This document shows positions 1-64,000 of a stretch of DNA of 64,000 nucleotides, in pieces (within the stretch, counting starts at the first letter, position 1; every line of letters begins with the position of its first letter). Made by a program: the position numbers and the translations under genes. This DNA is from an uncultured Roseobacter sp. GTDB lineage: Bacteria; Pseudomonadota; Alphaproteobacteria; Rhodobacterales; Rhodobacteraceae. The stretch lies in contig CANMWT010000004.1 of the NCBI GenBank assembly GCA_947501635.1, positions 1-64,000 of the forward strand. Reading direction: 5' to 3'. The notes under the pieces were generated by a model that worked only from the letters and a program-made list of their open reading frames with translations, ran no database searches and had not been told where the DNA came from.

Positions 1-21
1 CTTATGTCGTTTGATTCCCAT
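1..21 (-). CDS. Transposase OrfA of an IS3-family element, first 7 codons (partial)
   Basis: The ATG at 21-19 on the minus strand follows a strong GGAGG ribosome-binding site with 6-8 bases of spacing. It begins MGIKRHK, which matches the usual opening of IS3-family OrfA proteins, small helix-turn-helix proteins that act with OrfB in transposition. The remainder lies left of the window. Seven residues are weak evidence on their own. The adjacent IS-like terminus and the interrupted tolC gene make the call likely. Confidence 0.55.
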
Positions 22-77
22 TTTTGATCCTCCGTTTCCTAACTATAGGGGCGGACCGATTCAAAGGGGGAGGATCA
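1..77 (-). mobile_element. End of an IS3-family insertion sequence (partial)
   Basis: Read on the minus strand from position 77, the sequence opens with TGATCCTCCCCC, a plausible IS3-type terminus beginning with TG. About 56 bases later comes a ribosome-binding site (GGAGG, about 28-33) and the start of a transposase gene. The tolC reading frame on the right is cut at this same point: it runs through the IS end for a few codons and stops at 61-63. Only one end is in the window, so the target-site duplication and the rest of the element cannot be seen. The family assignment rests on the first seven transposase residues and the terminus style, so it is probable rather than certain. Confidence 0.65.
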
Positions 78-873
78 ACGCCTCGATATCCTTTTGCGCA
101 ATGCCAAGCAGAAAGCTCCTTTGGACCGCAACAGCTTCGACTTCTCGTACCGAATTGGGTACGCGGGGCAAATCCGCAACTGACAGCGTACCGCGTGGCG
201 GCGTGCCTACGACCAGCTGGTAGGTAGAAACCGCATTGGCCAGAGATGCTTTGGCATCTGCATGCGCAAGCCGCGCCGCAAGCAGTTTGTCATTTGCCTG
301 AAATCTGTCAGGCTCGGACAAACGCCCCGCTTCTACCTGACGCTCGACCTGTTCTGCGATCTCAACGTGAACCGTGATATTCTCTTCGGAAATGCGCACG
401 ATGTTACGCCGCCTGAACACGTCAATGTACGCCTGAACGGCATTAAGAGATATGGTTTCAGCGGCATCCGACAGACGGATGATTTCTGCATCCAGCAAGA
501 CCGCGTCCCGGTAAACTTCATTTATGGCGCGCAACCCGTCAAGCAATGGATAGGTGACAGAGACTGCAGCCTGACGCGAGAGGCGGGACTCCTGATCACT
601 GGGACCGATTACCGTGCCATCGTCTGTGTATTCGGGCGCTATTTCGCCGAACACATCAACACTTGCCCGCCGCGCGCCCTGAGAGATGGCGATCTGCTTG
701 TTCTGAGCTTCTATGGTTTTGATTGCAACTTGCCGCGCATTGCTGTTCTCAAGCGCGCGCGTCACTGCCTGACGCAAGGTTTCCGCCTGTGTTTGCGGCG
801 CCGTTACAGGTGAAACGCAGGCGAGGAATGCAGAGAAGAAAACTGCCGTTCGAGTGAATGAAATTTTGCCCAA
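61..873 (-). pseudogene. TolC-family outer-membrane channel, truncated by an IS insertion
   Basis: The product is 270 residues, against about 420-480 for intact TolC-type proteins, so only the N-terminal half remains. It starts at a TTG (873-871). Residues 1-30 form a Sec signal peptide (hydrophobic FFSAFLACVSPV, then a likely cleavage near TQAE). After it comes an outer-membrane efflux-protein repeat: LRQAVTRALENS, a beta-strand segment around VSVTYPLLDG, and long alpha-helical stretches (ISLNAVQAYIDVFRRRN; VERQVEAGRLSEPDRFQAN). The native frame reaches about position 78 (DIEA) and then reads four IS-derived residues (ILPL) into a stop. Intact relatives form the trimeric exit duct for type I secretion or efflux. 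The gene lies divergent to a type I-secreted RTX protein, suggesting it once served that substrate. The truncated product lacks the second repeat and is very probably non-functional. Confidence 0.8.
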
Positions 874-1288
874 TACAACATCCGAAATTTATGACGTGAA
901 CGATGAATTTCAAAATATTATGCTTATATAGCCCATAATTGGCCGTTTTAGGCAACTCCAAAATGCATCGTCAGCGATTGCCACATTCCACGTGGTAGCC
1001 TGCAAACACTCCTGCCAGGAGCGGGCAAGGGCGGGCGCAAGCGCTTGAGCCCAGCTGCGCTCGCGCTTCTCAAGTGCATACTTTGCATCGATGGATGCTT
1101 GCCACGCGGCAGAAAAGACCGCGCGGCGTTCTTCCTATTCGTCCATGTTTTATGACCGTCATTCTTGTCTGGGCAAAGGTCTTGCGCACTTAGGGCCTAG
1201 CACGGGTCATAACCGGCACAGACAGGGACTGGAAATGCGCCGAATGGAGCCGGAGTTTTCCGGTTACGCAGCGTCATGCATCCTTGGA

Positions 1289-1330
1289 TTGACATAAGTC
1301 AACTCTGGCAAATCTGTGCATTCATATAAT
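1289..1330 (+). promoter_or_regulatory. FNR/FixK-type activator site plus -10 box upstream of the RTX gene
   Basis: A perfect inverted repeat, TTGAC-ATAA-GTCAA, lies at 1289-1302. It matches the TTGA(T/C)-N4-(A/G)TCAA consensus of FNR, FnrL, FixK and Dnr regulators. A perfect TATAAT lies at 1325-1330. Taking transcription to start about 7 bases after the -10 box (near 1337), the centre of the repeat (1295.5) falls at -41.5, the standard class II position for a CRP/FNR-family activator. The promoter faces the RTX gene, whose ATG is at 1375. The rest of 874-1374, the divergent spacer to tolC, holds AT-rich sequence near 890-950 that could carry the tolC promoter, and no convincing gene. Confidence 0.65.
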
Positions 1331-1374
1331 CGAATTTATGAATGTAACCTGTTATGCTCTTGAGGGAGAAACGA

Positions 1375-4341
1375 ATGTCTGATCCAGATATCACGCTCAT
1401 TGAAAACCCGATGTATTCGGTTTCGCACGTATTCAACACCGATGATATTACCGTCACTTTCGCCGGAGACACTGTTGCCTCTCTTGCCAATCCATTGTTG
1501 GCGCTCGACACAACAGGTGCAAACGGCACCAAATCTACCCAGGACGGGAATACGACGCTGTATCCGATCAACAGTGAGTTTGGGTTTCTGGTCACAGACT
1601 TTGATGGTGCCGAGAACAAAGACTTCTTCGACAATCCCGAGTACACAGAAGGATGGGCTGGCAACCTGCTGGATGAAAGCCAGCAACAAGCCGGCATCGT
1701 TGTCTCGGATGCACCAACGGATACGTTCAAGACACCCGCTTTGCTAGGCACATGGCTCGCCGGGCTTGGTGGAAATACGGTAAAAGCATCCACCGAGCAC
1801 TACGTTGTGATGCAAAACGTGCTGTCGGATCAGCGCTACCCCGGTGATCCGGATGCAGAATACGCGCTCGATAATGATCTGAAAGTCGTCGGCGGTGACT
1901 ACGATGGCTATTCGGTCGCAGATCTTTTGACTGGCGTGGAGGTTGATGGGATCGGCTTTGTCGATGTCGGAGATGTCAACGGAGACGGTGTTGAAGACAT
2001 TAAAGACATCCTCAGCCCCAACGAAAGCTCTATCAAAGTCGATATCGCGGCAAGCACCGACTACTCGGTGACGCTTAAGGACGATGGCAAGTTGCTATAT
2101 CGCTGGGGCAATACGGTCAAACGCCCGAATGATATTCGCCTCGAGGTCGAGATGGAGTTGCCCGAGGAGTGGTCGACACCCGATGAAAGCGGGGATTTGA
2201 TACCGCTTTACCGCATCACCGCGGCGGAGTTGGTGACAGAGCACACGATCACCAACAATCCCAATGACCAGATCAGACCGGAGGATTACGAGAACGAGGC
2301 CGCGATCGGGCAACTGCCAACCTATGCAATCGTGTCCGACTATAACGAGGACGGCAATGGCCCGCGCGAGGTTTGGGTGACCACCGATGCCTACTATGCA
2401 GGAGACGGCACGTTGTACCCTGCCGGCACGATCCTGCGCGATGACTATCTGGCGGAGATTTGGGCCAATAGCGAAATGGCGGCAATTGGCGCGCAGGATG
2501 GAGCCGACGGGTTCACAAATGCATGGTACACCACGATGGATCGCGAGCCATTCACGGCCGACTATGACACGCCGGACGATCAGTACGCGCCGGGTGCCGA
2601 ATATGACCTTGGACCCCGCTGGCGTCTTCAAACCGACAAATATGGGCAGGATTTGCCCAGTGTCGTCATCCCTTCGGACCCCAGCCTGACGCCACCTCCA
2701 AGCAAGGATGAGGTGAAGTACGAAGTCGGTGCCGATACAACGACTGTGATTAATCTGCTGGACTGGGGCTTTCCTGTGTCACCGTTGTCCATCAGCGCCG
2801 GCTGGCAGAACGGAGACGGGAGCGTCACGGAGAATGGAGTGACCTTATCCCAGAACTTTGATGTCGCCTTCTACATCAAAGGCGATATCAAACCGGCGAC
2901 CCTCTACAACACAGAGCTGCGCATGAACTACGAAGAAATCGCGGTCAGCGATTTGGGCAGCACAGTGACGGGCGGCGCGGGCGACGATTACCTCGTTGGC
3001 AAAGGCGGCAATACCTTTGACGGTGGCGACGCTGGCGAAGACTTTTTCGTATTGTCTTATGGGTTGAACTACAACCTAGCCGGGATCGCGGCCAGCACGA
3101 TCATCGACTTTGAGCAGGGCGAAGATGTGATTGGCCTTATCGATCTGGGGCTGAGCGAATCCAACTTCGACACTCTGCTGGCGCAGACGGTAGACGGTGG
3201 CGATTTGCGGCTCGACGTGGGCGGCATCCATCTGGCAACACTGACCGGCGTCACGGAAGCGCTGGATCTGGAAGATTTTCTGCTTTTGAACCGTTCCACC
3301 CTTGCCACGATGACCGGTACATCGGGTGATGACTATCTGGTGGGAGACGCCACGGACAACCTGATCGAAGGATTGGACGGCAACGATACGCTTTTCGGAT
3401 CCGAAGGCAATGACACCTTGCTTGGCGGGCGCGGGTCCGACTTTCTGTTCGGACAAGCGGGCAGTGATAGCATGGATGGCGGTGATGGCTGGGATTTTGT
3501 CAGCGGCGGCAGTGAGGATGATATTCTGCTGGGAGGGTCCGGCAATGACCGTCTTTACGGGAACGAAGGCTCGGATGAAATCTTTGGCGGGTCCCATGAT
3601 GACCTGATCTATGGCGGCGCAACCGGCAATGACACGCTGAATGGCGAAGACGGGAGCGATACCATTTTCGGAGAGTCTGGCGCAGACTATCTGACCGGAG
3701 GCGCCGGTGCCGATAGCCTTTATGGCGGCACGGAAGACGACCAGCTTTTGGGGGGTGAAGACGATGACCTTCTTGAGGGCGGTGCTGGCAATGACATGCT
3801 GTATGGCGGACCGACGGGTCAGGACACACTGCTGGGTGGTCAGGGATCGGATTTCCTGTTTGGCGAAGGCGACAACGACACCATGGACGGCGGCGACGGC
3901 TTTGATCTGATGAACGGAGGCGCGGGCGACGATCTGATGCTGGGCGGCAATGGCAACGACCGGCTGGAAGGTAATCTGGGCGCTGATACGCTTGATGGTG
4001 GCGCGGGTGATGACCGACTTTATGGTGGCAATGGCATCTTTGATGACACTTTGATTGGCGGTGCGGGAAACGATACCCTGTCGGGTGAAGCAGGAAACGA
4101 TGTCTTTGTTTTCGCAGACGGGTTCGGCGTGGATGAAATTACGGATTTCAACCACCTTGCTGCAGGCGAAGTCATTGACCTCGAAGCTGTCTCCGAGATT
4201 ACTGATCTGGTGGACCTGAATGACAACCACATCAGCCAAGCCGGTGCAGATGTGCTGATCGAGGACGGTCTGGGCAATTCCATCACTGTGCGGAATGTCC
4301 TTCTGAACGATCTTGGCTCGGATGATTTTTTCTTCGGTTGA
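1375..4341 (+). CDS. Large RTX (hemolysin-type calcium-binding) secreted protein
   Basis: The product is 988 residues and acidic, with no cleavable signal peptide, as expected for type I (ABC/MFP/TolC) secretion guided by a C-terminal signal. The ATG at 1375 is preferred over 1354 because GAGGGAG at 1362-1368 precedes it. The N-terminal ~520 residues are not a family I recognise; they contain an EF-hand/dockerin-like loop (VGDVNGDGVEDIKDI, about residue 205). A short RTX motif occurs near residue 535 (GGAGDDYLVGKGGN). After a spacer, some 20 tandem GGxGxDxLxGG nonapeptides fill residues ~646-915 and would fold as a calcium-bound parallel beta-roll. The last ~80 residues (NDVFVFADGFGVDEITDF onward) are the usual secretion-signal type. 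A likely terminator follows. The gene is divergent from the broken tolC gene and preceded by an FNR-type site. The cellular role (adhesin, S-layer-like or enzyme) is not shown. Confidence 0.85.
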   Translation: MSDPDITLIENPMYSVSHVFNTDDITVTFAGDTVASLANPLLALDTTGANGTKSTQDGNTTLYPINSEFGFLVTDFDGAENKDFFDNPEYTEGWAGNLLDESQQQAGIVVSDAPTDTFKTPALLGTWLAGLGGNTVKASTEHYVVMQNVLSDQRYPGDPDAEYALDNDLKVVGGDYDGYSVADLLTGVEVDGIGFVDVGDVNGDGVEDIKDILSPNESSIKVDIAASTDYSVTLKDDGKLLYRWGNTVKRPNDIRLEVEMELPEEWSTPDESGDLIPLYRITAAELVTEHTITNNPNDQIRPEDYENEAAIGQLPTYAIVSDYNEDGNGPREVWVTTDAYYAGDGTLYPAGTILRDDYLAEIWANSEMAAIGAQDGADGFTNAWYTTMDREPFTADYDTPDDQYAPGAEYDLGPRWRLQTDKYGQDLPSVVIPSDPSLTPPPSKDEVKYEVGADTTTVINLLDWGFPVSPLSISAGWQNGDGSVTENGVTLSQNFDVAFYIKGDIKPATLYNTELRMNYEEIAVSDLGSTVTGGAGDDYLVGKGGNTFDGGDAGEDFFVLSYGLNYNLAGIAASTIIDFEQGEDVIGLIDLGLSESNFDTLLAQTVDGGDLRLDVGGIHLATLTGVTEALDLEDFLLLNRSTLATMTGTSGDDYLVGDATDNLIEGLDGNDTLFGSEGNDTLLGGRGSDFLFGQAGSDSMDGGDGWDFVSGGSEDDILLGGSGNDRLYGNEGSDEIFGGSHDDLIYGGATGNDTLNGEDGSDTIFGESGADYLTGGAGADSLYGGTEDDQLLGGEDDDLLEGGAGNDMLYGGPTGQDTLLGGQGSDFLFGEGDNDTMDGGDGFDLMNGGAGDDLMLGGNGNDRLEGNLGADTLDGGAGDDRLYGGNGIFDDTLIGGAGNDTLSGEAGNDVFVFADGFGVDEITDFNHLAAGEVIDLEAVSEITDLVDLNDNHISQAGADVLIEDGLGNSITVRNVLLNDLGSDDFFFG
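3311..4116 (+). repeat. RTX nonapeptide repeat tract within the 988-residue protein
   Basis: This is a tandem, degenerate 27-base periodicity encoding GGxGxDxLxG-type nonapeptides (for example GGSGNDRLYGNEGSDEIFGG). The repeats are diverged at nucleotide level, so this is a protein-level repeat and not a simple DNA satellite. The tract creates long spurious open frames on the opposite strand. Confidence 0.85.
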
Positions 4342-4362
4342 ACGTAGCACTGCAAAAAACAG

Positions 4363-4400
4363 AGGCTCTGGCTGTATCACGGCCGGAGCCTTTCGCTTTT
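4363..4400 (+). terminator. Intrinsic terminator after the RTX gene
   Basis: A 10-bp stem pairs AGGCTCTGGC (4363-4372) with GCCGGAGCCT (4382-4391), with one G-T wobble and a 9-base loop. It is followed by a T-rich tail (TTTCGCTTTT, 4391-4400) and preceded by an A tract at 4353-4358. It begins 21 bases after the RTX stop codon, as expected for a Rho-independent terminator. Confidence 0.8.
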
Positions 4401-4586
4401 CTGCGACTGGCGCAAGAAACCATTACCGGATGAAACTCCGCCGCCCTTTGGCCAAGTTTTGTGTGCCTCAGATGAAACTGCGCTGCAGTTGTTGCACCTG
4501 ATCGTTCATGAAAGCTGGAGCATGCGCACGCTTTTGCCTACTGTGACGATAGAACTTGTCCGTTAGGGGCGAGCAAAGGAGCAGGC

Positions 4587-6191
4587 ATGAAGACAATTGC
4601 GGCAGTCAGCGCCTGCGAAGAAGCAGGTCTTGCGGTGTCAGAGGTTTTCAAGTGGCAGTACATGGCCACGGATAACACTGAACATGAACTTCCGCTCGAA
4701 AGTCTTCAGGCCGGTGACTGGACGATATACACGGGCAGCGGGTTGCCTGTCACGCATTTGCAGGACAGTGCCGGGCAGCCGGTGGGCGTGCTACTGGGCG
4801 TCGGGGTCGATCATGCGGGGCTGGTCTCCGGCACACGGCGACTTGAAACCACTGCCGCCGCTGACAGTTTTTTTGCGGACATCGAGGATTGGCTTCATAC
4901 GCTAGCCGGACGCTATACGGTCTTTATGTTCAGGGGACGCGAAACACGCGTTTATTGCGACCCGGTCGGTATGAACGGCTGTGTGTACAACCCCGAAACG
5001 CGCATGGTCGCATCGAGCGTTCTGCTATGCCTTGACCGTCCGCGCAAGCCGCATCCTTACTATCCCGAAGATCATCTCCGAAACGGAGGGCGCTATTCGC
5101 TTTTTCACACTTCGGACCCCGACGTCAGCCGTTGCAATCCGAACTGTTACCTGGACCTGTCGGATTTCAGTGAGCACAGGTTCTGGCCCGGCAATAAGCA
5201 GTTTTCCTGTACCCCGGCAGACCTGCCCGACGTTTACGATCAACTGCAAAGGCATGCCAAGTTTATAGTCGAGCAAATTTGCATCGCGCATCCAACGGCC
5301 TACCCAATCTCAGGTGGACAGGACAGCAGATTGCTTTTGTCGCTGTCTGGATCGGGCATTCGCAAAATAGACACTTTCTTTACTCATATTCATAACTATG
5401 CCAGCCGCATCGACGCGACAATTGCATCAGATATCGCGCGGCGGTTGCAGCTAGAGCACAAGGTGATCGACCGCCGCGAAACGCAGGTAGCACCGGACGT
5501 CATTCAGAACCTCTTGCAAAGTTTTGAGATTGCAAGCGGTGCTTCGGCGCAGCCGGGCCGGGAGCTGATCTATGGATTGCTGCCCGACGTGCCGAAAGAT
5601 CATATGGTGCTACGCGGGCATCAAACCGATCTGTTGCGCGCTGTCTTTACTGACCGACTGGGTCCGCGTCCGCGCAAAAACCTGCGCTGGCAGATCAAAC
5701 GGCTCCAGATTGTGACCAATCAGCAGTTCAACAACCGTGTATATGACCGGTTTGAGCCGTTTTATCGAGCTTGGCTGGACACAGTACCACCCCGCGCGGC
5801 GGCCCATCAGATAGACCTGATGTTTTTGGAAATCTACTACAGCGCGACAATTGGCTGTTCGTTTCCCGCGATCTCGCACTGTTTCTTCATGTCTCCGTTC
5901 AACAGCCGCGAGTTGATTGCTTTGTGTCTCGGCATTCCTGAACACTACCGGCGCAGCAGCGCTGCGGTGTTTGACTGCATTCATCGTTTTAACCCCGGAC
6001 TTTCTGATGTGCCCTTTGACTTCGAGTTTGGCGGTGGGCGCGGGTTGCATAAAATTTTTGATCTCTCCGAAATGTCAGAGATTACGGCGGTGCGACGTGA
6101 TGAAACGCTTCGGCGCTACCAAATGATGCTGCACAGTGAAGACTTCTCCTGGGACGATCTTTTAAACAGACAGCAGGCAGGCACGGCATGA
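4587..6191 (+). CDS. Asparagine-synthase-like ATP-dependent amidotransferase/ligase
   Basis: The 534-residue protein has an N-terminal region resembling a class II glutamine-amidotransferase fold (a segment around YTVFMFRGRETRVYCDPVGM) followed by an adenine-nucleotide alpha-hydrolase domain. The PP-loop is clear at about residue 244 (SGGQDSRLLLSL). The family adenylates a carboxylate and forms an amide. The catalytic N-terminal cysteine of true glutaminases is absent (the protein begins MKTIAAVS), so it probably does not hydrolyse glutamine in the usual way. It may use another amine, as beta-lactam synthetases and peptide- or polysaccharide-modifying homologues do. Start: ATG after AAAGGAG. 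It overlaps the following glycosyltransferase by ATGA, so the two are translationally coupled and probably act on one glycan or peptide product. The substrate is unknown. Confidence 0.7.
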   Translation: MKTIAAVSACEEAGLAVSEVFKWQYMATDNTEHELPLESLQAGDWTIYTGSGLPVTHLQDSAGQPVGVLLGVGVDHAGLVSGTRRLETTAAADSFFADIEDWLHTLAGRYTVFMFRGRETRVYCDPVGMNGCVYNPETRMVASSVLLCLDRPRKPHPYYPEDHLRNGGRYSLFHTSDPDVSRCNPNCYLDLSDFSEHRFWPGNKQFSCTPADLPDVYDQLQRHAKFIVEQICIAHPTAYPISGGQDSRLLLSLSGSGIRKIDTFFTHIHNYASRIDATIASDIARRLQLEHKVIDRRETQVAPDVIQNLLQSFEIASGASAQPGRELIYGLLPDVPKDHMVLRGHQTDLLRAVFTDRLGPRPRKNLRWQIKRLQIVTNQQFNNRVYDRFEPFYRAWLDTVPPRAAAHQIDLMFLEIYYSATIGCSFPAISHCFFMSPFNSRELIALCLGIPEHYRRSSAAVFDCIHRFNPGLSDVPFDFEFGGGRGLHKIFDLSEMSEITAVRRDETLRRYQMMLHSEDFSWDDLLNRQQAGTA

Positions 6192-7042
6192 AAATTGCAG
6201 CACTCACGATGGTCTATCGCGACCATTGGTTCTTATCCCGCTGGCTGGACCATTACGGCAGGCACTTCGGACAAGAACACCTCTACATTGTGTCGCACGG
6301 GGATGAACGCCCCATCCGGCGCATGTGCAAGAAAGCAAACGTTATTGGAATCCAACGCGAAACACAGGGCGACTTCGACGTTTTGCGCTGGAAGTTCCTG
6401 AACGACATTATGCGGTTGCTGCAGAAGTCTTACGATTGCGTCGTTGTCGGGGATGTCGACGAGCTCATCGTGCCTTTGCCGGCGCATGGAACGGACCTTG
6501 TTGCGCAGATTGCACAGCGTGGGCCGTACCCAGTTTCCTTTGTGACGGGGGTCGAGCTGATCGAGCAAGCCAAGGATGCGGCACTCGACGATACCAAGCC
6601 GCTTCTTTCTCAGCGCCGCGCCGGCATTTGGAATTGGAGATACACAAAAGCAGCGGTGGTTTATGACGCTGTTCGGATTGGACGAGGCGCGCATTTCGCA
6701 TGGCGAACGCCTTATCGCAATGCGGAAAATCTAATCCTCCTTCACTTAAAATTTGCCAACTCGGCCATTTTCGACAAAGTGGTCGAAAGCCGTGCGGAAA
6801 TTCGTCAGATCGGCAGCGATGGCAAATCACGCACTCCCCGTGGCAATGGTTGGACGCCGGACGCTATGGTCACTGTGCAACAGAAAATGGAAACGTTGCC
6901 AGCTGTTGAGTTCCATGAAGGCCTCGCACAATTCAGAGCCGGCACGACGCCTGAGGTCGCAGACCGTAAACAGACCTATCCCGCGCGGTTCTTCCTCAAT
7001 GCAAAGTTCGAACTTCCACACACCTTTAGTGATTTGCTTTAG
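6188..7042 (+). CDS. Glycosyltransferase family 2-like protein
   Basis: The 284-residue cytoplasmic protein is of the Glyco_tranf_2_4 type. It begins ALTMVYRDHWFLSRWLDHYG, the characteristic opening in which a nucleotide-sugar fold meets a WxxHY segment. It carries an acidic metal/nucleotide-sugar motif GDVDELIVPL at about residues 92-101 (DVD as the DxD equivalent) and a conserved HLKF-like segment (LLHLKFAN) later on. The start ATG overlaps the stop of the asparagine-synthase-like gene by four bases. No transmembrane segment is evident. The donor and acceptor sugars cannot be deduced. Pairing with an amide-forming enzyme suggests modification of a surface glycan. Confidence 0.7.
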   Translation: MKIAALTMVYRDHWFLSRWLDHYGRHFGQEHLYIVSHGDERPIRRMCKKANVIGIQRETQGDFDVLRWKFLNDIMRLLQKSYDCVVVGDVDELIVPLPAHGTDLVAQIAQRGPYPVSFVTGVELIEQAKDAALDDTKPLLSQRRAGIWNWRYTKAAVVYDAVRIGRGAHFAWRTPYRNAENLILLHLKFANSAIFDKVVESRAEIRQIGSDGKSRTPRGNGWTPDAMVTVQQKMETLPAVEFHEGLAQFRAGTTPEVADRKQTYPARFFLNAKFELPHTFSDLL

Positions 7043-7117
7043 AAGTCTCCCGCTAGGGTGTGGCGCTCGCGGCCATGTCGACAACTCAACTGGACCTGAA
7101 CGTGGGCCGGCGCCATC

Positions 7118-8311
7118 TCAGCCTATGCGGTTGCCTTGGCTCCAGACGGCGCGCAGCAAAGGCGTCTGGCCGAAGGTTTGCACCCGCAATACATCACCGC
7201 GCAGACCGGTTTCTAAGGCGCCACGATCTTTGAGGCGGGCTGCTCTGGCCGGATTGCCTGTCACAGTGGCGACAGCGCGGGGCAGGTCGTTCCATATCTC
7301 GGCAAGGCGGAAGGCCGATAGCAGCAAGGCCGACGGTACGTAGTCTGAAGACAGGATATCCAGCAGGTCCGCGCGGGCCAATGCTTCGGCCGCCACATTC
7401 CCCGAGTGCGAACTGCCCCGTATCAGATTGGGCGCTCCCATCATCACCGCGATTCCGTGCGTGCGGCATGCTTGTGCCGCCTCGAAGGTTGTCGGGAATT
7501 CGGCGAAACCCACACCGTTTCGAGCCGAGGTCGCCACATGCTCGACTTTTGTGTCGTCATGGCTGGCAAGAACGGCGCCAAGTCTTGCAGCGGCCTTCAC
7601 TGCGCCCGCTTCATGAAGAGCCCCGTACCGCTTCTGCAAGAGGTACAGGTTTTTTACATGGTCGTTGAACTCTGCGTCACTCATGCCGCGTTTTTTGGCG
7701 ACATAGTTCTTCATCACTTTCAGGTCGCTGAACTGGCGTTGGCCAGGGGTATGGTCCATCAGGCTGACAATGCCGACGCGGTCGTCTGGCCCGAAGCAGG
7801 CCAGTTCGTCCAATAGAGTTTCCGAGCAAATCTCGGCGCGCAGATGTAGAAAATGGCTGATCTTGAACAACCTTTCGGCGCGTGCGGCAAGCAATTCATC
7901 AGCCAACTTTCGGGCATAATCGATGTAGCGCCCTTGGCCGCCGTGGATCGAACCCGCGCGCATAGCGTCAAACACTGTCGTGATCCCTGTTGATGCCAGT
8001 TCGCTGTCATGGGCAATCAGGGCAGGCAGATGCGGCCAGTCCACAGCCGGGCGCGGTTCGATATGGCGCTCCAGATTGTCGGTGTGCAGTTCGACCAACC
8101 CGGGCAAAACCAGATCAGATTCGCAATCAACTGCTCCGCTGGGTATGTGGTCACCTTCGGTAACATCGACGATCACGCCGCGTTCGATTGTGACGGCGCC
8201 CAGCATGACCCGATCCGGCAGCACCAGGCGGGCATTCGCCAGACACAGACTGCCTGCAGACGCATTTTGCCTTGCTGTCGTCAAGGTAGGAGAGCCGAAG
8301 GGAGAATTCAT
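7118..8311 (-). CDS. phnM: Alpha-D-ribose 1-methylphosphonate 5-triphosphate diphosphatase
   Basis: The 397-residue protein is of the amidohydrolase superfamily. PhnM removes pyrophosphate from 5-triphospho-ribosyl phosphonate in the carbon-phosphorus lyase pathway. The metal-binding strand is plain (LVLPGLVELHTDNLERHIEPRP, with the HTDNLE signature), followed by AHDSELASTGITTVFDA, VSLMDHTPGQRQF and a late SDYVPSALLLSAF segment, all typical of PhnM. Length is normal (family about 380). The gene stands alone: no phnG-L, phnN or phosphonate transporter genes are in the window, and both neighbours belong to other systems. It is convergent with the glycosyltransferase (75-bp gap). It could complement a phn cluster elsewhere or act on another triphosphate substrate. 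Confidence 0.88.
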   Translation of the reverse strand: MNSPFGSPTLTTARQNASAGSLCLANARLVLPDRVMLGAVTIERGVIVDVTEGDHIPSGAVDCESDLVLPGLVELHTDNLERHIEPRPAVDWPHLPALIAHDSELASTGITTVFDAMRAGSIHGGQGRYIDYARKLADELLAARAERLFKISHFLHLRAEICSETLLDELACFGPDDRVGIVSLMDHTPGQRQFSDLKVMKNYVAKKRGMSDAEFNDHVKNLYLLQKRYGALHEAGAVKAAARLGAVLASHDDTKVEHVATSARNGVGFAEFPTTFEAAQACRTHGIAVMMGAPNLIRGSSHSGNVAAEALARADLLDILSSDYVPSALLLSAFRLAEIWNDLPRAVATVTGNPARAARLKDRGALETGLRGDVLRVQTFGQTPLLRAVWSQGNRIG

Positions 8312-9079
8312 AGCATGCTCTCTGGTTGAGTTCTCTCTTTTGGGCTGCCCTCTGTATCTTGGGTCACGATCTTGGCTTTGTGGTCGCAGTTCTGTGGGGC
8401 GGGCAGGGTAGGCAAATGCATCGTCATACGCTCACTTTTCAGCCGGAAACAGGCTTTGGTCACCCTAGCAGACCACGCGCCGGCATTGGATATGTTTTTC
8501 AAGCCGCACCAGCGCGCACGGGTGTCTTCGCATCGGTGCCGCGCTCCGCCATGCCATTATCGGCATGTTGTTTGATGGGGTACCGTCGGCGTATGTGGGT
8601 TCGAACCTTTCTGTGAAGTTTAGATCGCTGCCGCTTCGGCAAGTGTTTTGCGCGCACGGCAATAGTTTTGACGAAAGCATGAGTATCAAGCAGGGCCCGG
8701 AGAAGGAACGCGATGGTCTTTTCAGGACGCCACCTTATCGGGCTGATCTGATCGTAACCTGCACGTCGCGCCGCGTCTGTTGAAGGGTCGGATTCTGTGC
8801 GCTGTAGTTGAATTGTTCGGACATGGTTTGCTTGGGCGCGCTTCGATCTAGGATCATGGGCTTTGGCCGATGGCTGGTTGCCTGCTATCTGAAGTTGACG
8901 GCTTTCTGTATTGCAAGGCCATGATTTTAATAAATTAAACATGTTCATACTGCTCGGGTTTTGGCGGAGGTCGTCGTTTTTGATGTGCGCACCTCAGGAA
9001 TTTCTTGACCTGATGTACGTAACTCAACTAGCGTTTCTGTAAGGGCGTCTGGAGGATTCGCCCAATCAGGGAGGAACTT
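8312..9079. other. Intergenic region without a supportable gene; promoter region of the sugar operon
   Basis: These 768 bases separate divergent phnM and the ABC-transporter operon. Short open frames on both strands (for example 8499-8948 minus and 8565-8783 plus) have no ribosome-binding sites, recognisable domains or typical composition. An AT-rich patch at 8922-8942 and an 8-bp palindrome GTGCGCAC at 8985-8992 lie nearer the operon. An inverted pair TCAGG...CCTGA (about 8994-9013) could be part of an operator for the operon's own LacI-type regulator, but this is weak. The length suggests a decayed gene or an unusually long regulatory zone. Confidence 0.4.
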
Positions 9080-10399
9080 ATGAAGAATGTGAACGCAGCC
9101 GCTGTAGGCGCGGCGCTAATGTGTTCTGTCAGCGTACCATCCATGGCCGCTGCAGAAGATCTGACACTGTGCTGGGCCGCTTGGGATCCCGCAAACGCAC
9201 TTGTTGAACTTTCCAAGGAATTCGAGGCTCAGTCGGGCCACACGATGAACTTTGAATTCATTCCTTGGCCTAATTTCGCAGACCGGATGCTGAATGAATT
9301 GAACTCCGGTGGCAAGCTCTGCGACCTTCTGATCGGCGACAGTCAGTGGATCGGCGGTGGCGCGGAAAATGGCCATTACGTAAAGCTGAACGACTTCTTT
9401 GACGCAGAAGGCATCAGCATGGATGATTTCGCACCTGCGACAGTTTACGCCTATTCAACATGGCCAAAAGGGACACCGAATTACTATGCGCTGCCAGCCA
9501 TGGGGGATGCCAACGGCTGGTTCTACCGTAAAGACTGGTTTAGCGATCCCGATATTCAGGCAGCTTACAAGGAAGCCACAGGCGCTGACCTGCGCGAGCC
9601 TCAATCGCAAAAGGAAATGCTGCAAATCGCGCAGTTCTTCCAAGGGCGTGAGATTGACGGAAAAACCGTATACGGCGCGGCGATCTTTACCGAACGCGGG
9701 TCAGAAGGCATCACGATGGGCGTGACAAGTGCGCTTTATCCCTGGGGTTTCAAATATGAAAACACGCCCGGGTCTTATGACATGGACGGTGCTGTGAATT
9801 CACCTGAGGCCGTCGAGGCGCTGGAATTCTACAAAGAATTCTACAAGACAGCTACACCGCCCGGATACACCAATTCCTACATGGGTGAATCGCTGGATGC
9901 CTTCAAATCCGGTCAGGTCGCCATGGCAATGAACTGGTTTGCTTTCTTCCCCGGTCTTTATGCCGATCCGAATACCGGTGGGGACAAGATCGACTTTTTT
10001 GTGAACCCGCCGCAAAATCAGGCTGGCTCAACCCTTGGCGGACAGGGCATCAGTGTGGTCGCCTATTCCGACAAGCAGGATGCTGCTTTGGAATACATCA
10101 AATGGTTTGCTGATCCCGGCGTTCAGGCAAAGTGGTGGGAACTTGGCGGCTATTCGGCGCACAACTCGGTGCTGAACGATCCGGGGTTTGTCGACAGCCA
10201 GCCATTTGCGGGGGATTTCCTCGAGGCGATGGATGCGGTGCAGGATTTCTGGCAGGAGCCGGCTTATGCCGAACTGCTGCTGGCCATGCAAAAGCGTATC
10301 CACGACTATGTGGTTGCTGATCAAGGTACCGCGCAAGAGGCGCTTGATCTGTTGATCGAGGACTGGACCGAAACCTTCGAAGACGAAGGCAAACTCTAA
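9080..10399 (+). CDS. ABC transporter sugar/polyol-binding protein (CUT1)
   Basis: The 439-residue periplasmic solute-binding protein is of the extracellular family 1 (MalE-like) type. A signal peptide covers about residues 1-25 (VNAAAVGAALMCSVSVPSMA with an AxA-type site), and the mature part begins with the first lobe (LTLCWAAWDPANALVELSKEFE). Later segments such as GKTVYGAAIF, FKSGQVAMAMNWFAFFPG and GGQGISVVAYSDKQDAALEYIKWF are typical. The start follows GGGAGGA. It is the first gene of a run extending to 21930 and captures the substrate for the two permeases downstream. The catabolic genes behind it suggest a polyol, pentose or small glycoside. The exact ligand is not evident. Confidence 0.88.
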   Translation: MKNVNAAAVGAALMCSVSVPSMAAAEDLTLCWAAWDPANALVELSKEFEAQSGHTMNFEFIPWPNFADRMLNELNSGGKLCDLLIGDSQWIGGGAENGHYVKLNDFFDAEGISMDDFAPATVYAYSTWPKGTPNYYALPAMGDANGWFYRKDWFSDPDIQAAYKEATGADLREPQSQKEMLQIAQFFQGREIDGKTVYGAAIFTERGSEGITMGVTSALYPWGFKYENTPGSYDMDGAVNSPEAVEALEFYKEFYKTATPPGYTNSYMGESLDAFKSGQVAMAMNWFAFFPGLYADPNTGGDKIDFFVNPPQNQAGSTLGGQGISVVAYSDKQDAALEYIKWFADPGVQAKWWELGGYSAHNSVLNDPGFVDSQPFAGDFLEAMDAVQDFWQEPAYAELLLAMQKRIHDYVVADQGTAQEALDLLIEDWTETFEDEGKL

Positions 10400-10411
10400 A
10401 CCCTGAATTGC

Positions 10412-10433
10412 GAGGCGGGAGTACTCCCGCCTC
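10412..10433 (+). other. Perfect 22-bp palindrome between the binding-protein and permease genes
   Basis: The arm GAGGCGGGAGT is followed directly by its exact complement, beginning 13 bases after the binding-protein stop. In RNA it would form a very stable hairpin, with no U tract after it. Hairpins in this position commonly protect the upstream mRNA or reduce read-through, so binding protein is made in excess over the permeases. That role is inferred from position. It could also be a protein-binding site. Confidence 0.6.
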
Positions 10434-10498
10434 TCATATACCGTCAGATGCGGCCGGCACGGGATGAACCCCGCCGACGAACAGGATTTCTTTCTCCG

Positions 10499-11446
10499 AT
10501 GACAGACAGCCCGATCACCAAAGCTGCATCCGCCACGCCCAAACGCGTCGCCCGAAAAATTCGGGGCCTGTCCGACAGAGCTATTGCGTGGATATTCGTG
10601 GCGCCAACGATTTTTCTGCTGCTGGCAATCAACATCTTTCCGCTTATCTGGACGATTCAGCTTAGCTTTACAAACTACAAAGCAAACCGCGTCGGGCGCG
10701 AGGTCAAAAATATCGGCCTGCGGAATTATGAACGCATCCTGACCGACAGCGACATCTGGCTGAACATGCAAGCTACGGCGCATTTTCTGTTCTGGACCAT
10801 CTTTTTTCAGGTGCTGATCGGCTTTACCCTCGCATGGCTCATCAACAAGAAATTCAAAGGGAACGACCTTTGGACGACGATCATCGTTTTGCCCATGATG
10901 CTGTCGCCGGCGGTGGTGGGGAATTTCTGGAAGTTCCTGTATCAGCCGCAAATCGGTCTGTTTAACTACATTATTGCATTCTTCACCGGCAAAGAACCGT
11001 CAAGTTTTGAGATGCTGGGTTCGGTCAATCTTGCCCCTTGGTCGATCGTGATTGTCGATACATGGATGTGGACGCCGTTTGTGATGCTGATCTGTCTTGC
11101 AGGGCTGCGGTCCATCCCGGACTACATTTATGAGGCGGCCGAGATCGACCGGGCTTCCAAGCTTAGGCAGTTCTTTACGATCACCATTCCGATGGTTCTG
11201 CCTTTCCTGATGTTGGCGGTGCTGTTTCGCGGGATCGAGAACTTTAAAATGTTCGATCTGGTCGTACAGTTGACGGGGGGCGGGCCGGGTTCCACCACCG
11301 AGCTTACGTCGATCAACCTCAAACGCGAGGCCTTCGAGAAATGGCGGACAGGATATGCCAGCGCCTACGCAATTATCCTGTTTGTGACCGTCTTCGGACT
11401 GGCCAGCATTTACGTCAAAGCCCTCAATAAGGTGAAAGAGAGATGA
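10499..11446 (+). CDS. ABC transporter inner-membrane permease (CUT1, MalF-like)
   Basis: The 315-residue protein has about six membrane helices (the first around AIAWIFVAPTIFLLLAINIF). The cytoplasmic EAA loop that contacts the ATPase is seen as EAAEIDRASKLRQFFTITIP. A MalF-type extension with GGPGSTTEL follows. The frame is open to an ATG at 10448, but that start has no ribosome-binding site and lies just after the palindrome. ATG 10499 (MTDSPITKAA) is preferred, with a weak AGGA upstream at longer than usual spacing. The stop overlaps the next permease by four bases. With that partner it forms the translocation pore. Confidence 0.87.
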   Translation: MTDSPITKAASATPKRVARKIRGLSDRAIAWIFVAPTIFLLLAINIFPLIWTIQLSFTNYKANRVGREVKNIGLRNYERILTDSDIWLNMQATAHFLFWTIFFQVLIGFTLAWLINKKFKGNDLWTTIIVLPMMLSPAVVGNFWKFLYQPQIGLFNYIIAFFTGKEPSSFEMLGSVNLAPWSIVIVDTWMWTPFVMLICLAGLRSIPDYIYEAAEIDRASKLRQFFTITIPMVLPFLMLAVLFRGIENFKMFDLVVQLTGGGPGSTTELTSINLKREAFEKWRTGYASAYAIILFVTVFGLASIYVKALNKVKER

Positions 11447-12381
11447 GCAGTTTTTCCGTCACCGAGCCGTCAAACCGGTCCAAGTGGTTCGCCGGCACGC
11501 TGGTTATTCTATATGCACTGGTTACCATGATCCCGCTGGCCTGGATCATGCTGACAGGGTTCAAATCGCCCGCGGATGCAATCAGCTACCCACCAAAAGT
11601 TGTGTTCGAGCCCACGTTGGAAGGCTATGTCAACCTATTCACCACACGCACCCGCCAGACCGAGGAGTTTTTGCAAAACAACCCGCCGGAAAACTGGGCG
11701 GATGATATCGTGCGCCAATATGACATGGTGATCGTTGGTCCCTCCAAGTTCGGTGAGCGGTTTATGAACTCGGTCATTATCGGCTTTGGATCGACATTCC
11801 TGTCTGTCTTTCTGGGAACACTTGCAGCCTATGCATTCAGCCGGTTCAAAATACCTCTGGCGGATGACCTTTTGTTTTTCATCCTCAGCACCCGAATGAT
11901 GCCGCCTATCGCGGTCGCGATCCCGATCTTTTTGATGTATCGAAACCTCGGGTTGTCGGATACGCATCTGGGAATGATACTGCTTTACACGGCAGTGAAT
12001 ATCAGCCTCGCAGTCTGGCTGCTAAAAGGGTTTATCGACGAAATACCAAAAGAATACGAAGAAGCCGCGCTCATTGATGGCTACACCCGCTTTCAGGCAT
12101 TCTACAAAGTTGTGCTGCCTCAGGCCGCAACCGGCATCGCGTCAACGGCTATCTTCTGTTTGATCTTTGCCTGGAATGAATATGCCTTTGCGGTATTGCT
12201 GACGTCGGCCACGGCGCAGACAGCACCACCATTCATTCCCACGATCATCGGTGTGGGCGGCCTCGATTGGCCTGCGGTTGCAGCAGGGGCCACCATCTTC
12301 TTACTGCCGGTCATGATCTTTACAATCCTGCTGCGTAAACACTTGCTGCGCGGGATCACATTCGGGGCGGTGCGCAAATGA
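11443..12381 (+). CDS. ABC transporter inner-membrane permease (CUT1, MalG-like)
   Basis: The 312-residue protein has six predicted membrane helices, beginning WFAGTLVILYALVTMIPLAW. The EAA loop is clear (EEAALIDGYTRFQAFYKVVLP) and the C-terminal end (LLRKHLLRGITFGAVRK) is typical of MalG-type permeases. A sizeable periplasmic segment between helices 1 and 2 (about residues 45-100) is larger than in MalG itself. It overlaps the first permease gene by ATGA, so equal amounts of the two are expected. Its own TGA overlaps the ATG of a 35-codon open frame at 12378. Confidence 0.87.
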   Translation: MSSFSVTEPSNRSKWFAGTLVILYALVTMIPLAWIMLTGFKSPADAISYPPKVVFEPTLEGYVNLFTTRTRQTEEFLQNNPPENWADDIVRQYDMVIVGPSKFGERFMNSVIIGFGSTFLSVFLGTLAAYAFSRFKIPLADDLLFFILSTRMMPPIAVAIPIFLMYRNLGLSDTHLGMILLYTAVNISLAVWLLKGFIDEIPKEYEEAALIDGYTRFQAFYKVVLPQAATGIASTAIFCLIFAWNEYAFAVLLTSATAQTAPPFIPTIIGVGGLDWPAVAAGATIFLLPVMIFTILLRKHLLRGITFGAVRK

Positions 12382-12485
12382 CCCTCTGCAACCGGATCAC
12401 CACAGGGCTGCGCGTCACGCCTAAGCTGCAACACAGATACCTTGCGCAAACAAGCCGCGCATCCAGTGGAGAGCTGCGAACATGA
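12378..12485 (+). CDS. Possible 35-codon linking ORF in the transporter operon
   Basis: This small frame starts at an ATG that overlaps the permease stop (ATGA at 12378-12381) and ends at a TGA that overlaps the start of the next small gene (ATGA at 12482-12485). It therefore exactly fills the apparent gap between two genes with coupling overlaps at both ends. The predicted peptide (starting MTLCNRITTGLRV, basic, one Cys) has no signal peptide, membrane segment or family I know. It may be a real micropeptide, a translational-coupling leader for 12482-12676, or coincidence. Confidence 0.35.
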   Translation: MTLCNRITTGLRVTPKLQHRYLAQTSRASSGELRT

Positions 12486-12676
12486 AATGGTTTTTTAGCG
12501 GATTGATGCGCCTGCGCCGCGGCCCATGGGAGATGCTGGCCACGATTATCATTGCTTTGGGCGTGTTCATGCTGATGCAGCCTTTCGTTATGTGGGCCTT
12601 TACCTATTCATTCATCACAACGCTGACAGGGACGGTGATGTTCATCATCGTGTCGCACTTTCCAGAGGGCGAATAG
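12482..12676 (+). CDS. Small two-helix membrane protein of the sugar transporter operon
   Basis: The 64-residue protein has a short basic N-terminus (MKWFFSGLMRLRRGPWEM) and two hydrophobic stretches (LATIIIALGVFMLMQPFVMW and TGTVMFIIVSHF), so it probably spans the inner membrane twice. The stop codon is directly followed by the ATG of the first ATPase gene. Small membrane proteins are known beside the two-ATPase glycerol importer (GlpSTPQV), and this one may play a similar accessory part. That parallel rests on gene order, not on visible sequence similarity. Confidence 0.65.
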   Translation: MKWFFSGLMRLRRGPWEMLATIIIALGVFMLMQPFVMWAFTYSFITTLTGTVMFIIVSHFPEGE

Positions 12677-13774
12677 ATGGCTGAGATCGTTATCAAGAAC
12701 GTGCGCAAAGAATTTGGTGATTTTGTCGCGGTACAAGAAAGCTCTTTCACTATTGAAGACGGCGAGTTCTTTATGTTGCTGGGCCCCTCGGGATGCGGGA
12801 AAACCACGACTTTACGCATGATCGCCGGTTTGGAACTGCCCACGTCGGGTGAAATCTTTCTCGACGGAGAAGAGATCGGCCAACTGCCGCCTTCGCAACG
12901 TGACATCGCTTTCGTGTTCCAGATGTTTGCCCTCTATCCCCATTTGAACGTCTACAAGAATCTAAGCTATCCGCTTGTCAGCCAAGGTATGCCGCGGGCG
13001 CAGGTCCGTGCAAAAGTGGACGAGGTCGCGGGCATTCTGGGTATCCGCGATATCCTCAAACGGCCCGTCGGCGGTTTGTCCGGGGGCGATCGCCAGCGTG
13101 TGGCACTGGGCCGCGCAATCGTGCGCGAACCAAAGGCTTTCATGATGGACGAGCCCCTAGGCGCATTGGATGCAGAGTTCCGGGAACATATGGCAGAGGA
13201 GTTGCGTGCTCTGCATGACCGCATGGGGGCAACAACAGTCTATGTGACCCATGACCAGCTCGAAGCGATGCAGATGGGGGACAAAATCGTCGTGATGAAC
13301 AATGCGGTGGTCGAACAATTCGGCACGCCACAAGAAATCTATGACAAGCCGGCCACGATGTTCGTTGCTGATTTCATCGGATCCCCATCGATGAATTTCC
13401 TGAATTTTTCAGGTTCCTACGACAAAGGATCAACCCGCGTTGATCTTAACGGTCAGGCTTTGGGCGTACCTGAACTGCGCGAAGCGGCTTCGGGAAATCT
13501 GACTTTTGGCGTCCGCCCCGAGCATATCCGGCTGAACGTCGATGGCGGATATCGGGGCGAAGTAATTGCCGCCGAATACCTGGGTACAACACAAATCGTG
13601 ACGCTGGACACGCCAAACGGTGAAATCAAAGCGAGGATCGGCTCTGAGCAGCCCGCCCGGGTCGGCGAAACAGTCGGGCTTGAGTTTCTTGATAGTACGA
13701 TCACCCTCTTTGACCGCGACACCGGCAGGGCATTGTGTTCCGCACTGAACGAGGAGGTGCTTGCCAATGGCTGA
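12677..13774 (+). CDS. ABC transporter ATP-binding protein 1 (CUT1, MalK-like)
   Basis: The 365-residue protein has a nucleotide-binding domain (residues ~1-240) followed by a TOBE/OB-fold regulatory domain. Walker A is GPSGCGKTT (about 35-43), with the Q-loop in VFQMF, Walker B in AFMMDEPLGALDA and the switch histidine in VTHDQLEAM. The ABC signature reads LSGGDRQRV, with D where most family members have Q. The C-terminal domain includes FGVRPEHIRL. It overlaps the second ATPase gene by eight bases, indicating a heterodimeric ATPase with one subunit of each. Confidence 0.9.
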   Translation: MAEIVIKNVRKEFGDFVAVQESSFTIEDGEFFMLLGPSGCGKTTTLRMIAGLELPTSGEIFLDGEEIGQLPPSQRDIAFVFQMFALYPHLNVYKNLSYPLVSQGMPRAQVRAKVDEVAGILGIRDILKRPVGGLSGGDRQRVALGRAIVREPKAFMMDEPLGALDAEFREHMAEELRALHDRMGATTVYVTHDQLEAMQMGDKIVVMNNAVVEQFGTPQEIYDKPATMFVADFIGSPSMNFLNFSGSYDKGSTRVDLNGQALGVPELREAASGNLTFGVRPEHIRLNVDGGYRGEVIAAEYLGTTQIVTLDTPNGEIKARIGSEQPARVGETVGLEFLDSTITLFDRDTGRALCSALNEEVLANG

Positions 13775-14765
13775 AGTCTCGCTTCAGAACGTCTCCAAGT
13801 CATATGGAAAGACGGCAGCGCTGACCGACATCGACCTGACGGTACCAGACGGTTCTTTCGTGGTCTTATTGGGCCCTACCGGTGCTGGCAAAACAACCAC
13901 CCTTCGGCTGATTGCCGGTCTGGAAAAAGCTGACGCGGGCAACATCCAGATCGACGGGCGCACAGTGAACACCGAAACGCCCGCACAACGCGATGTTGCG
14001 ATGGTTTTTCAGCAGTATTCGCTGTATCCGCATCTGACCGTGCGCGACAACCTCGCCTTTCCTCTCCGCTCGCCCATTCTGAAAACGCCCGAAGACGAAA
14101 TTTCGCGCAAAGTGCAGGAAGTGGCCGAGGTGCTGCACATCCCGCACAAGCTGAACAACAAGGCAACCGAGCTTTCAGGCGGTGAGATGCAACGCGTCTC
14201 GATCGGGCGGGCCCTTGTGAGGGATCCCGCAATTTACCTCATGGACGAGCCGCTCAGCTCGCTTGACGCCAAACTGCGCGCGGATCTGCGTGTTGAACTC
14301 AAGCGCATCCATGCAGAGCTGGCGTCGACATTGCTTTATGTCACGCACGACCAGATTGAGGCGATGACAATGGCCAGCCATGTGGGAGTTCTGGATGAGG
14401 GCAAGCTGGTGCAATTTGGTAGCCCGCGCGACATTTATGAAAACCCCAGTACATCCTATGTTGCCGCGCGGCTGGGACAGCCGCGGATCAATCTGTTACC
14501 CGTCGGCTTGCTTGGCGAGGACGCACCGTCTGGCGCGCATCAGGTCGGCTTGCGGCCTGAAAACATCCGGCAAGGTGATGGCCGCGACGCGACAGTTGTT
14601 CGTGTCGAACACTTGGGGGATCAGACCCGCCTGCATCTGAAACTGAACGATCATGATGTTATAACGCTGACTGACCCGCACTCATCGCTCGCGCCGGGTG
14701 AAACCATCCGGATCGCCGCGCAGAACCCGCTTTTCTTTGACGCCGAAGGCGTACGTATCACCTGA
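13767..14765 (+). CDS. ABC transporter ATP-binding protein 2 (CUT1, MalK-like)
   Basis: The 332-residue protein starts at ATG 13767, set by GAGGAGG at 13751-13757 (9-base spacing), rather than the TTG at 13761. It has Walker A GPTGAGKTT, Q-loop VFQQYS, signature LSGGEMQRV, Walker B IYLMDEPLSSLDAKLR, switch VTHDQIEAM, then a TOBE-type domain (VGLRPENIR). As in its partner, the usual glutamine of LSGGQ is replaced, here by E. It is close to its neighbour in sequence, so the pair probably arose by duplication and now works as a heterodimer, as in glycerol GlpS/GlpT importers. Confidence 0.9.
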   Translation: MAEVSLQNVSKSYGKTAALTDIDLTVPDGSFVVLLGPTGAGKTTTLRLIAGLEKADAGNIQIDGRTVNTETPAQRDVAMVFQQYSLYPHLTVRDNLAFPLRSPILKTPEDEISRKVQEVAEVLHIPHKLNNKATELSGGEMQRVSIGRALVRDPAIYLMDEPLSSLDAKLRADLRVELKRIHAELASTLLYVTHDQIEAMTMASHVGVLDEGKLVQFGSPRDIYENPSTSYVAARLGQPRINLLPVGLLGEDAPSGAHQVGLRPENIRQGDGRDATVVRVEHLGDQTRLHLKLNDHDVITLTDPHSSLAPGETIRIAAQNPLFFDAEGVRIT

Positions 14766-14780
14766 AGAAGGACCGAACAA

Positions 14781-16403
14781 ATGGCACAGTTTGTGAACGC
14801 AAAGGACGATCTGGTCAAAGAAGCGATAGACGGCCTTTTGGCATGTTCTGGCGGCACTTTGGCCCGGCTGGACGGCTATCCGCATATCAAGGTTGTCTAT
14901 CGCAGCGATTGGGACCGCTCGCGTGTCGCGCTGATCTCAGGCGGTGGTTCTGGCCATGAACCGGCGCACGCGGGCTTCGTCGGCCCTGGCATGCTGACCG
15001 CCGCAGTCTGCGGAGAAGTCTTTGCCTCACCCTCAGTTGACGCAGTGCTAGCAGGCATTCTGGCTGTGACGGGCGAGGCAGGGTGTTTGCTCATCGTCAA
15101 GAACTACACCGGGGACCGGTTGAACTTTGGTCTTGCTGTAGAACGCGCGCGCGCCTTGGGGCGCAATGTGGAAATGGTCGTCGTCGACGATGACATCGCC
15201 TTGCCTGATTTGCCCCAGCCACGCGGGGTCGCAGGCACGCTGTTTGTGCACAAGATTGCCGGCGCGCTTGCAGAGGCGGGCAAACCGCTTGACGAAGTGG
15301 CTGCCGCCGCCCGGCGTGTGATCGCGAATGTTGCTTCAATCGGAAAAAGTCTGGACACCTGCACGGTGCCGGGCTCACCCAAGGAAAGCCGGATCCCCGC
15401 CGGTAAAGCTGAGTTGGGTCTCGGCATTCATGGTGAGCCTGGTGTTCAGCAAGTGGATTTCTCCAATGCGTCCGAGGCGATGGGCATCGTGCTGGATAAA
15501 CTGCGTCCCCACGTTACCAGCACACCCTGTGTGGCGCTGGTAAACAATCTCGGCTCCACAACGCCGCTGGAGATGTCGGTGCTGTCGCACGGTTTGGCCG
15601 AAGCGGGCATAGCCACCCATGTGATCGGGCCCGCACCGATGATGACGTCGCTTGACATGCACGGCTTCTCAGTGTCGGTTTTGCCGGTGGACGACACCGA
15701 AATGGCGGCCTTGCAGATGCCGGTACCAATGGCAGCATGGCCCGGTCTGAACACTCTGGATGCCGTGACCGTCACGCCGCTGCCAGATGGATTGACGCCT
15801 ATCGCACCGATTGCTTCCAAGAATGACAAGGTTCGCGCGACGATTGAACATGTGTCCGATCTGTTAATGGCCGCCGAAGCAACGCTGAACGAACTGGATG
15901 CCAAATCAGGCGATGGTGATACAGGCAGCACGCTTGCCACCGCGGCACGCGCGCTTAAGGGGAGCCTTGACAGAATGCCCCTGGCCGACCTCACTCAGCT
16001 TTTCCCCGCGCTTGGCAACGAGTTGAGCCAGACAATGGGAGGATCCTCCGGCGTGATCCTCGCGATCTACTTCAACGCGGCTGGCGATGCCTGCGCCAAC
16101 GGAGCGCCGGTCGAACAGGCATTGCGTGAAGGGCTGCAACGGGTCAGCGATGTAGGCGGTGCGAAAGTCGGGGACCGGACGATGATTGACGCACTGTCAC
16201 CGGCGCTGGAGAGCTTGTCGGGCGGATTGGCTGTCGCCGCTGCGGCTGCGCGGGCTGGCGCAGATGCGACCGCCGACATTCACAGGGCCAAAGCAGGTCG
16301 TGCGGCATATGTTCCTTCCGAAAACCTCAAAGGACACAATGACCCCGGAGCCGAGGCCGTGGCGCTGGTCTTTGAAGGACTGGCCGCATCTTTGGAAAGG
16401 TAG
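14781..16403 (+). CDS. Dihydroxyacetone-kinase-family DhaK-DhaL fusion (ketose kinase)
   Basis: The 540-residue ATP-dependent kinase has both domains in one chain. DhaK (residues ~1-330) shows GGGSGHEPAHAGFVGPGML and GLGIHGEPGVQ; His217 in the latter matches the histidine that binds the substrate carbonyl covalently. DhaL (~350-540) shows the nucleotide/metal motif SGDGDTGSTL, then MGGSSG and GDRTMID. The family phosphorylates dihydroxyacetone, glyceraldehyde or larger ketoses such as erythrulose. It sits between the importer and the isomerase/dehydrogenase genes, and no xylulokinase or ribulokinase is present. It is therefore likely to be the kinase step for whatever ketose this operon makes. 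Confidence 0.85.
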   Translation: MAQFVNAKDDLVKEAIDGLLACSGGTLARLDGYPHIKVVYRSDWDRSRVALISGGGSGHEPAHAGFVGPGMLTAAVCGEVFASPSVDAVLAGILAVTGEAGCLLIVKNYTGDRLNFGLAVERARALGRNVEMVVVDDDIALPDLPQPRGVAGTLFVHKIAGALAEAGKPLDEVAAAARRVIANVASIGKSLDTCTVPGSPKESRIPAGKAELGLGIHGEPGVQQVDFSNASEAMGIVLDKLRPHVTSTPCVALVNNLGSTTPLEMSVLSHGLAEAGIATHVIGPAPMMTSLDMHGFSVSVLPVDDTEMAALQMPVPMAAWPGLNTLDAVTVTPLPDGLTPIAPIASKNDKVRATIEHVSDLLMAAEATLNELDAKSGDGDTGSTLATAARALKGSLDRMPLADLTQLFPALGNELSQTMGGSSGVILAIYFNAAGDACANGAPVEQALREGLQRVSDVGGAKVGDRTMIDALSPALESLSGGLAVAAAAARAGADATADIHRAKAGRAAYVPSENLKGHNDPGAEAVALVFEGLAASLER

Positions 16404-16409
16404 CCATGC

Positions 16410-17465
16410 GTGAGTGATCGCGACACCAGTTTGCTGAAAAAGCCTACCGTGAACGACATCGCCCGCGTGGCGGGGGTGTCGCTTGCAACGGTGGACAGGG
16501 TGCTGAACATGCGCCCGGGTGTCCGTCGCGTAACCATCGACAAGGTAAACGATGCCATCGTGCAACTGGGGTACGTGCGCGACACCGCAGCTGCCAATCT
16601 GGCCCGCAAAAGATTTTATCGCCTTTTGTTCGTCTTGCCGGAAACCACCAACGAGTTCGTTCTGGCGTTGCAAGAGGCAATTACCGAACAATCGGGCAAA
16701 CAGCATGATCAGCGTACGACGCTTGCTGCCGTGTCAGTGCCACCTTTCGACCCTCAATCAATCGTAGATGTACTGGACCGGCTTGATCCACAAAGCACGG
16801 ATGGCGTCGCCTTGTTCGGACCGGAAACCCCGTCGGTGCGCGATGCGGTCAACCGGGCGCGGTCGCGAGGTATCGCGGTGGTGGCTTTGGTGTCGGATTT
16901 GCCCAGCTCCGACAGACATCATTTTGTTGGGTTTGACAATATTGCAGCAGGTCGCACAGCCGCCAGCCTGATGGGAAGGTTCGTGCGGGGCCCCGGACGG
17001 ATACTGGTCATCACCGGGTCGCGACTGGCGCGCGATCATCTGGAGCGGCGCACCGGATTTGATGCCGTCATGCGCGAGGAATTTCCCGATCTTGAGGTCG
17101 TCGCTTCGATCGAAGGGCGCGATGATCCTGAACTCATCCTGAATATGCTGCCGGGGGTCTTTGACGCCTATCCTGATATCTGCGGGATTTACTCCTCGGC
17201 TGCCGGAAACCCGGGGCTCATCCGGTTTTTGGAAGCGTCCGGCCCTCACGAAGGTCTGGTGGTTGTCGCGCATGAACTGACGACCGCGTCCCGTGCCGCG
17301 CTTGCCAGCGGGCTGTTCGACGCGATCATTTCGCAGGATACCGGGCATTTGGTGCGCTCGGCCGTTCGCTTGCTAAAGGCCACGGCCGATCAGGCACCCT
17401 TTGACCAGACACAGGAACGCATCCGCATCGACATCTACCTGCGGGAGAACATGCCCGCCGTCTAA
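16410..17465 (+). CDS. LacI-family transcriptional regulator
   Basis: The 351-residue protein has a LacI-type DNA-binding head (PTVNDIARVAGVSLATVDRV, with hinge region to about residue 60) and a periplasmic-binding-protein-like effector domain (FVGFDNIAAGRTAASLMGRF; ILVITGSRLARDHLERRTGF). The effector half resembles the sugar-binding sort that responds to a substrate or phosphorylated intermediate. Translation starts at GTG 16410, seven bases after the Dak gene; the ATG at 16405 is in a closed frame. It probably represses the operon in which it lies, with an operator in 8950-9079. Confidence 0.85.
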   Translation: MSDRDTSLLKKPTVNDIARVAGVSLATVDRVLNMRPGVRRVTIDKVNDAIVQLGYVRDTAAANLARKRFYRLLFVLPETTNEFVLALQEAITEQSGKQHDQRTTLAAVSVPPFDPQSIVDVLDRLDPQSTDGVALFGPETPSVRDAVNRARSRGIAVVALVSDLPSSDRHHFVGFDNIAAGRTAASLMGRFVRGPGRILVITGSRLARDHLERRTGFDAVMREEFPDLEVVASIEGRDDPELILNMLPGVFDAYPDICGIYSSAAGNPGLIRFLEASGPHEGLVVVAHELTTASRAALASGLFDAIISQDTGHLVRSAVRLLKATADQAPFDQTQERIRIDIYLRENMPAV

Positions 17466-17489
17466 TGCACTTTTTGGGGAGGATCGAAA

Positions 17490-18545
17490 ATGAAAACAAT
17501 AAAGGGACCAGCTTTGTTTCTGGCGCAATTCGCGAGCGACGAAGCGCCATTCAATTCTTGGGACAGCATCACGAAATGGGCTGCCGAATGCGGTTACAAG
17601 GGCGTTCAGGTGCCCAGTTGGGATGGCCGGTTGTTTGATCTGGCCAAGGCCGCCGAAAGCAAAACCTATTGCGATGAATTCAAGGGACAGGCGCAAGCGA
17701 ACGGTGTAGAGGTGACCGAGCTTTCGACGCACCTGCAGGGGCAGTTGGTTGCGGTCCATCCCGCCTATGACACGGCGTTCGACGGCTTTGCTGATCCATC
17801 GGTGCATGGCGATCCCAATGCGCGTCAGGCGTGGGCGGTTGATCAGGTAATGAAGGCCATTTCGGCGTCGAACAATATGGGCATCGGCGCGCATGCGACC
17901 TTTTCGGGGGCTCTGGCGTGGCCTTATGTTTACCCTTGGCCGCAACGGCCTGCGGGTTTGATCGAAACAGCCTTTGACGAATTAGCGGCACGCTGGCGTC
18001 CGATACTGGACCACGCCGAAGAAAACGGGGTGGACATATGCTATGAAATCCACCCGGGCGAGGATCTCCACGATGGGGTGACGTTCGAAATGTTTTTAGA
18101 GCGCGTGGACAACCACGCGCGCTGCAACATGCTGTACGACCCTAGCCATTATGTACTGCAATGCCTTGATTACATTGATAACATCGACATCTACAAAGAT
18201 CGCATCAAGATGTTTCATGTCAAAGATGCAGAATTCAATCCCACCGGGCGGCAAGGCGTCTACTCAGGCTATCAGCCTTGGGTTGACCGGGCGGGCCGGT
18301 TCCGGTCACTGGGGGATGGGCAAGTCGATTTTGGTGCGATTTTCTCGAAAATGGCGTCCAACGGCTTTGACGGCTGGGCCGTCGTCGAATGGGAATGCTG
18401 TTTGAAGCACCCCGAAGACGGCGCGCGCGAAGGGGCACAGTTCGTTTCGGACCATATCATCCGGGTCACCGAACGTGCCTTTGATGATTTTGCAGATGGC
18501 GGCACGGATGACGCGGGCAACCGAAAGATGTTGGGTATTGGATGA
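17490..18545 (+). CDS. Sugar phosphate isomerase/epimerase (TIM barrel, AP-endonuclease-2 fold)
   Basis: The 351-residue protein starts at an ATG following GGGGAGGA. The xylose-isomerase-like TIM barrel shows metal ligands on successive strands: YEIHPGED, LYDPSHYVL, MFHVKDAEF and a late VVEWECCLKHPEDG, as in sugar isomerases and epimerases that use a divalent metal. Its partner gene downstream is a Gfo/Idh/MocA dehydrogenase, a common pairing in oxidation and epimerisation routes for cyclitols or 3-keto sugars. No closer substrate assignment is possible from sequence alone. Confidence 0.8.
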   Translation: MKTIKGPALFLAQFASDEAPFNSWDSITKWAAECGYKGVQVPSWDGRLFDLAKAAESKTYCDEFKGQAQANGVEVTELSTHLQGQLVAVHPAYDTAFDGFADPSVHGDPNARQAWAVDQVMKAISASNNMGIGAHATFSGALAWPYVYPWPQRPAGLIETAFDELAARWRPILDHAEENGVDICYEIHPGEDLHDGVTFEMFLERVDNHARCNMLYDPSHYVLQCLDYIDNIDIYKDRIKMFHVKDAEFNPTGRQGVYSGYQPWVDRAGRFRSLGDGQVDFGAIFSKMASNGFDGWAVVEWECCLKHPEDGAREGAQFVSDHIIRVTERAFDDFADGGTDDAGNRKMLGIG

Positions 18546-18628
18546 TACGCCGCGCGGGGTTTGTATCGCGCACTCTTGGGTGACTGCCGGTCAACCGGTC
18601 GTATCAGCCGACGCAAAAGGAGGGAAAA

Positions 18629-19762
18629 ATGAGCAATAGGATCAGACTTGGCATGGTGGGGGGCGGCAACGACGCCTTTATTGGTGCTGTGCACCGCATC
18701 GCAAGCCGGATTGACGATCATTATGAGCTAGTGGCAGGCGCTCTCAGCTCGACGCCGGAAAAGTCGCGGGCAAGCGGGGAAGCGTTGGGGCTGCCGCGCA
18801 TTTACGATGATTTCCGCCAGATGGCGATCCGCGAAGCGCGCCGCAAGGACGGGATCGAAGCGGTGTCTATCGTGACCCCGAACCATGTGCATTTCTCCGC
18901 AGCGCGCGAGTTTCTCAAGCGCGGTATCCACGTGATTTGCGACAAGCCCCTGACGTCGACGCTGGCAGATGCCAAAAAACTGGTGAAAGCCGCCGAAGCA
19001 TCTGATGCGCTATTTGTGCTGACACATAATTACACCGGCTATCCAATGGTACGGCAGGCGCGCGACATGATCGCACAAGGGGATCTGGGTGCGCTCCGCG
19101 TGGTGCAGGTTGAGTATCCGCAGGACTGGCTGACCACCGAGCAGGACTTCAAACAGGCCAACTGGCGTACAGACCCAAACCAATCGGGCGCGGGTGGTTC
19201 GACGGGCGACATTGGCACGCATGCTTTCAATCTTGCCTGTTTCATCACAGGTCTCGAAGTGGAGAGTCTGAGTGCGGATATTCAGGCTTTTGTTCCCGGG
19301 CGGCAAGTGGACGACAACGCGCATGTATTGCTGCGTTTCGCCGGCGGCGCGCGTGGCATGCTGTGGTCCAGCCAGGTCGCGCCAGGCAATGAAAACGCAC
19401 TGCGCATCCGGATCTACGGCGAGAAAGGCGGGCTTGAATGGGCGCAAGAAGATCCCAATTACCTGTGGCATACGCCCTTTGGTGAACCCAAGCGCCTGAT
19501 CACCCGCAACGGTGCAGGTGCGGGCGAGGTTGCCGGCCGTGTCAGTCGCGTGCCGCCCGGCCATCCCGAAGGCTATCTGGAGGGCTTTGCAAACATATAC
19601 ACCGAAGCTGCAACCGCGATACATGCTCTTCGAAACGGTGAAGCTGTGCCGCCTGAGGTGACATTTCCTACGGTGATTGACGGGTTGAAGGGCGTGCAAT
19701 TCGTTTCCGCTTGCGTCAAGTCTTCGGCCCGCGATGCCGCTTGGGTAAAGCTCGATCACTGA
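18629..19762 (+). CDS. Gfo/Idh/MocA-family NAD(P)-dependent dehydrogenase
   Basis: The 377-residue protein has a strong ribosome-binding site (AAAGGAGGG). The Rossmann domain begins RLGMVGGGNDAFIGAVHRIA, with VSIVTPNHVHFSAA and the catalytic lysine strand HVICDKPLTSTLADA. The C-terminal domain carries GSTGDIGTHAFN, whose histidine takes part in catalysis. Family members oxidise a sugar or polyol hydroxyl. It is placed between the TIM-barrel isomerase and the xylose-isomerase homologue in the same orientation, so it probably provides the oxidoreduction step of the pathway. Confidence 0.83.
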   Translation: MSNRIRLGMVGGGNDAFIGAVHRIASRIDDHYELVAGALSSTPEKSRASGEALGLPRIYDDFRQMAIREARRKDGIEAVSIVTPNHVHFSAAREFLKRGIHVICDKPLTSTLADAKKLVKAAEASDALFVLTHNYTGYPMVRQARDMIAQGDLGALRVVQVEYPQDWLTTEQDFKQANWRTDPNQSGAGGSTGDIGTHAFNLACFITGLEVESLSADIQAFVPGRQVDDNAHVLLRFAGGARGMLWSSQVAPGNENALRIRIYGEKGGLEWAQEDPNYLWHTPFGEPKRLITRNGAGAGEVAGRVSRVPPGHPEGYLEGFANIYTEAATAIHALRNGEAVPPEVTFPTVIDGLKGVQFVSACVKSSARDAAWVKLDH

Positions 19763-19764
19763 CG

Positions 19765-19778
19765 CGGGCATGCGCCCG
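19765..19778 (+). other. Short GC-rich hairpin between dehydrogenase and xylose-isomerase genes
   Basis: CGGGC and GCCCG are separated by four bases, starting three bases after the dehydrogenase stop. There is no T tract, so if functional it would be an mRNA-stability or pausing hairpin rather than a terminator. Confidence 0.3.
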
Positions 19779-19825
19779 TGGCCCGCAAGGTCAATCTGCC
19801 AACAACGCCGTTCAAAGGACCCGTC

Positions 19826-21127
19826 ATGACCGACTTTTTCAAAGGTATCCCCGCCATCAGATATGAAGGCCCACAGAGCAAAAACGACTTTGCTTTCCGG
19901 CACTATGACCCGGATGAAATTGTCATGGGAAAAAGGCTGGAAGACCATTTGCGCTTTGCTTTGGCGTGGTGGCACAGTTTCGCCTGGCCCGGGGGCGACC
20001 CGTTCGGCGGCGCGACCTTTGAGCGTCCCTGGTTCGGCGATACCATGGATTTGGCACGTATGAAGGCGGATGTCGCGTTTGAACTTTTCGCAATTCTGGG
20101 CCAACCTTATTTCTGCTTTCATGACGCTGATGTGCGCCCCGCAGGTGACAGCTTTTCCGAAACAACGCGCAACTTGGAAGAAATGGTCGACTACATTGGC
20201 CAAAAAATGGAGGCAGGTGGCCCCAGACTGCTCTGGGGCACCGCGAACCTTTTTACGGATCGGCGATTTATGGCGGGCGCGGCCACGAACCCTGACCCCG
20301 ACGTCTTTGCCTATTCGGCTGCCACCGTCAAAACCTGCATGGATGCCACGCTGAAACTGGGCGGGGAAAACTATGTGCTTTGGGGCGGCCGCGAGGGCTA
20401 TGAGACGCTGCTGAACACTGATCTGAAGCGTGAGCGCGGCAACGCTGGCCGCTTTTTGCAAATGGTGGTGGAGTACAAACATAAAATCGGTTTCAAGGGG
20501 GCGATATTGGTCGAACCGAAACCGCAGGAGCCATCAAAACATCAATACGACTATGACGTCGCCACGGTTTACGGTTTCTTGAAAGAGTTTGGCCTGGAGG
20601 ATGAGGTCAAGATGAACATTGAACAGGGACACGCCATTCTCGCCGGACACTCCTTCGAGCACGAACTGGCGATGGCTGCGAGCCTTGGCATACTGGGATC
20701 AATCGACATGAACCGAAATGACTACCAGTCTGGCTGGGACACGGATCAGTTTCCCAACAACGCACCGGAAGTTGCGCTGGCGTATTATGAAATACTCAAG
20801 GCAGGGGGCTTTGCGACCGGTGGTACGAATTTTGATGCAAAACTGCGCCGTCAGTCCTTGGATCCAGCGGATCTGGTGCTGGCGCATGTCGGGGCGATGG
20901 ACATTTGTGCCAGAGGGTTGAAAGCTGCGGCGCAAATGCTTGAGGACGGCAGTTTGGAAGAAGCGCGCAAAGAACGTTACAAAGGATGGGACACCGACAC
21001 GGCGCATGCGCATCTGGCCGGTGGGTTGGAGGGGTGCTTTGATTACATCGTTGAAAACAATGTGTCGCCTGACGCCCGCTCAGGCCGGCAAGAGCGGCTT
21101 GAAAACCTGATCAACAGGTTTGTATGA
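19826..21127 (+). CDS. Xylose-isomerase-family protein
   Basis: The 433-residue protein is close to the usual XylA length (about 440). ATG 19826 is preferred to GTG 19778 because AAAGGA precedes it by six bases. The catalytic set is retained: [10 protein letters not shown] (active-site His and Asp), the lysine/glutamate strand [16 protein letters not shown], the metal-ligand loop [17 protein letters not shown] and [13 protein letters not shown]. Canonical XylA reads NIEANHATLAGH; this protein reads [12 protein letters not shown], so the pocket may be altered. XylA interconverts aldoses and ketoses in the cytoplasm. No xylulokinase is present and the only sugar kinase is a Dak-type enzyme, so the natural substrate may not be D-xylose. 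Confidence 0.85.
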
Positions 21128-21930
21128 ATTTGAACCGCTCACAGGACGATGCATTGGTGCAGGGAAAGGTGCGTGGCCTTTTTTACTACCCGGTCAAAGG
21201 GCTTAGCGGTCAATCGTTGGAAAGGGTGGATTTGCAGTCGGGGCAGGGATTCCCCTTCGACCGTATCTTTGGGTTCGCGCGCCCCAACAGTGGTTTTGAT
21301 CCGGAAAATCCACGTCCACTGCCCAAGACCAAATTTGTGGTTTTGGCACGTGACGCCGGGCTGGCAAGGCTGGACTGCAGATTTGATCCTGCGACGTTTG
21401 ACCTGACCGTTCGCAAAGATGGTGATGTGCACCGGTTTGATCTGAACCAGTCAGAAGACCGTGACGCCGCCGCTCGTTTGATAAGCCGCCACCTTGACTA
21501 TGCCGAAGAGTTGACGCCAACGCTTTATTCCGCTGATCCGCATCGGTTTACGGACGTCTCGGTTGTATCCAAGGAGTTGATGAACGCGGTGTCTTTGATC
21601 AATCTCGACAGTGTCGCTGCCTTCTCAAAGATGACCGGGCGGCAGGTAAGCGAGACGCGTTTTCGCGGGAACATCCTCTTCTCGGGCGTCGCGCCCTTTT
21701 CCGAACTGGACTGGGTCGGTCGCAGAGTCTCGCTAGGTGAGGTGGAACTGGAAGTTGTGCAGCGCACAAAACGCTGCCCTGCCACGGAAGTTGACCCCAA
21801 GACAGGTCTGCGCGATCTGGATGTACCCCGCCTGCTGAAAAGCCATTGCGGGCATTCCGACATGGGCGTTTATGCAGAGGTGCGCCGCGGAGGCAGTATC
21901 CACGTAGGCGACACGCTACGCCTGTCCTAG
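21124..21930 (+). CDS. MOSC-domain protein with N-terminal beta-barrel domain
   Basis: The 268-residue protein has an N-terminal MOSC_N domain ([20 protein letters not shown], residues ~11-120) followed by a MOSC domain (residues ~140-265) ending in [14 protein letters not shown], whose conserved cysteine is the likely molybdenum-cofactor or sulfur ligand, and [14 protein letters not shown]. Related proteins bind or sulfurate molybdenum cofactor or reduce N-hydroxylated compounds. The start overlaps the xylose-isomerase-like stop by ATGA, so it is the last gene of the operon. Its link to sugar metabolism is unclear. Confidence 0.8.
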
Positions 21931-22192
21931 AAAGACGCGTTTCTTGAAAGCTGCGCAAGGCATAGCCTGGCGGCAGCGGGTCAATCGCGGAAGCTTCTGT
22001 GGAAAATGCCGAACTGGTAGTGGTGATTTGCTCAAGACGGTGGCGAATGCTAAAGGTTTGAACGTGTCGGCACAGCTTTGAAGTGAAGTCGGTCAATCAA
22101 ACCTAGGTTTAAACTGTAGACGAGGTAAGTTGCCCTTCTGGACGGTCAACCGCGCGGTCATTTGCGGACCCGAAAATCAAGAGGAGTTTAGA

Positions 22193-22966
22193 TTGAGAAA
22201 GTCTGTAGGTCTGTCGGCGATACTGAGTATGGCCGGCTTTTCGGCATATGCATCTGACAGTGATCTGGCACAACAACTGGCCAACCCAATTGCCGCCATT
22301 ATCTCGGTCCCACTTCAGTTCAACTACGACGAAAACATCGGCGTGGACGACAAGGGCAGTCGGACAACCATGAACTTCCAACCCGTCGTTCCGTTCAGTC
22401 TGGACAGCGGCGCAAACATTATCACACGAACGATCATTCCCTATATTTGGCAGGATGATGTAATACCCGGCACGTCACAAAACGGTTTCGGAGACATCAG
22501 TCTGAACGCATGGTATTCGCCTGCGACAAAAAACGGGCTGACTTGGGGTGTCGGCCCCACAGTCCTCGTGCCGACGGATACAGACGTCTCTGGTGGGACA
22601 TGGGGCGCCGGTGTGACCGGAATTGTTCTAAAGGTTCAGGGGCCTTGGACTTACGGCGCACTGAGTAGTCACACTTGGGATGTAGAGAGCGATCCCGAGA
22701 CAGAAATCAGCAGAACGTTTCTTCAGCCATTTTTGGCTCTGACGACCAAGAACGCATGGACGTTTTCGGTAAATTCCGAAAGCACTTATGACTGGAAAGA
22801 AAGCGAGTGGTCGATCCCGATCAACGCAGCGGTGTCCAAGCTGGCGCCTGTCGGAAAGGTGCCGGTCCAATGGCAGGCAGGGGTCGGATGTTGGGCGGCC
22901 AGCCCAGACGACGGGCCAGAAGGTTGGCGGCTAAGGCTTGCGGCAACGATCGTTATTCCGCGCTAA
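22193..22966 (+). CDS. Outer-membrane beta-barrel protein (transporter/neuromedin-U-like family)
   Basis: The 257-residue protein starts at TTG 22193, set by GAGGAG at 22181-22186. The signal peptide is LRKSVGLSAILSMAGFSAYA (cleavage near residue 20). The mature protein is rich in alternating beta strands with aromatic girdles (FGDISLNAWYSPATKNGLTW; AGVTGIVLKVQGPWTYGALS; WTFSVNSESTYDWKESEW) and ends in a basic, hydrophobic strand (RLRLAATIVIPR). This matches the porin-like proteins annotated as transporter or neuromedin U. The substrate is unknown. Confidence 0.72.
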   Translation: MRKSVGLSAILSMAGFSAYASDSDLAQQLANPIAAIISVPLQFNYDENIGVDDKGSRTTMNFQPVVPFSLDSGANIITRTIIPYIWQDDVIPGTSQNGFGDISLNAWYSPATKNGLTWGVGPTVLVPTDTDVSGGTWGAGVTGIVLKVQGPWTYGALSSHTWDVESDPETEISRTFLQPFLALTTKNAWTFSVNSESTYDWKESEWSIPINAAVSKLAPVGKVPVQWQAGVGCWAASPDDGPEGWRLRLAATIVIPR

Positions 22967-23129
22967 GAAATCGCGCCGCCAATGCATGGAGTCTGCTTTC
23001 GGAGCTCAAAGCTGGTTGCTTCAGTTCTGCAAATGCGCACAAGGGCATGGGATTTATCGGCTTCAGATCATGTGCTTGGGAAATACAAGCTGGACGGAAG
23101 GGAGTATCGCCAAGACGTATCGACCTGCG

Positions 23130-23445
23130 CTTTTCTCCGTTTTTCTGAGGGTTCCTGCCATAGCCGTGGCGGAAGGCAGGCCAGTTAATGAAGTGCTGCG
23201 AGACACAAGCAGAGTTGCGCTGAAAGGCACAGCGATTGGCGTGATCGCAGCAGATGCTGCCAAGGGCGCGGCAGGAGACGCGGTCGGAGGTGCAGTGGTG
23301 CGCGGTATGCAGCGTCAAACACCTGACATCGTAGATAGGGGCATGATAAGCTGCTCTTTGAAAGGCGCGTTTATTGGGGCCGCAGCAGGCGACGTCGCAA
23401 AAGGGGCGCGGCGGGTCAATTGCCGGTGCGCTGGTTGGTAAAGAA
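23130..23445 (+). pseudogene. Glycine-zipper protein remnant with a frameshift
   Basis: In one frame the sequence reads VALKGTAIGVIAADAAKGAA, then GDAVGGAVVRGM and GAFIGAAAGDVAKG, a glycine-zipper pattern typical of small outer-membrane or periplasmic proteins. The repeat continues after about 23410 only in the next frame (GGSIAGALVGK at 23410-23442), while the original frame turns into RRVNCRCAGW and stops at 23441. An apparent extra base in the GC-rich stretch 23401-23409 would explain this. The upstream end is uncertain; a weak signal-peptide-like stretch lies near 23130-23170. It is a decayed gene or a sequencing error in a live one. Confidence 0.5.
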
Positions 23446-23497
23446 AGACGCCACCGGTTGTCATGCAATCGGTGCGTCTACGCTAAGAGGGTAGCAT

Positions 23498-23995
23498 ATG
23501 CGAATTTCGGTTCTCCTAGTGATACTATTCGCTTCCAGTGGCGCGTTCGCGCAGGAAAAATGGGGTGAGGCGGGCGGTTGGGACATTTACGTGTCTGCCC
23601 AGATGGACCGATCGTGTTTTGCAAAGAGACTCATGGACGATGGCAGTGAAGTGCACATAGGTTTCGATGTTGCCCACGAGGGCGGGTTTCTCGCTGTATA
23701 CAATCCGGAATGGAGCCATATCAAAGAAGGCCAGTCCAGCGTCGTTGAATTTGATTTTGGTGACGCACGTTTTGCAGGAGAGGCCAACGCGCAATTTCTG
23801 GAAGACACACCCGGCGGGCGCGCACTTTTCAATAACCCCGCCTTTGTGCAGGCTTTTGCCCGTAAGAACACCGTGCAGGTCAAAGGCTCACAAGGTGTCA
23901 CGTTCGAGATTGTACTGAAAGGCACCCAAAAGGCTGTTACCGCTCTCAGGAAGTGCCAGATTGTCCAGTCGGGTGGGGGAGATAAAAACAAGTAA
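23498..23995 (+). CDS. Small periplasmic protein of unknown function
   Basis: The 165-residue protein has a clear signal peptide (MRISVLLVILFASSGAFA, cleavage before QEKW). The mature part is beta-rich (WDIYVSAQMDRSCFAKRL; VAHEGGFLAVYNPEWSHI) and has two cysteines, near residues 47 and 153, that could pair. The ending is hydrophilic (SGGGDKNK). The layout resembles small alphaproteobacterial periplasmic proteins distantly like the invasion-associated locus B group, but I do not recognise it with confidence. It is convergent with the DUF4105 gene, with a 47-base gap. Confidence 0.65.
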   Translation: MRISVLLVILFASSGAFAQEKWGEAGGWDIYVSAQMDRSCFAKRLMDDGSEVHIGFDVAHEGGFLAVYNPEWSHIKEGQSSVVEFDFGDARFAGEANAQFLEDTPGGRALFNNPAFVQAFARKNTVQVKGSQGVTFEIVLKGTQKAVTALRKCQIVQSGGGDKNK

Positions 23996-24042
23996 CCGCC
24001 TTCGAACACGGCTGCGCCCCGCACGAAAAATCCCTGAACTGC

Positions 24043-25044
24043 TTATTGGGGCGCGGGCACGCCCACGCGAATTGCGCCCGAATAGGTCTCGTCAAGACCC
24101 GCGGTCATTGCTCTTTCTGTGACAAGGCCAAGCGCGCGCAGCTCGTCAATCGAGAAGTCAGAGGTCAAAATACCTTTGTCGTATGCGTATTCGGGTAAGT
24201 AACCGTTTACGATCAAGCGCCAGTCAAAGGGTATCCTGTCGCCTACAGCCTCAATCATCTTAAGAACAACTGTCGTGCAATTGGTCGTGAGTGAATTGTA
24301 CCACGCCGGCCTTTGCGAAAGGAGGTTGGCGTCTTCGACGTACTTCCGGATCAGTGCCTCACGCGTTTCCGGCAAAGATTTCAACCTGAAAAGATGTACA
24401 TCTTCGCCGCGCACGTTTGATCGGACACCAACAATGTCACGTTCTTCAGACGCCAAAATAACCAGCGTATTGTTTTTGAAGAAATCCGCCACCGGAGAGA
24501 ATTCTGTGCCTTTTTCCCGGCGCACCTGAACCGACCAAGCCAGCGGTTCGCCTTCCGAAAATGAAAAGCTCAACATGAAATGCGCGATGTTCGGATCACC
24601 CCAATAAGACAGGAACATATCAACCGCTGTCAGCTTGGAAAGATCGTAGGTTTTCGTAATCCAGCGTTCCGTGAAATCCTCGGGAGTGCGCCATTCGAAC
24701 GCTCTGACATTGGTCAGGGTCAGAAGGTCGCCGTCAAATTCTCCGGTAACTTGCCGTGCCACTTCTGGTGACCAGTTCCCGTCATCTGGTGGCGTGATGC
24801 TGGCCCACCAGCTCAGAAGAACCATGAAGAATGCGGTATAGACGAAAAATGCGCGCCGCGTTTTTCTGGTGCACAAGTGAACCGCCGCGAATACTCCCGG
24901 GATGAGGAAGAGAGTAATCACGGATAGTTTTGCTATTTCGGGAATTTGCAACCTGAACCAAATGGCGAGCGTGCCCCAGAACATCGAGATGAAAAGGCAG
25001 CCCAACAATAGCGCAAGCACACAGACTTTTAAAACACGTATCAT
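24043..25044 (-). CDS. DUF4105 (Lnb-like) membrane-anchored protein
   Basis: The 333-residue protein has two to three N-terminal membrane segments (VCVLALLLGCLFISMFWGTLA; LSVITLFLIPGVFAAVHL; AFFVYTAFFMVLLSWWASI), then a periplasmic domain. The segment WYNSLTTNCTTVVLKMIEAVG carries the conserved N-C-T of DUF4105, a family related to NlpC/P60-like or Lnb N-terminal periplasmic domains in which the cysteine is a candidate nucleophile. The ATG at 25044 is chosen because the extra 27 residues of the longer frame precede the first membrane helix and look non-native. Function is unknown; lipoprotein or cell-envelope processing is plausible. Confidence 0.72.
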   Translation of the reverse strand: MIRVLKVCVLALLLGCLFISMFWGTLAIWFRLQIPEIAKLSVITLFLIPGVFAAVHLCTRKTRRAFFVYTAFFMVLLSWWASITPPDDGNWSPEVARQVTGEFDGDLLTLTNVRAFEWRTPEDFTERWITKTYDLSKLTAVDMFLSYWGDPNIAHFMLSFSFSEGEPLAWSVQVRREKGTEFSPVADFFKNNTLVILASEERDIVGVRSNVRGEDVHLFRLKSLPETREALIRKYVEDANLLSQRPAWYNSLTTNCTTVVLKMIEAVGDRIPFDWRLIVNGYLPEYAYDKGILTSDFSIDELRALGLVTERAMTAGLDETYSGAIRVGVPAPQ

Positions 25045-25260
25045 AGTGCCGGTATATGCATCCACACAGCATCCCGAAAGCCCGAAGTTCAAACGCGTGC
25101 CAGTCCAGCGGAGGGGTGAACACATGCAAATGTTGAGTGTGACCTATCGTGTTCTGTGTCGATTGTCGGCATGGCGCGAAAGCCAGGCATCGCTTGCGAT
25201 CTTGGTGGTTTTAACTCAGCATGAGCCACAGCGGGGACTTTGTGGTGAGCTATTGAACGC

Positions 25261-28095
25261 ATGTCAAAGGCTGATGGATCGAAAAGGCTTGGGGGAGCGA
25301 TGACACGGCTATTGAGACGCGTCGGTCTGGTATTTGTCGCGCTTGTGGCGCTGACCCTCGGATTGGGTTGGGCCGTTTTGCAGTCCGCGCCCTTCAACGG
25401 TTTGCGCAGTTCTGTTCTTGAGAGGCTTTTGTCGGAACAAACCGGCTACAACGTCGAAGTGGATGGCACAGTGCGTGTGACCCCCGGCGCGATTTTGAAA
25501 TTTCATGTATCGGACGTCGCGATCCCTAGCCTGGAGTTTCCTGACTCTGATTTGGCGCGGTTGGACCGGCTGGCCTTGCAGACCAATGCCTCAGAGTTGC
25601 TACGCGGCAAGGTCGACTTTCGTGCGTTGGATGTATCAGGTCTGACGGTTCATCTGAAAAAGTCAGACGACGGGCGCAACAACTGGTCTGTCGACGCCAG
25701 TGCCGCAGATGGCGCGCAGTCTGAAGCGGACGATGAACACGTTGTTGTTGTATCGGGTGCAGTGGACAGAGCGCTGCGCGCCAAGAAATTGCTGAATTTT
25801 GTGTTGCAGCGGTCGGATACACTCGAGGCTGTAAACCTTCTGATTGACGATCAAAAGAGCGGTTTCTCTTTCGCGTTCAATCTGGAAGAAACGCAAATAG
25901 TGCACTCGGAGGCGGGTAATCGGTTTCAGTTGAAAAGTAAGGGCACGGTGAACGGAGTGGGATTCCTCGTCGAGAGTGACGCCACGCGAAACGGCCCTTT
26001 CAGAACCCACGCAACTTTCAGTGATATGAACATAAATTTTGAGGGCAGGTCGTCCGAAAGTGCCAATAGCACTGCCTATCAGGGACGAATCGACATCACG
26101 ACCGGTGAAATCGGCGATGTGCTTGATATTCTGCAGCTGAACCGCGCTGTGGAAGGAAAAGGCCGCCTTTCAGCGCAGATAGATCATGACGGGACCACTA
26201 CGAAAATAAGCGAGTTTTCCTCAACGGTCGTATTCGGTTCAGGTGCTCAAATGGATGTGTCAGGTGGCATTGCCGACTTGGAACACCTTGATGGCGCAGA
26301 CTTGGCGTTCAGCCTTAACTTGTTTCCTGAAGAGCAGCCGCCAGGTCGCGCTTATCGGCTTGCAGATGTGCGCCTGACCGAGGTTTCTGCGCGCGTCTTG
26401 GGGGACGAAGGGGAATTTACCGTCGAAGATGCGGTGGTGCGGACCAATGCATTCGAAAGAAATCTAAACGAATTTGGCCCAATCTCAATCGGCAGTATCC
26501 GCCGCTCGGAACAGAACAGGCTCGTCTTGTCGGATGTGACCTTGCAAGCTGGTCCGGTGGGCGCTCCCTTCCTCACAATGCAGGGTCAGGTAAACAACGC
26601 GCTCCAGTTCAGCGACTTTGACTTCACGGGTGAAATCACTGCGCCAGCCAGGTTGCTTTTCGTTGACCTGGCAGAGGATGTCGCAGACCAATTCGGGGAA
26701 TTGGAGGGCACTTTCACCGCGAATGACCGGGCAGGATTCCCTCAGTTGACCAGCTTGAAACTGGGGGCGGCAAAAACCGACCTTTGGACGTTAAAGGCGC
26801 ATTCCGATAGTGGCCAAAATGGGGGCCCGCTAAGCCTGGATCTGGACATCGCGTTTGAGGTTGCGGACACCGCGCGGTTTCTTGCAGCACTCGGCCTGCA
26901 AGAGGTGGATGTATCACCGTTGGGGCTGAACTTTCGGGCGGATGTGAATACAGACGGCTTTGACGCGGAGGTGGCATTGTCTGCTGGTCTGTCAAAGATC
27001 ACCTCATCTTGGAAGCTTGATAGCACCAACAGGCTGAACGTACTCACTGGAGAGATAATCAGCGAAGAAGTCGTCTTGGACGATATCAGAAAATGGCTGG
27101 CCGGGGCTGCAGAACTGAAAAAATCTAACCTGTTCGTGGGGGATAGGCCACAAGATGAAGATCAGGCGAATGACTCAGTCCCCGTTCAACCGCTGATTTT
27201 GCATGAGCACGAGATCACTCTGGCCGAATTACTGGCGCAAGAGGGAGTGCAGCCGTTGATATTGCCGACCTCGGATATGAAGCTGAAAGACCTTTTTGAC
27301 CCGGATGCTGTCTTGATGCACACGAAAGTTGACATCCAGATTGGTGTAGAAAGGATTACCGGCGTAAAAGGTGTAACCAGTCTTTCCAGTGAATTGGTGT
27401 CGGAAAACGGCAAGGCACGGCTTGGGCCGCTGAAACTCGCATTTGACGACGGATTTGTGGATTTCTCCGCTTCGATGGATGTGGTTGAAGCGCCCAATGT
27501 GGTCTCGGTTCGAGGGGCCACGGGCGGATGGGACCTTGGCCGCTTGTTAGAGGGTGCTGGGGTGGATATTGACGCATCCGGTACGCTGAATGGAAACTTT
27601 GACCTAACCGGGCGCCATGAATCCTTTGGTGGTTTTCTGGATTCCATGACAGGTCCGGTGTCCGTGAGGATGGCCGACGGCCATATTGCGACCAGTCTTT
27701 TGGAATTGGCGGGGCTAGGTGTTTTGCCCTGGCTGATTTCCAAGGAACGCCGCGAAAAAACCACACGGATTGTATGCCTGTCTGCCCCGCTGAGTATCCG
27801 CCAGGGTCGTGTTGCATTCGACCGCGCGGTACTTGAAACCGCAAAAGTTCAAGCGGTGGCAAAAGGTGCTGCGAATTGGCGTGACGATACAATCTCTGTC
27901 CGGGCTGAGGCGCGCCCGGTCGGCAAACCTCTGTCCCGAAGTGCTTGGCCTGTTGATGTCACGGGACGGTTGTCGGCGCCCTCAATCAAACCGCAAATCG
28001 GTGGATCTCGTAGTCGGCGCGCAGATGGCGCAACAAAAATGCCAGCGATGCGCAAACCCTGTGTGCCTGACATTCTTCAACTGGTTGCTGAGTAG
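25261..28095 (+). CDS. AsmA-family protein
   Basis: The 944-residue protein has an N-terminal membrane anchor (LLRRVGLVFVALVALTLGLGW) followed by an AsmA domain (SSVLERLLSEQTGYNVEVDG; VTPGAILKFHVSDVAI) and a long beta-rich periplasmic body. The C-terminal AsmA_2 region includes GTLNGNFDLTGRHESFGGF, LLELAGLGVLPWLISKE and a final PCVPDILQL. AsmA-like proteins are bridge-like lipid transfer proteins affecting phospholipid traffic to the outer membrane. The start may be ATG 25261 or ATG 25300; the latter has a GGGGGAG only two bases away. The gene is complete and is followed by the promoter region of the giant protein gene. Confidence 0.85.
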   Translation: MSKADGSKRLGGAMTRLLRRVGLVFVALVALTLGLGWAVLQSAPFNGLRSSVLERLLSEQTGYNVEVDGTVRVTPGAILKFHVSDVAIPSLEFPDSDLARLDRLALQTNASELLRGKVDFRALDVSGLTVHLKKSDDGRNNWSVDASAADGAQSEADDEHVVVVSGAVDRALRAKKLLNFVLQRSDTLEAVNLLIDDQKSGFSFAFNLEETQIVHSEAGNRFQLKSKGTVNGVGFLVESDATRNGPFRTHATFSDMNINFEGRSSESANSTAYQGRIDITTGEIGDVLDILQLNRAVEGKGRLSAQIDHDGTTTKISEFSSTVVFGSGAQMDVSGGIADLEHLDGADLAFSLNLFPEEQPPGRAYRLADVRLTEVSARVLGDEGEFTVEDAVVRTNAFERNLNEFGPISIGSIRRSEQNRLVLSDVTLQAGPVGAPFLTMQGQVNNALQFSDFDFTGEITAPARLLFVDLAEDVADQFGELEGTFTANDRAGFPQLTSLKLGAAKTDLWTLKAHSDSGQNGGPLSLDLDIAFEVADTARFLAALGLQEVDVSPLGLNFRADVNTDGFDAEVALSAGLSKITSSWKLDSTNRLNVLTGEIISEEVVLDDIRKWLAGAAELKKSNLFVGDRPQDEDQANDSVPVQPLILHEHEITLAELLAQEGVQPLILPTSDMKLKDLFDPDAVLMHTKVDIQIGVERITGVKGVTSLSSELVSENGKARLGPLKLAFDDGFVDFSASMDVVEAPNVVSVRGATGGWDLGRLLEGAGVDIDASGTLNGNFDLTGRHESFGGFLDSMTGPVSVRMADGHIATSLLELAGLGVLPWLISKERREKTTRIVCLSAPLSIRQGRVAFDRAVLETAKVQAVAKGAANWRDDTISVRAEARPVGKPLSRSAWPVDVTGRLSAPSIKPQIGGSRSRRADGATKMPAMRKPCVPDILQLVAE

Positions 28096-28252
28096 CTTTT
28101 TGACATAGCTTTTGCCAGGCGTGCTATCGGCCTTTCCCGTGCAACGGCGTGGGCTGTTTCAGGTGCCGGCTGTCGGTTCCTTGCGCGCGCGAGGGGGACG
28201 TCGACTGCGCAAGTCGCGGAGATACTGGATTTTTTTGGTGACACGTGTAGTT

Positions 28253-28271
28253 GGCTTACCTAAGGTAAGCC
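28253..28271 (+). promoter_or_regulatory. Perfect 8-bp inverted repeat upstream of the giant LEPR-XLL gene
   Basis: GGCTTACC at 28253-28260 and its exact complement GGTAAGCC at 28264-28271 are separated by TAA. It lies in the 278-base gap (28096-28373) between the AsmA stop and the giant gene, about 100 bases before the start codon. There is no T run directly after it, which argues against a terminator for asmA. It is a good candidate operator or 5'-leader hairpin for the 23-kb operon. I see no clear sigma-70 promoter in the gap. Confidence 0.45.
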
Positions 28272-28373
28272 GTATAGTTGTGTCGATTCTTGTTACGATT
28301 GTATTTGATCCTTGGGCGCTAAGGGATTGATATTTCAAATTATTTGGCGATTTTTTTGTTGAGGGGTGCAATT

Positions 28374-31300
28374 TTGGCATATCCTTTTGGTCAAGGCCCG
28401 TTGTCGAACGAACTAGGTGGTGACACCAATTCACATTTAAACCTCCACTGGTCAGGAGAGGCGCTGGGCCGCCGCGCCAAGCGCACCCGACGAAGCATGG
28501 CCCCCGGGGCACCGACGGCACGTGCTGCCAATCTGGATATCGAAGCGCTGGAACCCCGTTTCCTTTTGTCCGCTGACCTGCTGCCTGTCAGTGTCGATCT
28601 GGATCCCTTAGGCTCGGACCTTGTGCTGCAATTCGATCCCGGTGAAGGGATAGACCCCAGTGTATTAAAACTTCTGGATGCCGAAAACGATATGGCCGTG
28701 GTCGCCACGATAGACCCAGCGCAGGTCGGTGATATCGAACTGGTTTCCGGCGATGGTGATACCAAACTGACCGTCGATGTGATCATGCCGTTCCCATTTG
28801 ATAACGCGATCCATTTCGATGCAGGCGGCGGCAATGACGTATTGGCAGGCCCTTCGGCGGACACGACATGGAATGTGACTGGCGTTGACGAAGGTTCCGT
28901 CGCGGGCATTAGTTTTAGCGGTGTTGAAACCTTGCAGGGTGCGGCGGGCAATCAGGACACTTTTGTGTTGGCAGAGGGTGGGTCGCTTTCAGGTGTCGCA
29001 GACGGTGGCGCAGGCGGTTTTGACGTGGTCGAAGCGCAGGGTTCTACTTTGACAAGTAAGCCAACGGGGCCGCAATCCGGCACGGTCACCGTTGATGGCG
29101 TGGCGACCGAATACGCTGGTCTCGAACCCATCGTACTGAGCGGAAGCAACATCGTTCTGGATGGCACTGATGTGCCTGATGTATTCGGGTTGCCGGTCGG
29201 CGACAACATTGTTCTGGAGACGGATCCTTCTGGGTCAGGAGCGTTGGTTTTTCGTCCCGCCACGCCCACGTCCATTCCGTTTGAGGCAACGTTTTTCAAT
29301 GCGGATGCAGCGTCGATCACCATAAACCTTGGTGCCGGCGCTGACCAGCTCAGGGTTGGTGATCTGGGGGATTTTAGCGGTAGCTTGACGATCAACGGTG
29401 AAGGTACGCTCTTGTCGGACCTCGATCCGCTCATCAATTCAAACCCGGGTGCTACGGATACGGTGATCTTTTCTTCCGATCTGTCACTGGCGGGCAATGC
29501 ACTGACCGTCGACGCAGAGATCATCACCGTTGAGGCAGGCGTTTCCATTTCGACAGGCACCGCCGGAGCCGCCGGTAATGTGTTGTTCACCGGTGAAGTT
29601 ATTGAGCTGTTGACCGGTTCGGCACTGCAGGGCGGCGACATCACGCTGATCGCAGATGCAGAAAGCAACGCGCTCGATCTGCTTGTGCTGGAATTCATCG
29701 AAGCGGACGCGCGCATCTCACTTGAGGATGCCAGTCTGATTGGTGAGAACGTAACGCTGACCGCGCATGCAACTTCGCTGATTGGCGACAATCCATCCGC
29801 GCTCGAAGAGCTTGCGTCAAAGGTTTTTGATTTTCTGCCGCTGACCGATCTCCAAAGTCCCGTCATTTTCAGCGACACCACGGTCACGTCTACGGTCGAG
29901 ATAAATGGGAATAGCGTTATCTCTGCTGCGGGCGATGTCACAATGACATCAGACACCGACGTAATTTCGAGCATTACGACGCTGATGCTGGCGGCAGATT
30001 TTCCGGCAGGTAGTGCCGTTTTCAACATGATTGACGCCGATGCATCCGTTGGGGTCGGCTCTGGATCAGAGATCAACGCAGATGGGTCGGTGGCGTTGTC
30101 GGCCATTCTGGACAACGATGTGACCACACTGGCGACTGGAGCCAGCAAACTGTTTTCGATCGAGTATGCTTTGGTGGAAGTTGACGCCTTTGCATTTGCT
30201 GTTGTCGGAAGTGGAGCAACAGTTTCCGCCGGTACATCTATTGATGTGTTAGCACAGATTACAAACAACCTTTCTACGACGGCAAAGCCATTTGAGGGCA
30301 CAGAAGGGTCGCGGGGGGCCGACTTCGCACTCAGCTTCCTGAACTCGCAGGCAACCGCGGCGATTGACGGAACGGCCACGGCGGGCACCACCATCAATGT
30401 CACAGCGACGTCTGAGACCACAGATGTGGTCGGGGCAGCGTCCGATCCGGCGAACATCATTTCTGAACTGCAAAGCATCAAGGACCAGTTCAGCAACACC
30501 ACGAAAGAGTCGACGCGCATTCCGTTTGACGCATCCACAGGTCTTACGATTGTCGAAAACGCGACCGGAGCCGAGGCGCGTATTGGCGATGGGGCCACAG
30601 CCACCGCAGGTGGCGATGTCACTGTCGAGGCGTCCGCGGTCGCCAAAGTGCAATACACCGCCACCAGCGAGGTGGAAGACGCCAGCTTTGGTTTGAACGC
30701 GGCGTTGGCCTTTGGCGATGTTACAATTGATGCCAAAGCGTTTGTAGGTGAATTTGCGACCGTGACTGCGGGTGGCAACCTGGTGGTCGAAGCCGCGGCC
30801 TCGGCCCCGAAACAGGATGGCTTGGGTCAGATTTTCACCTTCTTTGAAGACAAGACCTTGCTGGATATCTTCTATGACACGGTCATTGCTTTAAACGACC
30901 TCGAAACGTTTATTGTTGGCCAACTCTTTACAACATATGCCCGCTCTTCTGTGGATACTTCATCGGATGATGGTGAAGGCGGTGTTGGCATAACCGCGTC
31001 GGCTGTCGATTTCTCGATAGATACCAATGTGATGGCCTTTGTTGGAGCCGAGGCGACTGTCACGGCTGATGACGTTCTGATCAACGCAAAATCTCACATC
31101 GATACAGTCAATATGACGGGCGTGACCGATTTTGAGTTTGTCGTCGTGCCCAACCCTGTGGGTGGTACCGATGGCGCCGTAACAACCGGTGCTTCGTTGT
31201 CATTTATGGACTATGACGTTGACGTCTATGCCTTCATTGATGATGGCGCGATGGTAACGGCGCAAGGTCGCGTGGATGTTACTGCCTCATCAACCGAAAA

Positions 31301-34300
31301 CATCTTCATGCTGACAGAATCTGGCGGCAAAGGGGATAGTTTTGCGCTGAACGGCGCAGGATCGACTTTCAACCGCTCCGCGAAAGTCATCGGGTTCATC
31401 GATGACATGGCACGGGTAGATGCCGTTGGCGATGTCACGATCATCGCAGAAGATCATACAAATGCTCTGGTCCTTTCAGGCGGCGTGGCCAAAGGCGCCA
31501 ACGTCGGCGTCGGGCTGTCCGTTGCGCAGATCGACATCACGGGAGCCACCCGTGCGTTCATCGGTGATGCCGAGGCGCAAAGCGACATTTTCGCCGGGCT
31601 ATCTTTGTTCACACCGATCACCGGCAAAGTGGCAAGCGATGGCAGCATTCGGGTGGAGGCAACGTCCGGCGGGCCTTTGGAGCTGTCAGGCGGCGTGCCC
31701 ACACCGAACCCCAACCAAATCGAAGCTTATGCGGTTGCGGGTGCAACCGGCCCGGACGACACAGGCGATGCGGCCGGGGGCAAGCAGTCTGGCAAAGGGA
31801 AATTCGGTCTAAACGTTTCGGGTGATATTGCCATCAACACGATTGGCGGCGACACAACGGCCTTCCTTGACAGCACAGCTGTGCTGGAGCCGGGTCTTGC
31901 CGTCAAAGTCGAAGCTTTTTCAGACAGCTTTATGCGTGCCATTACCGGGTCGGCTGTCTATGCAGGAGGCGGGTCTTCAGGTATTGCGGGTTCTTACTCG
32001 CAAAACACTATTGATAAAACTGTGCGTGCCTTCATCGACGGGGCCAGTATCGCGGATACTACCGGTTTCGCCGTTCTGGATGTTACGGCTGAAACCCAAG
32101 GCAGCATTTTCGCCATAAGTGCCGGCGGTACCAGTGCTGGCAAACTTGGTGTGGCAGGTTCGGTGTCCAACAACACCCTGACTGGTAAGACCGAGGCGTT
32201 CATCGACGGTGTTACACTGGACCGCGCAAATATTAGAATTGAAGCCGCCGACGGGTTCGATCTGGATAACGCTGTCTCTTTTGACGGCGATCTCAGCGAC
32301 AATGAGGGCCGTGGAATTTTCTCCGTTGCAGGGGCCGTTACACTTGGTGGCAAAGCGGGCATTGGTGCCGGTGTCGCGATCAACGAAATCTCCAGCGAGA
32401 CACGCGCCTATGCTGATGATCTTAACATTGGCTCATTGAATAGTGTCAGTGTGCTGGCTGTTACAGACAACGAGATTGAAAGCTATGCTGCGGCACTGTC
32501 CGCGGGGGCGAGCAATGCGCTTGCAGGGGCTGTCACCTACAACACCATCGAAAACAAGACGCAAGCGATGATTATCGGGAGCACGCTTGGCATGATTGCG
32601 CCTGCACTTAATGGCATTTCGGTGGTGGCCGTCGACGCGTCGAAAATTCGGACCGGCGCCGGAGGCATCGGGGTCAGCAGCGGCGGTACAATCGGTTTCG
32701 GCGCCTCTGCCACTTACAACAAGCTGGCAAGCACCGTAGAAGCGAAAATCGAAAACGCGCAGGTTCAGTCCGACGCCGACGTCGTCGTTTCAGCGGAGGC
32801 AAGCCGGGAAATCGAAACCGTGGCTGTTGCTGGCAGCGGCGGTGGCACGGCAGGGGTGGCAGGTGCAATCGTCATCAACGATCTGGACAACACTGTCAGG
32901 GCACATGTCACGGGCGGTGCCGTCTTGTCGGCTGGCAACATTGACATAGCAGCAACACAGACCAGTGATTTGACGGCCTTTGCCTTTGGCGGGTCACAAG
33001 GGAGTACCGGAGCGGTTGCGGGCGGGGTGGTCTGGAACACATCGGACAACATCGCCGAGGCCTTTGCTGATGGCGCGACGGTTGATGCCTTGGCGCAATT
33101 GCCTGCGCGGTCTGTCGCTGTACTGGACGTCGGTCAGGGTCCTGCTGCAGAATTGCTTACCGGTGTTTCGATCACTGCCCTGAACGCCGCGCTTGTCACG
33201 TCGACCTCGGCAAATGTGGGCGCCGCAGGAACGGTCGGCGCAGGGTTGAGTGGCAATACCACCATCATGCGTGACCAGTCGCGCGCTTATGTGACCGGCG
33301 GGGCAGAGATTAATCTGGCAGAAGGGGCGAGCGCGGGGCAAAGCACAACCGTCCGCGCCGGAAACACGGTGGGCATGCTGTCTATCGGCGGTGGGCTTGG
33401 CGGCAGCGGTACTGGCGGTGTCGGTCTTGCCAACAATACGCTGATCATGCGCACCGACACGGATGCCTACATTGATGGCGCAAGTTTTGTCGGGGCTTTG
33501 AACGATGTTGATGTCGCCGCCGCTGCGGTTCAGACAATCGACGATATTGTGGCGGGCGGCGGTGCTGGCGGTACGGCGGGTATCGCGGGTTCGGTATCTG
33601 TGGGCGTGTTTGCTTCCAGCGTGTCTGCGACGGTCGGGGACGCAACCGTCATCGCCGGCGACGCATTGAGCGTTTCGGCCGATCAATCGGCTGAACTGCT
33701 TCAGGTTGCCGGCTCTCTGGGCGGTGCGGGCACTGTCGGAGCGGGTGGATCGGTTGCGGTTTCAGTTGTCAAAAACGTCACCAATGCCGAGATTGGCAGT
33801 GCCGCGACAACAGATGCGGCAGGTGAAACCCGCGTGGCTGCGACCTCGACAGAGGCCTTTGACACAATCGCCGCGACGATTGGCGGAGGCGGTACTGCAG
33901 GGCTTGGTGCCTCGGTGATTGTAAAGGTGAGCGAAGCCGAAACCTCGGCCTTGATCGCGGCAGGCGCGCAAGTGAATCAAACGGCTTCTGCGGCCGGTCA
34001 ATCGGTTTTGGTCGAAGCTGCTGATACGGTTGATATGCTGTCCGTTGCCGGCGCGCTCACCGGCGGTGGTACCGCAGCGGTCGGCGCGTCGACGGATGTT
34101 CAAATTCTCAGGAACAAGACGCTGGCTGAGATCGGTTCTGATGCAGCAGTATCAGCGGTCGGTGACGTCTCGGTTGTGGCTGATGCAGCGCAGCTGGTCG
34201 ATTCATATGTTGTGTCGGGCGCGGGCGGCGGCACCGTCGGTCTGGCCGGTGCTGTGTCGGTGCTGGCCATCGGCAGCGCGGTTGACCAGTCGCTGATAAC

Positions 34301-37300
34301 CGATACCGGCAGCGGCGCGACAACACAGGGGCAGGTGGACCAACTTTTAGGCGGTTCAGAGACCGGGAGTGCGCTGGGGTCTTCGTCAAATGAGGACATA
34401 AACGGGTTTACTGACGCATCGCGGAATGATGGCGAAGCCGAGACCGGGTCACTCAACGTGTCGTCGGACGTCGAAGCAAGCGGCGCGGCAGCCCTTGGAA
34501 ACACCGATGCGATCATCGGCGAACGCGCTGTAGTGTCAGCGGGCGCGTTGACCGTTTCTGCAGACAATGCACTCACGCTTAATTCTGTTCCGGTCGGCGG
34601 TGGCTTTGCGGGCGCCGCGGGCCTTGCGGGTGCTGTTGGCGTGACAAACGTTCAAAGCTCAGCACAGGCGCTTGTCTCTGATGATGCGAAACTGGGTGTC
34701 AGCGGTGATGTCGATGTGTTGGCAACCACCAGCGAAGATATGGTGACCGTCTCAGCCGCAGGAGCAGCCGGTGGTACCGCATCCTTAACCGGGTCTGTTC
34801 TGGTCACGACAGTTGATACAACAACACAGTCCCGTCTGGGCAACAACGTACAGATCGGACAAGATGGTGCCGCAATAGCCGATAATCTGAACCTGTCCGC
34901 TGTCAACACCACGACGTTGACGAGTGTCGCAGGTCAGATAGGTGTTGGTGGCACCGTCGGTCTGGGAGGCTCGTCCAATACGATACTCTTTGGCAAAACG
35001 ACGAATGCGTTGATTGGCGCTGGTTCAGACATTGATGTTCTGGGTGACGTCAGCGTCACGGCCAGCACGTTTGATGACATTGATGCTGTGACGATCAGCG
35101 GTGGCGGCGGTGGGGTCGTTGGCCTTTACCTTATGTCAGGCGTGAACGTGATCGAAAATTCAACGCTCGCGTCAATTCAGGACAGCGTGGTGATAAGCGC
35201 GGGCAACAACGTGCTTGTTGATGCGATGCATGAATCCGATTTGGTCAGCGTCGTCGGCGCGGCCAGCATCGGCGGCACCGTTGGGGTAGGCGGTGGCGCG
35301 GGGGTAAGTACCTTCGGCAGCATAACCGCGGCACGCATCGACAGCGCGGAAATCGAGGCCATAGGCGCCGGCAACGACGCGCGTGTCGATGGACGAAACA
35401 TCTCGGGACTTTCTGTGCGCGCCGCCTCATCGCTTGATCTGACCGCTGACACTTTTGCGGTGGCAGGCGGGTCGATCGTCGGGCTGGGCGCTGCTGTTAC
35501 GACAAACATCATGGGTGTCGGGACCGAGGCATCCATCGGCGCAGGCGCATTTGTGTCCGCTCCGGACATTGCGGTAAGCGCGCAGAACCTATCAGATGTC
35601 TTTGGAGGTGCACAAAGCCTGGGCGCGGGAACGGTCGGTGTCGGGGGCGCAGTTGACACCGAAACATTCGAAAATGCCGTTTCTGCCGGAGTTGCAGGGG
35701 CTGCCATTTCGTCTTCTCGCGGTATCTCCATTGACGCGCAGAACAGGGAAATTCTAGGTACAATCACAGGCACTATTTCTGGCGGTGTCGCCGGTTTGGG
35801 TGGTGCTGTGACCGTTGCAACCCTGCGCAGCACGACCTCGGCCTTGGCCACGGATGCAGTAATGGACGGTGCGGGAGATCTGGATATCAATGCGCTGTCT
35901 GACACGACGACAAACCAGCTTTCCGGTCAGGTGGCGGGCGGGGTCGGTGCAATTGGCGCCAGTGTTTCAACGTTGGTCGACAGCGCATTGACCGAAGCCT
36001 TCGTGGCCGCTTCCGATCTTGATCTCGAAGGCACGGTAAGCGTGGCTGCCGACAGTGCCCGCGATTTCAACACACTGGCGCTTGGCGGAGCGGGTGGTGT
36101 TATTGCTGTGAACGGGGCGGTTTCCACAATCGCTGACGATTCAGCAACCAGCGCGGAAGTCCGCGCGAACACTACTGTTGATGAGACGGCAAAGCTGGCA
36201 GTGACGGCCAACAGCCTGCAAAGCTATGCTGCGGAGACAGGTATCGCCAATGTGGCCGTCGGCGCCATTGGCGCGGCAGTGACGACGGTATCGTCAGATG
36301 CGATCACCATCGCCGAAGTCGATGACCTTGTCGCCATAGGACAAAGTGCTGCCATCGGGGACATGGACGTTTTGGCAACTTCGAATGCGACGGCATGGGT
36401 GGACGGTATCGCCTTGTCCGGTGGCGTCGTTTCGATCGATGCGACAGTCTCGAGCGTGACGCTAAACCCATGGACAACCGCGCAGATACTGAGTGCGGAC
36501 ATCAACGCCACAGGCGCGGTCGTTGTGGAGGCCATCAGCGCGGCCACTGGCGACGTGGACCTTTTATCTGCCGCAGCGGCGCTCGGCGCGGCCAATGCTG
36601 CTGTCGCCGTGACGAATGTGGCTCCGACAACACAAGCTTTGGTCGGCGCGGGGTCCTTCATCAATGCCGGAGATCTGCACATTCTAGCACATGCCGACGT
36701 GACCGCAACGAGCAACACAGCGTCGGCTTCTCTGGCAATCGTGTCGGGGGAGGGATCGGTCGCGCTGGCGACGGCGGATCCGACCGTGTCTGCGCTATTG
36801 GAAAGCGGGCTGGGCAGCGACCGCTCTGAGGTGCTGCTGGCGGGTAACCTTGAAATACGCGCCTCAGGCAATGCGCGTGCGGACGCTACATCAGACGCCT
36901 CGTCTTTCAACTTCGGCGGCATCGGGGCTTCGGTGGCCATTGCGACGATGAATGGCGACGTCGACGCCAGTTTGGCGACAGGTGCACTGATCACCGCTGC
37001 GGGTTCCGCAAGTGTTCGGGCTTTAATGAATGTTGATCCGAATACACGTCTGATTGCCGAAGGAAACAAAGCCAAAGCCAATGCGATTTCTGCCTCTGGC
37101 GGCTTGATCGGTGGCATTGCCGGGTCAATTGCCACAACGAACACTTCGATAGATGTGGACGCAAGCGTGGGTGACGACGCGGTCATCGATGCCGGAATGG
37201 TATTGGTTGAGGCCCATGGTTTCACAGATGTGGAAAACCTAAGCGGGGCAGGGGCTTCCGGTCTCTTTGTGGCAGCTTCTGCATCACTCTCCAACGCGAC

Positions 37301-40300
37301 GATCGAAAACGAGACGATTGCGACTGTAGGGGACCGGGCCAAATTGAATGCAGCCAGCGATCTGACGGTCGCCGCACGTGCGATCACACATGGGGCGGTA
37401 ACAGCACTGGGCGGGCGCGGCAGCGAAAGCGACGACAGTGCCTATAAGGGCACGGGCGTTGGACTGCCGACCCTGATCGACGGGGGTGGTGCGATTGTCA
37501 CAGGGTCGGTCAACGCGATAGCCCTTGTCGACGTTGGCGATGACGGAATTCTCACTGCGGACAACTCGGTGTCCTTGCTGGCGCGCAACTTGATGAACGT
37601 TGATTTCCGCGCCGCGATGGATCAGGGCGCTTTCAGTTTCAGCGATCTCAACATTGTGGGCGGCGCAGTCGCTTCGTCTGACATGACGATTGACGGGGAT
37701 GCTATCGTACGCGTGGGCGACCGCACGGTTATCGCGGCGGATATCGTGAATATCGACGCTGCAAATGAAATTCTGGCCACATCCAAAGCCAGAGCCATCG
37801 GCGTTGGCGCTCTGGGCTCTTTTGCGTTCTCAAATGCAACACTTGACGGTGCCGACACGATCGAAGCAAAGGTCGATCTTGGCCAATTTGTTGATATTAC
37901 GGCTGATATCGCGGCGACTTTGTCCGCATTCAATGACGGTGTCGATCAGGCTTTGATTGCGGAAAGCTTTGCCAAATATGACAGCTTCACGGTTGGGTTA
38001 GCCAACGCCGTGGTCAACGGCACGTTGAGTGTTGATGCGACGGTAACCAGTGGCGGTGATCTGGACCTGAGTACGAACGATCTGATGGTGATCGCAGATT
38101 CGGTTATGGCCTTGCAACGCCAGGCGGATGTCGAGGCTGACGGTGGTCTGACCAAAGTAGTCGAGGTGCTGGAGCGTACTGTCGTTCGCGTCGTGAAAAC
38201 GGTTTGTAAATGGCTGCCCTGGCCGCTGGACAAGCTGTGCGAGACAGTCGTCGATACGGTGGTGCGTTGGGTTAAGAAACTGGTCGAGGTTGTGGAAAGC
38301 TCTCTGACGTTCACGTCTCAAAATGGGGCGGGTTTCAGCGAAACGGCCGCAATAAACCTGAACGGCACGCTATCAAACTTCAACACGCAACCGCGGTTTT
38401 TGACTGTTGGCGCAGATGGCGGGATTGATCCTACCAGCAATATCGCTGCCAGAATTGAAGGCGGACAGATCATCGTTGATGACATCATTAGTGACGTCGA
38501 TCCGATCATGAGCTTCTTTGCACCGGATGGGAGCATTGTTGGCGACGCGCTGATCAATGTGAACCGGACCATCCCCAAAATCGAGATACGCAATGCTTCT
38601 GAACTCGATTTGGTGATTGGCGGCATCACCATGACATCCGAGGCGGATCTGGGCATCGTCGACTTCGATCTGTCCTTTGTGTCACTTGTGCCAGGAGAAG
38701 AGTACGAGTTCGCCCCCAACATTCTTGAATCCACACTGTTGATCGAGAATACCGGCGACAGCGACATCATATTCTCGGAAAGCTTTGAGAGTGTTACGGC
38801 GGTCATGGATATTGTGAATACCGGCGGAGATATCCTGACAGCACCTGACAACGTGACAATTACCGTAGGCGATGTGGGCCATATCGTGTTCGAGGCTGCA
38901 GGCAGCGTCGGCACCGCGGCAGATCCCTTTGACCTTGTGTTGATCCGCGGACAGGTCATGCCAGACGGTCAGGCGGGGAATATGCCGGCCGAGCTGGTTG
39001 TGGCCGCAGATACCGCGCATATCGGTCTGACGGGCGTGAACACAACGCAAGCGGCGTTTGATGCCGCTCAGAAAGTCGACGGTATCACCGTGGCCGCATC
39101 GACAATGGGCGACTTCAATCTGTATTTAGGTGACAGCTTCATCCGTGATATCAATGGTATAGATTGGCTTGCAGATGGCACATACACGATTGTGGATGTT
39201 ACTTCTGTGTCGGGCGACGTGACCATCGAAGCGACAAACGCGAATGCCACGTCGGTTGACTTTGGCCTGATCCCCGATTGGGTCGGTTGGCAAGAGACAA
39301 ACCAGCTGTTCATCGATTCCGGCGCAGTCGGGACAATATCGGCGCTTGGTGGCACGGCCCGTATCGCTGTCAACGGCACCATCACCGATAGGGATGGCGA
39401 TCCGGACACTGAAATTATTGCCAACCGGATCGAATTGTCCGCTGCAAGCATCGGGGCTGCGGGCAACGCGCTTGAGATCGACGCCGTTGCCGCTTTTGAG
39501 GCATCGGCCACGGGCAACATCTTTGCAACTGACACGGCCGGAACTCTCAATCTGGATGGCGTGTCGGGTGATTTGGTCGGTCTTGTTTCGCTTGATGGTG
39601 ATATTCTGGGGGTATCCTCCACGTCGGATCTGGAGGCGAACAGCGCCTATCTGGTTGCCCAAGGCAGTATCGGAAGCGCGGTCGATCCGCTTGAGACTTC
39701 CGTTAATGTATTGGATGCCAACGCCTTGGGGGGTGGCATCAACATCGTCAACAACGGCGCTCTCATCCTTGCGGACCTGGCGTCAGTTGATGGAATTTCA
39801 GCGGATGGCGACATCGAAATTAGTGCGCTGAGCCCGATCACCGTTTCAACGGATATGGCCGGCGTAAACATCGCGCTGACCGCGACGCAATCAGCGGGCG
39901 ACGACTTCATCAATGTTGCGGAAGGCGTTGAACTTGCTGCACTGGCCAACGTTGATCTGGAAGCCGGTGATGCGGTATCACTCTTCGCCCAAGCATCTGT
40001 TCTGGCTGGCGGCGCGGTGGCGATCAGTGCCGGAACCAACATCACTCTGGCCGAAGAAGCGGCCATCACTGCAGACGTCGACGTTTCATTGATCGCGGCA
40101 CAGGATATCGCGCTTGGGGTATCGTCTTCGGTAGAGGCAGGCGGGCTGGTTGCACTCGACGCGGGTCGCGACCTGACAGTCGGCGCGGGCGCCGAAATTT
40201 CCGGTACCGGTGGCGTGGCGCTGACGGCTGGCGCATCGATACTGCTGGATGACCTGTCGACCATAAACAGTGACGGGGCGGTGACCGTTTCTCTGACCGG

Positions 40301-43300
40301 CGGCAATGGGCAGCCTGGCTCCGGCGGCACAATCGTGCTGGGCGGTACAATCAATGCGGGGCAGATCGACATCCTAGGCACGGACGGTGCGGACACCATT
40401 GCGATCCGTGCCGTGACCGAAGACACGCCGATGACTGTATCAGGCGGTCTGGGCGACGATCTTGTCCGGGTCGGCAGCAACGCCAATGAGACGGACAATA
40501 CCGGCGGTGATCTGACTCAGATCGCGGCGCTTCTGACCGTCGATGGTGGTGGGCAGAACGACGTATTAGACTTGGATTCAAGCGGTCTTGGTGCAGGAAC
40601 CGGAGAGTTGACTGCAACGCTGTTGACCGGGCTGGGCATGCAATCAGACATCTTCTACAGCGGTATGGCGACACTGAATGTCACGCTTGGCGAAGAGGCC
40701 GACGATTTTACAATTCGATCAACCCACAGTGGCCAGACCTTCCTGTCAGGCGGGTCAGGCGAGGATGCGATCTTTGTAGAAAGCATTGCCGGGCAGACCG
40801 ATATCGACGGTGGAGACGACGACGACAGCATCTTTGTCGGTCTCAAAGCGCTTCCTTCGGTTCTGGACGGTATTGCTGCGCAGCTGAAAGTCGACGGTGG
40901 CGGTGATGCAGACACGCTGACACTGGATGACAGTGGTGAGAATGCGAATGAGCTGGGCGTGTTGACGGCCAGCGACGTCAACGGCTTTGGCATGGCGGGC
41001 GCGGTTCTTTATGAAGGTGTCGAAACGCTTAACGTGGAGCTGGGCTCCGGCGATGATCGGGTCGATATCCGCAGCACGCTTGCCGAAACCAATTTGAAAA
41101 CAGGCGCGGGCGGAGACCTGATATACGTCTCGTCAGGTGCCGATCTAAGTCAGCTTGAAGGCTACGCTGGGCCGCTTGGTGATCTTGCTGCGCTGCATGA
41201 CGTGGCACTGCACGGCACGCTTGACGGGATTGTTGGCGCGTTGGATATCGACGCAGGCAGCGGTTCAAATACTCTGAGCGTCAGCGACCGGGATGACGTT
41301 GATCCTGATGGTTCAGTCTTGCTGACAAGCAACGCAATCACAGGCCTTGCGCCCGTGCGCATCGACTATGCGGCCACCGGCGGTGATTTCTCTGGGCAGG
41401 GTTTCTGGTCTCAGGCGATTAATGTCGGTTTGTTCGGCCGCGGCGTGAACATCTACGCTGGCACTTCAAATGATGCAGTGCTGATCGACAGCGTTGCTAC
41501 CGGTGGGGTTGCGCAGGCGTTTGGTCAGGTCGTGACGACGCTGTTTCTTGGCGCGGGTCAGGATACGGCAGTTGCCGATCTGGATACCGGGCATCTGGTG
41601 GTGCGCGGCGAGGGCGGAGACGACAGTTTGGATGGTACATCGTCAAGCGTTGACCTTTTACTCTTTGGCGATGCCGACAGTGACGAACTAATCGGTGGTT
41701 CAGGTTCGGATCTGCTCTTTGGCGACAGTGGACGGGCAACCTATCTGGCACCCACCGGTTTTGATGTCACATTTGGAGGCGCCCCTGTGTCCGATCACAG
41801 TGGTGGCGGGCGCGATGCAGACTTCGACAGCCTCGACGTTGTCAAAACCGTTGGCGGTCTTGGCGACGGTGCCGATGTAATCCGCGGTCTGAGCGGTGAT
41901 GATGTGCTTCTGGGCGGCGGTGGGTCCGACGCGATCGATGGTGGTGAGAACCGCGATCTGATATTCGGTGATGGCGCAACACTGTTGCGCACAGACGGTA
42001 TCGACGACAACCTTGACCCGAGATTCCGCAGCCTGACAGGCGCGGAACTCTATAGCAACGGCCTGAATGACGTGAGCGAAGGTGAGCCACTCGTGGCAGC
42101 TGCCGCCAATCTGGATGCAGAAGGCAATGCGGACTGGTCGGATTGGACCATAGATGCCCAAAACAGCGCCAACGACGGCGATGATACGCTCGCCGGAGGT
42201 GCTGCCAGTGACAAGGTGTTTGGGGGTCAGGGCGATGACAGCATCCGTGGCGACGGGGCACTGGACGCTGCGGGCATGCTGGTCGCTTCGACTGGCGCAG
42301 GTGATGACTATGTTGAAGGTAATGGCGGATCGGATTCCATCTGGGGCGACCTGGGGCAGGACGACCTGATTGGCGGCTCTTCTGCACTCTATGGGCTTGA
42401 GGCCGCGGAACGGGCGGACGGCTCGGATGTCATCTTTGGTGGTACAGGCGATGCTGCCGCGCGTGATGATGCCGGCGACACGTCAAACGGTGGACATGCG
42501 ACTGATGCGGATATGATCCTTGGCGACAATGGTAACATTTTCCGGATTGGAACAGCAGGACCGTCAGGCTTCGCTCTGGCGGAGTTTGCCTATGACCAGT
42601 CTTCGCCTTTCGAAGACCGTGGTGATGAACGTATCGTGGTGCGCGCTGCCGAGCTTCTGGATTACACGCCGGGTGGCGTGGAAAACGACGCATTGGCGAG
42701 CGGCGATCTGGGCGCCGGCGATGAGTTGCACGGCGAAGCAGGTGACGACACGGTATACGGTATGACCGGTAGTGACGAGCTTTTCGGAGAAGGTCAGGAT
42801 GACGATCTGATCGGTGGGCGCGGCCATGACGTGATCTATGGCGGCACCGGAAACGATGGCGTAATCGGAGATGACGGACGGATTTTCACCAGCCGGATCG
42901 GAACCGCAGAGCCGTTGTACGGGATTGAAGCCATCACCGAGCTGGATGTGAACATCAGCATTTCGGGTAACCGTTTGAGTGCTACTCTCAACGAGGAAGG
43001 CGCATTGAAGAAATCGGTTGATCTGACACCTTTCGACCCGCTGCGCGAGGTGGTGCCCGGCGAAACGCTGGATATTCCAATTGAAGGCGATGATGTCATT
43101 TTCGGTGGGTTGGGTGACGATTCCCTGCATGGCAGCCATGGCGACGACGCCATCTCGGGTGCAGAGGCTGGGGCGTTGGTCTACGGCAATCTGGTAAACC
43201 CGGGCAATCTGTTGGTCTTTGGCGCGGAAGGGGCGGAAGTCTTTGACCCGCTGGCGCGGATTGACGGGCTGTTCTTGAACCCTGACGATACTGCGCCGGA

Positions 43301-44402
43301 CGGCGAGGACGTTCTCTTTGGGGATATCGGTAACGACTGGCTTTTCGGCGGAACCGAGAGCGACACGCTCTATGGTGGCTTTGGCGACGACTTGCTGGAT
43401 GGCGACGATGATAAATCAACCTTGAACGGCGCCAATACGCGGACAGACAATAACCCCGACTATGCGGATATTCTGCAAGGCGGCGCTGGACGCGATATCC
43501 TGATCGCCAACAACCGCGGTGACCGTTTGTCCGATTGGGCCGGTCAGTTCAACGACTTCAATGCACCCAAATCGATTGCAAACGGGAAAACCTTCCTGCG
43601 CGCGCCTGCGCCTGCGATTTTCCAGTTCTTCTATGATTTATCCGAAAGCAATGGCGCGGATCAGACACGTGTTCTCTCCGGCGGTGATCCGGCCCGCAAT
43701 GGCGAGCCCTTCGGCGAGCTGGGCATCGTCACACCAGCAGATGGAGCGCTTTGGCAGGAACAGACCGGTGGCCCCGAAGATCCTCTTTTCGGGGATGATG
43801 CCGCCATGGTAGCTGCGCAGACTGCGGGATCCGGCGTGCAGGCGTCGGAGCTGTCGCAAGATGACGCGAACAGCCTCTTCGACGAGGCGGTTGCAAGGTT
43901 TGCCACACATAGTGGCATGTCGCTTGATATGTCCGGCGTGGAGTTGCGGATCGCCGATCTTGATGGTGATACACTCGCCAGAACCATGGACGGCGTGATC
44001 TGGATAGACCCGACCGCCGCGGGCCATGGTTGGTTTGTTGATGCAACCCCGGAAACAGATGAGGAATTCGCCGCGCTGCCCGATGGGACCCTGCGGGCAA
44101 CGGACGATGACGCGACGAACCGCATCGATCTGCTTAGCGTGCTAATGCATGAAATCGGGCATGTCGCTGGTCTGGATCATGCCGAACATGATCCTTTGAT
44201 GTCCGTCAGCCTCGCTACCGGGCTCAGACTGGTGCCGGCGGTCGACACCGCGACCAACTCGGCGTCCGGTTCGGTGTACAATGATGCCGTAGACGGCTTT
44301 GTTTCAACGCAGGATGATGCTGCGTTGAAGAAGATGCACAAGAATGGCAACGCGGCTAAAGGCAAAGGAAAAATCCATTGGGAACAGGATTTTGCACTGT
44401 GA
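28374..44402 (+). CDS. Giant LEPR-XLL surface protein with beta repeats, RTX repeats and metzincin domain
   Basis: The product is 5342 residues. TTG 28374 is preferred: GAGGGG lies at 28361-28366 with seven bases of spacing, and the longer frame from 28344 has no ribosome-binding site. There is no classical signal peptide. The sorting-type motif LEPRFLLSAD begins at residue 59 after an arginine-rich stretch. A very long beta-rich body follows, with glycine-rich units of about 50-65 residues (such as AGGGTAGVAGAIVIN followed by a GAxVxAxGDVxVxA strand) and few aromatics. Residues ~3267-3308 form an unlike segment rich in Val, Trp and Lys that holds the only two cysteines (3278 and 3289). RTX-like GGxGxD repeats occupy ~4430-5050. 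The C-terminal ~170 residues form a matrixin-like domain with HEIGHVAGLDH at 5259-5269 and a DPLMS Met-turn. Function is inferred: adhesion, biofilm scaffold or self-processing surface protein, exported by the genes that follow it. Confidence 0.85.
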   Translation: MAYPFGQGPLSNELGGDTNSHLNLHWSGEALGRRAKRTRRSMAPGAPTARAANLDIEALEPRFLLSADLLPVSVDLDPLGSDLVLQFDPGEGIDPSVLKLLDAENDMAVVATIDPAQVGDIELVSGDGDTKLTVDVIMPFPFDNAIHFDAGGGNDVLAGPSADTTWNVTGVDEGSVAGISFSGVETLQGAAGNQDTFVLAEGGSLSGVADGGAGGFDVVEAQGSTLTSKPTGPQSGTVTVDGVATEYAGLEPIVLSGSNIVLDGTDVPDVFGLPVGDNIVLETDPSGSGALVFRPATPTSIPFEATFFNADAASITINLGAGADQLRVGDLGDFSGSLTINGEGTLLSDLDPLINSNPGATDTVIFSSDLSLAGNALTVDAEIITVEAGVSISTGTAGAAGNVLFTGEVIELLTGSALQGGDITLIADAESNALDLLVLEFIEADARISLEDASLIGENVTLTAHATSLIGDNPSALEELASKVFDFLPLTDLQSPVIFSDTTVTSTVEINGNSVISAAGDVTMTSDTDVISSITTLMLAADFPAGSAVFNMIDADASVGVGSGSEINADGSVALSAILDNDVTTLATGASKLFSIEYALVEVDAFAFAVVGSGATVSAGTSIDVLAQITNNLSTTAKPFEGTEGSRGADFALSFLNSQATAAIDGTATAGTTINVTATSETTDVVGAASDPANIISELQSIKDQFSNTTKESTRIPFDASTGLTIVENATGAEARIGDGATATAGGDVTVEASAVAKVQYTATSEVEDASFGLNAALAFGDVTIDAKAFVGEFATVTAGGNLVVEAAASAPKQDGLGQIFTFFEDKTLLDIFYDTVIALNDLETFIVGQLFTTYARSSVDTSSDDGEGGVGITASAVDFSIDTNVMAFVGAEATVTADDVLINAKSHIDTVNMTGVTDFEFVVVPNPVGGTDGAVTTGASLSFMDYDVDVYAFIDDGAMVTAQGRVDVTASSTENIFMLTESGGKGDSFALNGAGSTFNRSAKVIGFIDDMARVDAVGDVTIIAEDHTNALVLSGGVAKGANVGVGLSVAQIDITGATRAFIGDAEAQSDIFAGLSLFTPITGKVASDGSIRVEATSGGPLELSGGVPTPNPNQIEAYAVAGATGPDDTGDAAGGKQSGKGKFGLNVSGDIAINTIGGDTTAFLDSTAVLEPGLAVKVEAFSDSFMRAITGSAVYAGGGSSGIAGSYSQNTIDKTVRAFIDGASIADTTGFAVLDVTAETQGSIFAISAGGTSAGKLGVAGSVSNNTLTGKTEAFIDGVTLDRANIRIEAADGFDLDNAVSFDGDLSDNEGRGIFSVAGAVTLGGKAGIGAGVAINEISSETRAYADDLNIGSLNSVSVLAVTDNEIESYAAALSAGASNALAGAVTYNTIENKTQAMIIGSTLGMIAPALNGISVVAVDASKIRTGAGGIGVSSGGTIGFGASATYNKLASTVEAKIENAQVQSDADVVVSAEASREIETVAVAGSGGGTAGVAGAIVINDLDNTVRAHVTGGAVLSAGNIDIAATQTSDLTAFAFGGSQGSTGAVAGGVVWNTSDNIAEAFADGATVDALAQLPARSVAVLDVGQGPAAELLTGVSITALNAALVTSTSANVGAAGTVGAGLSGNTTIMRDQSRAYVTGGAEINLAEGASAGQSTTVRAGNTVGMLSIGGGLGGSGTGGVGLANNTLIMRTDTDAYIDGASFVGALNDVDVAAAAVQTIDDIVAGGGAGGTAGIAGSVSVGVFASSVSATVGDATVIAGDALSVSADQSAELLQVAGSLGGAGTVGAGGSVAVSVVKNVTNAEIGSAATTDAAGETRVAATSTEAFDTIAATIGGGGTAGLGASVIVKVSEAETSALIAAGAQVNQTASAAGQSVLVEAADTVDMLSVAGALTGGGTAAVGASTDVQILRNKTLAEIGSDAAVSAVGDVSVVADAAQLVDSYVVSGAGGGTVGLAGAVSVLAIGSAVDQSLITDTGSGATTQGQVDQLLGGSETGSALGSSSNEDINGFTDASRNDGEAETGSLNVSSDVEASGAAALGNTDAIIGERAVVSAGALTVSADNALTLNSVPVGGGFAGAAGLAGAVGVTNVQSSAQALVSDDAKLGVSGDVDVLATTSEDMVTVSAAGAAGGTASLTGSVLVTTVDTTTQSRLGNNVQIGQDGAAIADNLNLSAVNTTTLTSVAGQIGVGGTVGLGGSSNTILFGKTTNALIGAGSDIDVLGDVSVTASTFDDIDAVTISGGGGGVVGLYLMSGVNVIENSTLASIQDSVVISAGNNVLVDAMHESDLVSVVGAASIGGTVGVGGGAGVSTFGSITAARIDSAEIEAIGAGNDARVDGRNISGLSVRAASSLDLTADTFAVAGGSIVGLGAAVTTNIMGVGTEASIGAGAFVSAPDIAVSAQNLSDVFGGAQSLGAGTVGVGGAVDTETFENAVSAGVAGAAISSSRGISIDAQNREILGTITGTISGGVAGLGGAVTVATLRSTTSALATDAVMDGAGDLDINALSDTTTNQLSGQVAGGVGAIGASVSTLVDSALTEAFVAASDLDLEGTVSVAADSARDFNTLALGGAGGVIAVNGAVSTIADDSATSAEVRANTTVDETAKLAVTANSLQSYAAETGIANVAVGAIGAAVTTVSSDAITIAEVDDLVAIGQSAAIGDMDVLATSNATAWVDGIALSGGVVSIDATVSSVTLNPWTTAQILSADINATGAVVVEAISAATGDVDLLSAAAALGAANAAVAVTNVAPTTQALVGAGSFINAGDLHILAHADVTATSNTASASLAIVSGEGSVALATADPTVSALLESGLGSDRSEVLLAGNLEIRASGNARADATSDASSFNFGGIGASVAIATMNGDVDASLATGALITAAGSASVRALMNVDPNTRLIAEGNKAKANAISASGGLIGGIAGSIATTNTSIDVDASVGDDAVIDAGMVLVEAHGFTDVENLSGAGASGLFVAASASLSNATIENETIATVGDRAKLNAASDLTVAARAITHGAVTALGGRGSESDDSAYKGTGVGLPTLIDGGGAIVTGSVNAIALVDVGDDGILTADNSVSLLARNLMNVDFRAAMDQGAFSFSDLNIVGGAVASSDMTIDGDAIVRVGDRTVIAADIVNIDAANEILATSKARAIGVGALGSFAFSNATLDGADTIEAKVDLGQFVDITADIAATLSAFNDGVDQALIAESFAKYDSFTVGLANAVVNGTLSVDATVTSGGDLDLSTNDLMVIADSVMALQRQADVEADGGLTKVVEVLERTVVRVVKTVCKWLPWPLDKLCETVVDTVVRWVKKLVEVVESSLTFTSQNGAGFSETAAINLNGTLSNFNTQPRFLTVGADGGIDPTSNIAARIEGGQIIVDDIISDVDPIMSFFAPDGSIVGDALINVNRTIPKIEIRNASELDLVIGGITMTSEADLGIVDFDLSFVSLVPGEEYEFAPNILESTLLIENTGDSDIIFSESFESVTAVMDIVNTGGDILTAPDNVTITVGDVGHIVFEAAGSVGTAADPFDLVLIRGQVMPDGQAGNMPAELVVAADTAHIGLTGVNTTQAAFDAAQKVDGITVAASTMGDFNLYLGDSFIRDINGIDWLADGTYTIVDVTSVSGDVTIEATNANATSVDFGLIPDWVGWQETNQLFIDSGAVGTISALGGTARIAVNGTITDRDGDPDTEIIANRIELSAASIGAAGNALEIDAVAAFEASATGNIFATDTAGTLNLDGVSGDLVGLVSLDGDILGVSSTSDLEANSAYLVAQGSIGSAVDPLETSVNVLDANALGGGINIVNNGALILADLASVDGISADGDIEISALSPITVSTDMAGVNIALTATQSAGDDFINVAEGVELAALANVDLEAGDAVSLFAQASVLAGGAVAISAGTNITLAEEAAITADVDVSLIAAQDIALGVSSSVEAGGLVALDAGRDLTVGAGAEISGTGGVALTAGASILLDDLSTINSDGAVTVSLTGGNGQPGSGGTIVLGGTINAGQIDILGTDGADTIAIRAVTEDTPMTVSGGLGDDLVRVGSNANETDNTGGDLTQIAALLTVDGGGQNDVLDLDSSGLGAGTGELTATLLTGLGMQSDIFYSGMATLNVTLGEEADDFTIRSTHSGQTFLSGGSGEDAIFVESIAGQTDIDGGDDDDSIFVGLKALPSVLDGIAAQLKVDGGGDADTLTLDDSGENANELGVLTASDVNGFGMAGAVLYEGVETLNVELGSGDDRVDIRSTLAETNLKTGAGGDLIYVSSGADLSQLEGYAGPLGDLAALHDVALHGTLDGIVGALDIDAGSGSNTLSVSDRDDVDPDGSVLLTSNAITGLAPVRIDYAATGGDFSGQGFWSQAINVGLFGRGVNIYAGTSNDAVLIDSVATGGVAQAFGQVVTTLFLGAGQDTAVADLDTGHLVVRGEGGDDSLDGTSSSVDLLLFGDADSDELIGGSGSDLLFGDSGRATYLAPTGFDVTFGGAPVSDHSGGGRDADFDSLDVVKTVGGLGDGADVIRGLSGDDVLLGGGGSDAIDGGENRDLIFGDGATLLRTDGIDDNLDPRFRSLTGAELYSNGLNDVSEGEPLVAAAANLDAEGNADWSDWTIDAQNSANDGDDTLAGGAASDKVFGGQGDDSIRGDGALDAAGMLVASTGAGDDYVEGNGGSDSIWGDLGQDDLIGGSSALYGLEAAERADGSDVIFGGTGDAAARDDAGDTSNGGHATDADMILGDNGNIFRIGTAGPSGFALAEFAYDQSSPFEDRGDERIVVRAAELLDYTPGGVENDALASGDLGAGDELHGEAGDDTVYGMTGSDELFGEGQDDDLIGGRGHDVIYGGTGNDGVIGDDGRIFTSRIGTAEPLYGIEAITELDVNISISGNRLSATLNEEGALKKSVDLTPFDPLREVVPGETLDIPIEGDDVIFGGLGDDSLHGSHGDDAISGAEAGALVYGNLVNPGNLLVFGAEGAEVFDPLARIDGLFLNPDDTAPDGEDVLFGDIGNDWLFGGTESDTLYGGFGDDLLDGDDDKSTLNGANTRTDNNPDYADILQGGAGRDILIANNRGDRLSDWAGQFNDFNAPKSIANGKTFLRAPAPAIFQFFYDLSESNGADQTRVLSGGDPARNGEPFGELGIVTPADGALWQEQTGGPEDPLFGDDAAMVAAQTAGSGVQASELSQDDANSLFDEAVARFATHSGMSLDMSGVELRIADLDGDTLARTMDGVIWIDPTAAGHGWFVDATPETDEEFAALPDGTLRATDDDATNRIDLLSVLMHEIGHVAGLDHAEHDPLMSVSLATGLRLVPAVDTATNSASGSVYNDAVDGFVSTQDDAALKKMHKNGNAAKGKGKIHWEQDFAL
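31450..37400 (+). repeat. Glycine-rich beta-repeat tract of the giant protein
   Basis: Roughly 6 kb encode consecutive units of about 50-65 residues with the pattern: a GGG(T/S)AG(V/L)AG(A/G) loop, a short strand with N or T, an IG/A-containing turn, and a VxAxGDVxVxA strand. The units are diverged in sequence but constant in spacing, consistent with a very long parallel beta-solenoid fibre. Similar repeats are seen in LktA-type filamentous adhesins. Boundaries are approximate. Confidence 0.65.
41665..43525 (+). repeat. RTX-type GGxGxD repeats near the C-terminus of the giant protein
   Basis: Interrupted blocks of calcium-binding nonapeptides occur here (GGSGSDLLFGDSG, GLSGDDVLLGGGGSDAIDGG, GEAGDDTVYGMTGSDELFGE, FGGTESDTLYGGFGDDLLDG). 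They are separated by longer acidic insertions. The tract lies just before the metzincin domain, so calcium binding may order the region outside the cell. Confidence 0.8.
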
Positions 44403-44470
44403 AGCCGCAGCGCGTTGCCGAACCTTGGTTTTAGTGAGAGACTTGATCGTTACGTACAGAAAGGAATGTG

Positions 44471-44809
44471 ATGAGTAATCCGAACCCGGCTGGAAAAGCC
44501 GAAGCTGGCGAAGAAGCGCGCGCGCCGCGCGTGGTCTGGAACGACCAGAACATGCGAACAACCTATGCCAATGCCGTGAACGCAGTCAGCACGATGGAAG
44601 AGGTCGCGATTTTCTTTGGTGTCAACAAAAGCTGGAATCCGGGCGAGGGGGATTTGGAAGTTGATCTGAGCGACCGGATGGTTCTGAACCCGCACGCTGC
44701 AAAACGGCTTTGGACGATCCTTGGGGCTGTGTTGTCGCAACATGAAAGCAGGTTCGGCCCATTGAACGTGCCGCAACCTTCGAACGCGCCCAAAAGCTCA
44801 GACGACTGA
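44471..44809 (+). CDS. DUF3467-family small protein
   Basis: The 112-residue soluble cytoplasmic protein follows AGAAAGGA. The core matches the DUF3467 pattern: RVVWNDQNMRTTYANAVNAV, then STMEEVAIFFGVNKSW, LSDRMVLNPHAAKRLW and a final HESRFGP. DUF3467 proteins are small, single-domain and of unknown function. It lies 68 bases after the giant gene and 23 before the GAF-HlyD gene, inside a run of export-type genes, so it may be a chaperone or regulator for the giant protein. That role is inferred from position only. Confidence 0.8.
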   Translation: MSNPNPAGKAEAGEEARAPRVVWNDQNMRTTYANAVNAVSTMEEVAIFFGVNKSWNPGEGDLEVDLSDRMVLNPHAAKRLWTILGAVLSQHESRFGPLNVPQPSNAPKSSDD

Positions 44810-44832
44810 TCTAAGCGCTTGGAATCTGATCC

Positions 44833-46677
44833 GTGACAGAGCGCTGGTCCGAAAACACGTCAGAACCCAACGCCAAGGTGTCGGTTCTGGAGGAGTCGCT
44901 TTGGGCGGGTTTCCAGAGCGCGGACACACCTGCTCTGCGTGCCGAGCGATGGCTTTCGATGCAGGTGCGTCAGTTTTCCGAACCTTCTGCCGCCGTTCTG
45001 GTGCTTGGGGACGAGGAAGGAATGTTTGCACCGGCTGCTTTTTGGCCCGGGCGCGCAGCAGTATCCACCCACGTCATGGCGCAGGCAGAGCGGGCGATAC
45101 AAGACGGTCGCCCGGTCGCGGATGGCGAGGACAATGGTCCGGTTGTATTGGCCTGTCCGGTCATCGTTGATGGCGTTGTACGCGGTGCCCTGAGTTTGGC
45201 CGCCACGGGGCAACGCCGCGATATCATGCGCAAGATGCAATGGGGCCTTGGCTGGGTCGAGGCCTTTTTGCGCGACCGTGCAATGCAGGACATCCAAAGC
45301 GACGGACGCCGCATGGAACATGTACTGGAGAGCCTTGCCGCCGCATTGTCGCAAAAAGACTTCCGGCATATGGCCGAAGCACTGGTGACGGATCTGGCCT
45401 TGCGGCTTGAGTGTGAAATGGTCGCGCTGGGGTTTCGCAAACGCCTAAACACCAAAGTGGTGCGCGTGTCACATGCGGTGGATTTTGGCAGCCGCATGAA
45501 CCTTACGCGTGATCTGAGCGGTGCCATGGACGAGGCACTGGATGCGGGCTGCCTGATCGTCCATCCCGAACCGGCGGGCGCTACGGTCTCAAACCGAGCG
45601 CACCGCGAACTGGCGCGGACACACCAGGCTGCAAACCTTCTGAGCGTTCCATTCGATGTGGGCGGTGATCTTGTGGGCGCTTTGACCTTTGAACGCCGCG
45701 ACGGGCTGCCGTTTGACATGGCCACGGTCGAGCTTTGCGATTGTATCGCGGCTGTGTTGGGGCCGGTTCTTTATGCCGCGTGGAGAGAAGAGCGGTGGAT
45801 CGGCACCAAGCTGGCGGAGAGTATAAAGCGCAGCGCGCAACGTTTGTTAGGGCGCGGATACGTGGGGCGTAAAATCGCGTTGCTGGCCAGTGTTGGGGTG
45901 GTTGCGCTTTTTGCGACGTGGAAAACTGATTTCGTCGTCACCTCTGATGCGCTTATCGAAGGCAGCGTACAGCGTGTGGTATCCGCCCCATTTGAAGGTT
46001 ACATCGCAGCCGAGGAGTTGCGCGCGGGATCGATTGTTCGGCAAGGCGATGTGCTGGCGCGTCTGGACGACCGCGACCTGTCGCTGGAAAGGCTGCGATG
46101 GACCACGACAGTGCGCGAGAAAGAGACAGAATACAGCCGCGCTCTGTCTGTAGGGGACCGAGTCGAGGCCAGTGTCATTCAAGCGCAAATCGATCAGGCG
46201 CGCGCTCAGGTAGGGTTGATCGAAGAACAGATCGCACGGACGGTCCTGACTGCACCGCTGAACGGCATCATCGTGTCAGGAGATTTGTCGCAAATGATCG
46301 GCGCGTCTGTGTCGCGGGGCCAGCCGCTTTTCACTATCGCGCCAATTGACGACTTCCGCGTGATACTATCGGTCGATGAACGCGACACAGCGCAGATTCA
46401 GCCGGGGCAGACAGGTCAGATTCTGATCGCCGCCCTTCCTGAACAACCGCTGCCCTATGTGGTAACCCAGGTCACGCCAGTCAATCATATTGGCGACGGT
46501 CGCAATCTGTTTCGAATTGAAGCTGACCTGAAAGAGACAGACGCGGCCTTGCGGTCTGGCATGCAAGGCGTCGGCAAAACCACCATCGAGGAACGTCTCA
46601 CGATCGCGAACTGGACCAGAGGCTTGCGGGACTGGTTGAGAATGGAACTTTGGCGTTGGAAGCTCTGGAATGGGTGA
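44833..46677 (+). CDS. GAF-GAF-TM-HlyD fusion (membrane-fusion/adaptor protein with cytoplasmic sensor)
   Basis: The 614-residue protein starts at GTG. Residues ~1-310 look like two GAF domains (VLVLGDEEGMFAPAAFW... and LSVPFDVGGDLVGALTFERR). A single membrane helix lies at about 345-360 (KIALLASVGVVALFATW), and the remainder is a HlyD/RND-type adaptor: a split lipoyl half (VVSAPFEGYIAAEELRAGSI; VRQGDVLARLDD), a short helical hairpin (~415-465), the second lipoyl half (LTAPLNGIIVSGDLSQMIGA) and a beta-barrel part. Adaptors bridge an inner-membrane pump and an outer-membrane duct. Here the cytoplasmic side carries sensor domains instead of contacting a visible pump. The last eight bases overlap the M50 gene. 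Confidence 0.75.
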   Translation: MTERWSENTSEPNAKVSVLEESLWAGFQSADTPALRAERWLSMQVRQFSEPSAAVLVLGDEEGMFAPAAFWPGRAAVSTHVMAQAERAIQDGRPVADGEDNGPVVLACPVIVDGVVRGALSLAATGQRRDIMRKMQWGLGWVEAFLRDRAMQDIQSDGRRMEHVLESLAAALSQKDFRHMAEALVTDLALRLECEMVALGFRKRLNTKVVRVSHAVDFGSRMNLTRDLSGAMDEALDAGCLIVHPEPAGATVSNRAHRELARTHQAANLLSVPFDVGGDLVGALTFERRDGLPFDMATVELCDCIAAVLGPVLYAAWREERWIGTKLAESIKRSAQRLLGRGYVGRKIALLASVGVVALFATWKTDFVVTSDALIEGSVQRVVSAPFEGYIAAEELRAGSIVRQGDVLARLDDRDLSLERLRWTTTVREKETEYSRALSVGDRVEASVIQAQIDQARAQVGLIEEQIARTVLTAPLNGIIVSGDLSQMIGASVSRGQPLFTIAPIDDFRVILSVDERDTAQIQPGQTGQILIAALPEQPLPYVVTQVTPVNHIGDGRNLFRIEADLKETDAALRSGMQGVGKTTIEERLTIANWTRGLRDWLRMELWRWKLWNG

Positions 46678-48817
46678 TGCGGACGACATATTATCAAGCC
46701 CCTCTTGGCATCGTGTCGCCGGATTGAAACCGCGTATTCGTGCGCATGTAAAATTTCATCGGCATGGTTTTCGGGATCAGATTTGGTTCGTTCTTGAGGA
46801 TCGCGCAGCGGGCCGCTTTTTTCGCTTCTCTCCCGCAGCACATGAGCTGATCAACCGAATGGACGGCACAAGCACAGTTGAAAACATCTGGCAGGCTTTT
46901 GCTGCCAAGCCTGGAAATGAGACAGCAAACCGTTCGGATGTGATCAGCCTGCTTGCGCAACTTCATCGCGCAAACGTGCTGCACGGAGACACCTCACCCG
47001 ATATCGGTGAATTGGTGGAACGTACCGAAAGGACACAGCGCAAAAAGGAAATGATGAAGTTTCTCAATCCTTTGGCGATCAAGGTTCCGCTTTTTGACCC
47101 TGAGCGCTTTGTGGCAGTGACCTTCCCGCTGGTGCGACCGCTCTATTCGGTGTTCGGGCTGATCCTGATCCTTGGCCTGATTGGATATGCTGCACTACAA
47201 GCATCAATGCACTGGCAGGAACTGACCAACAATTTTTTTGATCGTTTGCTCACGGTGCAGAATTTCGTTCTGATCCTTCTGGCCTATCCGCTCATTAAGC
47301 TGGTCCATGAATTCGGCCATGCTTATGCGGTCAAGCGATGGGGCGGCGAGGTTCATGAACTGGGTGTGATGATGCTGGTTTTCATGCCGGTCCCATATGT
47401 CGATGCATCGGCTGCCGCCGCGTTTCCAAGCAAATGGGCACGCGCGCTGGTCGGATCAGCTGGCATATTGGTTGAGCTTGCTCTGGCAGCCATTGCGCTT
47501 TTGATCTGGTTGCAGATAGAGCCGGGTCTGCCGCGTGCTTTTTTGTTCAATGTCATGGTGATAGGGGGCGTGTCGACGTTGTTGTTCAACGGCAATCCGC
47601 TGTTGCGATTTGACGGCTACTACGTACTCAGTGACCTGATCGAGATACCAAATCTTGGGCAAAGGGCCAACCGTTACATTCGATACCTTGTCATGGGCCG
47701 GCTTTTTGGTGCGGAAAACGTCAAATCGCCGGTTGCCGCCCCGGGCGAGGCTTTTTGGTTCGCTCTTTATGCGCCTGCCGCATGGATTTACCGGCTGTTT
47801 GTGATGGCTGCCATCATTTTCTTTGTGGCGGGAAAGGCCTTTTTCATCGGCATCGCACTGGCCTTCTGGGCCGTCGGGCTGATGTATGTATTGCCTGCGT
47901 TCAAAGGGGTGAAAGCACTGCTTTTCAGTCCCGATTTGCGCGGGCATCGCGCACGGGCCTTAGGTGTCACCGGCGGTACTCTGGGGGCGATTGTTGCGGT
48001 GCTTTGTCTGGTGCCGGTGCCGCACACGACTGTTGCGACGGGGGTCGTGAACCCAGGCTCTGACGCGCAGATTGTTGCCCTTACAGACGGTTTTGTTGCA
48101 GATGTAGGAAGCGCCGCCAATCGACGCGAGCGTGACCCGGTGGTCGTTTTGCGTGATCCGCTGCTCGATGCGCGTGAAGCGTCACTGATGGCGGATCTTG
48201 CGGTAATTGAAAGCCGGCAATGGAGCGCAGTAATCAATGAACCGGCAGAGGCACGCATATTGCGCGACCGGCAAGCGCACGCGCGCGCCGACCTGAACGC
48301 GGCACTGGAACGACGCGAAAACCTTGCCGTCTTGGCCACGGCGCCCGGCAAGATCGTGGTGCCCGGGCATGATGATTTGCCCGGACGGTTTATTCATAAG
48401 GGACAGTTGATCGGTTACGCGATGGATCCCGAACGCTACGTGATCGACGTGGTTCTCCCCGAAGCTCGAGTTGACCTTCTCGGGCGAACCGAAGCTATAC
48501 ATATACGTCGCGCGTCAGAGCCGTCGCTTATGGTGCGGGCCGCTTTGTTGCAGCAAACACCATCAGCGATTGATGTTTTGCCAAACCCCGCTTTGTCGAC
48601 CACCGCCGGGGGGCCGATTGTAACGGACCCGAACGACCCTGCAGCGCTGGCAACTGTAAGCCCGACGTTCAAGGTTCAGCTTGGCCCCGAAGTGCCGCTC
48701 TCGGGCAGTTTTATTGGTGAGCGGGTTTTTGTGCGGTTTGATCACGGATCGGAATCGCTGGCCCGTCAGGCCTACCGCAGCCTGCGGCAACTGTTTCTGG
48801 CACGGTTCAATGTCTGA
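46670..48817 (+). CDS. PqqD-like / M50 metalloprotease / lipoyl-domain fusion membrane protein
   Basis: The 715-residue protein has an N-terminal PqqD-like winged-helix region (~25-115; VLEDRAAGRFFRFSPAAHEL, the type used to hold peptide substrates). Several membrane helices follow with the site-2-protease zinc motif HEFGH at 213-217 and the distal ligand segment NGNPLLRFDGYYVLSDL. More helices (to ~460) precede a C-terminal biotinyl-lipoyl/HlyD-like region (ALTDGFVADVGSAANRRERD; VLATAPGKIVVPGHDDLPGR; IGERVFVRFDHG). The family is annotated as putative peptide zinc metalloprotease (YydH-like), and distant relatives act in peptide export or processing. Overlaps with both neighbours are eight bases. 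It is likely to clip or pass the giant protein at the inner membrane. Confidence 0.78.
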   Translation: MGDADDILSSPSWHRVAGLKPRIRAHVKFHRHGFRDQIWFVLEDRAAGRFFRFSPAAHELINRMDGTSTVENIWQAFAAKPGNETANRSDVISLLAQLHRANVLHGDTSPDIGELVERTERTQRKKEMMKFLNPLAIKVPLFDPERFVAVTFPLVRPLYSVFGLILILGLIGYAALQASMHWQELTNNFFDRLLTVQNFVLILLAYPLIKLVHEFGHAYAVKRWGGEVHELGVMMLVFMPVPYVDASAAAAFPSKWARALVGSAGILVELALAAIALLIWLQIEPGLPRAFLFNVMVIGGVSTLLFNGNPLLRFDGYYVLSDLIEIPNLGQRANRYIRYLVMGRLFGAENVKSPVAAPGEAFWFALYAPAAWIYRLFVMAAIIFFVAGKAFFIGIALAFWAVGLMYVLPAFKGVKALLFSPDLRGHRARALGVTGGTLGAIVAVLCLVPVPHTTVATGVVNPGSDAQIVALTDGFVADVGSAANRRERDPVVVLRDPLLDAREASLMADLAVIESRQWSAVINEPAEARILRDRQAHARADLNAALERRENLAVLATAPGKIVVPGHDDLPGRFIHKGQLIGYAMDPERYVIDVVLPEARVDLLGRTEAIHIRRASEPSLMVRAALLQQTPSAIDVLPNPALSTTAGGPIVTDPNDPAALATVSPTFKVQLGPEVPLSGSFIGERVFVRFDHGSESLARQAYRSLRQLFLARFNV

Positions 48818-50483
48818 TCTGGCGCAGGAATTTGCCCTAAAGTACACACCGCTGCCGCCCGCAGCTGCCGCCCAAGGCCTGCAGTGGCCCTTCGGGTCTA
48901 AAGCCCGAAAAGTGGCGCACCAAAACCGGGCCGGGAGCATGGAGCACGCCCGCGCCGGCGCGCTGTCGAAGGCCAGACAGGCCTTGGCGGTGGATCTGTG
49001 CAAAGACGCGGACCGCGCGGCAGCGGCATTGCTTGAAGGTGTGTCCGCAGACATTTTTGGCGCGCGGAAAAGACGCGCGGCGCTGTGCATTGGGGCGTTG
49101 GCCTCGGCCATATTAGACCCGGGCGTCCACCTGTGTACTAAGGATGATGCCGAGACTGCCGTATTGTCCGAGCTATTGAGACCGGCCGCCGAAAAGGTTG
49201 GGGTGTCCGTGGGGCTCATTACTGCACAATCTGACCGCGAGGCCCGGCTGCTGGCGTATCGCGCGCCGCTTACGATTGTCTGCGGGCTTGAGTTGGCCAG
49301 TGACGTGTTGCGCGATCAGATGGCGCTTGGCCCAAACCGGACCCCGCTTGCACGCAAGGTTCAACGGATAACGCGCGGCGGCACCGCTGTGTTGATACCC
49401 CGTCTGCGCCGTCTGATCGTATCTGACATATCGGGCATCCTGCTCGGGCAGTCACGATTACCTGTGATGCTGCACGACAGAGTACATCCTACGCAGCCAC
49501 CGGAAATGCTGTTTCAGGCTGTGGGGTTGGCGTCGGAGCTGGTGCTGCCACGCGACATTCTGCGTCAGGAAAATGCGTTTAGCTTTACCGAGGCAGGGGA
49601 ACGTCGGATTGAACGCAGTCTGCATCTTTATCCGGCCCTTGCGGAAGCACCGGACATGGGGCGAAAACTCGTGCTGGAGGCCGCAACCGTCCAATGGTTC
49701 TATCAGCGTGACCAGCATTTCAGCGTCGTGGAAGGGCGCGTCGACATCCATACCCCAAATGATGCGTCCTTTATCAGCGCGGATGACGCGCGGCCCTACC
49801 TTGAAGTGGCACATGGTATTGCACCTGCCGCGCGCATGGCGCCCGTCGCGCGGGTAAGGCTGCAGCGCGTTCTTGCGCGCTATCCTGTCGTGGCCGGGGT
49901 TGGTGTTGGTTTGCGCGCATATCGCCGCGAACTTCGCCGGACATACCCCGTCAGCGGGCCGCTGCTGGTAGGGCCTCCGGCGCCGCAGGTTTATGTGCGG
50001 GCGGTGACCGGGACGCGCAAGATGATCCGCCATATCGGGTCAATGGGTGCCGTAGATGTCATGCTGCCCGATGCAGACACAGAAGGTGAAAGCATGCAGA
50101 GGCTATTGGCGAGCGAAGCGCCCATGGCCCGCGCTGTGCGCCAAAAATCGGACAGGAACCCTGCTGTACCACTTGTGCTTTTGACCCCTGCTGAAGACCG
50201 CGCGGCCGACATCGCCTTGATCGAGGCATTTTCCGACGGCGTCAGCACCATCGAGCGCCTCGTTGATCTCAGGCTTGGGGCTACCCAAGGCATTGGGCCG
50301 AGATGGCTTTGTGCGGCGCTTGTCTTCGTGCCGCCCGGCAGCCTCCGAAACTGGCTGGTCAGGAACTGCATCTCGGTGTCCTATGCGATGGATGCGCGCA
50401 AGAATGCGCGTGCGCGCCGCGAACTTGTCCGCTACGATGACCGCCTTGACGATTTGCTCAGCTTTGCCGGGGAGCCCGAATGA
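48810..50483 (+). CDS. SecA paralogue with degenerate ATPase motifs
   Basis: The 557-residue protein starts at ATG 48810, overlapping the M50 gene; the longer open frame from 48681 is not needed. Collinear similarity to SecA is visible: GVHLCTKDDAETAVL for the strand after Walker A, DREARLLAYRAPLTIVCGLE and DVLRDQMAL for the EYGFDYLRDNMA region, LIVSDISGILLGQSRLPVML for [20 protein letters not shown], and FSFTEAGERRIERSL for the preprotein cross-linking neighbourhood. Walker A GEGKT is replaced by GARKR (84-88) and the DEVD box by SDIS (205-208), so ATP hydrolysis is unlikely. Length is well below SecA (about 900). Its place among adaptor genes suggests a targeting subunit that recognises the giant protein, probably with housekeeping SecA or SecYEG. 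Confidence 0.7.
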   Translation: MSDLAQEFALKYTPLPPAAAAQGLQWPFGSKARKVAHQNRAGSMEHARAGALSKARQALAVDLCKDADRAAAALLEGVSADIFGARKRRAALCIGALASAILDPGVHLCTKDDAETAVLSELLRPAAEKVGVSVGLITAQSDREARLLAYRAPLTIVCGLELASDVLRDQMALGPNRTPLARKVQRITRGGTAVLIPRLRRLIVSDISGILLGQSRLPVMLHDRVHPTQPPEMLFQAVGLASELVLPRDILRQENAFSFTEAGERRIERSLHLYPALAEAPDMGRKLVLEAATVQWFYQRDQHFSVVEGRVDIHTPNDASFISADDARPYLEVAHGIAPAARMAPVARVRLQRVLARYPVVAGVGVGLRAYRRELRRTYPVSGPLLVGPPAPQVYVRAVTGTRKMIRHIGSMGAVDVMLPDADTEGESMQRLLASEAPMARAVRQKSDRNPAVPLVLLTPAEDRAADIALIEAFSDGVSTIERLVDLRLGATQGIGPRWLCAALVFVPPGSLRNWLVRNCISVSYAMDARKNARARRELVRYDDRLDDLLSFAGEPE

Positions 50484-51295
50484 AAACCTATCGCCTCGCT
50501 GCATTGGCCTGTTTGATCACTTTGACTCCGGCTGCATATGCTCAGAATGAAGATCTGTCGTTCGATTGCGTGATAAAGCCACGCGAGATCGTTCAGGTTG
50601 GCAGCGTTGACGAGGGCTTGTTGGTTGAACGCGCCGTCAAGCGGGGTGACATCGTCGAGACGGGACAAGTCATTGCGCGGCTTGATGACACGCGCGAAAA
50701 GCTTGACGTGGTGCTTGCCCGCCAGACTGCCGAACGCGAGATCGAGGTTCTATCCCGCGAAGCCGCAGCGGAGTACAGAGCGGCTGAATCGGCGCGCATC
50801 GCCAACCTGGTCAGCCGCGAGCTGACAGCCGCGAATGAAGCACTGCGCGCGACGTTGGAAAAACAACTCGCACTTTACGCTGTCGAGGCCGCGAAACTGG
50901 ACAGACAGCTGGCCTTGGCCGAACTCAGCCTGGCCGAGAATGCGCTTGAACGCAGGACGATCAAAAGCCTTGTGTCTGGCATTGTCACTGAAACCAACGC
51001 GTCGCCCGGGGATTACATCAGCGCGCAAGTTCCCATCCTGACGCTGGCGAAACTAGATGTGCTGAATGTCGATGTGTTTCTGCCGACACAATACTACGGT
51101 GTGCCTGTCGAAGGCGCGCGTGCAACAGTCTTTCCGCAAGACCCCATCGGCGGGAGCTATGACGCGACGATCGAAACAGTGGACCGCGTGTTTGACGCTG
51201 CCAGCGGGACATTTGGTGTAAGGCTTACCATCCCCAATGAAGATTATTCACTGCCGGCAGGTCTGCGTTGTCGGGTGACGTTCGAAACGAACTGA
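50480..51295 (+). CDS. Periplasmic membrane-fusion protein (HlyD/RND adaptor type)
   Basis: The 271-residue protein has a signal peptide (MKTYRLAALACLITLTPAAYA, cleavage before QNED). A lipoyl half (VQVGSVDEGLLVERAVKRGD), a helical hairpin of about 90 residues (QTAEREIEVLSREAAAEY through LAENALERR), the second lipoyl half (IKSLVSGIVTETNASPGDYI) and a beta-barrel domain (VDVFLPTQYYGVPVEGARAT) follow. It is shorter than most adaptors (about 350-400) and seems to lack the membrane-proximal domain. The start overlaps the SecA-like stop by ATGA. It is the third adaptor-type protein in the cluster; no cognate pump or channel gene is adjacent. Confidence 0.8.
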   Translation: MKTYRLAALACLITLTPAAYAQNEDLSFDCVIKPREIVQVGSVDEGLLVERAVKRGDIVETGQVIARLDDTREKLDVVLARQTAEREIEVLSREAAAEYRAAESARIANLVSRELTAANEALRATLEKQLALYAVEAAKLDRQLALAELSLAENALERRTIKSLVSGIVTETNASPGDYISAQVPILTLAKLDVLNVDVFLPTQYYGVPVEGARATVFPQDPIGGSYDATIETVDRVFDAASGTFGVRLTIPNEDYSLPAGLRCRVTFETN

Positions 51296-51497
51296 CGGAT
51301 TGGAGCGTCAAAGCGCGCCGCAGCCTTTTGCCCGGCCAAGGGCGACTATGGGGTTTGGGCACCGTTGAAAACCTGTCGTCTCTATAAATGGTCAGCGAGG
51401 CAATGGGCCTGTCGCTGTGGAAGCTCGGAAAAATCATGTATAGAATACGAGTGCTTGTCAAAGCAGTGTTGAGTGGTCTGGCCAAAGGTGAATACGC

Positions 51498-52883
51498 GTG
51501 GAAGTGAAGTTCGGGACGAGTGGTCTTAGGGGGCTGGTTACAGCGATGACCCCGGAATTGATCGAAACGCATGTGCAGGCGTTTCTAGAAAGTTGCGCAT
51601 TCGGTCGCGCGCTTTATGTGGGGCGGGATTTGCGGCCGTCTTCCGGGCGTATCGCACAAAACGTGATTGATGCGGCCCGCGCGGCCGGGGTTACAGCTGT
51701 GGAGTGTGGCGAAGTGCCAACACCCGCTTTGGCGCTGGCCGCGGGCAACGCAGATGCAGGTGCAGTCATGGTAACTGGCAGCCACATTCCAGCGGACCGT
51801 AACGGCCTGAAATTCTACACTCCCAGCGGTGAGATCACCAAAGCAGATGAAACGGCGATCCTCGCGCAACTGGAAAAGAGCACGGCACATTCAAACAAAC
51901 CCCTTGGAAAGTTGCGCGCGGACACCGCAGTCGCCTCGCGCTTTGTGGACCGGTATGTCAGTGCTTTCGGGGCTTCCGCCTTGTCGGGATGGCGGATCGG
52001 TCTTTACGCACATAGCTCTGTCGGCAGGGATATCCTGCGCGACATTCTCACCGAAATGGGGGCGGATGTGTTGGAATTGGGCAGATCGGCGCAATTCATC
52101 CCCGTGGATACCGAAGCGGTCGACCTTGAGACCCGCGCGCAGATACGCGAATGGGTGCTTGGGCATGGGCTGCACGCCTTGGTTTCCATGGACGGGGACG
52201 CCGACCGCCCCTTGCTGGCCGATGAAAAGGGCGAGGTTGTTCCGGGCGATGTGATGGGTCAGATTGTGGCCGAAGCGTTGGGCGCGGAAGTTGTCGTTAC
52301 ACCGGTATCATCGAATTCAGGAGTGACGCAAAAAGGCTTTGGCACAGTGGCGCGGACGCGCATAGGCTCTCCCTATGTCATCGCGGGCATGGAAGCTGCT
52401 GCAGGCAAGGTTGTCGGCTACGAAGCAAACGGTGGCTTCCTGCTCGGATATACCGCGCAGGGCCCTGCCGGGCCGATTGCGCCATTGATGACGCGCGATT
52501 GCGTTTTGCCTCTGGTGGTGGCGTTGCATGCAAGTACGGGGCAGGGCGTTGCTGCGCGCGTGGCCCAAGAACCACCGATCGTCACCCTGTCTGATCGTTT
52601 GCAGGAGGTGCCCCAGAGCGTGAGCCAGCCCTTTGTGACGGAACTGGCCGAGCATCAAAGCGCGCGCGCGGCATTTCTGACGTCGATCGGCTGTTCTGAG
52701 GTTGGCGTTGATCTGACCGACGGGGTGCGCATGATGCTAGAGAATGGGGCCGTGGTGCATATCCGCCCGTCAGGTAACGCGCCGGAACTGCGCCTTTACA
52801 TTGAAACAAGCGACCAAGAGGCCGCCACTGCCCTGATGGAACGGGCAATGGCGCGGCTGAGGGCCGTCTTCGACGGTTGTTGA
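51498..52883 (+). CDS. manB: Phosphomannomutase (alpha-D-phosphohexomutase family)
   Basis: The 461-residue protein starts at GTG 51498. It converts mannose-6-phosphate to mannose-1-phosphate for GDP-mannose. The opening KFGTSGLRG matches the family. The phosphoserine loop reads MVTGSHIPADRNGLKFY (serine kept, TGSHIP in place of TASHNP). The metal loop is DGDADRPLLAD, the sugar-binding loop YEANGGFLLGY and the phosphate site RPSGNAPELRLY. The four domains appear complete. It shares the downstream polysaccharide region with manC at 54635. A 202-base gap separates it from the export cluster, so it probably has its own promoter. A phosphoglucomutase or bifunctional role cannot be excluded. Confidence 0.83.
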   Translation: MEVKFGTSGLRGLVTAMTPELIETHVQAFLESCAFGRALYVGRDLRPSSGRIAQNVIDAARAAGVTAVECGEVPTPALALAAGNADAGAVMVTGSHIPADRNGLKFYTPSGEITKADETAILAQLEKSTAHSNKPLGKLRADTAVASRFVDRYVSAFGASALSGWRIGLYAHSSVGRDILRDILTEMGADVLELGRSAQFIPVDTEAVDLETRAQIREWVLGHGLHALVSMDGDADRPLLADEKGEVVPGDVMGQIVAEALGAEVVVTPVSSNSGVTQKGFGTVARTRIGSPYVIAGMEAAAGKVVGYEANGGFLLGYTAQGPAGPIAPLMTRDCVLPLVVALHASTGQGVAARVAQEPPIVTLSDRLQEVPQSVSQPFVTELAEHQSARAAFLTSIGCSEVGVDLTDGVRMMLENGAVVHIRPSGNAPELRLYIETSDQEAATALMERAMARLRAVFDGC

Positions 52884-52900
52884 CCAAAAGCGCAAGCGCT

Positions 52901-52924
52901 GCCAGCCACACCCATTGTGCTGGC
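52901..52924. terminator. Hairpin between convergent manB and ugd
   Basis: GCCAG pairs with CTGGC, and after a one-base bulge CACA pairs with TGTG around a five-base loop. The 98-base gap between two convergent genes makes a bidirectional terminator likely. There is no long T run, so efficiency is uncertain. A nearby palindrome (AGCGCAAGCGCT, about 52888-52899) may add to the structure. Confidence 0.45.
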
Positions 52925-52981
52925 TGACGGGTGAAGATTGTCGCGGGCAGGTGGGGCGGAACCCACCCGCGCGCTGATTTC

Positions 52982-54295
52982 CTAAAAATCCTTGCGTCCA
53001 ATCGACGTATAGGCGGTGAAGCCCGCCTGCGCTGCGTCTTCCGCCGAGTATACGTTGCGCAAATCCGCCATTGTCGCCACGCGCATCGATTTCGCAAGTC
53101 GTTCAAGGTCGAGACCCCTGAATTCGTTCCACTCGGTCAGGATCAACACGACATCCGCGCCTTCAGCAGCGGCATAGGCATCTTCCATCCAGGTCACCCC
53201 CGGCAAAAGAGCGGCCCCTTCGGCTTCGCCTTGGGGGTCAACCACGCGGACCGTGGCACCATTGCCAACCAGCGCCGGCACGATCGTCAGCGAAGGCGCT
53301 TCGCGCATGTCATCGGTATTGGGTTTAAAGGTAACGCCCAGTACAGCAATGGTTTTCCCGTTCGGAGACCCCCCGCAGATATCAAAAACCTTGTCCACCA
53401 TCCGGCGTTTGACTTCGTCATTCACTTTGATCACGGTTTCGGTCAACTGCATCGGAACAGCATGATCCTGTCCGATGCGTGCCAGCGCCCGGGTATCTTT
53501 GGGAAAGCAGCTGCCGCCGTACCCCGGGCCTGCATGAAGAAACTTCGGACCAATCCGACCGTCTGATCCCATTCCTTTTGAAACGGCTTTGATATCCGCC
53601 CCAGTTCGCTCGCAAAGCGCTGCGATCTCATTGATGAAGGTGATCTTTGTAGCCAGAAAGGCATTTGCGGCGTATTTGATCATCTCGGCGCTTTCCAGAT
53701 CGGTCGTCATGATCGGGAAGTCACGCAGATAGAGCGGGCGGTAGATCAGTTGCATCACCTCAGCCGCGCGCTCGTTTTCCACCCCAACGACAATCCGGTC
53801 AGGGCGCATGAAATCGTCGATTGCAGCACCTTCGCGCAAGAATTCAGGGTTTGAGGCCACATCGAAATCGGCCTTCGGGTTGGTGCGGGCGATGACCTCT
53901 TTGACCTGACGATTTGTGCCGACGGGCACTGTCGATTTGGTGACGATCACGGCATAGCCGGTCAGCGCTTGTGCAATCTCTTCTGCAGCCGTCATGACAT
54001 AGGTCAGATCGGCATGTCCGTCGCCGCGCCGTGTCGGCGTGCCCACTGCCACAAAGATTGCCGCGGCCCCATCGACCGCTTCGGCAATATCGCCGGTAAA
54101 GGACAATCGCCCGGCCTCGATATTGCGCGCCATAAGCTCGTCAAGCCCGGGTTCATAGATAGGGACCTCTCCGGCGCGCAGAAGCGCCAGCTTGCCCGCG
54201 TCTTTCTCAACACAGATGACGTCATGGCCGAAGTCAGAAAAACAAATTCCCGACACCAACCCGACGTAACCCGCTCCAATAACAGTGATTTTCAT
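52982..54295 (-). CDS. ugd: UDP-glucose 6-dehydrogenase
   Basis: The 437-residue NAD-dependent enzyme makes UDP-glucuronic acid from UDP-glucose in two oxidations. The Rossmann fold begins ITVIGAGYVGLVSGICFSDF, with VAVGTPTRRGDG and the catalytic cysteine in GPGYGGSCFPKDTRAL (about residues 256-271), then VLGVTFKPNTDDMREAPS for the second nucleotide-binding domain. Length is normal. It is divergent from manC across 339 bases and lies on the opposite strand from manB, so the polysaccharide genes are in at least three transcription units. The product supplies an acidic sugar to the exopolysaccharide. Confidence 0.92.
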   Translation of the reverse strand: MKITVIGAGYVGLVSGICFSDFGHDVICVEKDAGKLALLRAGEVPIYEPGLDELMARNIEAGRLSFTGDIAEAVDGAAAIFVAVGTPTRRGDGHADLTYVMTAAEEIAQALTGYAVIVTKSTVPVGTNRQVKEVIARTNPKADFDVASNPEFLREGAAIDDFMRPDRIVVGVENERAAEVMQLIYRPLYLRDFPIMTTDLESAEMIKYAANAFLATKITFINEIAALCERTGADIKAVSKGMGSDGRIGPKFLHAGPGYGGSCFPKDTRALARIGQDHAVPMQLTETVIKVNDEVKRRMVDKVFDICGGSPNGKTIAVLGVTFKPNTDDMREAPSLTIVPALVGNGATVRVVDPQGEAEGAALLPGVTWMEDAYAAAEGADVVLILTEWNEFRGLDLERLAKSMRVATMADLRNVYSAEDAAQAGFTAYTSIGRKDF

Positions 54296-54634
54296 GAATA
54301 AGACAGTCTTTCAGTTTGAATAAACTATACACGCTGGAAGTTACGTGACCGGTTGACCGGCACCTGTAGCCGTGCACGGGCCGACCAGCGCCGTTCGCTT
54401 GCACGTCACCAAAGAACAGCCATGCGCGTGCACAGAAGCTCCTGCCGAGACGCCGCAGTTCATTTGTGAATTCATCCGGTCCAACATGCAACACCTCCAA
54501 CTTGATTGGTATTTGCAACCTGTGCTTATCTTGCATATCCCCAATGTCCAAGACCAGATGTGTCCCAAAGCTTTTTATGAGTAATGCGCTTTTTGAGGGC
54601 GCGCTCCTGCCGGAGCGATTAAGGAGATGAGTTG
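54296..54634. promoter_or_regulatory. Divergent regulatory region between ugd and manC
   Basis: 339 bases with no convincing gene. Several short GC-rich inverted repeats occur between 54340 and 54400 (including GACCGGTTGACCGG-type sequence and an ACAGGTGCCGG/CGGCACCTGT-like stretch). An AT-richer part from about 54500 leads to the manC ribosome-binding site AAGGAG at 54621-54626. Promoters for both genes are expected here but cannot be placed exactly. Confidence 0.4.
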
Positions 54635-56077
54635 ATGGCAGCAAGACAGATCATTTATCCGGTACTTCTTGCCGGTGGTTCGGGCACGCGGCTTTGGCCG
54701 TTATCCCGCAAGGGCTACCCAAAGCAGTTCTCGTCTCTTGTTCAGGACACCAGCTTGTTTCAGGCCTCTGCCGAAAGGCTGCAAGGGCCTGCTTTCGCGA
54801 ATCCCGTCGTGGTGACCAATTCGGACTTTCGTTTCATTGTCACCGAACAGCTTGCAAATGCAGGGATCGATCCCGGTGCTATCCTGATTGAGCCGACGGG
54901 CCGAAACACCGCACCTGCGGTTCTGGCCGCAGCGCTGCATCTGAACGAGGCGGACCCTGACGGTTTAATGCTGGTTGCCCCCTCCGATCATGTTATCCCA
55001 AACCGCGATGCGTTTCAGAGCGCCGTTCAGACCGCGGTGAGTGCCGCTCAGAACGGCAGGCTTGTCACCTTCGGAATTACACCAGACCGGCCCGAAACAG
55101 GCTATGGTTATCTCGAGCTTGATGGCGGCGCAAAAACCGCTGACGTTGTTGCACTTAAGCGGTTTGTGGAAAAACCGGACCTTTCAACGGCCGAAAAAAT
55201 GCTGGCTGAGGGGAATTACCTTTGGAATGCGGGCATATTCCTGTTTTCGGTCAAGGATATTCTCGAGGCGTTTGAGACCCATGCACCGGACATGCTGGTT
55301 GCCGTGCGCCGTGCGCTTGAAGAAGCCAAGACCGACCTTGGCTTTATTCGCCTTGCGGCGGCGCCTTGGGAAGAGGCTGAGAATGTCTCGATCGACTATG
55401 CCGTCATGGAGAAATCAGATGCTTTGTCGGTTGTGCCCTTTGGGCAGGGGTGGTCTGATCTGGGAGGCTGGGATGCGGTCTGGCGCGAAACCAGCCCTGA
55501 CGAGAGGGGCGTTGCGCTTAGCGGTGAGGCGACAGCGATAGACTGTGACGATACGCTGTTACGGTCCGAGTCTGACCGGCAGGTTATCGTTGGTCTCGGA
55601 TTAAAGAATGTAATCGCCGTGGCCATGCCAGACGCGGTGCTGGTTGCCGACAAATCGCGCGCGCAGGATGTCAAACTCGCGGTGGATAAGCTCAAGTCCA
55701 AAGGCGTAGCACAGGCCGAAACCTTCCCGCGCGATCACCGGCCGTGGGGATGGTTTGAAAGTCTGGTCGTCGGAGACCGGTTTCAGGTAAAGCGCATTGT
55801 CGTTCACCCTGGTGCCGCACTGTCGCTGCAAAGCCATCATCACCGGGCGGAGCACTGGATCGTTGTTGAAGGTACTGCAAAGGTGACCATCGACGAAACC
55901 GTTCAGCTGGTGACAGAAAACCAATCTGTCTACATCCCGCTGGGGGCGGTGCACCGCATGGAAAACCCCGGCAAGCTGCCGATGGTTTTGATTGAGGTGC
56001 AGACAGGTGCTTACCTCGGTGAAGACGATATCATCCGTTATGAGGACGTCTACGCCCGAGACCCTTCGGACACTTGA
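54635..56077 (+). CDS. manC: Mannose-1-phosphate guanylyltransferase / mannose-6-phosphate isomerase
   Basis: The 480-residue bifunctional enzyme starts at ATG 54635 (the open frame also includes a TTG one codon earlier), set by AAGGAG. The nucleotidyltransferase half begins PVLLAGGSGTRLWPLSRKGY, with FVEKPDLSTAEKML and YAVMEKSDALSVVPFGQGWSD, and makes GDP-mannose. The C-terminal cupin (from RPWGWFESLVVGDRFQVKRI) has HHHRAEHWIVVEGTAKV and performs fructose-6-P/mannose-6-P isomerisation. Length matches AlgA/ManC (about 470-480). With manB it forms the complete GDP-mannose branch. It is convergent with the BY-kinase-like gene. Confidence 0.92.
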   Translation: MAARQIIYPVLLAGGSGTRLWPLSRKGYPKQFSSLVQDTSLFQASAERLQGPAFANPVVVTNSDFRFIVTEQLANAGIDPGAILIEPTGRNTAPAVLAAALHLNEADPDGLMLVAPSDHVIPNRDAFQSAVQTAVSAAQNGRLVTFGITPDRPETGYGYLELDGGAKTADVVALKRFVEKPDLSTAEKMLAEGNYLWNAGIFLFSVKDILEAFETHAPDMLVAVRRALEEAKTDLGFIRLAAAPWEEAENVSIDYAVMEKSDALSVVPFGQGWSDLGGWDAVWRETSPDERGVALSGEATAIDCDDTLLRSESDRQVIVGLGLKNVIAVAMPDAVLVADKSRAQDVKLAVDKLKSKGVAQAETFPRDHRPWGWFESLVVGDRFQVKRIVVHPGAALSLQSHHHRAEHWIVVEGTAKVTIDETVQLVTENQSVYIPLGAVHRMENPGKLPMVLIEVQTGAYLGEDDIIRYEDVYARDPSDT

Positions 56078-56153
56078 AAGTGCTCATGCGGACAAGCCGC
56101 CGCGTGAGCGGTGTCGCCTGCGGGGCATGTCAGCAATAAACTCCAACATCGGA

Positions 56154-56969
56154 TCAGATGGTGGCGTAGGTTTGGTTGTCCTTGCTGCGGAAGGCATTGA
56201 GCACCGTGCCGACAATGTTGGTGTATTCCGCGACTTCGCGTTCGCACGTGTCGAAATGGCCATATTTGGTGTTGCCTGCCCGCGCGACGATCAACGCGCA
56301 GTCGACGTTTTTGAGAAACGCTCGGGTATTGTCGCCCACAAGGATCGAGGGCATGTCGTAGATCGTAATGTCAGGGGCATAGGTCTGGTGGATTTCTTCC
56401 AGCGTTTCATACGTCCGCTCAGACAGCATGATTTGCGTGGGGTCCGGTTCGCTGCGGTTGGACATGGACATGGCGACGTTCTCACCAACGCGCACGGCCT
56501 GTTCGGCAAAGGGCACCTGACCCGATAGCATGTCAGCGATGTCATGCTCGGGCGAGAACCCCAGAAAGTCGTCTATGCGCGGGTCTTGTAGATCCAGGTC
56601 GAACAATATGGTCCGCAGCCCACTTTGACGCCCAAGGCCAAGCGCCAGATTGCAGGCGAGGGTCGTCTTGCCGCACTTTGGCATCGGCGAGGTGATCGCA
56701 AGACTGGTCCAGCCATTCTGCTGCATCTGCAACAGTACTTTGGTGCGCAGAATGTCGAATGGTGTGGCCGATTTACTGGGCTGGCGCGTTACCACATGGT
56801 TGGTCCGAAGCGCGTCGCTTGTCGGTTCGATCTCGGTCAATGCCTGCCACATGCGCGCACGGCGGTCACCGCTGACACGGGTGTCCGGGTCCCGCAGCGA
56901 TTGCGTTGGAAGTGTCGCGCGTCCTCGGCGGTTGCGGGCTTTTTCCAGAGCGGCTTGTAACTTTTCCAT
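56154..56969 (-). CDS. BY-kinase-like (CpsD/CapB/Wzc C-terminal type) ATPase
   Basis: The 271-residue P-loop protein belongs to the polysaccharide co-polymerase partner family. Walker A is ITSPMPKCGKTTLACNLALG (about 93-112), Walker A' is LFDLDLQDP, and Walker B-like DITIYDMPSILVGDN follows. Active bacterial tyrosine kinases end in a tyrosine-rich cluster. Here the tail (NAFRSKDNQTYATI) has a single tyrosine, so autophosphorylation control may be reduced or absent. It lies 19 bases downstream of the chain-length gene on the same strand, and the two would form a split Wzc. XrtA-associated tyrosine autokinases are the nearest family by context. Confidence 0.8.
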   Translation of the reverse strand: MEKLQAALEKARNRRGRATLPTQSLRDPDTRVSGDRRARMWQALTEIEPTSDALRTNHVVTRQPSKSATPFDILRTKVLLQMQQNGWTSLAITSPMPKCGKTTLACNLALGLGRQSGLRTILFDLDLQDPRIDDFLGFSPEHDIADMLSGQVPFAEQAVRVGENVAMSMSNRSEPDPTQIMLSERTYETLEEIHQTYAPDITIYDMPSILVGDNTRAFLKNVDCALIVARAGNTKYGHFDTCEREVAEYTNIVGTVLNAFRSKDNQTYATI

Positions 56970-56988
56970 GTGTACGACTTTCGTATTT

Positions 56989-58536
56989 TCAGGTCAGGCC
57001 GAGGCGATCAAAAACTCTGTTGGCGAGCACGTCGAGCGGCATATAGAATGAATCGACATACCAAAGCAGCGCCGGCACACCAATCATTACAGCAAGACAT
57101 GCGCCTGCCAGTATGCTGCGCCTGAGCAGGCGTTCGCGCCGGCTCTCCATATAGGGAATAACGGCCAGCGGTATAATGCCAAACCGCGAATTCAGCTCAT
57201 CCGGACGGCGGATGACCCGGTTCAGCAACTCCAGCAGGAAGAAAAAGCCGACAGCCAGCAAGAGCCCCGCGCCAACGCCGGCGGCAACCAGTTTGAGACG
57301 GTTAGGACCCGATGGTGTTTGTGGCACGTTAGCGTTTTCCAGCACCGTGATCCTTTCGCCCTGCGCGCTGACCTCGATGCGTTCGGAGACCAGCGAGCGG
57401 TTCAGGTTCACGACAGCTTCATTGTAGCGCGTCTGGATCGCGTCATAGTCGCGTTCGAGCCGTTCAAGGATGATTGCGTTACCTGCAGTCGCCTGAATAG
57501 TGGCCTCGAGCCGATCAAGTTCGGTTTCGACGTCGGACAATTCTTCGCGCAGGGTTTCCACGCGCTGGTCCATTTCCGCGACCGCAAGCTGTAGTGTCGA
57601 CGGCGGGTTTGGCGCGTCCGGCGTGCTTGGGGTCTGGCTGGTCGCCTGCTGTGCAATGGCGGCTTCCAGTTGCTTGATGCGATTCGACAAAAGAACGATA
57701 CGCGGATTGGTTTCCGAATAAACACTCAGCGCCGCCTGAAGCTGCGACTGCAACTCGCTTAACTGTCGTTCTTGGGGCGTTTGAGGCTCTGCTGCGGTGC
57801 CTGTCACCTGTCCGGTTGTCTCGTATATCGCAACAAGATCGCGGCGTTGCTTGTCGATAGAGGCAATCTCGCGTTCAAGCCGCGCCTGGCGCTCCTGCAA
57901 CAAGGCCTGACGGTTTTGACGATAGTTCAGATCGCCGGGCAATGCGTCGCCGTTTTCGTTCTTGAAATTCACGATCTCGATGCTTTGTGCTTCCAGATCG
58001 TCTTTCAGGCGCTCGACCTCCTGCCGGAAGAAGGCCAGCGTACTTTCGGTCCGATCAATTCTGAACTGCGTGCTTTCCTGCAGGATCAGAGTGACATACT
58101 CGTTCACAACGTTTGCCGCGATGATTGCACTGCGCGCTTGGAAGGAAACTCTCATCAAGGTCGCTTCGTTGCTGCGCCCACCGGTGCGGCTGATACGCGT
58201 CTGACCGCGCATCTCCCGAACGATTTCATCTGGCGTCATGTCGCTCACATTTTCGAACACATTGTGCTTGCGCGCGATGTCCAGCATGTTTGCCCGTGTG
58301 GTCAGACGTTCTTCGATGACCTGCAGCTGCTGGTCTGTGTCGACCTGCATGGTCGTGCGCAGCATGTTTTCGGGTATGCGTGCTTCTTCCACCAGCAGGC
58401 GGGCCGAAGTCGAATAGGTTGGCGGCAGTTTCAGCGCCGCTACACTGGCGGTCACACTGCAAATGAGAAACAACGCCATCATTGCAGGAAGGCGTTTTAG
58501 AAAAAGACGCCAGTAAAACTGAAAATCCATATTCAT
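56989..58536 (-). CDS. Polysaccharide chain-length determinant (Wzz/GNVR family, XrtA-type)
   Basis: The 515-residue inner-membrane protein has a helix near residues 14-34 (RLPAMMALFLICSVTASVAAL), the Wzz motif region (PPTYSTSARLLVEEARIP), a long periplasmic coiled coil (~150-400, e.g. YRQNRQALLQERQARLEREI and VAEMDQRVETLREELSDVET), the GNVR-like segment ENANVPQTPSGPNRLKLVAA, and C-terminal helices at ~428-448 and ~478-500. It sets polymer length together with the BY-kinase-like ATPase and the Wza-type export protein. It overlaps the ExeA-like gene by ATGA. Confidence 0.85.
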   Translation of the reverse strand: MNMDFQFYWRLFLKRLPAMMALFLICSVTASVAALKLPPTYSTSARLLVEEARIPENMLRTTMQVDTDQQLQVIEERLTTRANMLDIARKHNVFENVSDMTPDEIVREMRGQTRISRTGGRSNEATLMRVSFQARSAIIAANVVNEYVTLILQESTQFRIDRTESTLAFFRQEVERLKDDLEAQSIEIVNFKNENGDALPGDLNYRQNRQALLQERQARLEREIASIDKQRRDLVAIYETTGQVTGTAAEPQTPQERQLSELQSQLQAALSVYSETNPRIVLLSNRIKQLEAAIAQQATSQTPSTPDAPNPPSTLQLAVAEMDQRVETLREELSDVETELDRLEATIQATAGNAIILERLERDYDAIQTRYNEAVVNLNRSLVSERIEVSAQGERITVLENANVPQTPSGPNRLKLVAAGVGAGLLLAVGFFFLLELLNRVIRRPDELNSRFGIIPLAVIPYMESRRERLLRRSILAGACLAVMIGVPALLWYVDSFYMPLDVLANRVFDRLGLT

Positions 58537-59423
58537 TCGGCGACCTTACTCGGGATATCAATCGGGTTCTTTAGGTACAGCGGCAGTGGTCTGGTAGGCA
58601 AAATCACACCATCGTTCAACAGTTCCTTAATCGTTCTTACCGTCACTGTGCTGCGACCGGCGCTGGCCGTGTAAACTAACGTAAGGTCGCATATCTTGTT
58701 GATGACGCGTGGAATGCCCTGAGATGTTTCATGGATAAGGCGCATGGCCTGCGTGCTGATTTCCTGTCCGGTGCCGCCGACATGTGTCAGGCGGTGGCGG
58801 ATGTACTGCCGCGTGGTCGTCAGGTCCATGGGCTCAAGATGGTATGTTGCAGTGACGCGCTGCGCGAACTGGCGCAGAGACGGATCGGTGATACGAACCC
58901 GAAGTTCGGGCTGGCCAACCAGTATCAATTGCAGGATTTCATCTTTGTTTGAGTTGATGTTTGTCAACATTCTTAACTCTTCGAGCGCCTCATGGGTCAG
59001 GTTTTGGGCCTCATCGATGATAAGCACCACAAAGCGACCGGCTGCGTATTCGTTGATAACGAAATCCTGAAACTGTTCAAAAAGGGTGACGTAGTCTGCA
59101 GACGGATCAGAGCGCACATCGAGGGCACTCAGAACCCATCGCAGCAAATCCCCGCGCCCGCCTTGAGCGTTCGATATCAGCCCTATGGTTATGTCGTCAG
59201 TGATAAGTTTCAGTAGCGCCTGCACCAGCGTTGTCTTGCCGGTGCCTACTTCTCCGGTGACAACGGTCAGCGGCGCCCGGGTGACAAGCCCGTATTCAAG
59301 TATCGAAAAAGCGCGCAAATGGTCTTTGGACCAGAACAGAAAATCAGGATCCGGCAACAGCGAGAACGGGCGCTCGCTAAAATTGAAATGATCCGTGTAC
59401 AAATTCGGCCGCATCGCACCCAT
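58533..59423 (-). CDS. ExeA/GspA-like AAA ATPase of the exopolysaccharide cluster
   Basis: The 296-residue protein carries the typical opening YTDHFNFSERPFSLLPDPDFLF. Walker A is VTGEVGTGKTTLVQAL, Walker B VVLIIDEAQNLTHEALEELR, sensor region LQLILVGQPELR, then IRHRLTHVGG and GIPRVINKICDLTL. ATG 59414 (MRPNLYTD) is an equally possible start. The short form ends after the AAA core and lacks a peptidoglycan-binding tail. Such ATPases accompany Wzz and BY-kinase genes in exosortase-linked polysaccharide loci. Their precise role is not known. Confidence 0.85.
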   Translation of the reverse strand: MGAMRPNLYTDHFNFSERPFSLLPDPDFLFWSKDHLRAFSILEYGLVTRAPLTVVTGEVGTGKTTLVQALLKLITDDITIGLISNAQGGRGDLLRWVLSALDVRSDPSADYVTLFEQFQDFVINEYAAGRFVVLIIDEAQNLTHEALEELRMLTNINSNKDEILQLILVGQPELRVRITDPSLRQFAQRVTATYHLEPMDLTTTRQYIRHRLTHVGGTGQEISTQAMRLIHETSQGIPRVINKICDLTLVYTASAGRSTVTVRTIKELLNDGVILPTRPLPLYLKNPIDIPSKVAE

Positions 59424-59951
59424 TACTCGATGATAAACATTGTTGATCGCTTACTTATGACTAATACATAATACCGCGTTACGGAAACTGAACGGCGGTT
59501 TTAAGGCATTATTCCCGTAAATGTAACCGCAGTTAGACGCCTGATGCGAATTGTGAGAGCGAATTGAGGGACTTTGTTGCGCCATAGAAAACGCCGGCGG
59601 GTTGATCGTGGCGCGAATCGTGCGTTGTCGCCCAAAGCAACATGGCGAAATTATGGTAGTCGCAGGGCGAGGTTTGGCAAAACACACGTTTTGCGTGCAT
59701 TTTTCACCTGAATGTTTCCATCTTAGGGTCGCAGCATCCACGAAATGGATACAATAACTTAAGAATGCGATGAAAGTTTCGCCGCTCGCATTCGAATTAT
59801 GCGGTCAGGACAGTTACATCTTTATTTGAAGTCTAAAGGATGCTACCCATCTGGTGTTGTGAATGGAACGATGGCAAACGCTGTAAGACCTTTGTGATCG
59901 TTGCGTGTTTTTTGTTCTGGGTAAGAGGGTGGCATTTAGCCTGTTGTGTCT
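59424..59951. promoter_or_regulatory. Divergent AT-rich regulatory region of the exopolysaccharide genes
   Basis: About 520 bases, clearly AT-richer than neighbouring coding DNA, lie between the minus-strand ATPase-Wzz-kinase operon and the plus-strand glycosyltransferase. An inverted repeat GCAAAAC-ACAC-GTTTTGC lies at 59677-59694 and is a candidate operator. No open frame here has a ribosome-binding site or a recognisable product. Promoters for both directions are expected. Confidence 0.5.
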
Positions 59952-60641
59952 ATGACGTTACATTTGTCTAAGATTTCTTCCGATGCGCTGGCCGAAGTCC
60001 AAGGTCCGATCTCGGTAAGTTCAAACAAGTCGGGAAGTATTTATGCCCGTTTTGGTAAACGCCTACTCGATTTGACACTTGTTTTGATGGCCGCGCCAAT
60101 CGTGGTGCCCCTGATCGCCCTTGTCGCGTTGATGATCCTCGCGACGGGCGCTATGCCGTTTTACTCACAGGCACGCGTAGGCAGAGGCGGTACGCCTTTC
60201 CGCATGTGGAAGCTGCGGACAATGGTTACCGATGCGGACCAGCGCCTGGAAGATTATCTTGACGAAAATCCTTGTGCCCGTGCGGAATGGGACGCCACGC
60301 AAAAGCTGAAAGACGATCCGCGCGTCACGCCGTTTGGACGCATTCTCAGGAAAAGTTCCATCGACGAGTTGCCGCAACTCTTTAATGTTTTGTCTGGAAC
60401 AATGTCGCTCGTCGGTCCCCGGCCAATGATGATGCATCAGCGGGCACTCTACACCGGGCGTGCCTATTTCGAATTGCGCCCGGGCATCACTGGCTTTTGG
60501 CAGGTGTCGGACCGGAATGAATGCGCGTTCCAAGACCGCGTGCTGTTCGATAACTCCTACCTGCAGAAAGTGTCACTGAAGACCGACGCGCAGATTCTGA
60601 TCCGGACCATCGGCGTGGTCTACCGCGCGACGGGACACTAA
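59952..60641 (+). CDS. Undecaprenyl-phosphate sugar phosphotransferase (ExoY-type, initiating glycosyltransferase)
   Basis: The 229-residue protein starts at ATG 59952 (GTG 59946 is possible; neither has a clear ribosome-binding site). One N-terminal membrane helix (LLDLTLVLMAAPIVVPLIALVALMILA) precedes the catalytic part typical of polyprenol-P hexose-1-P transferases: GTPFRMWKLRTMVTDAD, LRKSSIDELPQLFNVLSG, TMSLVGPRPMM and LRPGITGFWQVSDRNE. It moves a hexose-1-phosphate, probably galactose or glucose, to undecaprenyl phosphate on the cytoplasmic face, the first step of exopolysaccharide assembly. Length is near ExoY (226). Confidence 0.88.
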   Translation: MTLHLSKISSDALAEVQGPISVSSNKSGSIYARFGKRLLDLTLVLMAAPIVVPLIALVALMILATGAMPFYSQARVGRGGTPFRMWKLRTMVTDADQRLEDYLDENPCARAEWDATQKLKDDPRVTPFGRILRKSSIDELPQLFNVLSGTMSLVGPRPMMMHQRALYTGRAYFELRPGITGFWQVSDRNECAFQDRVLFDNSYLQKVSLKTDAQILIRTIGVVYRATGH

Positions 60642-60780
60642 CGCCTCCTTTCTTCTTATTGTTTCAAAATCAAGCTGTTCAACACACTGTGTCTGCGGTC
60701 TGTACCGTTCGCGCTGGCGGTGTGCGGAACTTTAAGATACTCTCGCCGCGTCTTCGAGAGTTCATGGAGTGGTTGTGTCA

Positions 60781-63213
60781 ATGTCGTTTCTGTTTAAACC
60801 TGTAATCGTAGTCTTGCTGTCGCTTGCTCTGATCGGATGCAAATCTGATGCAGAAAGAGCTGACGAGTTTTTCCTGTCCGCCAAGGAATTGCTGGATGAG
60901 GGCGACATCGACCGTGCGATGGTTCAGTTTCGGAACGTATTTGAATTTGCGCCGACACATCGCGAATCGCGCATGTCGCTGGGTGACTATTATAAAGAAC
61001 AGCACCGCCCCGCTGCCGCCTACCGCCAATACGTGCAGGTTGCTGAACAGTTTCCCGATGATTTCGAGGCGCGCAGCATAGTCGCCGAACTCGCCTTTTC
61101 ACTGACCAACTGGGAAGAGTTCACCCGCCACGGTGAAGCGGCCGTACAGCTTTCGCCGGAGGACGAACGTGCGCAGGCCATCAGCCTTGGACTGAACTAT
61201 CGCGAGGCCGTTTTGTCAGAAGACAACCCGGCACAGGAGGCCCTGACGCAACAGGCCGCTGTTTTGCTGGAAAGCCTGCCACAGAACGCAATTGTGAATG
61301 GCGTTTTGTTAGACAGCTATGCCCGTAACAGCCAGCCCAACAAAATGCTCGAGCGAATTGATGCTTTGCTTGTCTCGAACCCCAACAGTTTGCAATTGCA
61401 TACACAAAGACTTGCCGTCTTTGGACAGTTGCAGGACCTAGAGGCACTTGAAGCGCAGTTGCAGGACATGGTTCAGCGCTTCCCCGAGAACGAAGAAACG
61501 CAGGCCATGTTGCTGCGGTTCTATGTTGCGCAGCGACGGCTGGACGATGCGGAAGCATTCCTTCGGGAGCTGTCGGACCCGGCAGATGAAGACCCCACAA
61601 TGTTCCTTTCACTGGTCAACTTCATCACTCAGACACGCGGCCAGGAGGCCGCGCGGGTCGAGCTTGAACGTGCAGTGGCCGTAAACCCGCGTCCAGCGTT
61701 GTTCCGTGGCATGATCGCGACAATGGATTTCGAAGCCGGCAAGCAAGAAGAAGCGATTGCGGAGATGGAAAGCATCCTTGAAGGTGCCGACCTTGCGCAA
61801 GACGACATTCAGGCGATCAAAACATTTCTCGCACGCATGTTGGTGAATACGGGCAATCAGGTTGGCGCGCGCCGTCACGTGGAAGAAGTGCTGTCGCAAA
61901 ACCCGTCAAATGTCGATGCATTGAAAATGCAAGCGTCCTGGCAGCTTCAGGCGGATGAAGTAGATCAGGCTCTGGCCAATCTCCGTATCGCTCTGGATAC
62001 CGCGCCGCAGGACATTCAGGTGATGAACCTGCTGTACGAGGCCTATGTGCGCCTTGGTGATGACGATGTCGCGCGGGAGTATCTTGTGCTCGCAGTCGAA
62101 GCGTCCGGCAATGCGCCCGAGCCATCGATGACCTACGCACGGGTTCTGATGCAGGAAGAACGCTATCTGCCTGCAGAAGATGTTTTGCTTCCTGCGCTGC
62201 GTCAGGCACCGCAGAATGTAGAGCTTTTGGGAATGCTGGGCGAGCTGTACCTGAGACAGGAAGACATGCCGCGCGCGCGGCAGGTGATCAACACGTTGCG
62301 CCGGATCGATACGGACGGTTCCCGCAGTGTCGCAAATGCGCTGCAAACGCAATCGCTGGCCATCAACCGCGGACCGGAAGAAGCTTTATCGTTTTTGGAG
62401 GAACTCGCCGGTGCAGAGGATGCAGGTCTTAACGCGCAATTGAATCTGATGCGCGCGCGCCTGCAGGTCGGAGAGACCGATCAAGCTCTTGAAATAGCGC
62501 GTAAACTTTCGGAAGACAATCCGGATGACCTGCGTCTTAAGCAGGCGCTTGCCGTGACTTTGGATGCCACTGGAAACACGGCTGAAGCGCAAGGAGTTTT
62601 GCGCGAAATCGTTGTCGCGGAACCCCGCGCGGCAAATGCCTGGGTCAGGCTTGCGACGATTACGCGTCGCCTGTCCGATGCGGATACCGCACAGGCGGTG
62701 ATCGACGAGGGGCTCGCCGCCACAAACAACAACGTTCGTTTGCTTTGGGCAAAGGCCAGCCTGCTGGAGCAAACTGGCGACGTCGACGGAGCGATTGGCA
62801 TTTACGAAGACCTGTACGAAACGAACTCCTCATCGCTGGTCTTTGCCAATAACCTCGCCAGTCTCTTGTCGACTTATCGGGAAGACGAAGAAAGCCTTGA
62901 ACGCGCGTGGGTTGTGGGCCGACGGTTGCGCAACGCAGACAATCCGATCATGCAAGATACCTATGGCTGGCTGCTTTATCGCCGCGGGCAGGTTGAAGAA
63001 GCCTTGCCCTATCTGGAAAGCGCGGCAGCGGCCTTGAATGATCCGATGGTTCAAGCGCATCTGGGTTTTGCTTACCTGTCCCTGTCACGCAATGACGAAG
63101 CGCTGAAACAGCTTCAGCGGGCGGTTGATATCGCAGGTCCTGCGGATACGCGCAAACGCATAGAAGTAGCGCGCGCTGAAATCGCGCGGCTTCAAAGCCA
63201 GCCGGAGAACTGA
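60781..63213 (+). CDS. TPR-repeat lipoprotein (PrsT-like, exopolysaccharide-associated)
   Basis: The 810-residue protein has a lipobox signal peptide (FKPVIVVLLSLALIGC, cysteine at residue 20) for attachment to the periplasmic face of a membrane. Some 18-20 tetratricopeptide-type helical pairs follow (first: ADEFFLSAKELLDEGDIDRA; last: PMVQAHLGFAYLSLSRNDEA). GTG codons at 60769 and 60775 are alternative starts; GGAG at 60766-60769 could serve the latter. Large TPR lipoproteins of this form (PEP-CTERM system TPR protein, PrsT) sit in exosortase-linked polysaccharide loci and are thought to scaffold the synthesis or secretion complex. Confidence 0.82.
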   Translation: MSFLFKPVIVVLLSLALIGCKSDAERADEFFLSAKELLDEGDIDRAMVQFRNVFEFAPTHRESRMSLGDYYKEQHRPAAAYRQYVQVAEQFPDDFEARSIVAELAFSLTNWEEFTRHGEAAVQLSPEDERAQAISLGLNYREAVLSEDNPAQEALTQQAAVLLESLPQNAIVNGVLLDSYARNSQPNKMLERIDALLVSNPNSLQLHTQRLAVFGQLQDLEALEAQLQDMVQRFPENEETQAMLLRFYVAQRRLDDAEAFLRELSDPADEDPTMFLSLVNFITQTRGQEAARVELERAVAVNPRPALFRGMIATMDFEAGKQEEAIAEMESILEGADLAQDDIQAIKTFLARMLVNTGNQVGARRHVEEVLSQNPSNVDALKMQASWQLQADEVDQALANLRIALDTAPQDIQVMNLLYEAYVRLGDDDVAREYLVLAVEASGNAPEPSMTYARVLMQEERYLPAEDVLLPALRQAPQNVELLGMLGELYLRQEDMPRARQVINTLRRIDTDGSRSVANALQTQSLAINRGPEEALSFLEELAGAEDAGLNAQLNLMRARLQVGETDQALEIARKLSEDNPDDLRLKQALAVTLDATGNTAEAQGVLREIVVAEPRAANAWVRLATITRRLSDADTAQAVIDEGLAATNNNVRLLWAKASLLEQTGDVDGAIGIYEDLYETNSSSLVFANNLASLLSTYREDEESLERAWVVGRRLRNADNPIMQDTYGWLLYRRGQVEEALPYLESAAAALNDPMVQAHLGFAYLSLSRNDEALKQLQRAVDIAGPADTRKRIEVARAEIARLQSQPEN

Positions 63214-63340
63214 CACCGAAGGCCCCGACCGTGATGAATTCACTACAGTAGTGCACCATTTTGACCGATTGCGCTGAAAACTGTTGTAATGGACAGGGGC
63301 CTTTGTCACACCATACTTTCGGGGGTGAGAGGTGCCTAAA

Positions 63341-63952
63341 ATGAAGTTATTCCGTCTTTTCTCTTTTGTTTTGGCGTTCGTGGTCACTGCTGTCACGGCC
63401 AATGCGCAAGGCGACTATAGAATTAATCCCGGCGATATTCTGCAAATCGAAGTGCTGGAAGACCCCGGTCTCGACAGAGCGATTGCCGTGCTGCCCAATG
63501 GTCAGATCAGTTTCCCGCTTGTCGGGACGCTGCGTGTCGGCGGGCAGACAATCAGCCAGGTGCAAACGGCGCTGGCCCGGTCGCTCAGCCCGAATTTCGC
63601 ATCGCCCCCCACGGTATTTGTCGGCGTCCAGCCGTTCCAGGATGAAGCGGCAATCGCGGAAGCCCGTCTTGGACCGACAATTGATGTCTACTTTGTCGGC
63701 GAAGTGAACAACCCCGGCTTGGTTCAGGTCAAGCAGGGCACAACCCTGTTGCAGGCGGTCGCCGTCAGCGGCGGTGTGTCTCGATTTGCAGCGATCAAGC
63801 GCATTCAATTGCGCAGAACCGATCCGCGCACACGTACACAAAAAGTGACTATTCTGAACTACAAGGCTCTCGCAGATGGAGCCATTACAACAGATATCGA
63901 GCTTAAGGATGGAGATGTTATTCTGGTCCCGGAAAGGCGCTTGTTCGAATAA
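63341..63952 (+). CDS. Polysaccharide export protein (Wza/OPX family, short form)
   Basis: The 203-residue protein is set at ATG 63341 by GAGAGG eight bases upstream (GTG 63332 is the outer alternative). It has a signal peptide (LFRLFSFVLAFVVTAVTANA, ending in ANA, no lipobox). The Poly_export domain follows (GDYRINPGDILQIEVLEDPG; LPNGQISFPLVGTLRVGGQT), then an SLBB domain (VYFVGEVNNPGLVQVKQGTT to DGDVILVPERR). Short OPX proteins of about 200 residues lacking the outer-membrane helix are typical of XrtA-type loci, where a separate barrel may be needed. Further cluster genes are expected right of 64000; the last 48 bases show nothing. Confidence 0.88.
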   Translation: MKLFRLFSFVLAFVVTAVTANAQGDYRINPGDILQIEVLEDPGLDRAIAVLPNGQISFPLVGTLRVGGQTISQVQTALARSLSPNFASPPTVFVGVQPFQDEAAIAEARLGPTIDVYFVGEVNNPGLVQVKQGTTLLQAVAVSGGVSRFAAIKRIQLRRTDPRTRTQKVTILNYKALADGAITTDIELKDGDVILVPERRLFE

Positions 63953-64000
63953 CGAACCGGCGCAAAGTCATAACATCATCACTGTCTCAAGAGGGCTTGC

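Follow-up and report, generated by a model that had tools for sequence, protein, structure and literature searches.

An N-terminal LExR motif, an RRE-like/M50/adaptor fusion and HlyD-type partners form a candidate export-and-display pathway for giant bacterial proteins

How proteins of 5,000 to more than 17,000 residues reach the bacterial surface is an open question for most of them. The window analysed here, a 64,000-nucleotide stretch from an uncultured Roseobacter sp., raises this question at one locus: a gene for a giant protein is followed by five smaller genes, and the first-pass annotation had proposed that their products recognise the N-terminal LEPR-XLL region of the giant, pass the chain across the inner membrane and display it. 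The LEPR-XLL domain (NCBIfam NF012209) is already named and is mentioned in passing in PMC10868602 and PMC9611531; the passages of these two papers that mention it make no link to M50, HlyD or SecA proteins. Our literature search found no description of the gene set, and subscription papers and preprints, mostly outside its coverage, may hold one. In public records the genes carry separate names: on one plasmid, for instance, a 'peptidase M50' and a 'preprotein translocase subunit SecA' lie beside a 'calcium-binding protein' of about 8,100 codons. The six genes of the window have the order, gaps and overlaps first described, and Pfam and NCBIfam searches back each name. The features are as follows.

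28374..44402, + strand: giant LEPR-XLL protein gene, about 5342 aa (open frame, LEPR-XLL model NF012209)
28539..28601, + strand: N-terminal LEPR-XLL motif, reading IEALEPRFLLSADLLPV (NF012209, 32.4 bits; motif list of related loci)
44471..44809, + strand: DUF3467 protein, an optional part (PF11950, E 7e-17)
44833..46677, + strand: GAF-HlyD fusion (Pfam GAF 2e-6, HlyD_3 5e-16)
46670..48817, + strand: fusion of an RRE/PqqD-like domain, an M50 site-2 protease and an HlyD-type adaptor (Pfam, HExxH, model, fold matches)
48810..50483, + strand: SecA-like protein without Walker A and DEAD-box motifs, a pseudo-ATPase (SecA_DEAD 1e-11, alignment, model)
50480..51295, + strand: short HlyD-type periplasmic adaptor (HlyD_D23 2e-15; signal peptide judged by eye only)

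Along the six genes, gaps of 68 bases (with the ATG at 44471) and 23 bases are followed by overlaps of 8, 8 and 4 bases, and all six frames are intact. The frame of the giant is open from 28344 to 44402 (5352 codons). Its TTG at 28374, the start chosen in the first-pass annotation, is probably right, since it reads MAYPFGQ..., in keeping with the M(A/S)xPF starts of related giants, a loose form matched by 20 of 56 related N-termini, a few of them by chance. NF012209 matched near the N-terminus (E 2e-7; 30.2 and 32.4 bits, cut-off 17), which on sequence places the giant in the LEPR-XLL family. Near its C-terminus lie RTX repeats (HemolysinCabind, 9e-19) and a matrixin-like stretch (Peptidase_M10, 5e-5, just under the cut-off). 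By simple hydropathy, with no signal-peptide predictor, no 19-residue stretch in its first 250 aa rose above the threshold; by the same kind of measure a strong hydrophobic core is rare among related giants, with 3 of the 56 N-termini reaching a 12-residue mean of 2.0. The sequence ahead of the motif is basic in these relatives (median net charge +7). Many related giants are longer than that of the window, at 8000-18000 codons. LEPR-bearing open frames of 19,427 codons (G681:C115 near 112865) and 17,824 codons (G358:C4 near 103221) were also seen, very long for bacteria.

We then asked whether the cassette and the giant are inherited together. Among 295 genomes of the host's family, with LEPR-XLL counted above its cut-off, LEPR-XLL occurred in 27 and the window-type M50 gene in 27, of which 24 were shared (Fisher p=7e-29; the 2x2 tables of this and the other samples were entered by hand from search results). 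The M50 profile splits sharply in this family: 34 loci in 27 genomes scored at least 650 bits and the remainder at most 378. The numbers of LEPR-XLL and A-type M50 copies were equal in all six multi-LEPR genomes (three in G565; two each in G325, G352, G440, G489 and G519). The six mismatches comprised four contig ends (cassette on a short contig in G467 and G532, giant extending past the contig end in G378 and G418), one diverged motif (in G548 the frame of the giant leads to the cassette and begins with LEERIVLSGD) and one weak LEPR hit (G318, E 9.7e-4, deep within a 735-codon frame). Genome G552, of the same genus, has neither LEPR-XLL nor M50, and G295 has LEPR and the cassette on separate contigs. 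The M50 gene was present in 31 of 38 same-family stretches, window included, with the GAF-HlyD and SecA-like genes nearly always alongside. Using the SecA-like protein of the window as a query at E 1e-8, a degenerate and hence poor query, we found relatives in 21 host-family genomes, 21/21 with M50; four of the six M50 genomes that it missed (G358, G371, G410 and G489) do have a SecA-like gene beside M50.

In the sample of the taxonomic class, LEPR was found in 2/289 genomes, the second of which, G050, carries a B-type motif (see below). The phylum sample of 348 genomes had LEPR in 36, M50-A in 33 and both in 29 (p=2e-31), and the remaining 7 LEPR genomes have lower-scoring M50 genes, so that all 36 LEPR genomes carry M50. 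Four genomes had M50-A without a LEPR hit: G771 has an adjoining giant with LEPRLLFSATLDA and shows no SecA-like gene in the sequence retrieved; in G631, G655 and G694 the contig breaks off within or close to the cassette or the large frame beside it. The converse is weaker, as no LEPR hit turned up in 38 of the 74 genomes where some M50 match reached E 1e-30, because most of them carry only class B-like genes. Among the 80 M50 relatives kept from a wider scan, LEPR was found in 42 of 50 searchable genomes (8 without), against 0/14 controls. Co-occurrence and equal copy numbers rule out chance neighbourhood, and together with adjacency they give strong support to dedication of the cassette to the giant, as the first-pass annotation implied. 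The five genes occurring routinely without a LEPR-XLL protein, which that annotation had named as evidence against itself, is not the pattern that we observed.

The wider scan covered 84,980 species and gave at least 583 M50 relatives, in Alpha-, Beta- and Gammaproteobacteria, Desulfobacterota, Myxococcota, a Nitrospira bin and a Rokubacteria bin. The gene set recurs in most of the 80 named loci, across several phyla. The expected conserved order with the giant was borne out as recurrence of the set and not as a fixed order: L060 and several named loci have the giant downstream, L070 has it facing the cassette, and in L075 and L080 the HlyD and GAF-HlyD genes sit at other places. Counting named class A loci with enough flank, we found GAF-HlyD in 68/70, SecA-like in 63/66, short HlyD in 37/45, DUF3467 in 24/67 and SapC in 12/45; DUF3467 and short HlyD, which belonged to the set as first proposed, are therefore optional. 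The SapC gene (PF07277, matched by one member at 8e-73) lies in or beside many class A cassettes (e.g. L066 8693-9541, L072 9274-10125), in some of them separating the M50 gene from the SecA-like gene. At L061 (10412-11230), L063 (11018-11815) and L074 (7403-8161) the cassette is followed by members of a conserved family of about 250-270 aa; the two members tested gave no Pfam match. Thioclava pacifica DSM 10166 (L135) carries the cassette with a large frame upstream of it. At L271 the cassette is on a 184-kb plasmid of Alisedimentitalea scapharcae (NZ_CP123586.1), which also carries a large calcium-binding-protein gene; its M50 protein is 47% identical to that of the window.

The M50 fusion looks like the hinge of the system. 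Pfam matched PqqD at 3e-5 and M50 at 2e-4, under the M50 cut-off, and NCBIfam daptide_HExxH matched at 1e-45, but with 156 bits against a cut-off of 300. The predicted structure (pLDDT 87) joins three parts: an RRE/PqqD-like fold, a core resembling RseP and an adaptor domain like that of MacA/MexA. The zinc motif HExxH, kept in the window, is present in 69/69 aligned rows, and the third motif in 64/69 by the pattern used. A viral origin of the M50 protein was considered and rejected: a scan of IMG/VR with the M50 alignment returned 13 pattern matches, none of them a relative. For the GAF-HlyD protein, hydropathy gave one hydrophobic stretch at residues 344-362, which probably lies in the membrane and separates the GAF part from the adaptor part, and a second window at 104-122 inside the GAF part.

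Three M50 subfamilies pair with variants of the motif at the start of the giant: class A with LEPRxLLSAD (and a SecA-like gene), class B with LExRxxFDGA (often with TolC) and class C with PLEPRxxLDAN (with DUF3467). The class A form, [FIL][ED]xLEPRxLLSAD or near, was read in 53/61 loci, which is 56 readings less three that were off (L002, B-type; L028, the spurious G318 hit; L180, wrong frame), with 5/61 unread; the hydropathy count over 56 N-termini given above includes the three. We extended the analysis to 40 further loci of lower-scoring M50 genes, which with five earlier ones made 45 class B and C loci. The class B form, LE[PQEA]R-x-x-[FY]D[GA]A, was read in 18 of 40 class B loci, the start of the giant being out of view or not found in the others, and the class C form, [LM]EPRxx[LM]D[GA][NT]L, in 5/5; the shared pattern occurred in 1/1019 control frames. 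Across named class A and B/C loci, 21 of 41 large frames (at least 1000 codons) with the start in view matched a stricter motif pattern, versus 3/841 shorter frames; the large frames without a match include unrelated genes, antisense-looking frames and variants missed by the pattern, and L216 contributes a protein whose signal peptide looks ordinary.

In a quick tree built from 69 M50 proteins, two changes, the fewest possible, account for the three classes, and 0/200 shuffles were as low, although the labels are not wholly independent of M50 sequence, since A, B and C were first cut by M50 score. Support was 100 for B, 100 for C and 87 for A. The labels of the tree rest on motifs read directly beside the cassette for 18 B rows, 5 C rows, the window and 11 named A rows, and for the other A rows on a LEPR hit near the cassette by coordinates (21 same-family) or merely somewhere in the genome (13 named). 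Class A coexists with B or C in single genomes (G000, G289, G497 and G746), indicating that the motif goes with the M50 gene rather than with the species. The genome of the window itself holds two classes: a second family M50 lies on contig C7, in the order HlyD, GAF-HlyD-like, M50, giant and TolC-type, and the giant there starts ...LALEERIMFDGA. Pfam found no GAF domain in two GAF-HlyD-like members of classes B and C. A possible fourth variant combines SapC, short HlyD and GAF-HlyD genes with a distant M50 (191 and 203 bits; L267 4703-10113, - strand; L268 8392-13566, + strand).

The tracking of the motif variant with the M50 subfamily, and the RRE/PqqD-like fold of the M50 protein, support recognition of the motif by that protein, and with it the earlier proposal that the LEPR-XLL region is recognised. 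Starting from linkage, motif classes and domain folds as computed, the simplest reading of the basic N-termini, which mostly have no strong hydrophobic core, of the covariation, of the RRE-like fold and of the setting among adaptor and TolC-type genes is N-terminal recognition by M50 and export via an HlyD/TolC-type path. We therefore favour, with a probability of roughly 0.6, the view that the cassette is a dedicated export-and-display pathway for giants tagged by an N-terminal LExR motif.

The genes for channels and exporters bear on the strongest alternative. HlyD-type adaptors are part of the gene set, by Pfam, locus counts and fold matches. The first-pass annotation had found neither an ABC ATPase nor a TolC-type channel in the set. 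As to an ABC exporter this was correct for the window cassette, and phmmer with two own-genome PrtD-type queries (E 1e-20) found no type I ABC exporter in 163 stretches; the 4 hits, at 72-99 bits, all fell far short of a full match. As to the channel it holds for the window cassette, and among class A loci we saw one weak TolC-type hit in 118 stretches, but it fails for the sister class, as a TolC-type gene is present in 24/45 B/C loci (Pfam OEP in 9/10 tested; one was OmpA). A 270-aa frame of the window at 61-873 (- strand) has a TolC-type OEP match at 208-774; it falls short of a full TolC in length and lies about 28 kb away from the cassette. A conserved class B ATPase was sought and rejected: gene clusters of the 45 loci were HlyD/M50 (45), the giant family (28) and OEP (24), and the next, unlabelled, covered 9 and 6 loci. 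Elsewhere in the genome of the window there are two PrtD-type exporters above the cut-off and several TolC-type genes. These keep alive the reading that the RTX-bearing C-terminus of the giant guides it out via a type I ABC exporter with genes elsewhere, while the M50/HlyD set trims or tethers the N-terminus and keeps the chain on the cell, a retention role that an N-terminal, membrane-held protease might suit. Against this, the cassettes carry adaptors and often, in class B, their own TolC, no type I ABC exporter was found in them, and co-inheritance is with the M50 protein; we consider this reading unlikely.

The SecA-like protein bears on the other two alternatives. The description of the window copy as a degenerate SecA was confirmed: it reads GARKRR and SDIS where 26 other alignment rows read TGEGK[TS] and DE[AVI]D, and its relatives retain Walker A and the DEAD box. 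The copy still models as SecA (pLDDT 76; Foldseek match to B. subtilis SecA, E 1e-20). The family profile aligns with residues 13-608 of the 783 of B. subtilis SecA, indicating that the C-terminal helical part is absent, and with it presumably the two-helix finger. Of the 102 SecA-like rows, one of which is a fragment of 91 residues, 13 lack one or more of three ATPase patterns, and 5, namely the window, L100, L104, L122 and L161, lack all three. The M50 tree places this loss in 2-3 separate events; a single ancient loss was rejected, since that tree needs three changes, two of them forced by starred branches. The SecA tree does group the five rows, yet on very long branches flagged by the program. 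Between L104 and L122, second codon positions are 62% identical versus 32% for third positions, the pattern expected of selection, and between the window and L100 the contrast is weaker (48% versus 34%). The five motif-less rows, the model and this pattern mean that the ATPase is dispensable in some lineages. In class B the SecA-like gene was found in 0/39 loci and DUF3467 in 0/37 in reach, and classes B and C together gave 0/45 for SecA-like. The protein is thus an add-on of class A, and neither the core part first supposed nor a general essential motor.

One alternative is that housekeeping Sec moves the giant, the SecA-like protein serving as its substrate-specific chaperone or as a SecA competitor, and M50/HlyD acting later. 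The genome has one full-length SecA elsewhere, the SecA-like gene is nearly constant in class A, and the aligned region could share the partners of SecA; however, strong hydrophobic cores are rare at the N-termini, classes B and C have no SecA-like gene nearby and the part beyond residue 608 is absent, so that we regard this as quite improbable. Least probable is that the window system is decaying, with the SecA-like gene a pseudogene in the making and the giant, which many relatives exceed in length, no longer exported: lost motifs, the very long branch, the short giant and the empty G552 point that way, but the six intact frames, tight overlaps and kept zinc motif, the repeated losses in other lineages and the codon pattern of L104/L122, by which such proteins can stay under selection, argue against it.

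Returning to a dedicated pathway, we infer the following scheme for topology, binding, cleavage, channel formation, export and its direction, energy source and display. The giant would be made with a basic N-terminus ending in LEPRxLLSAD, without an obvious hydrophobic signal core; a cytosolic RRE/PqqD-like domain of the M50 protein would bind the motif, and the M50 core, within the membrane, would hold or clip the leader. A periplasmic path may be built by adaptor domains of three proteins, M50, GAF-HlyD and short HlyD, and dock on a TolC-type channel, which the cassette often encodes in the sister class and which here would be supplied from elsewhere. In most class A systems a truncated SecA-like ATPase might feed or drive the chain; in the window this part, without ATPase motifs, may only bind or guide it. 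The RTX-rich C-terminus would fold outside the cell, and the giant is probably surface-displayed.

The giants thereby gain a candidate signal and a candidate receptor-protease, together with a small gene set that occurs in Pseudomonadota, Desulfobacterota and a few further phyla, and their export becomes testable by motif swaps between classes in one host. If the scheme is true, protein export would be a further role for site-2 proteases and for domains of the RRE type, both familiar from signalling and peptide maturation. A bolder claim, which we hold to be evenly poised, is that of a new Gram-negative secretion pathway, in which an N-terminal LExR leader is read by an RRE-site-2-protease-adaptor fusion that takes the position of the ABC exporter of type I systems and is joined to HlyD partners and a TolC-type channel. 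Such a pathway would comprise three or more orthogonal motif/protease specificity classes, able to coexist in one cell, and would carry proteins many thousands of residues long.

Compared with known systems, the cassettes share with SecA2 accessory translocases a second SecA-type protein encoded beside the presumed substrate gene; here, however, its profile ends at about SecA residue 608, ATPase motifs are lost in some rows and the sister classes are without it. With RRE (PqqD-like) guided maturation involving M50 (daptide, YydH/LiaK type) they share the PqqD/RRE-like domain and an M50 protease with a zinc site; they differ in having a giant protein and not a peptide as substrate, and in the fusion of the protease to a periplasmic adaptor domain. 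Among the genes that recur around the cassettes we recognised no peptide-modifying enzyme. With type I secretion of RTX adhesins they share HlyD-type adaptors, an RTX-rich giant substrate and, in the sister class, a TolC-type gene, whereas the RRE-like/M50/adaptor fusion stands where no type I ABC exporter was found in the cassettes, and the signal, a LExR motif, is apparently N-terminal and not C-terminal. Every domain named here belongs to a known family; any novelty lies in the system as a whole.
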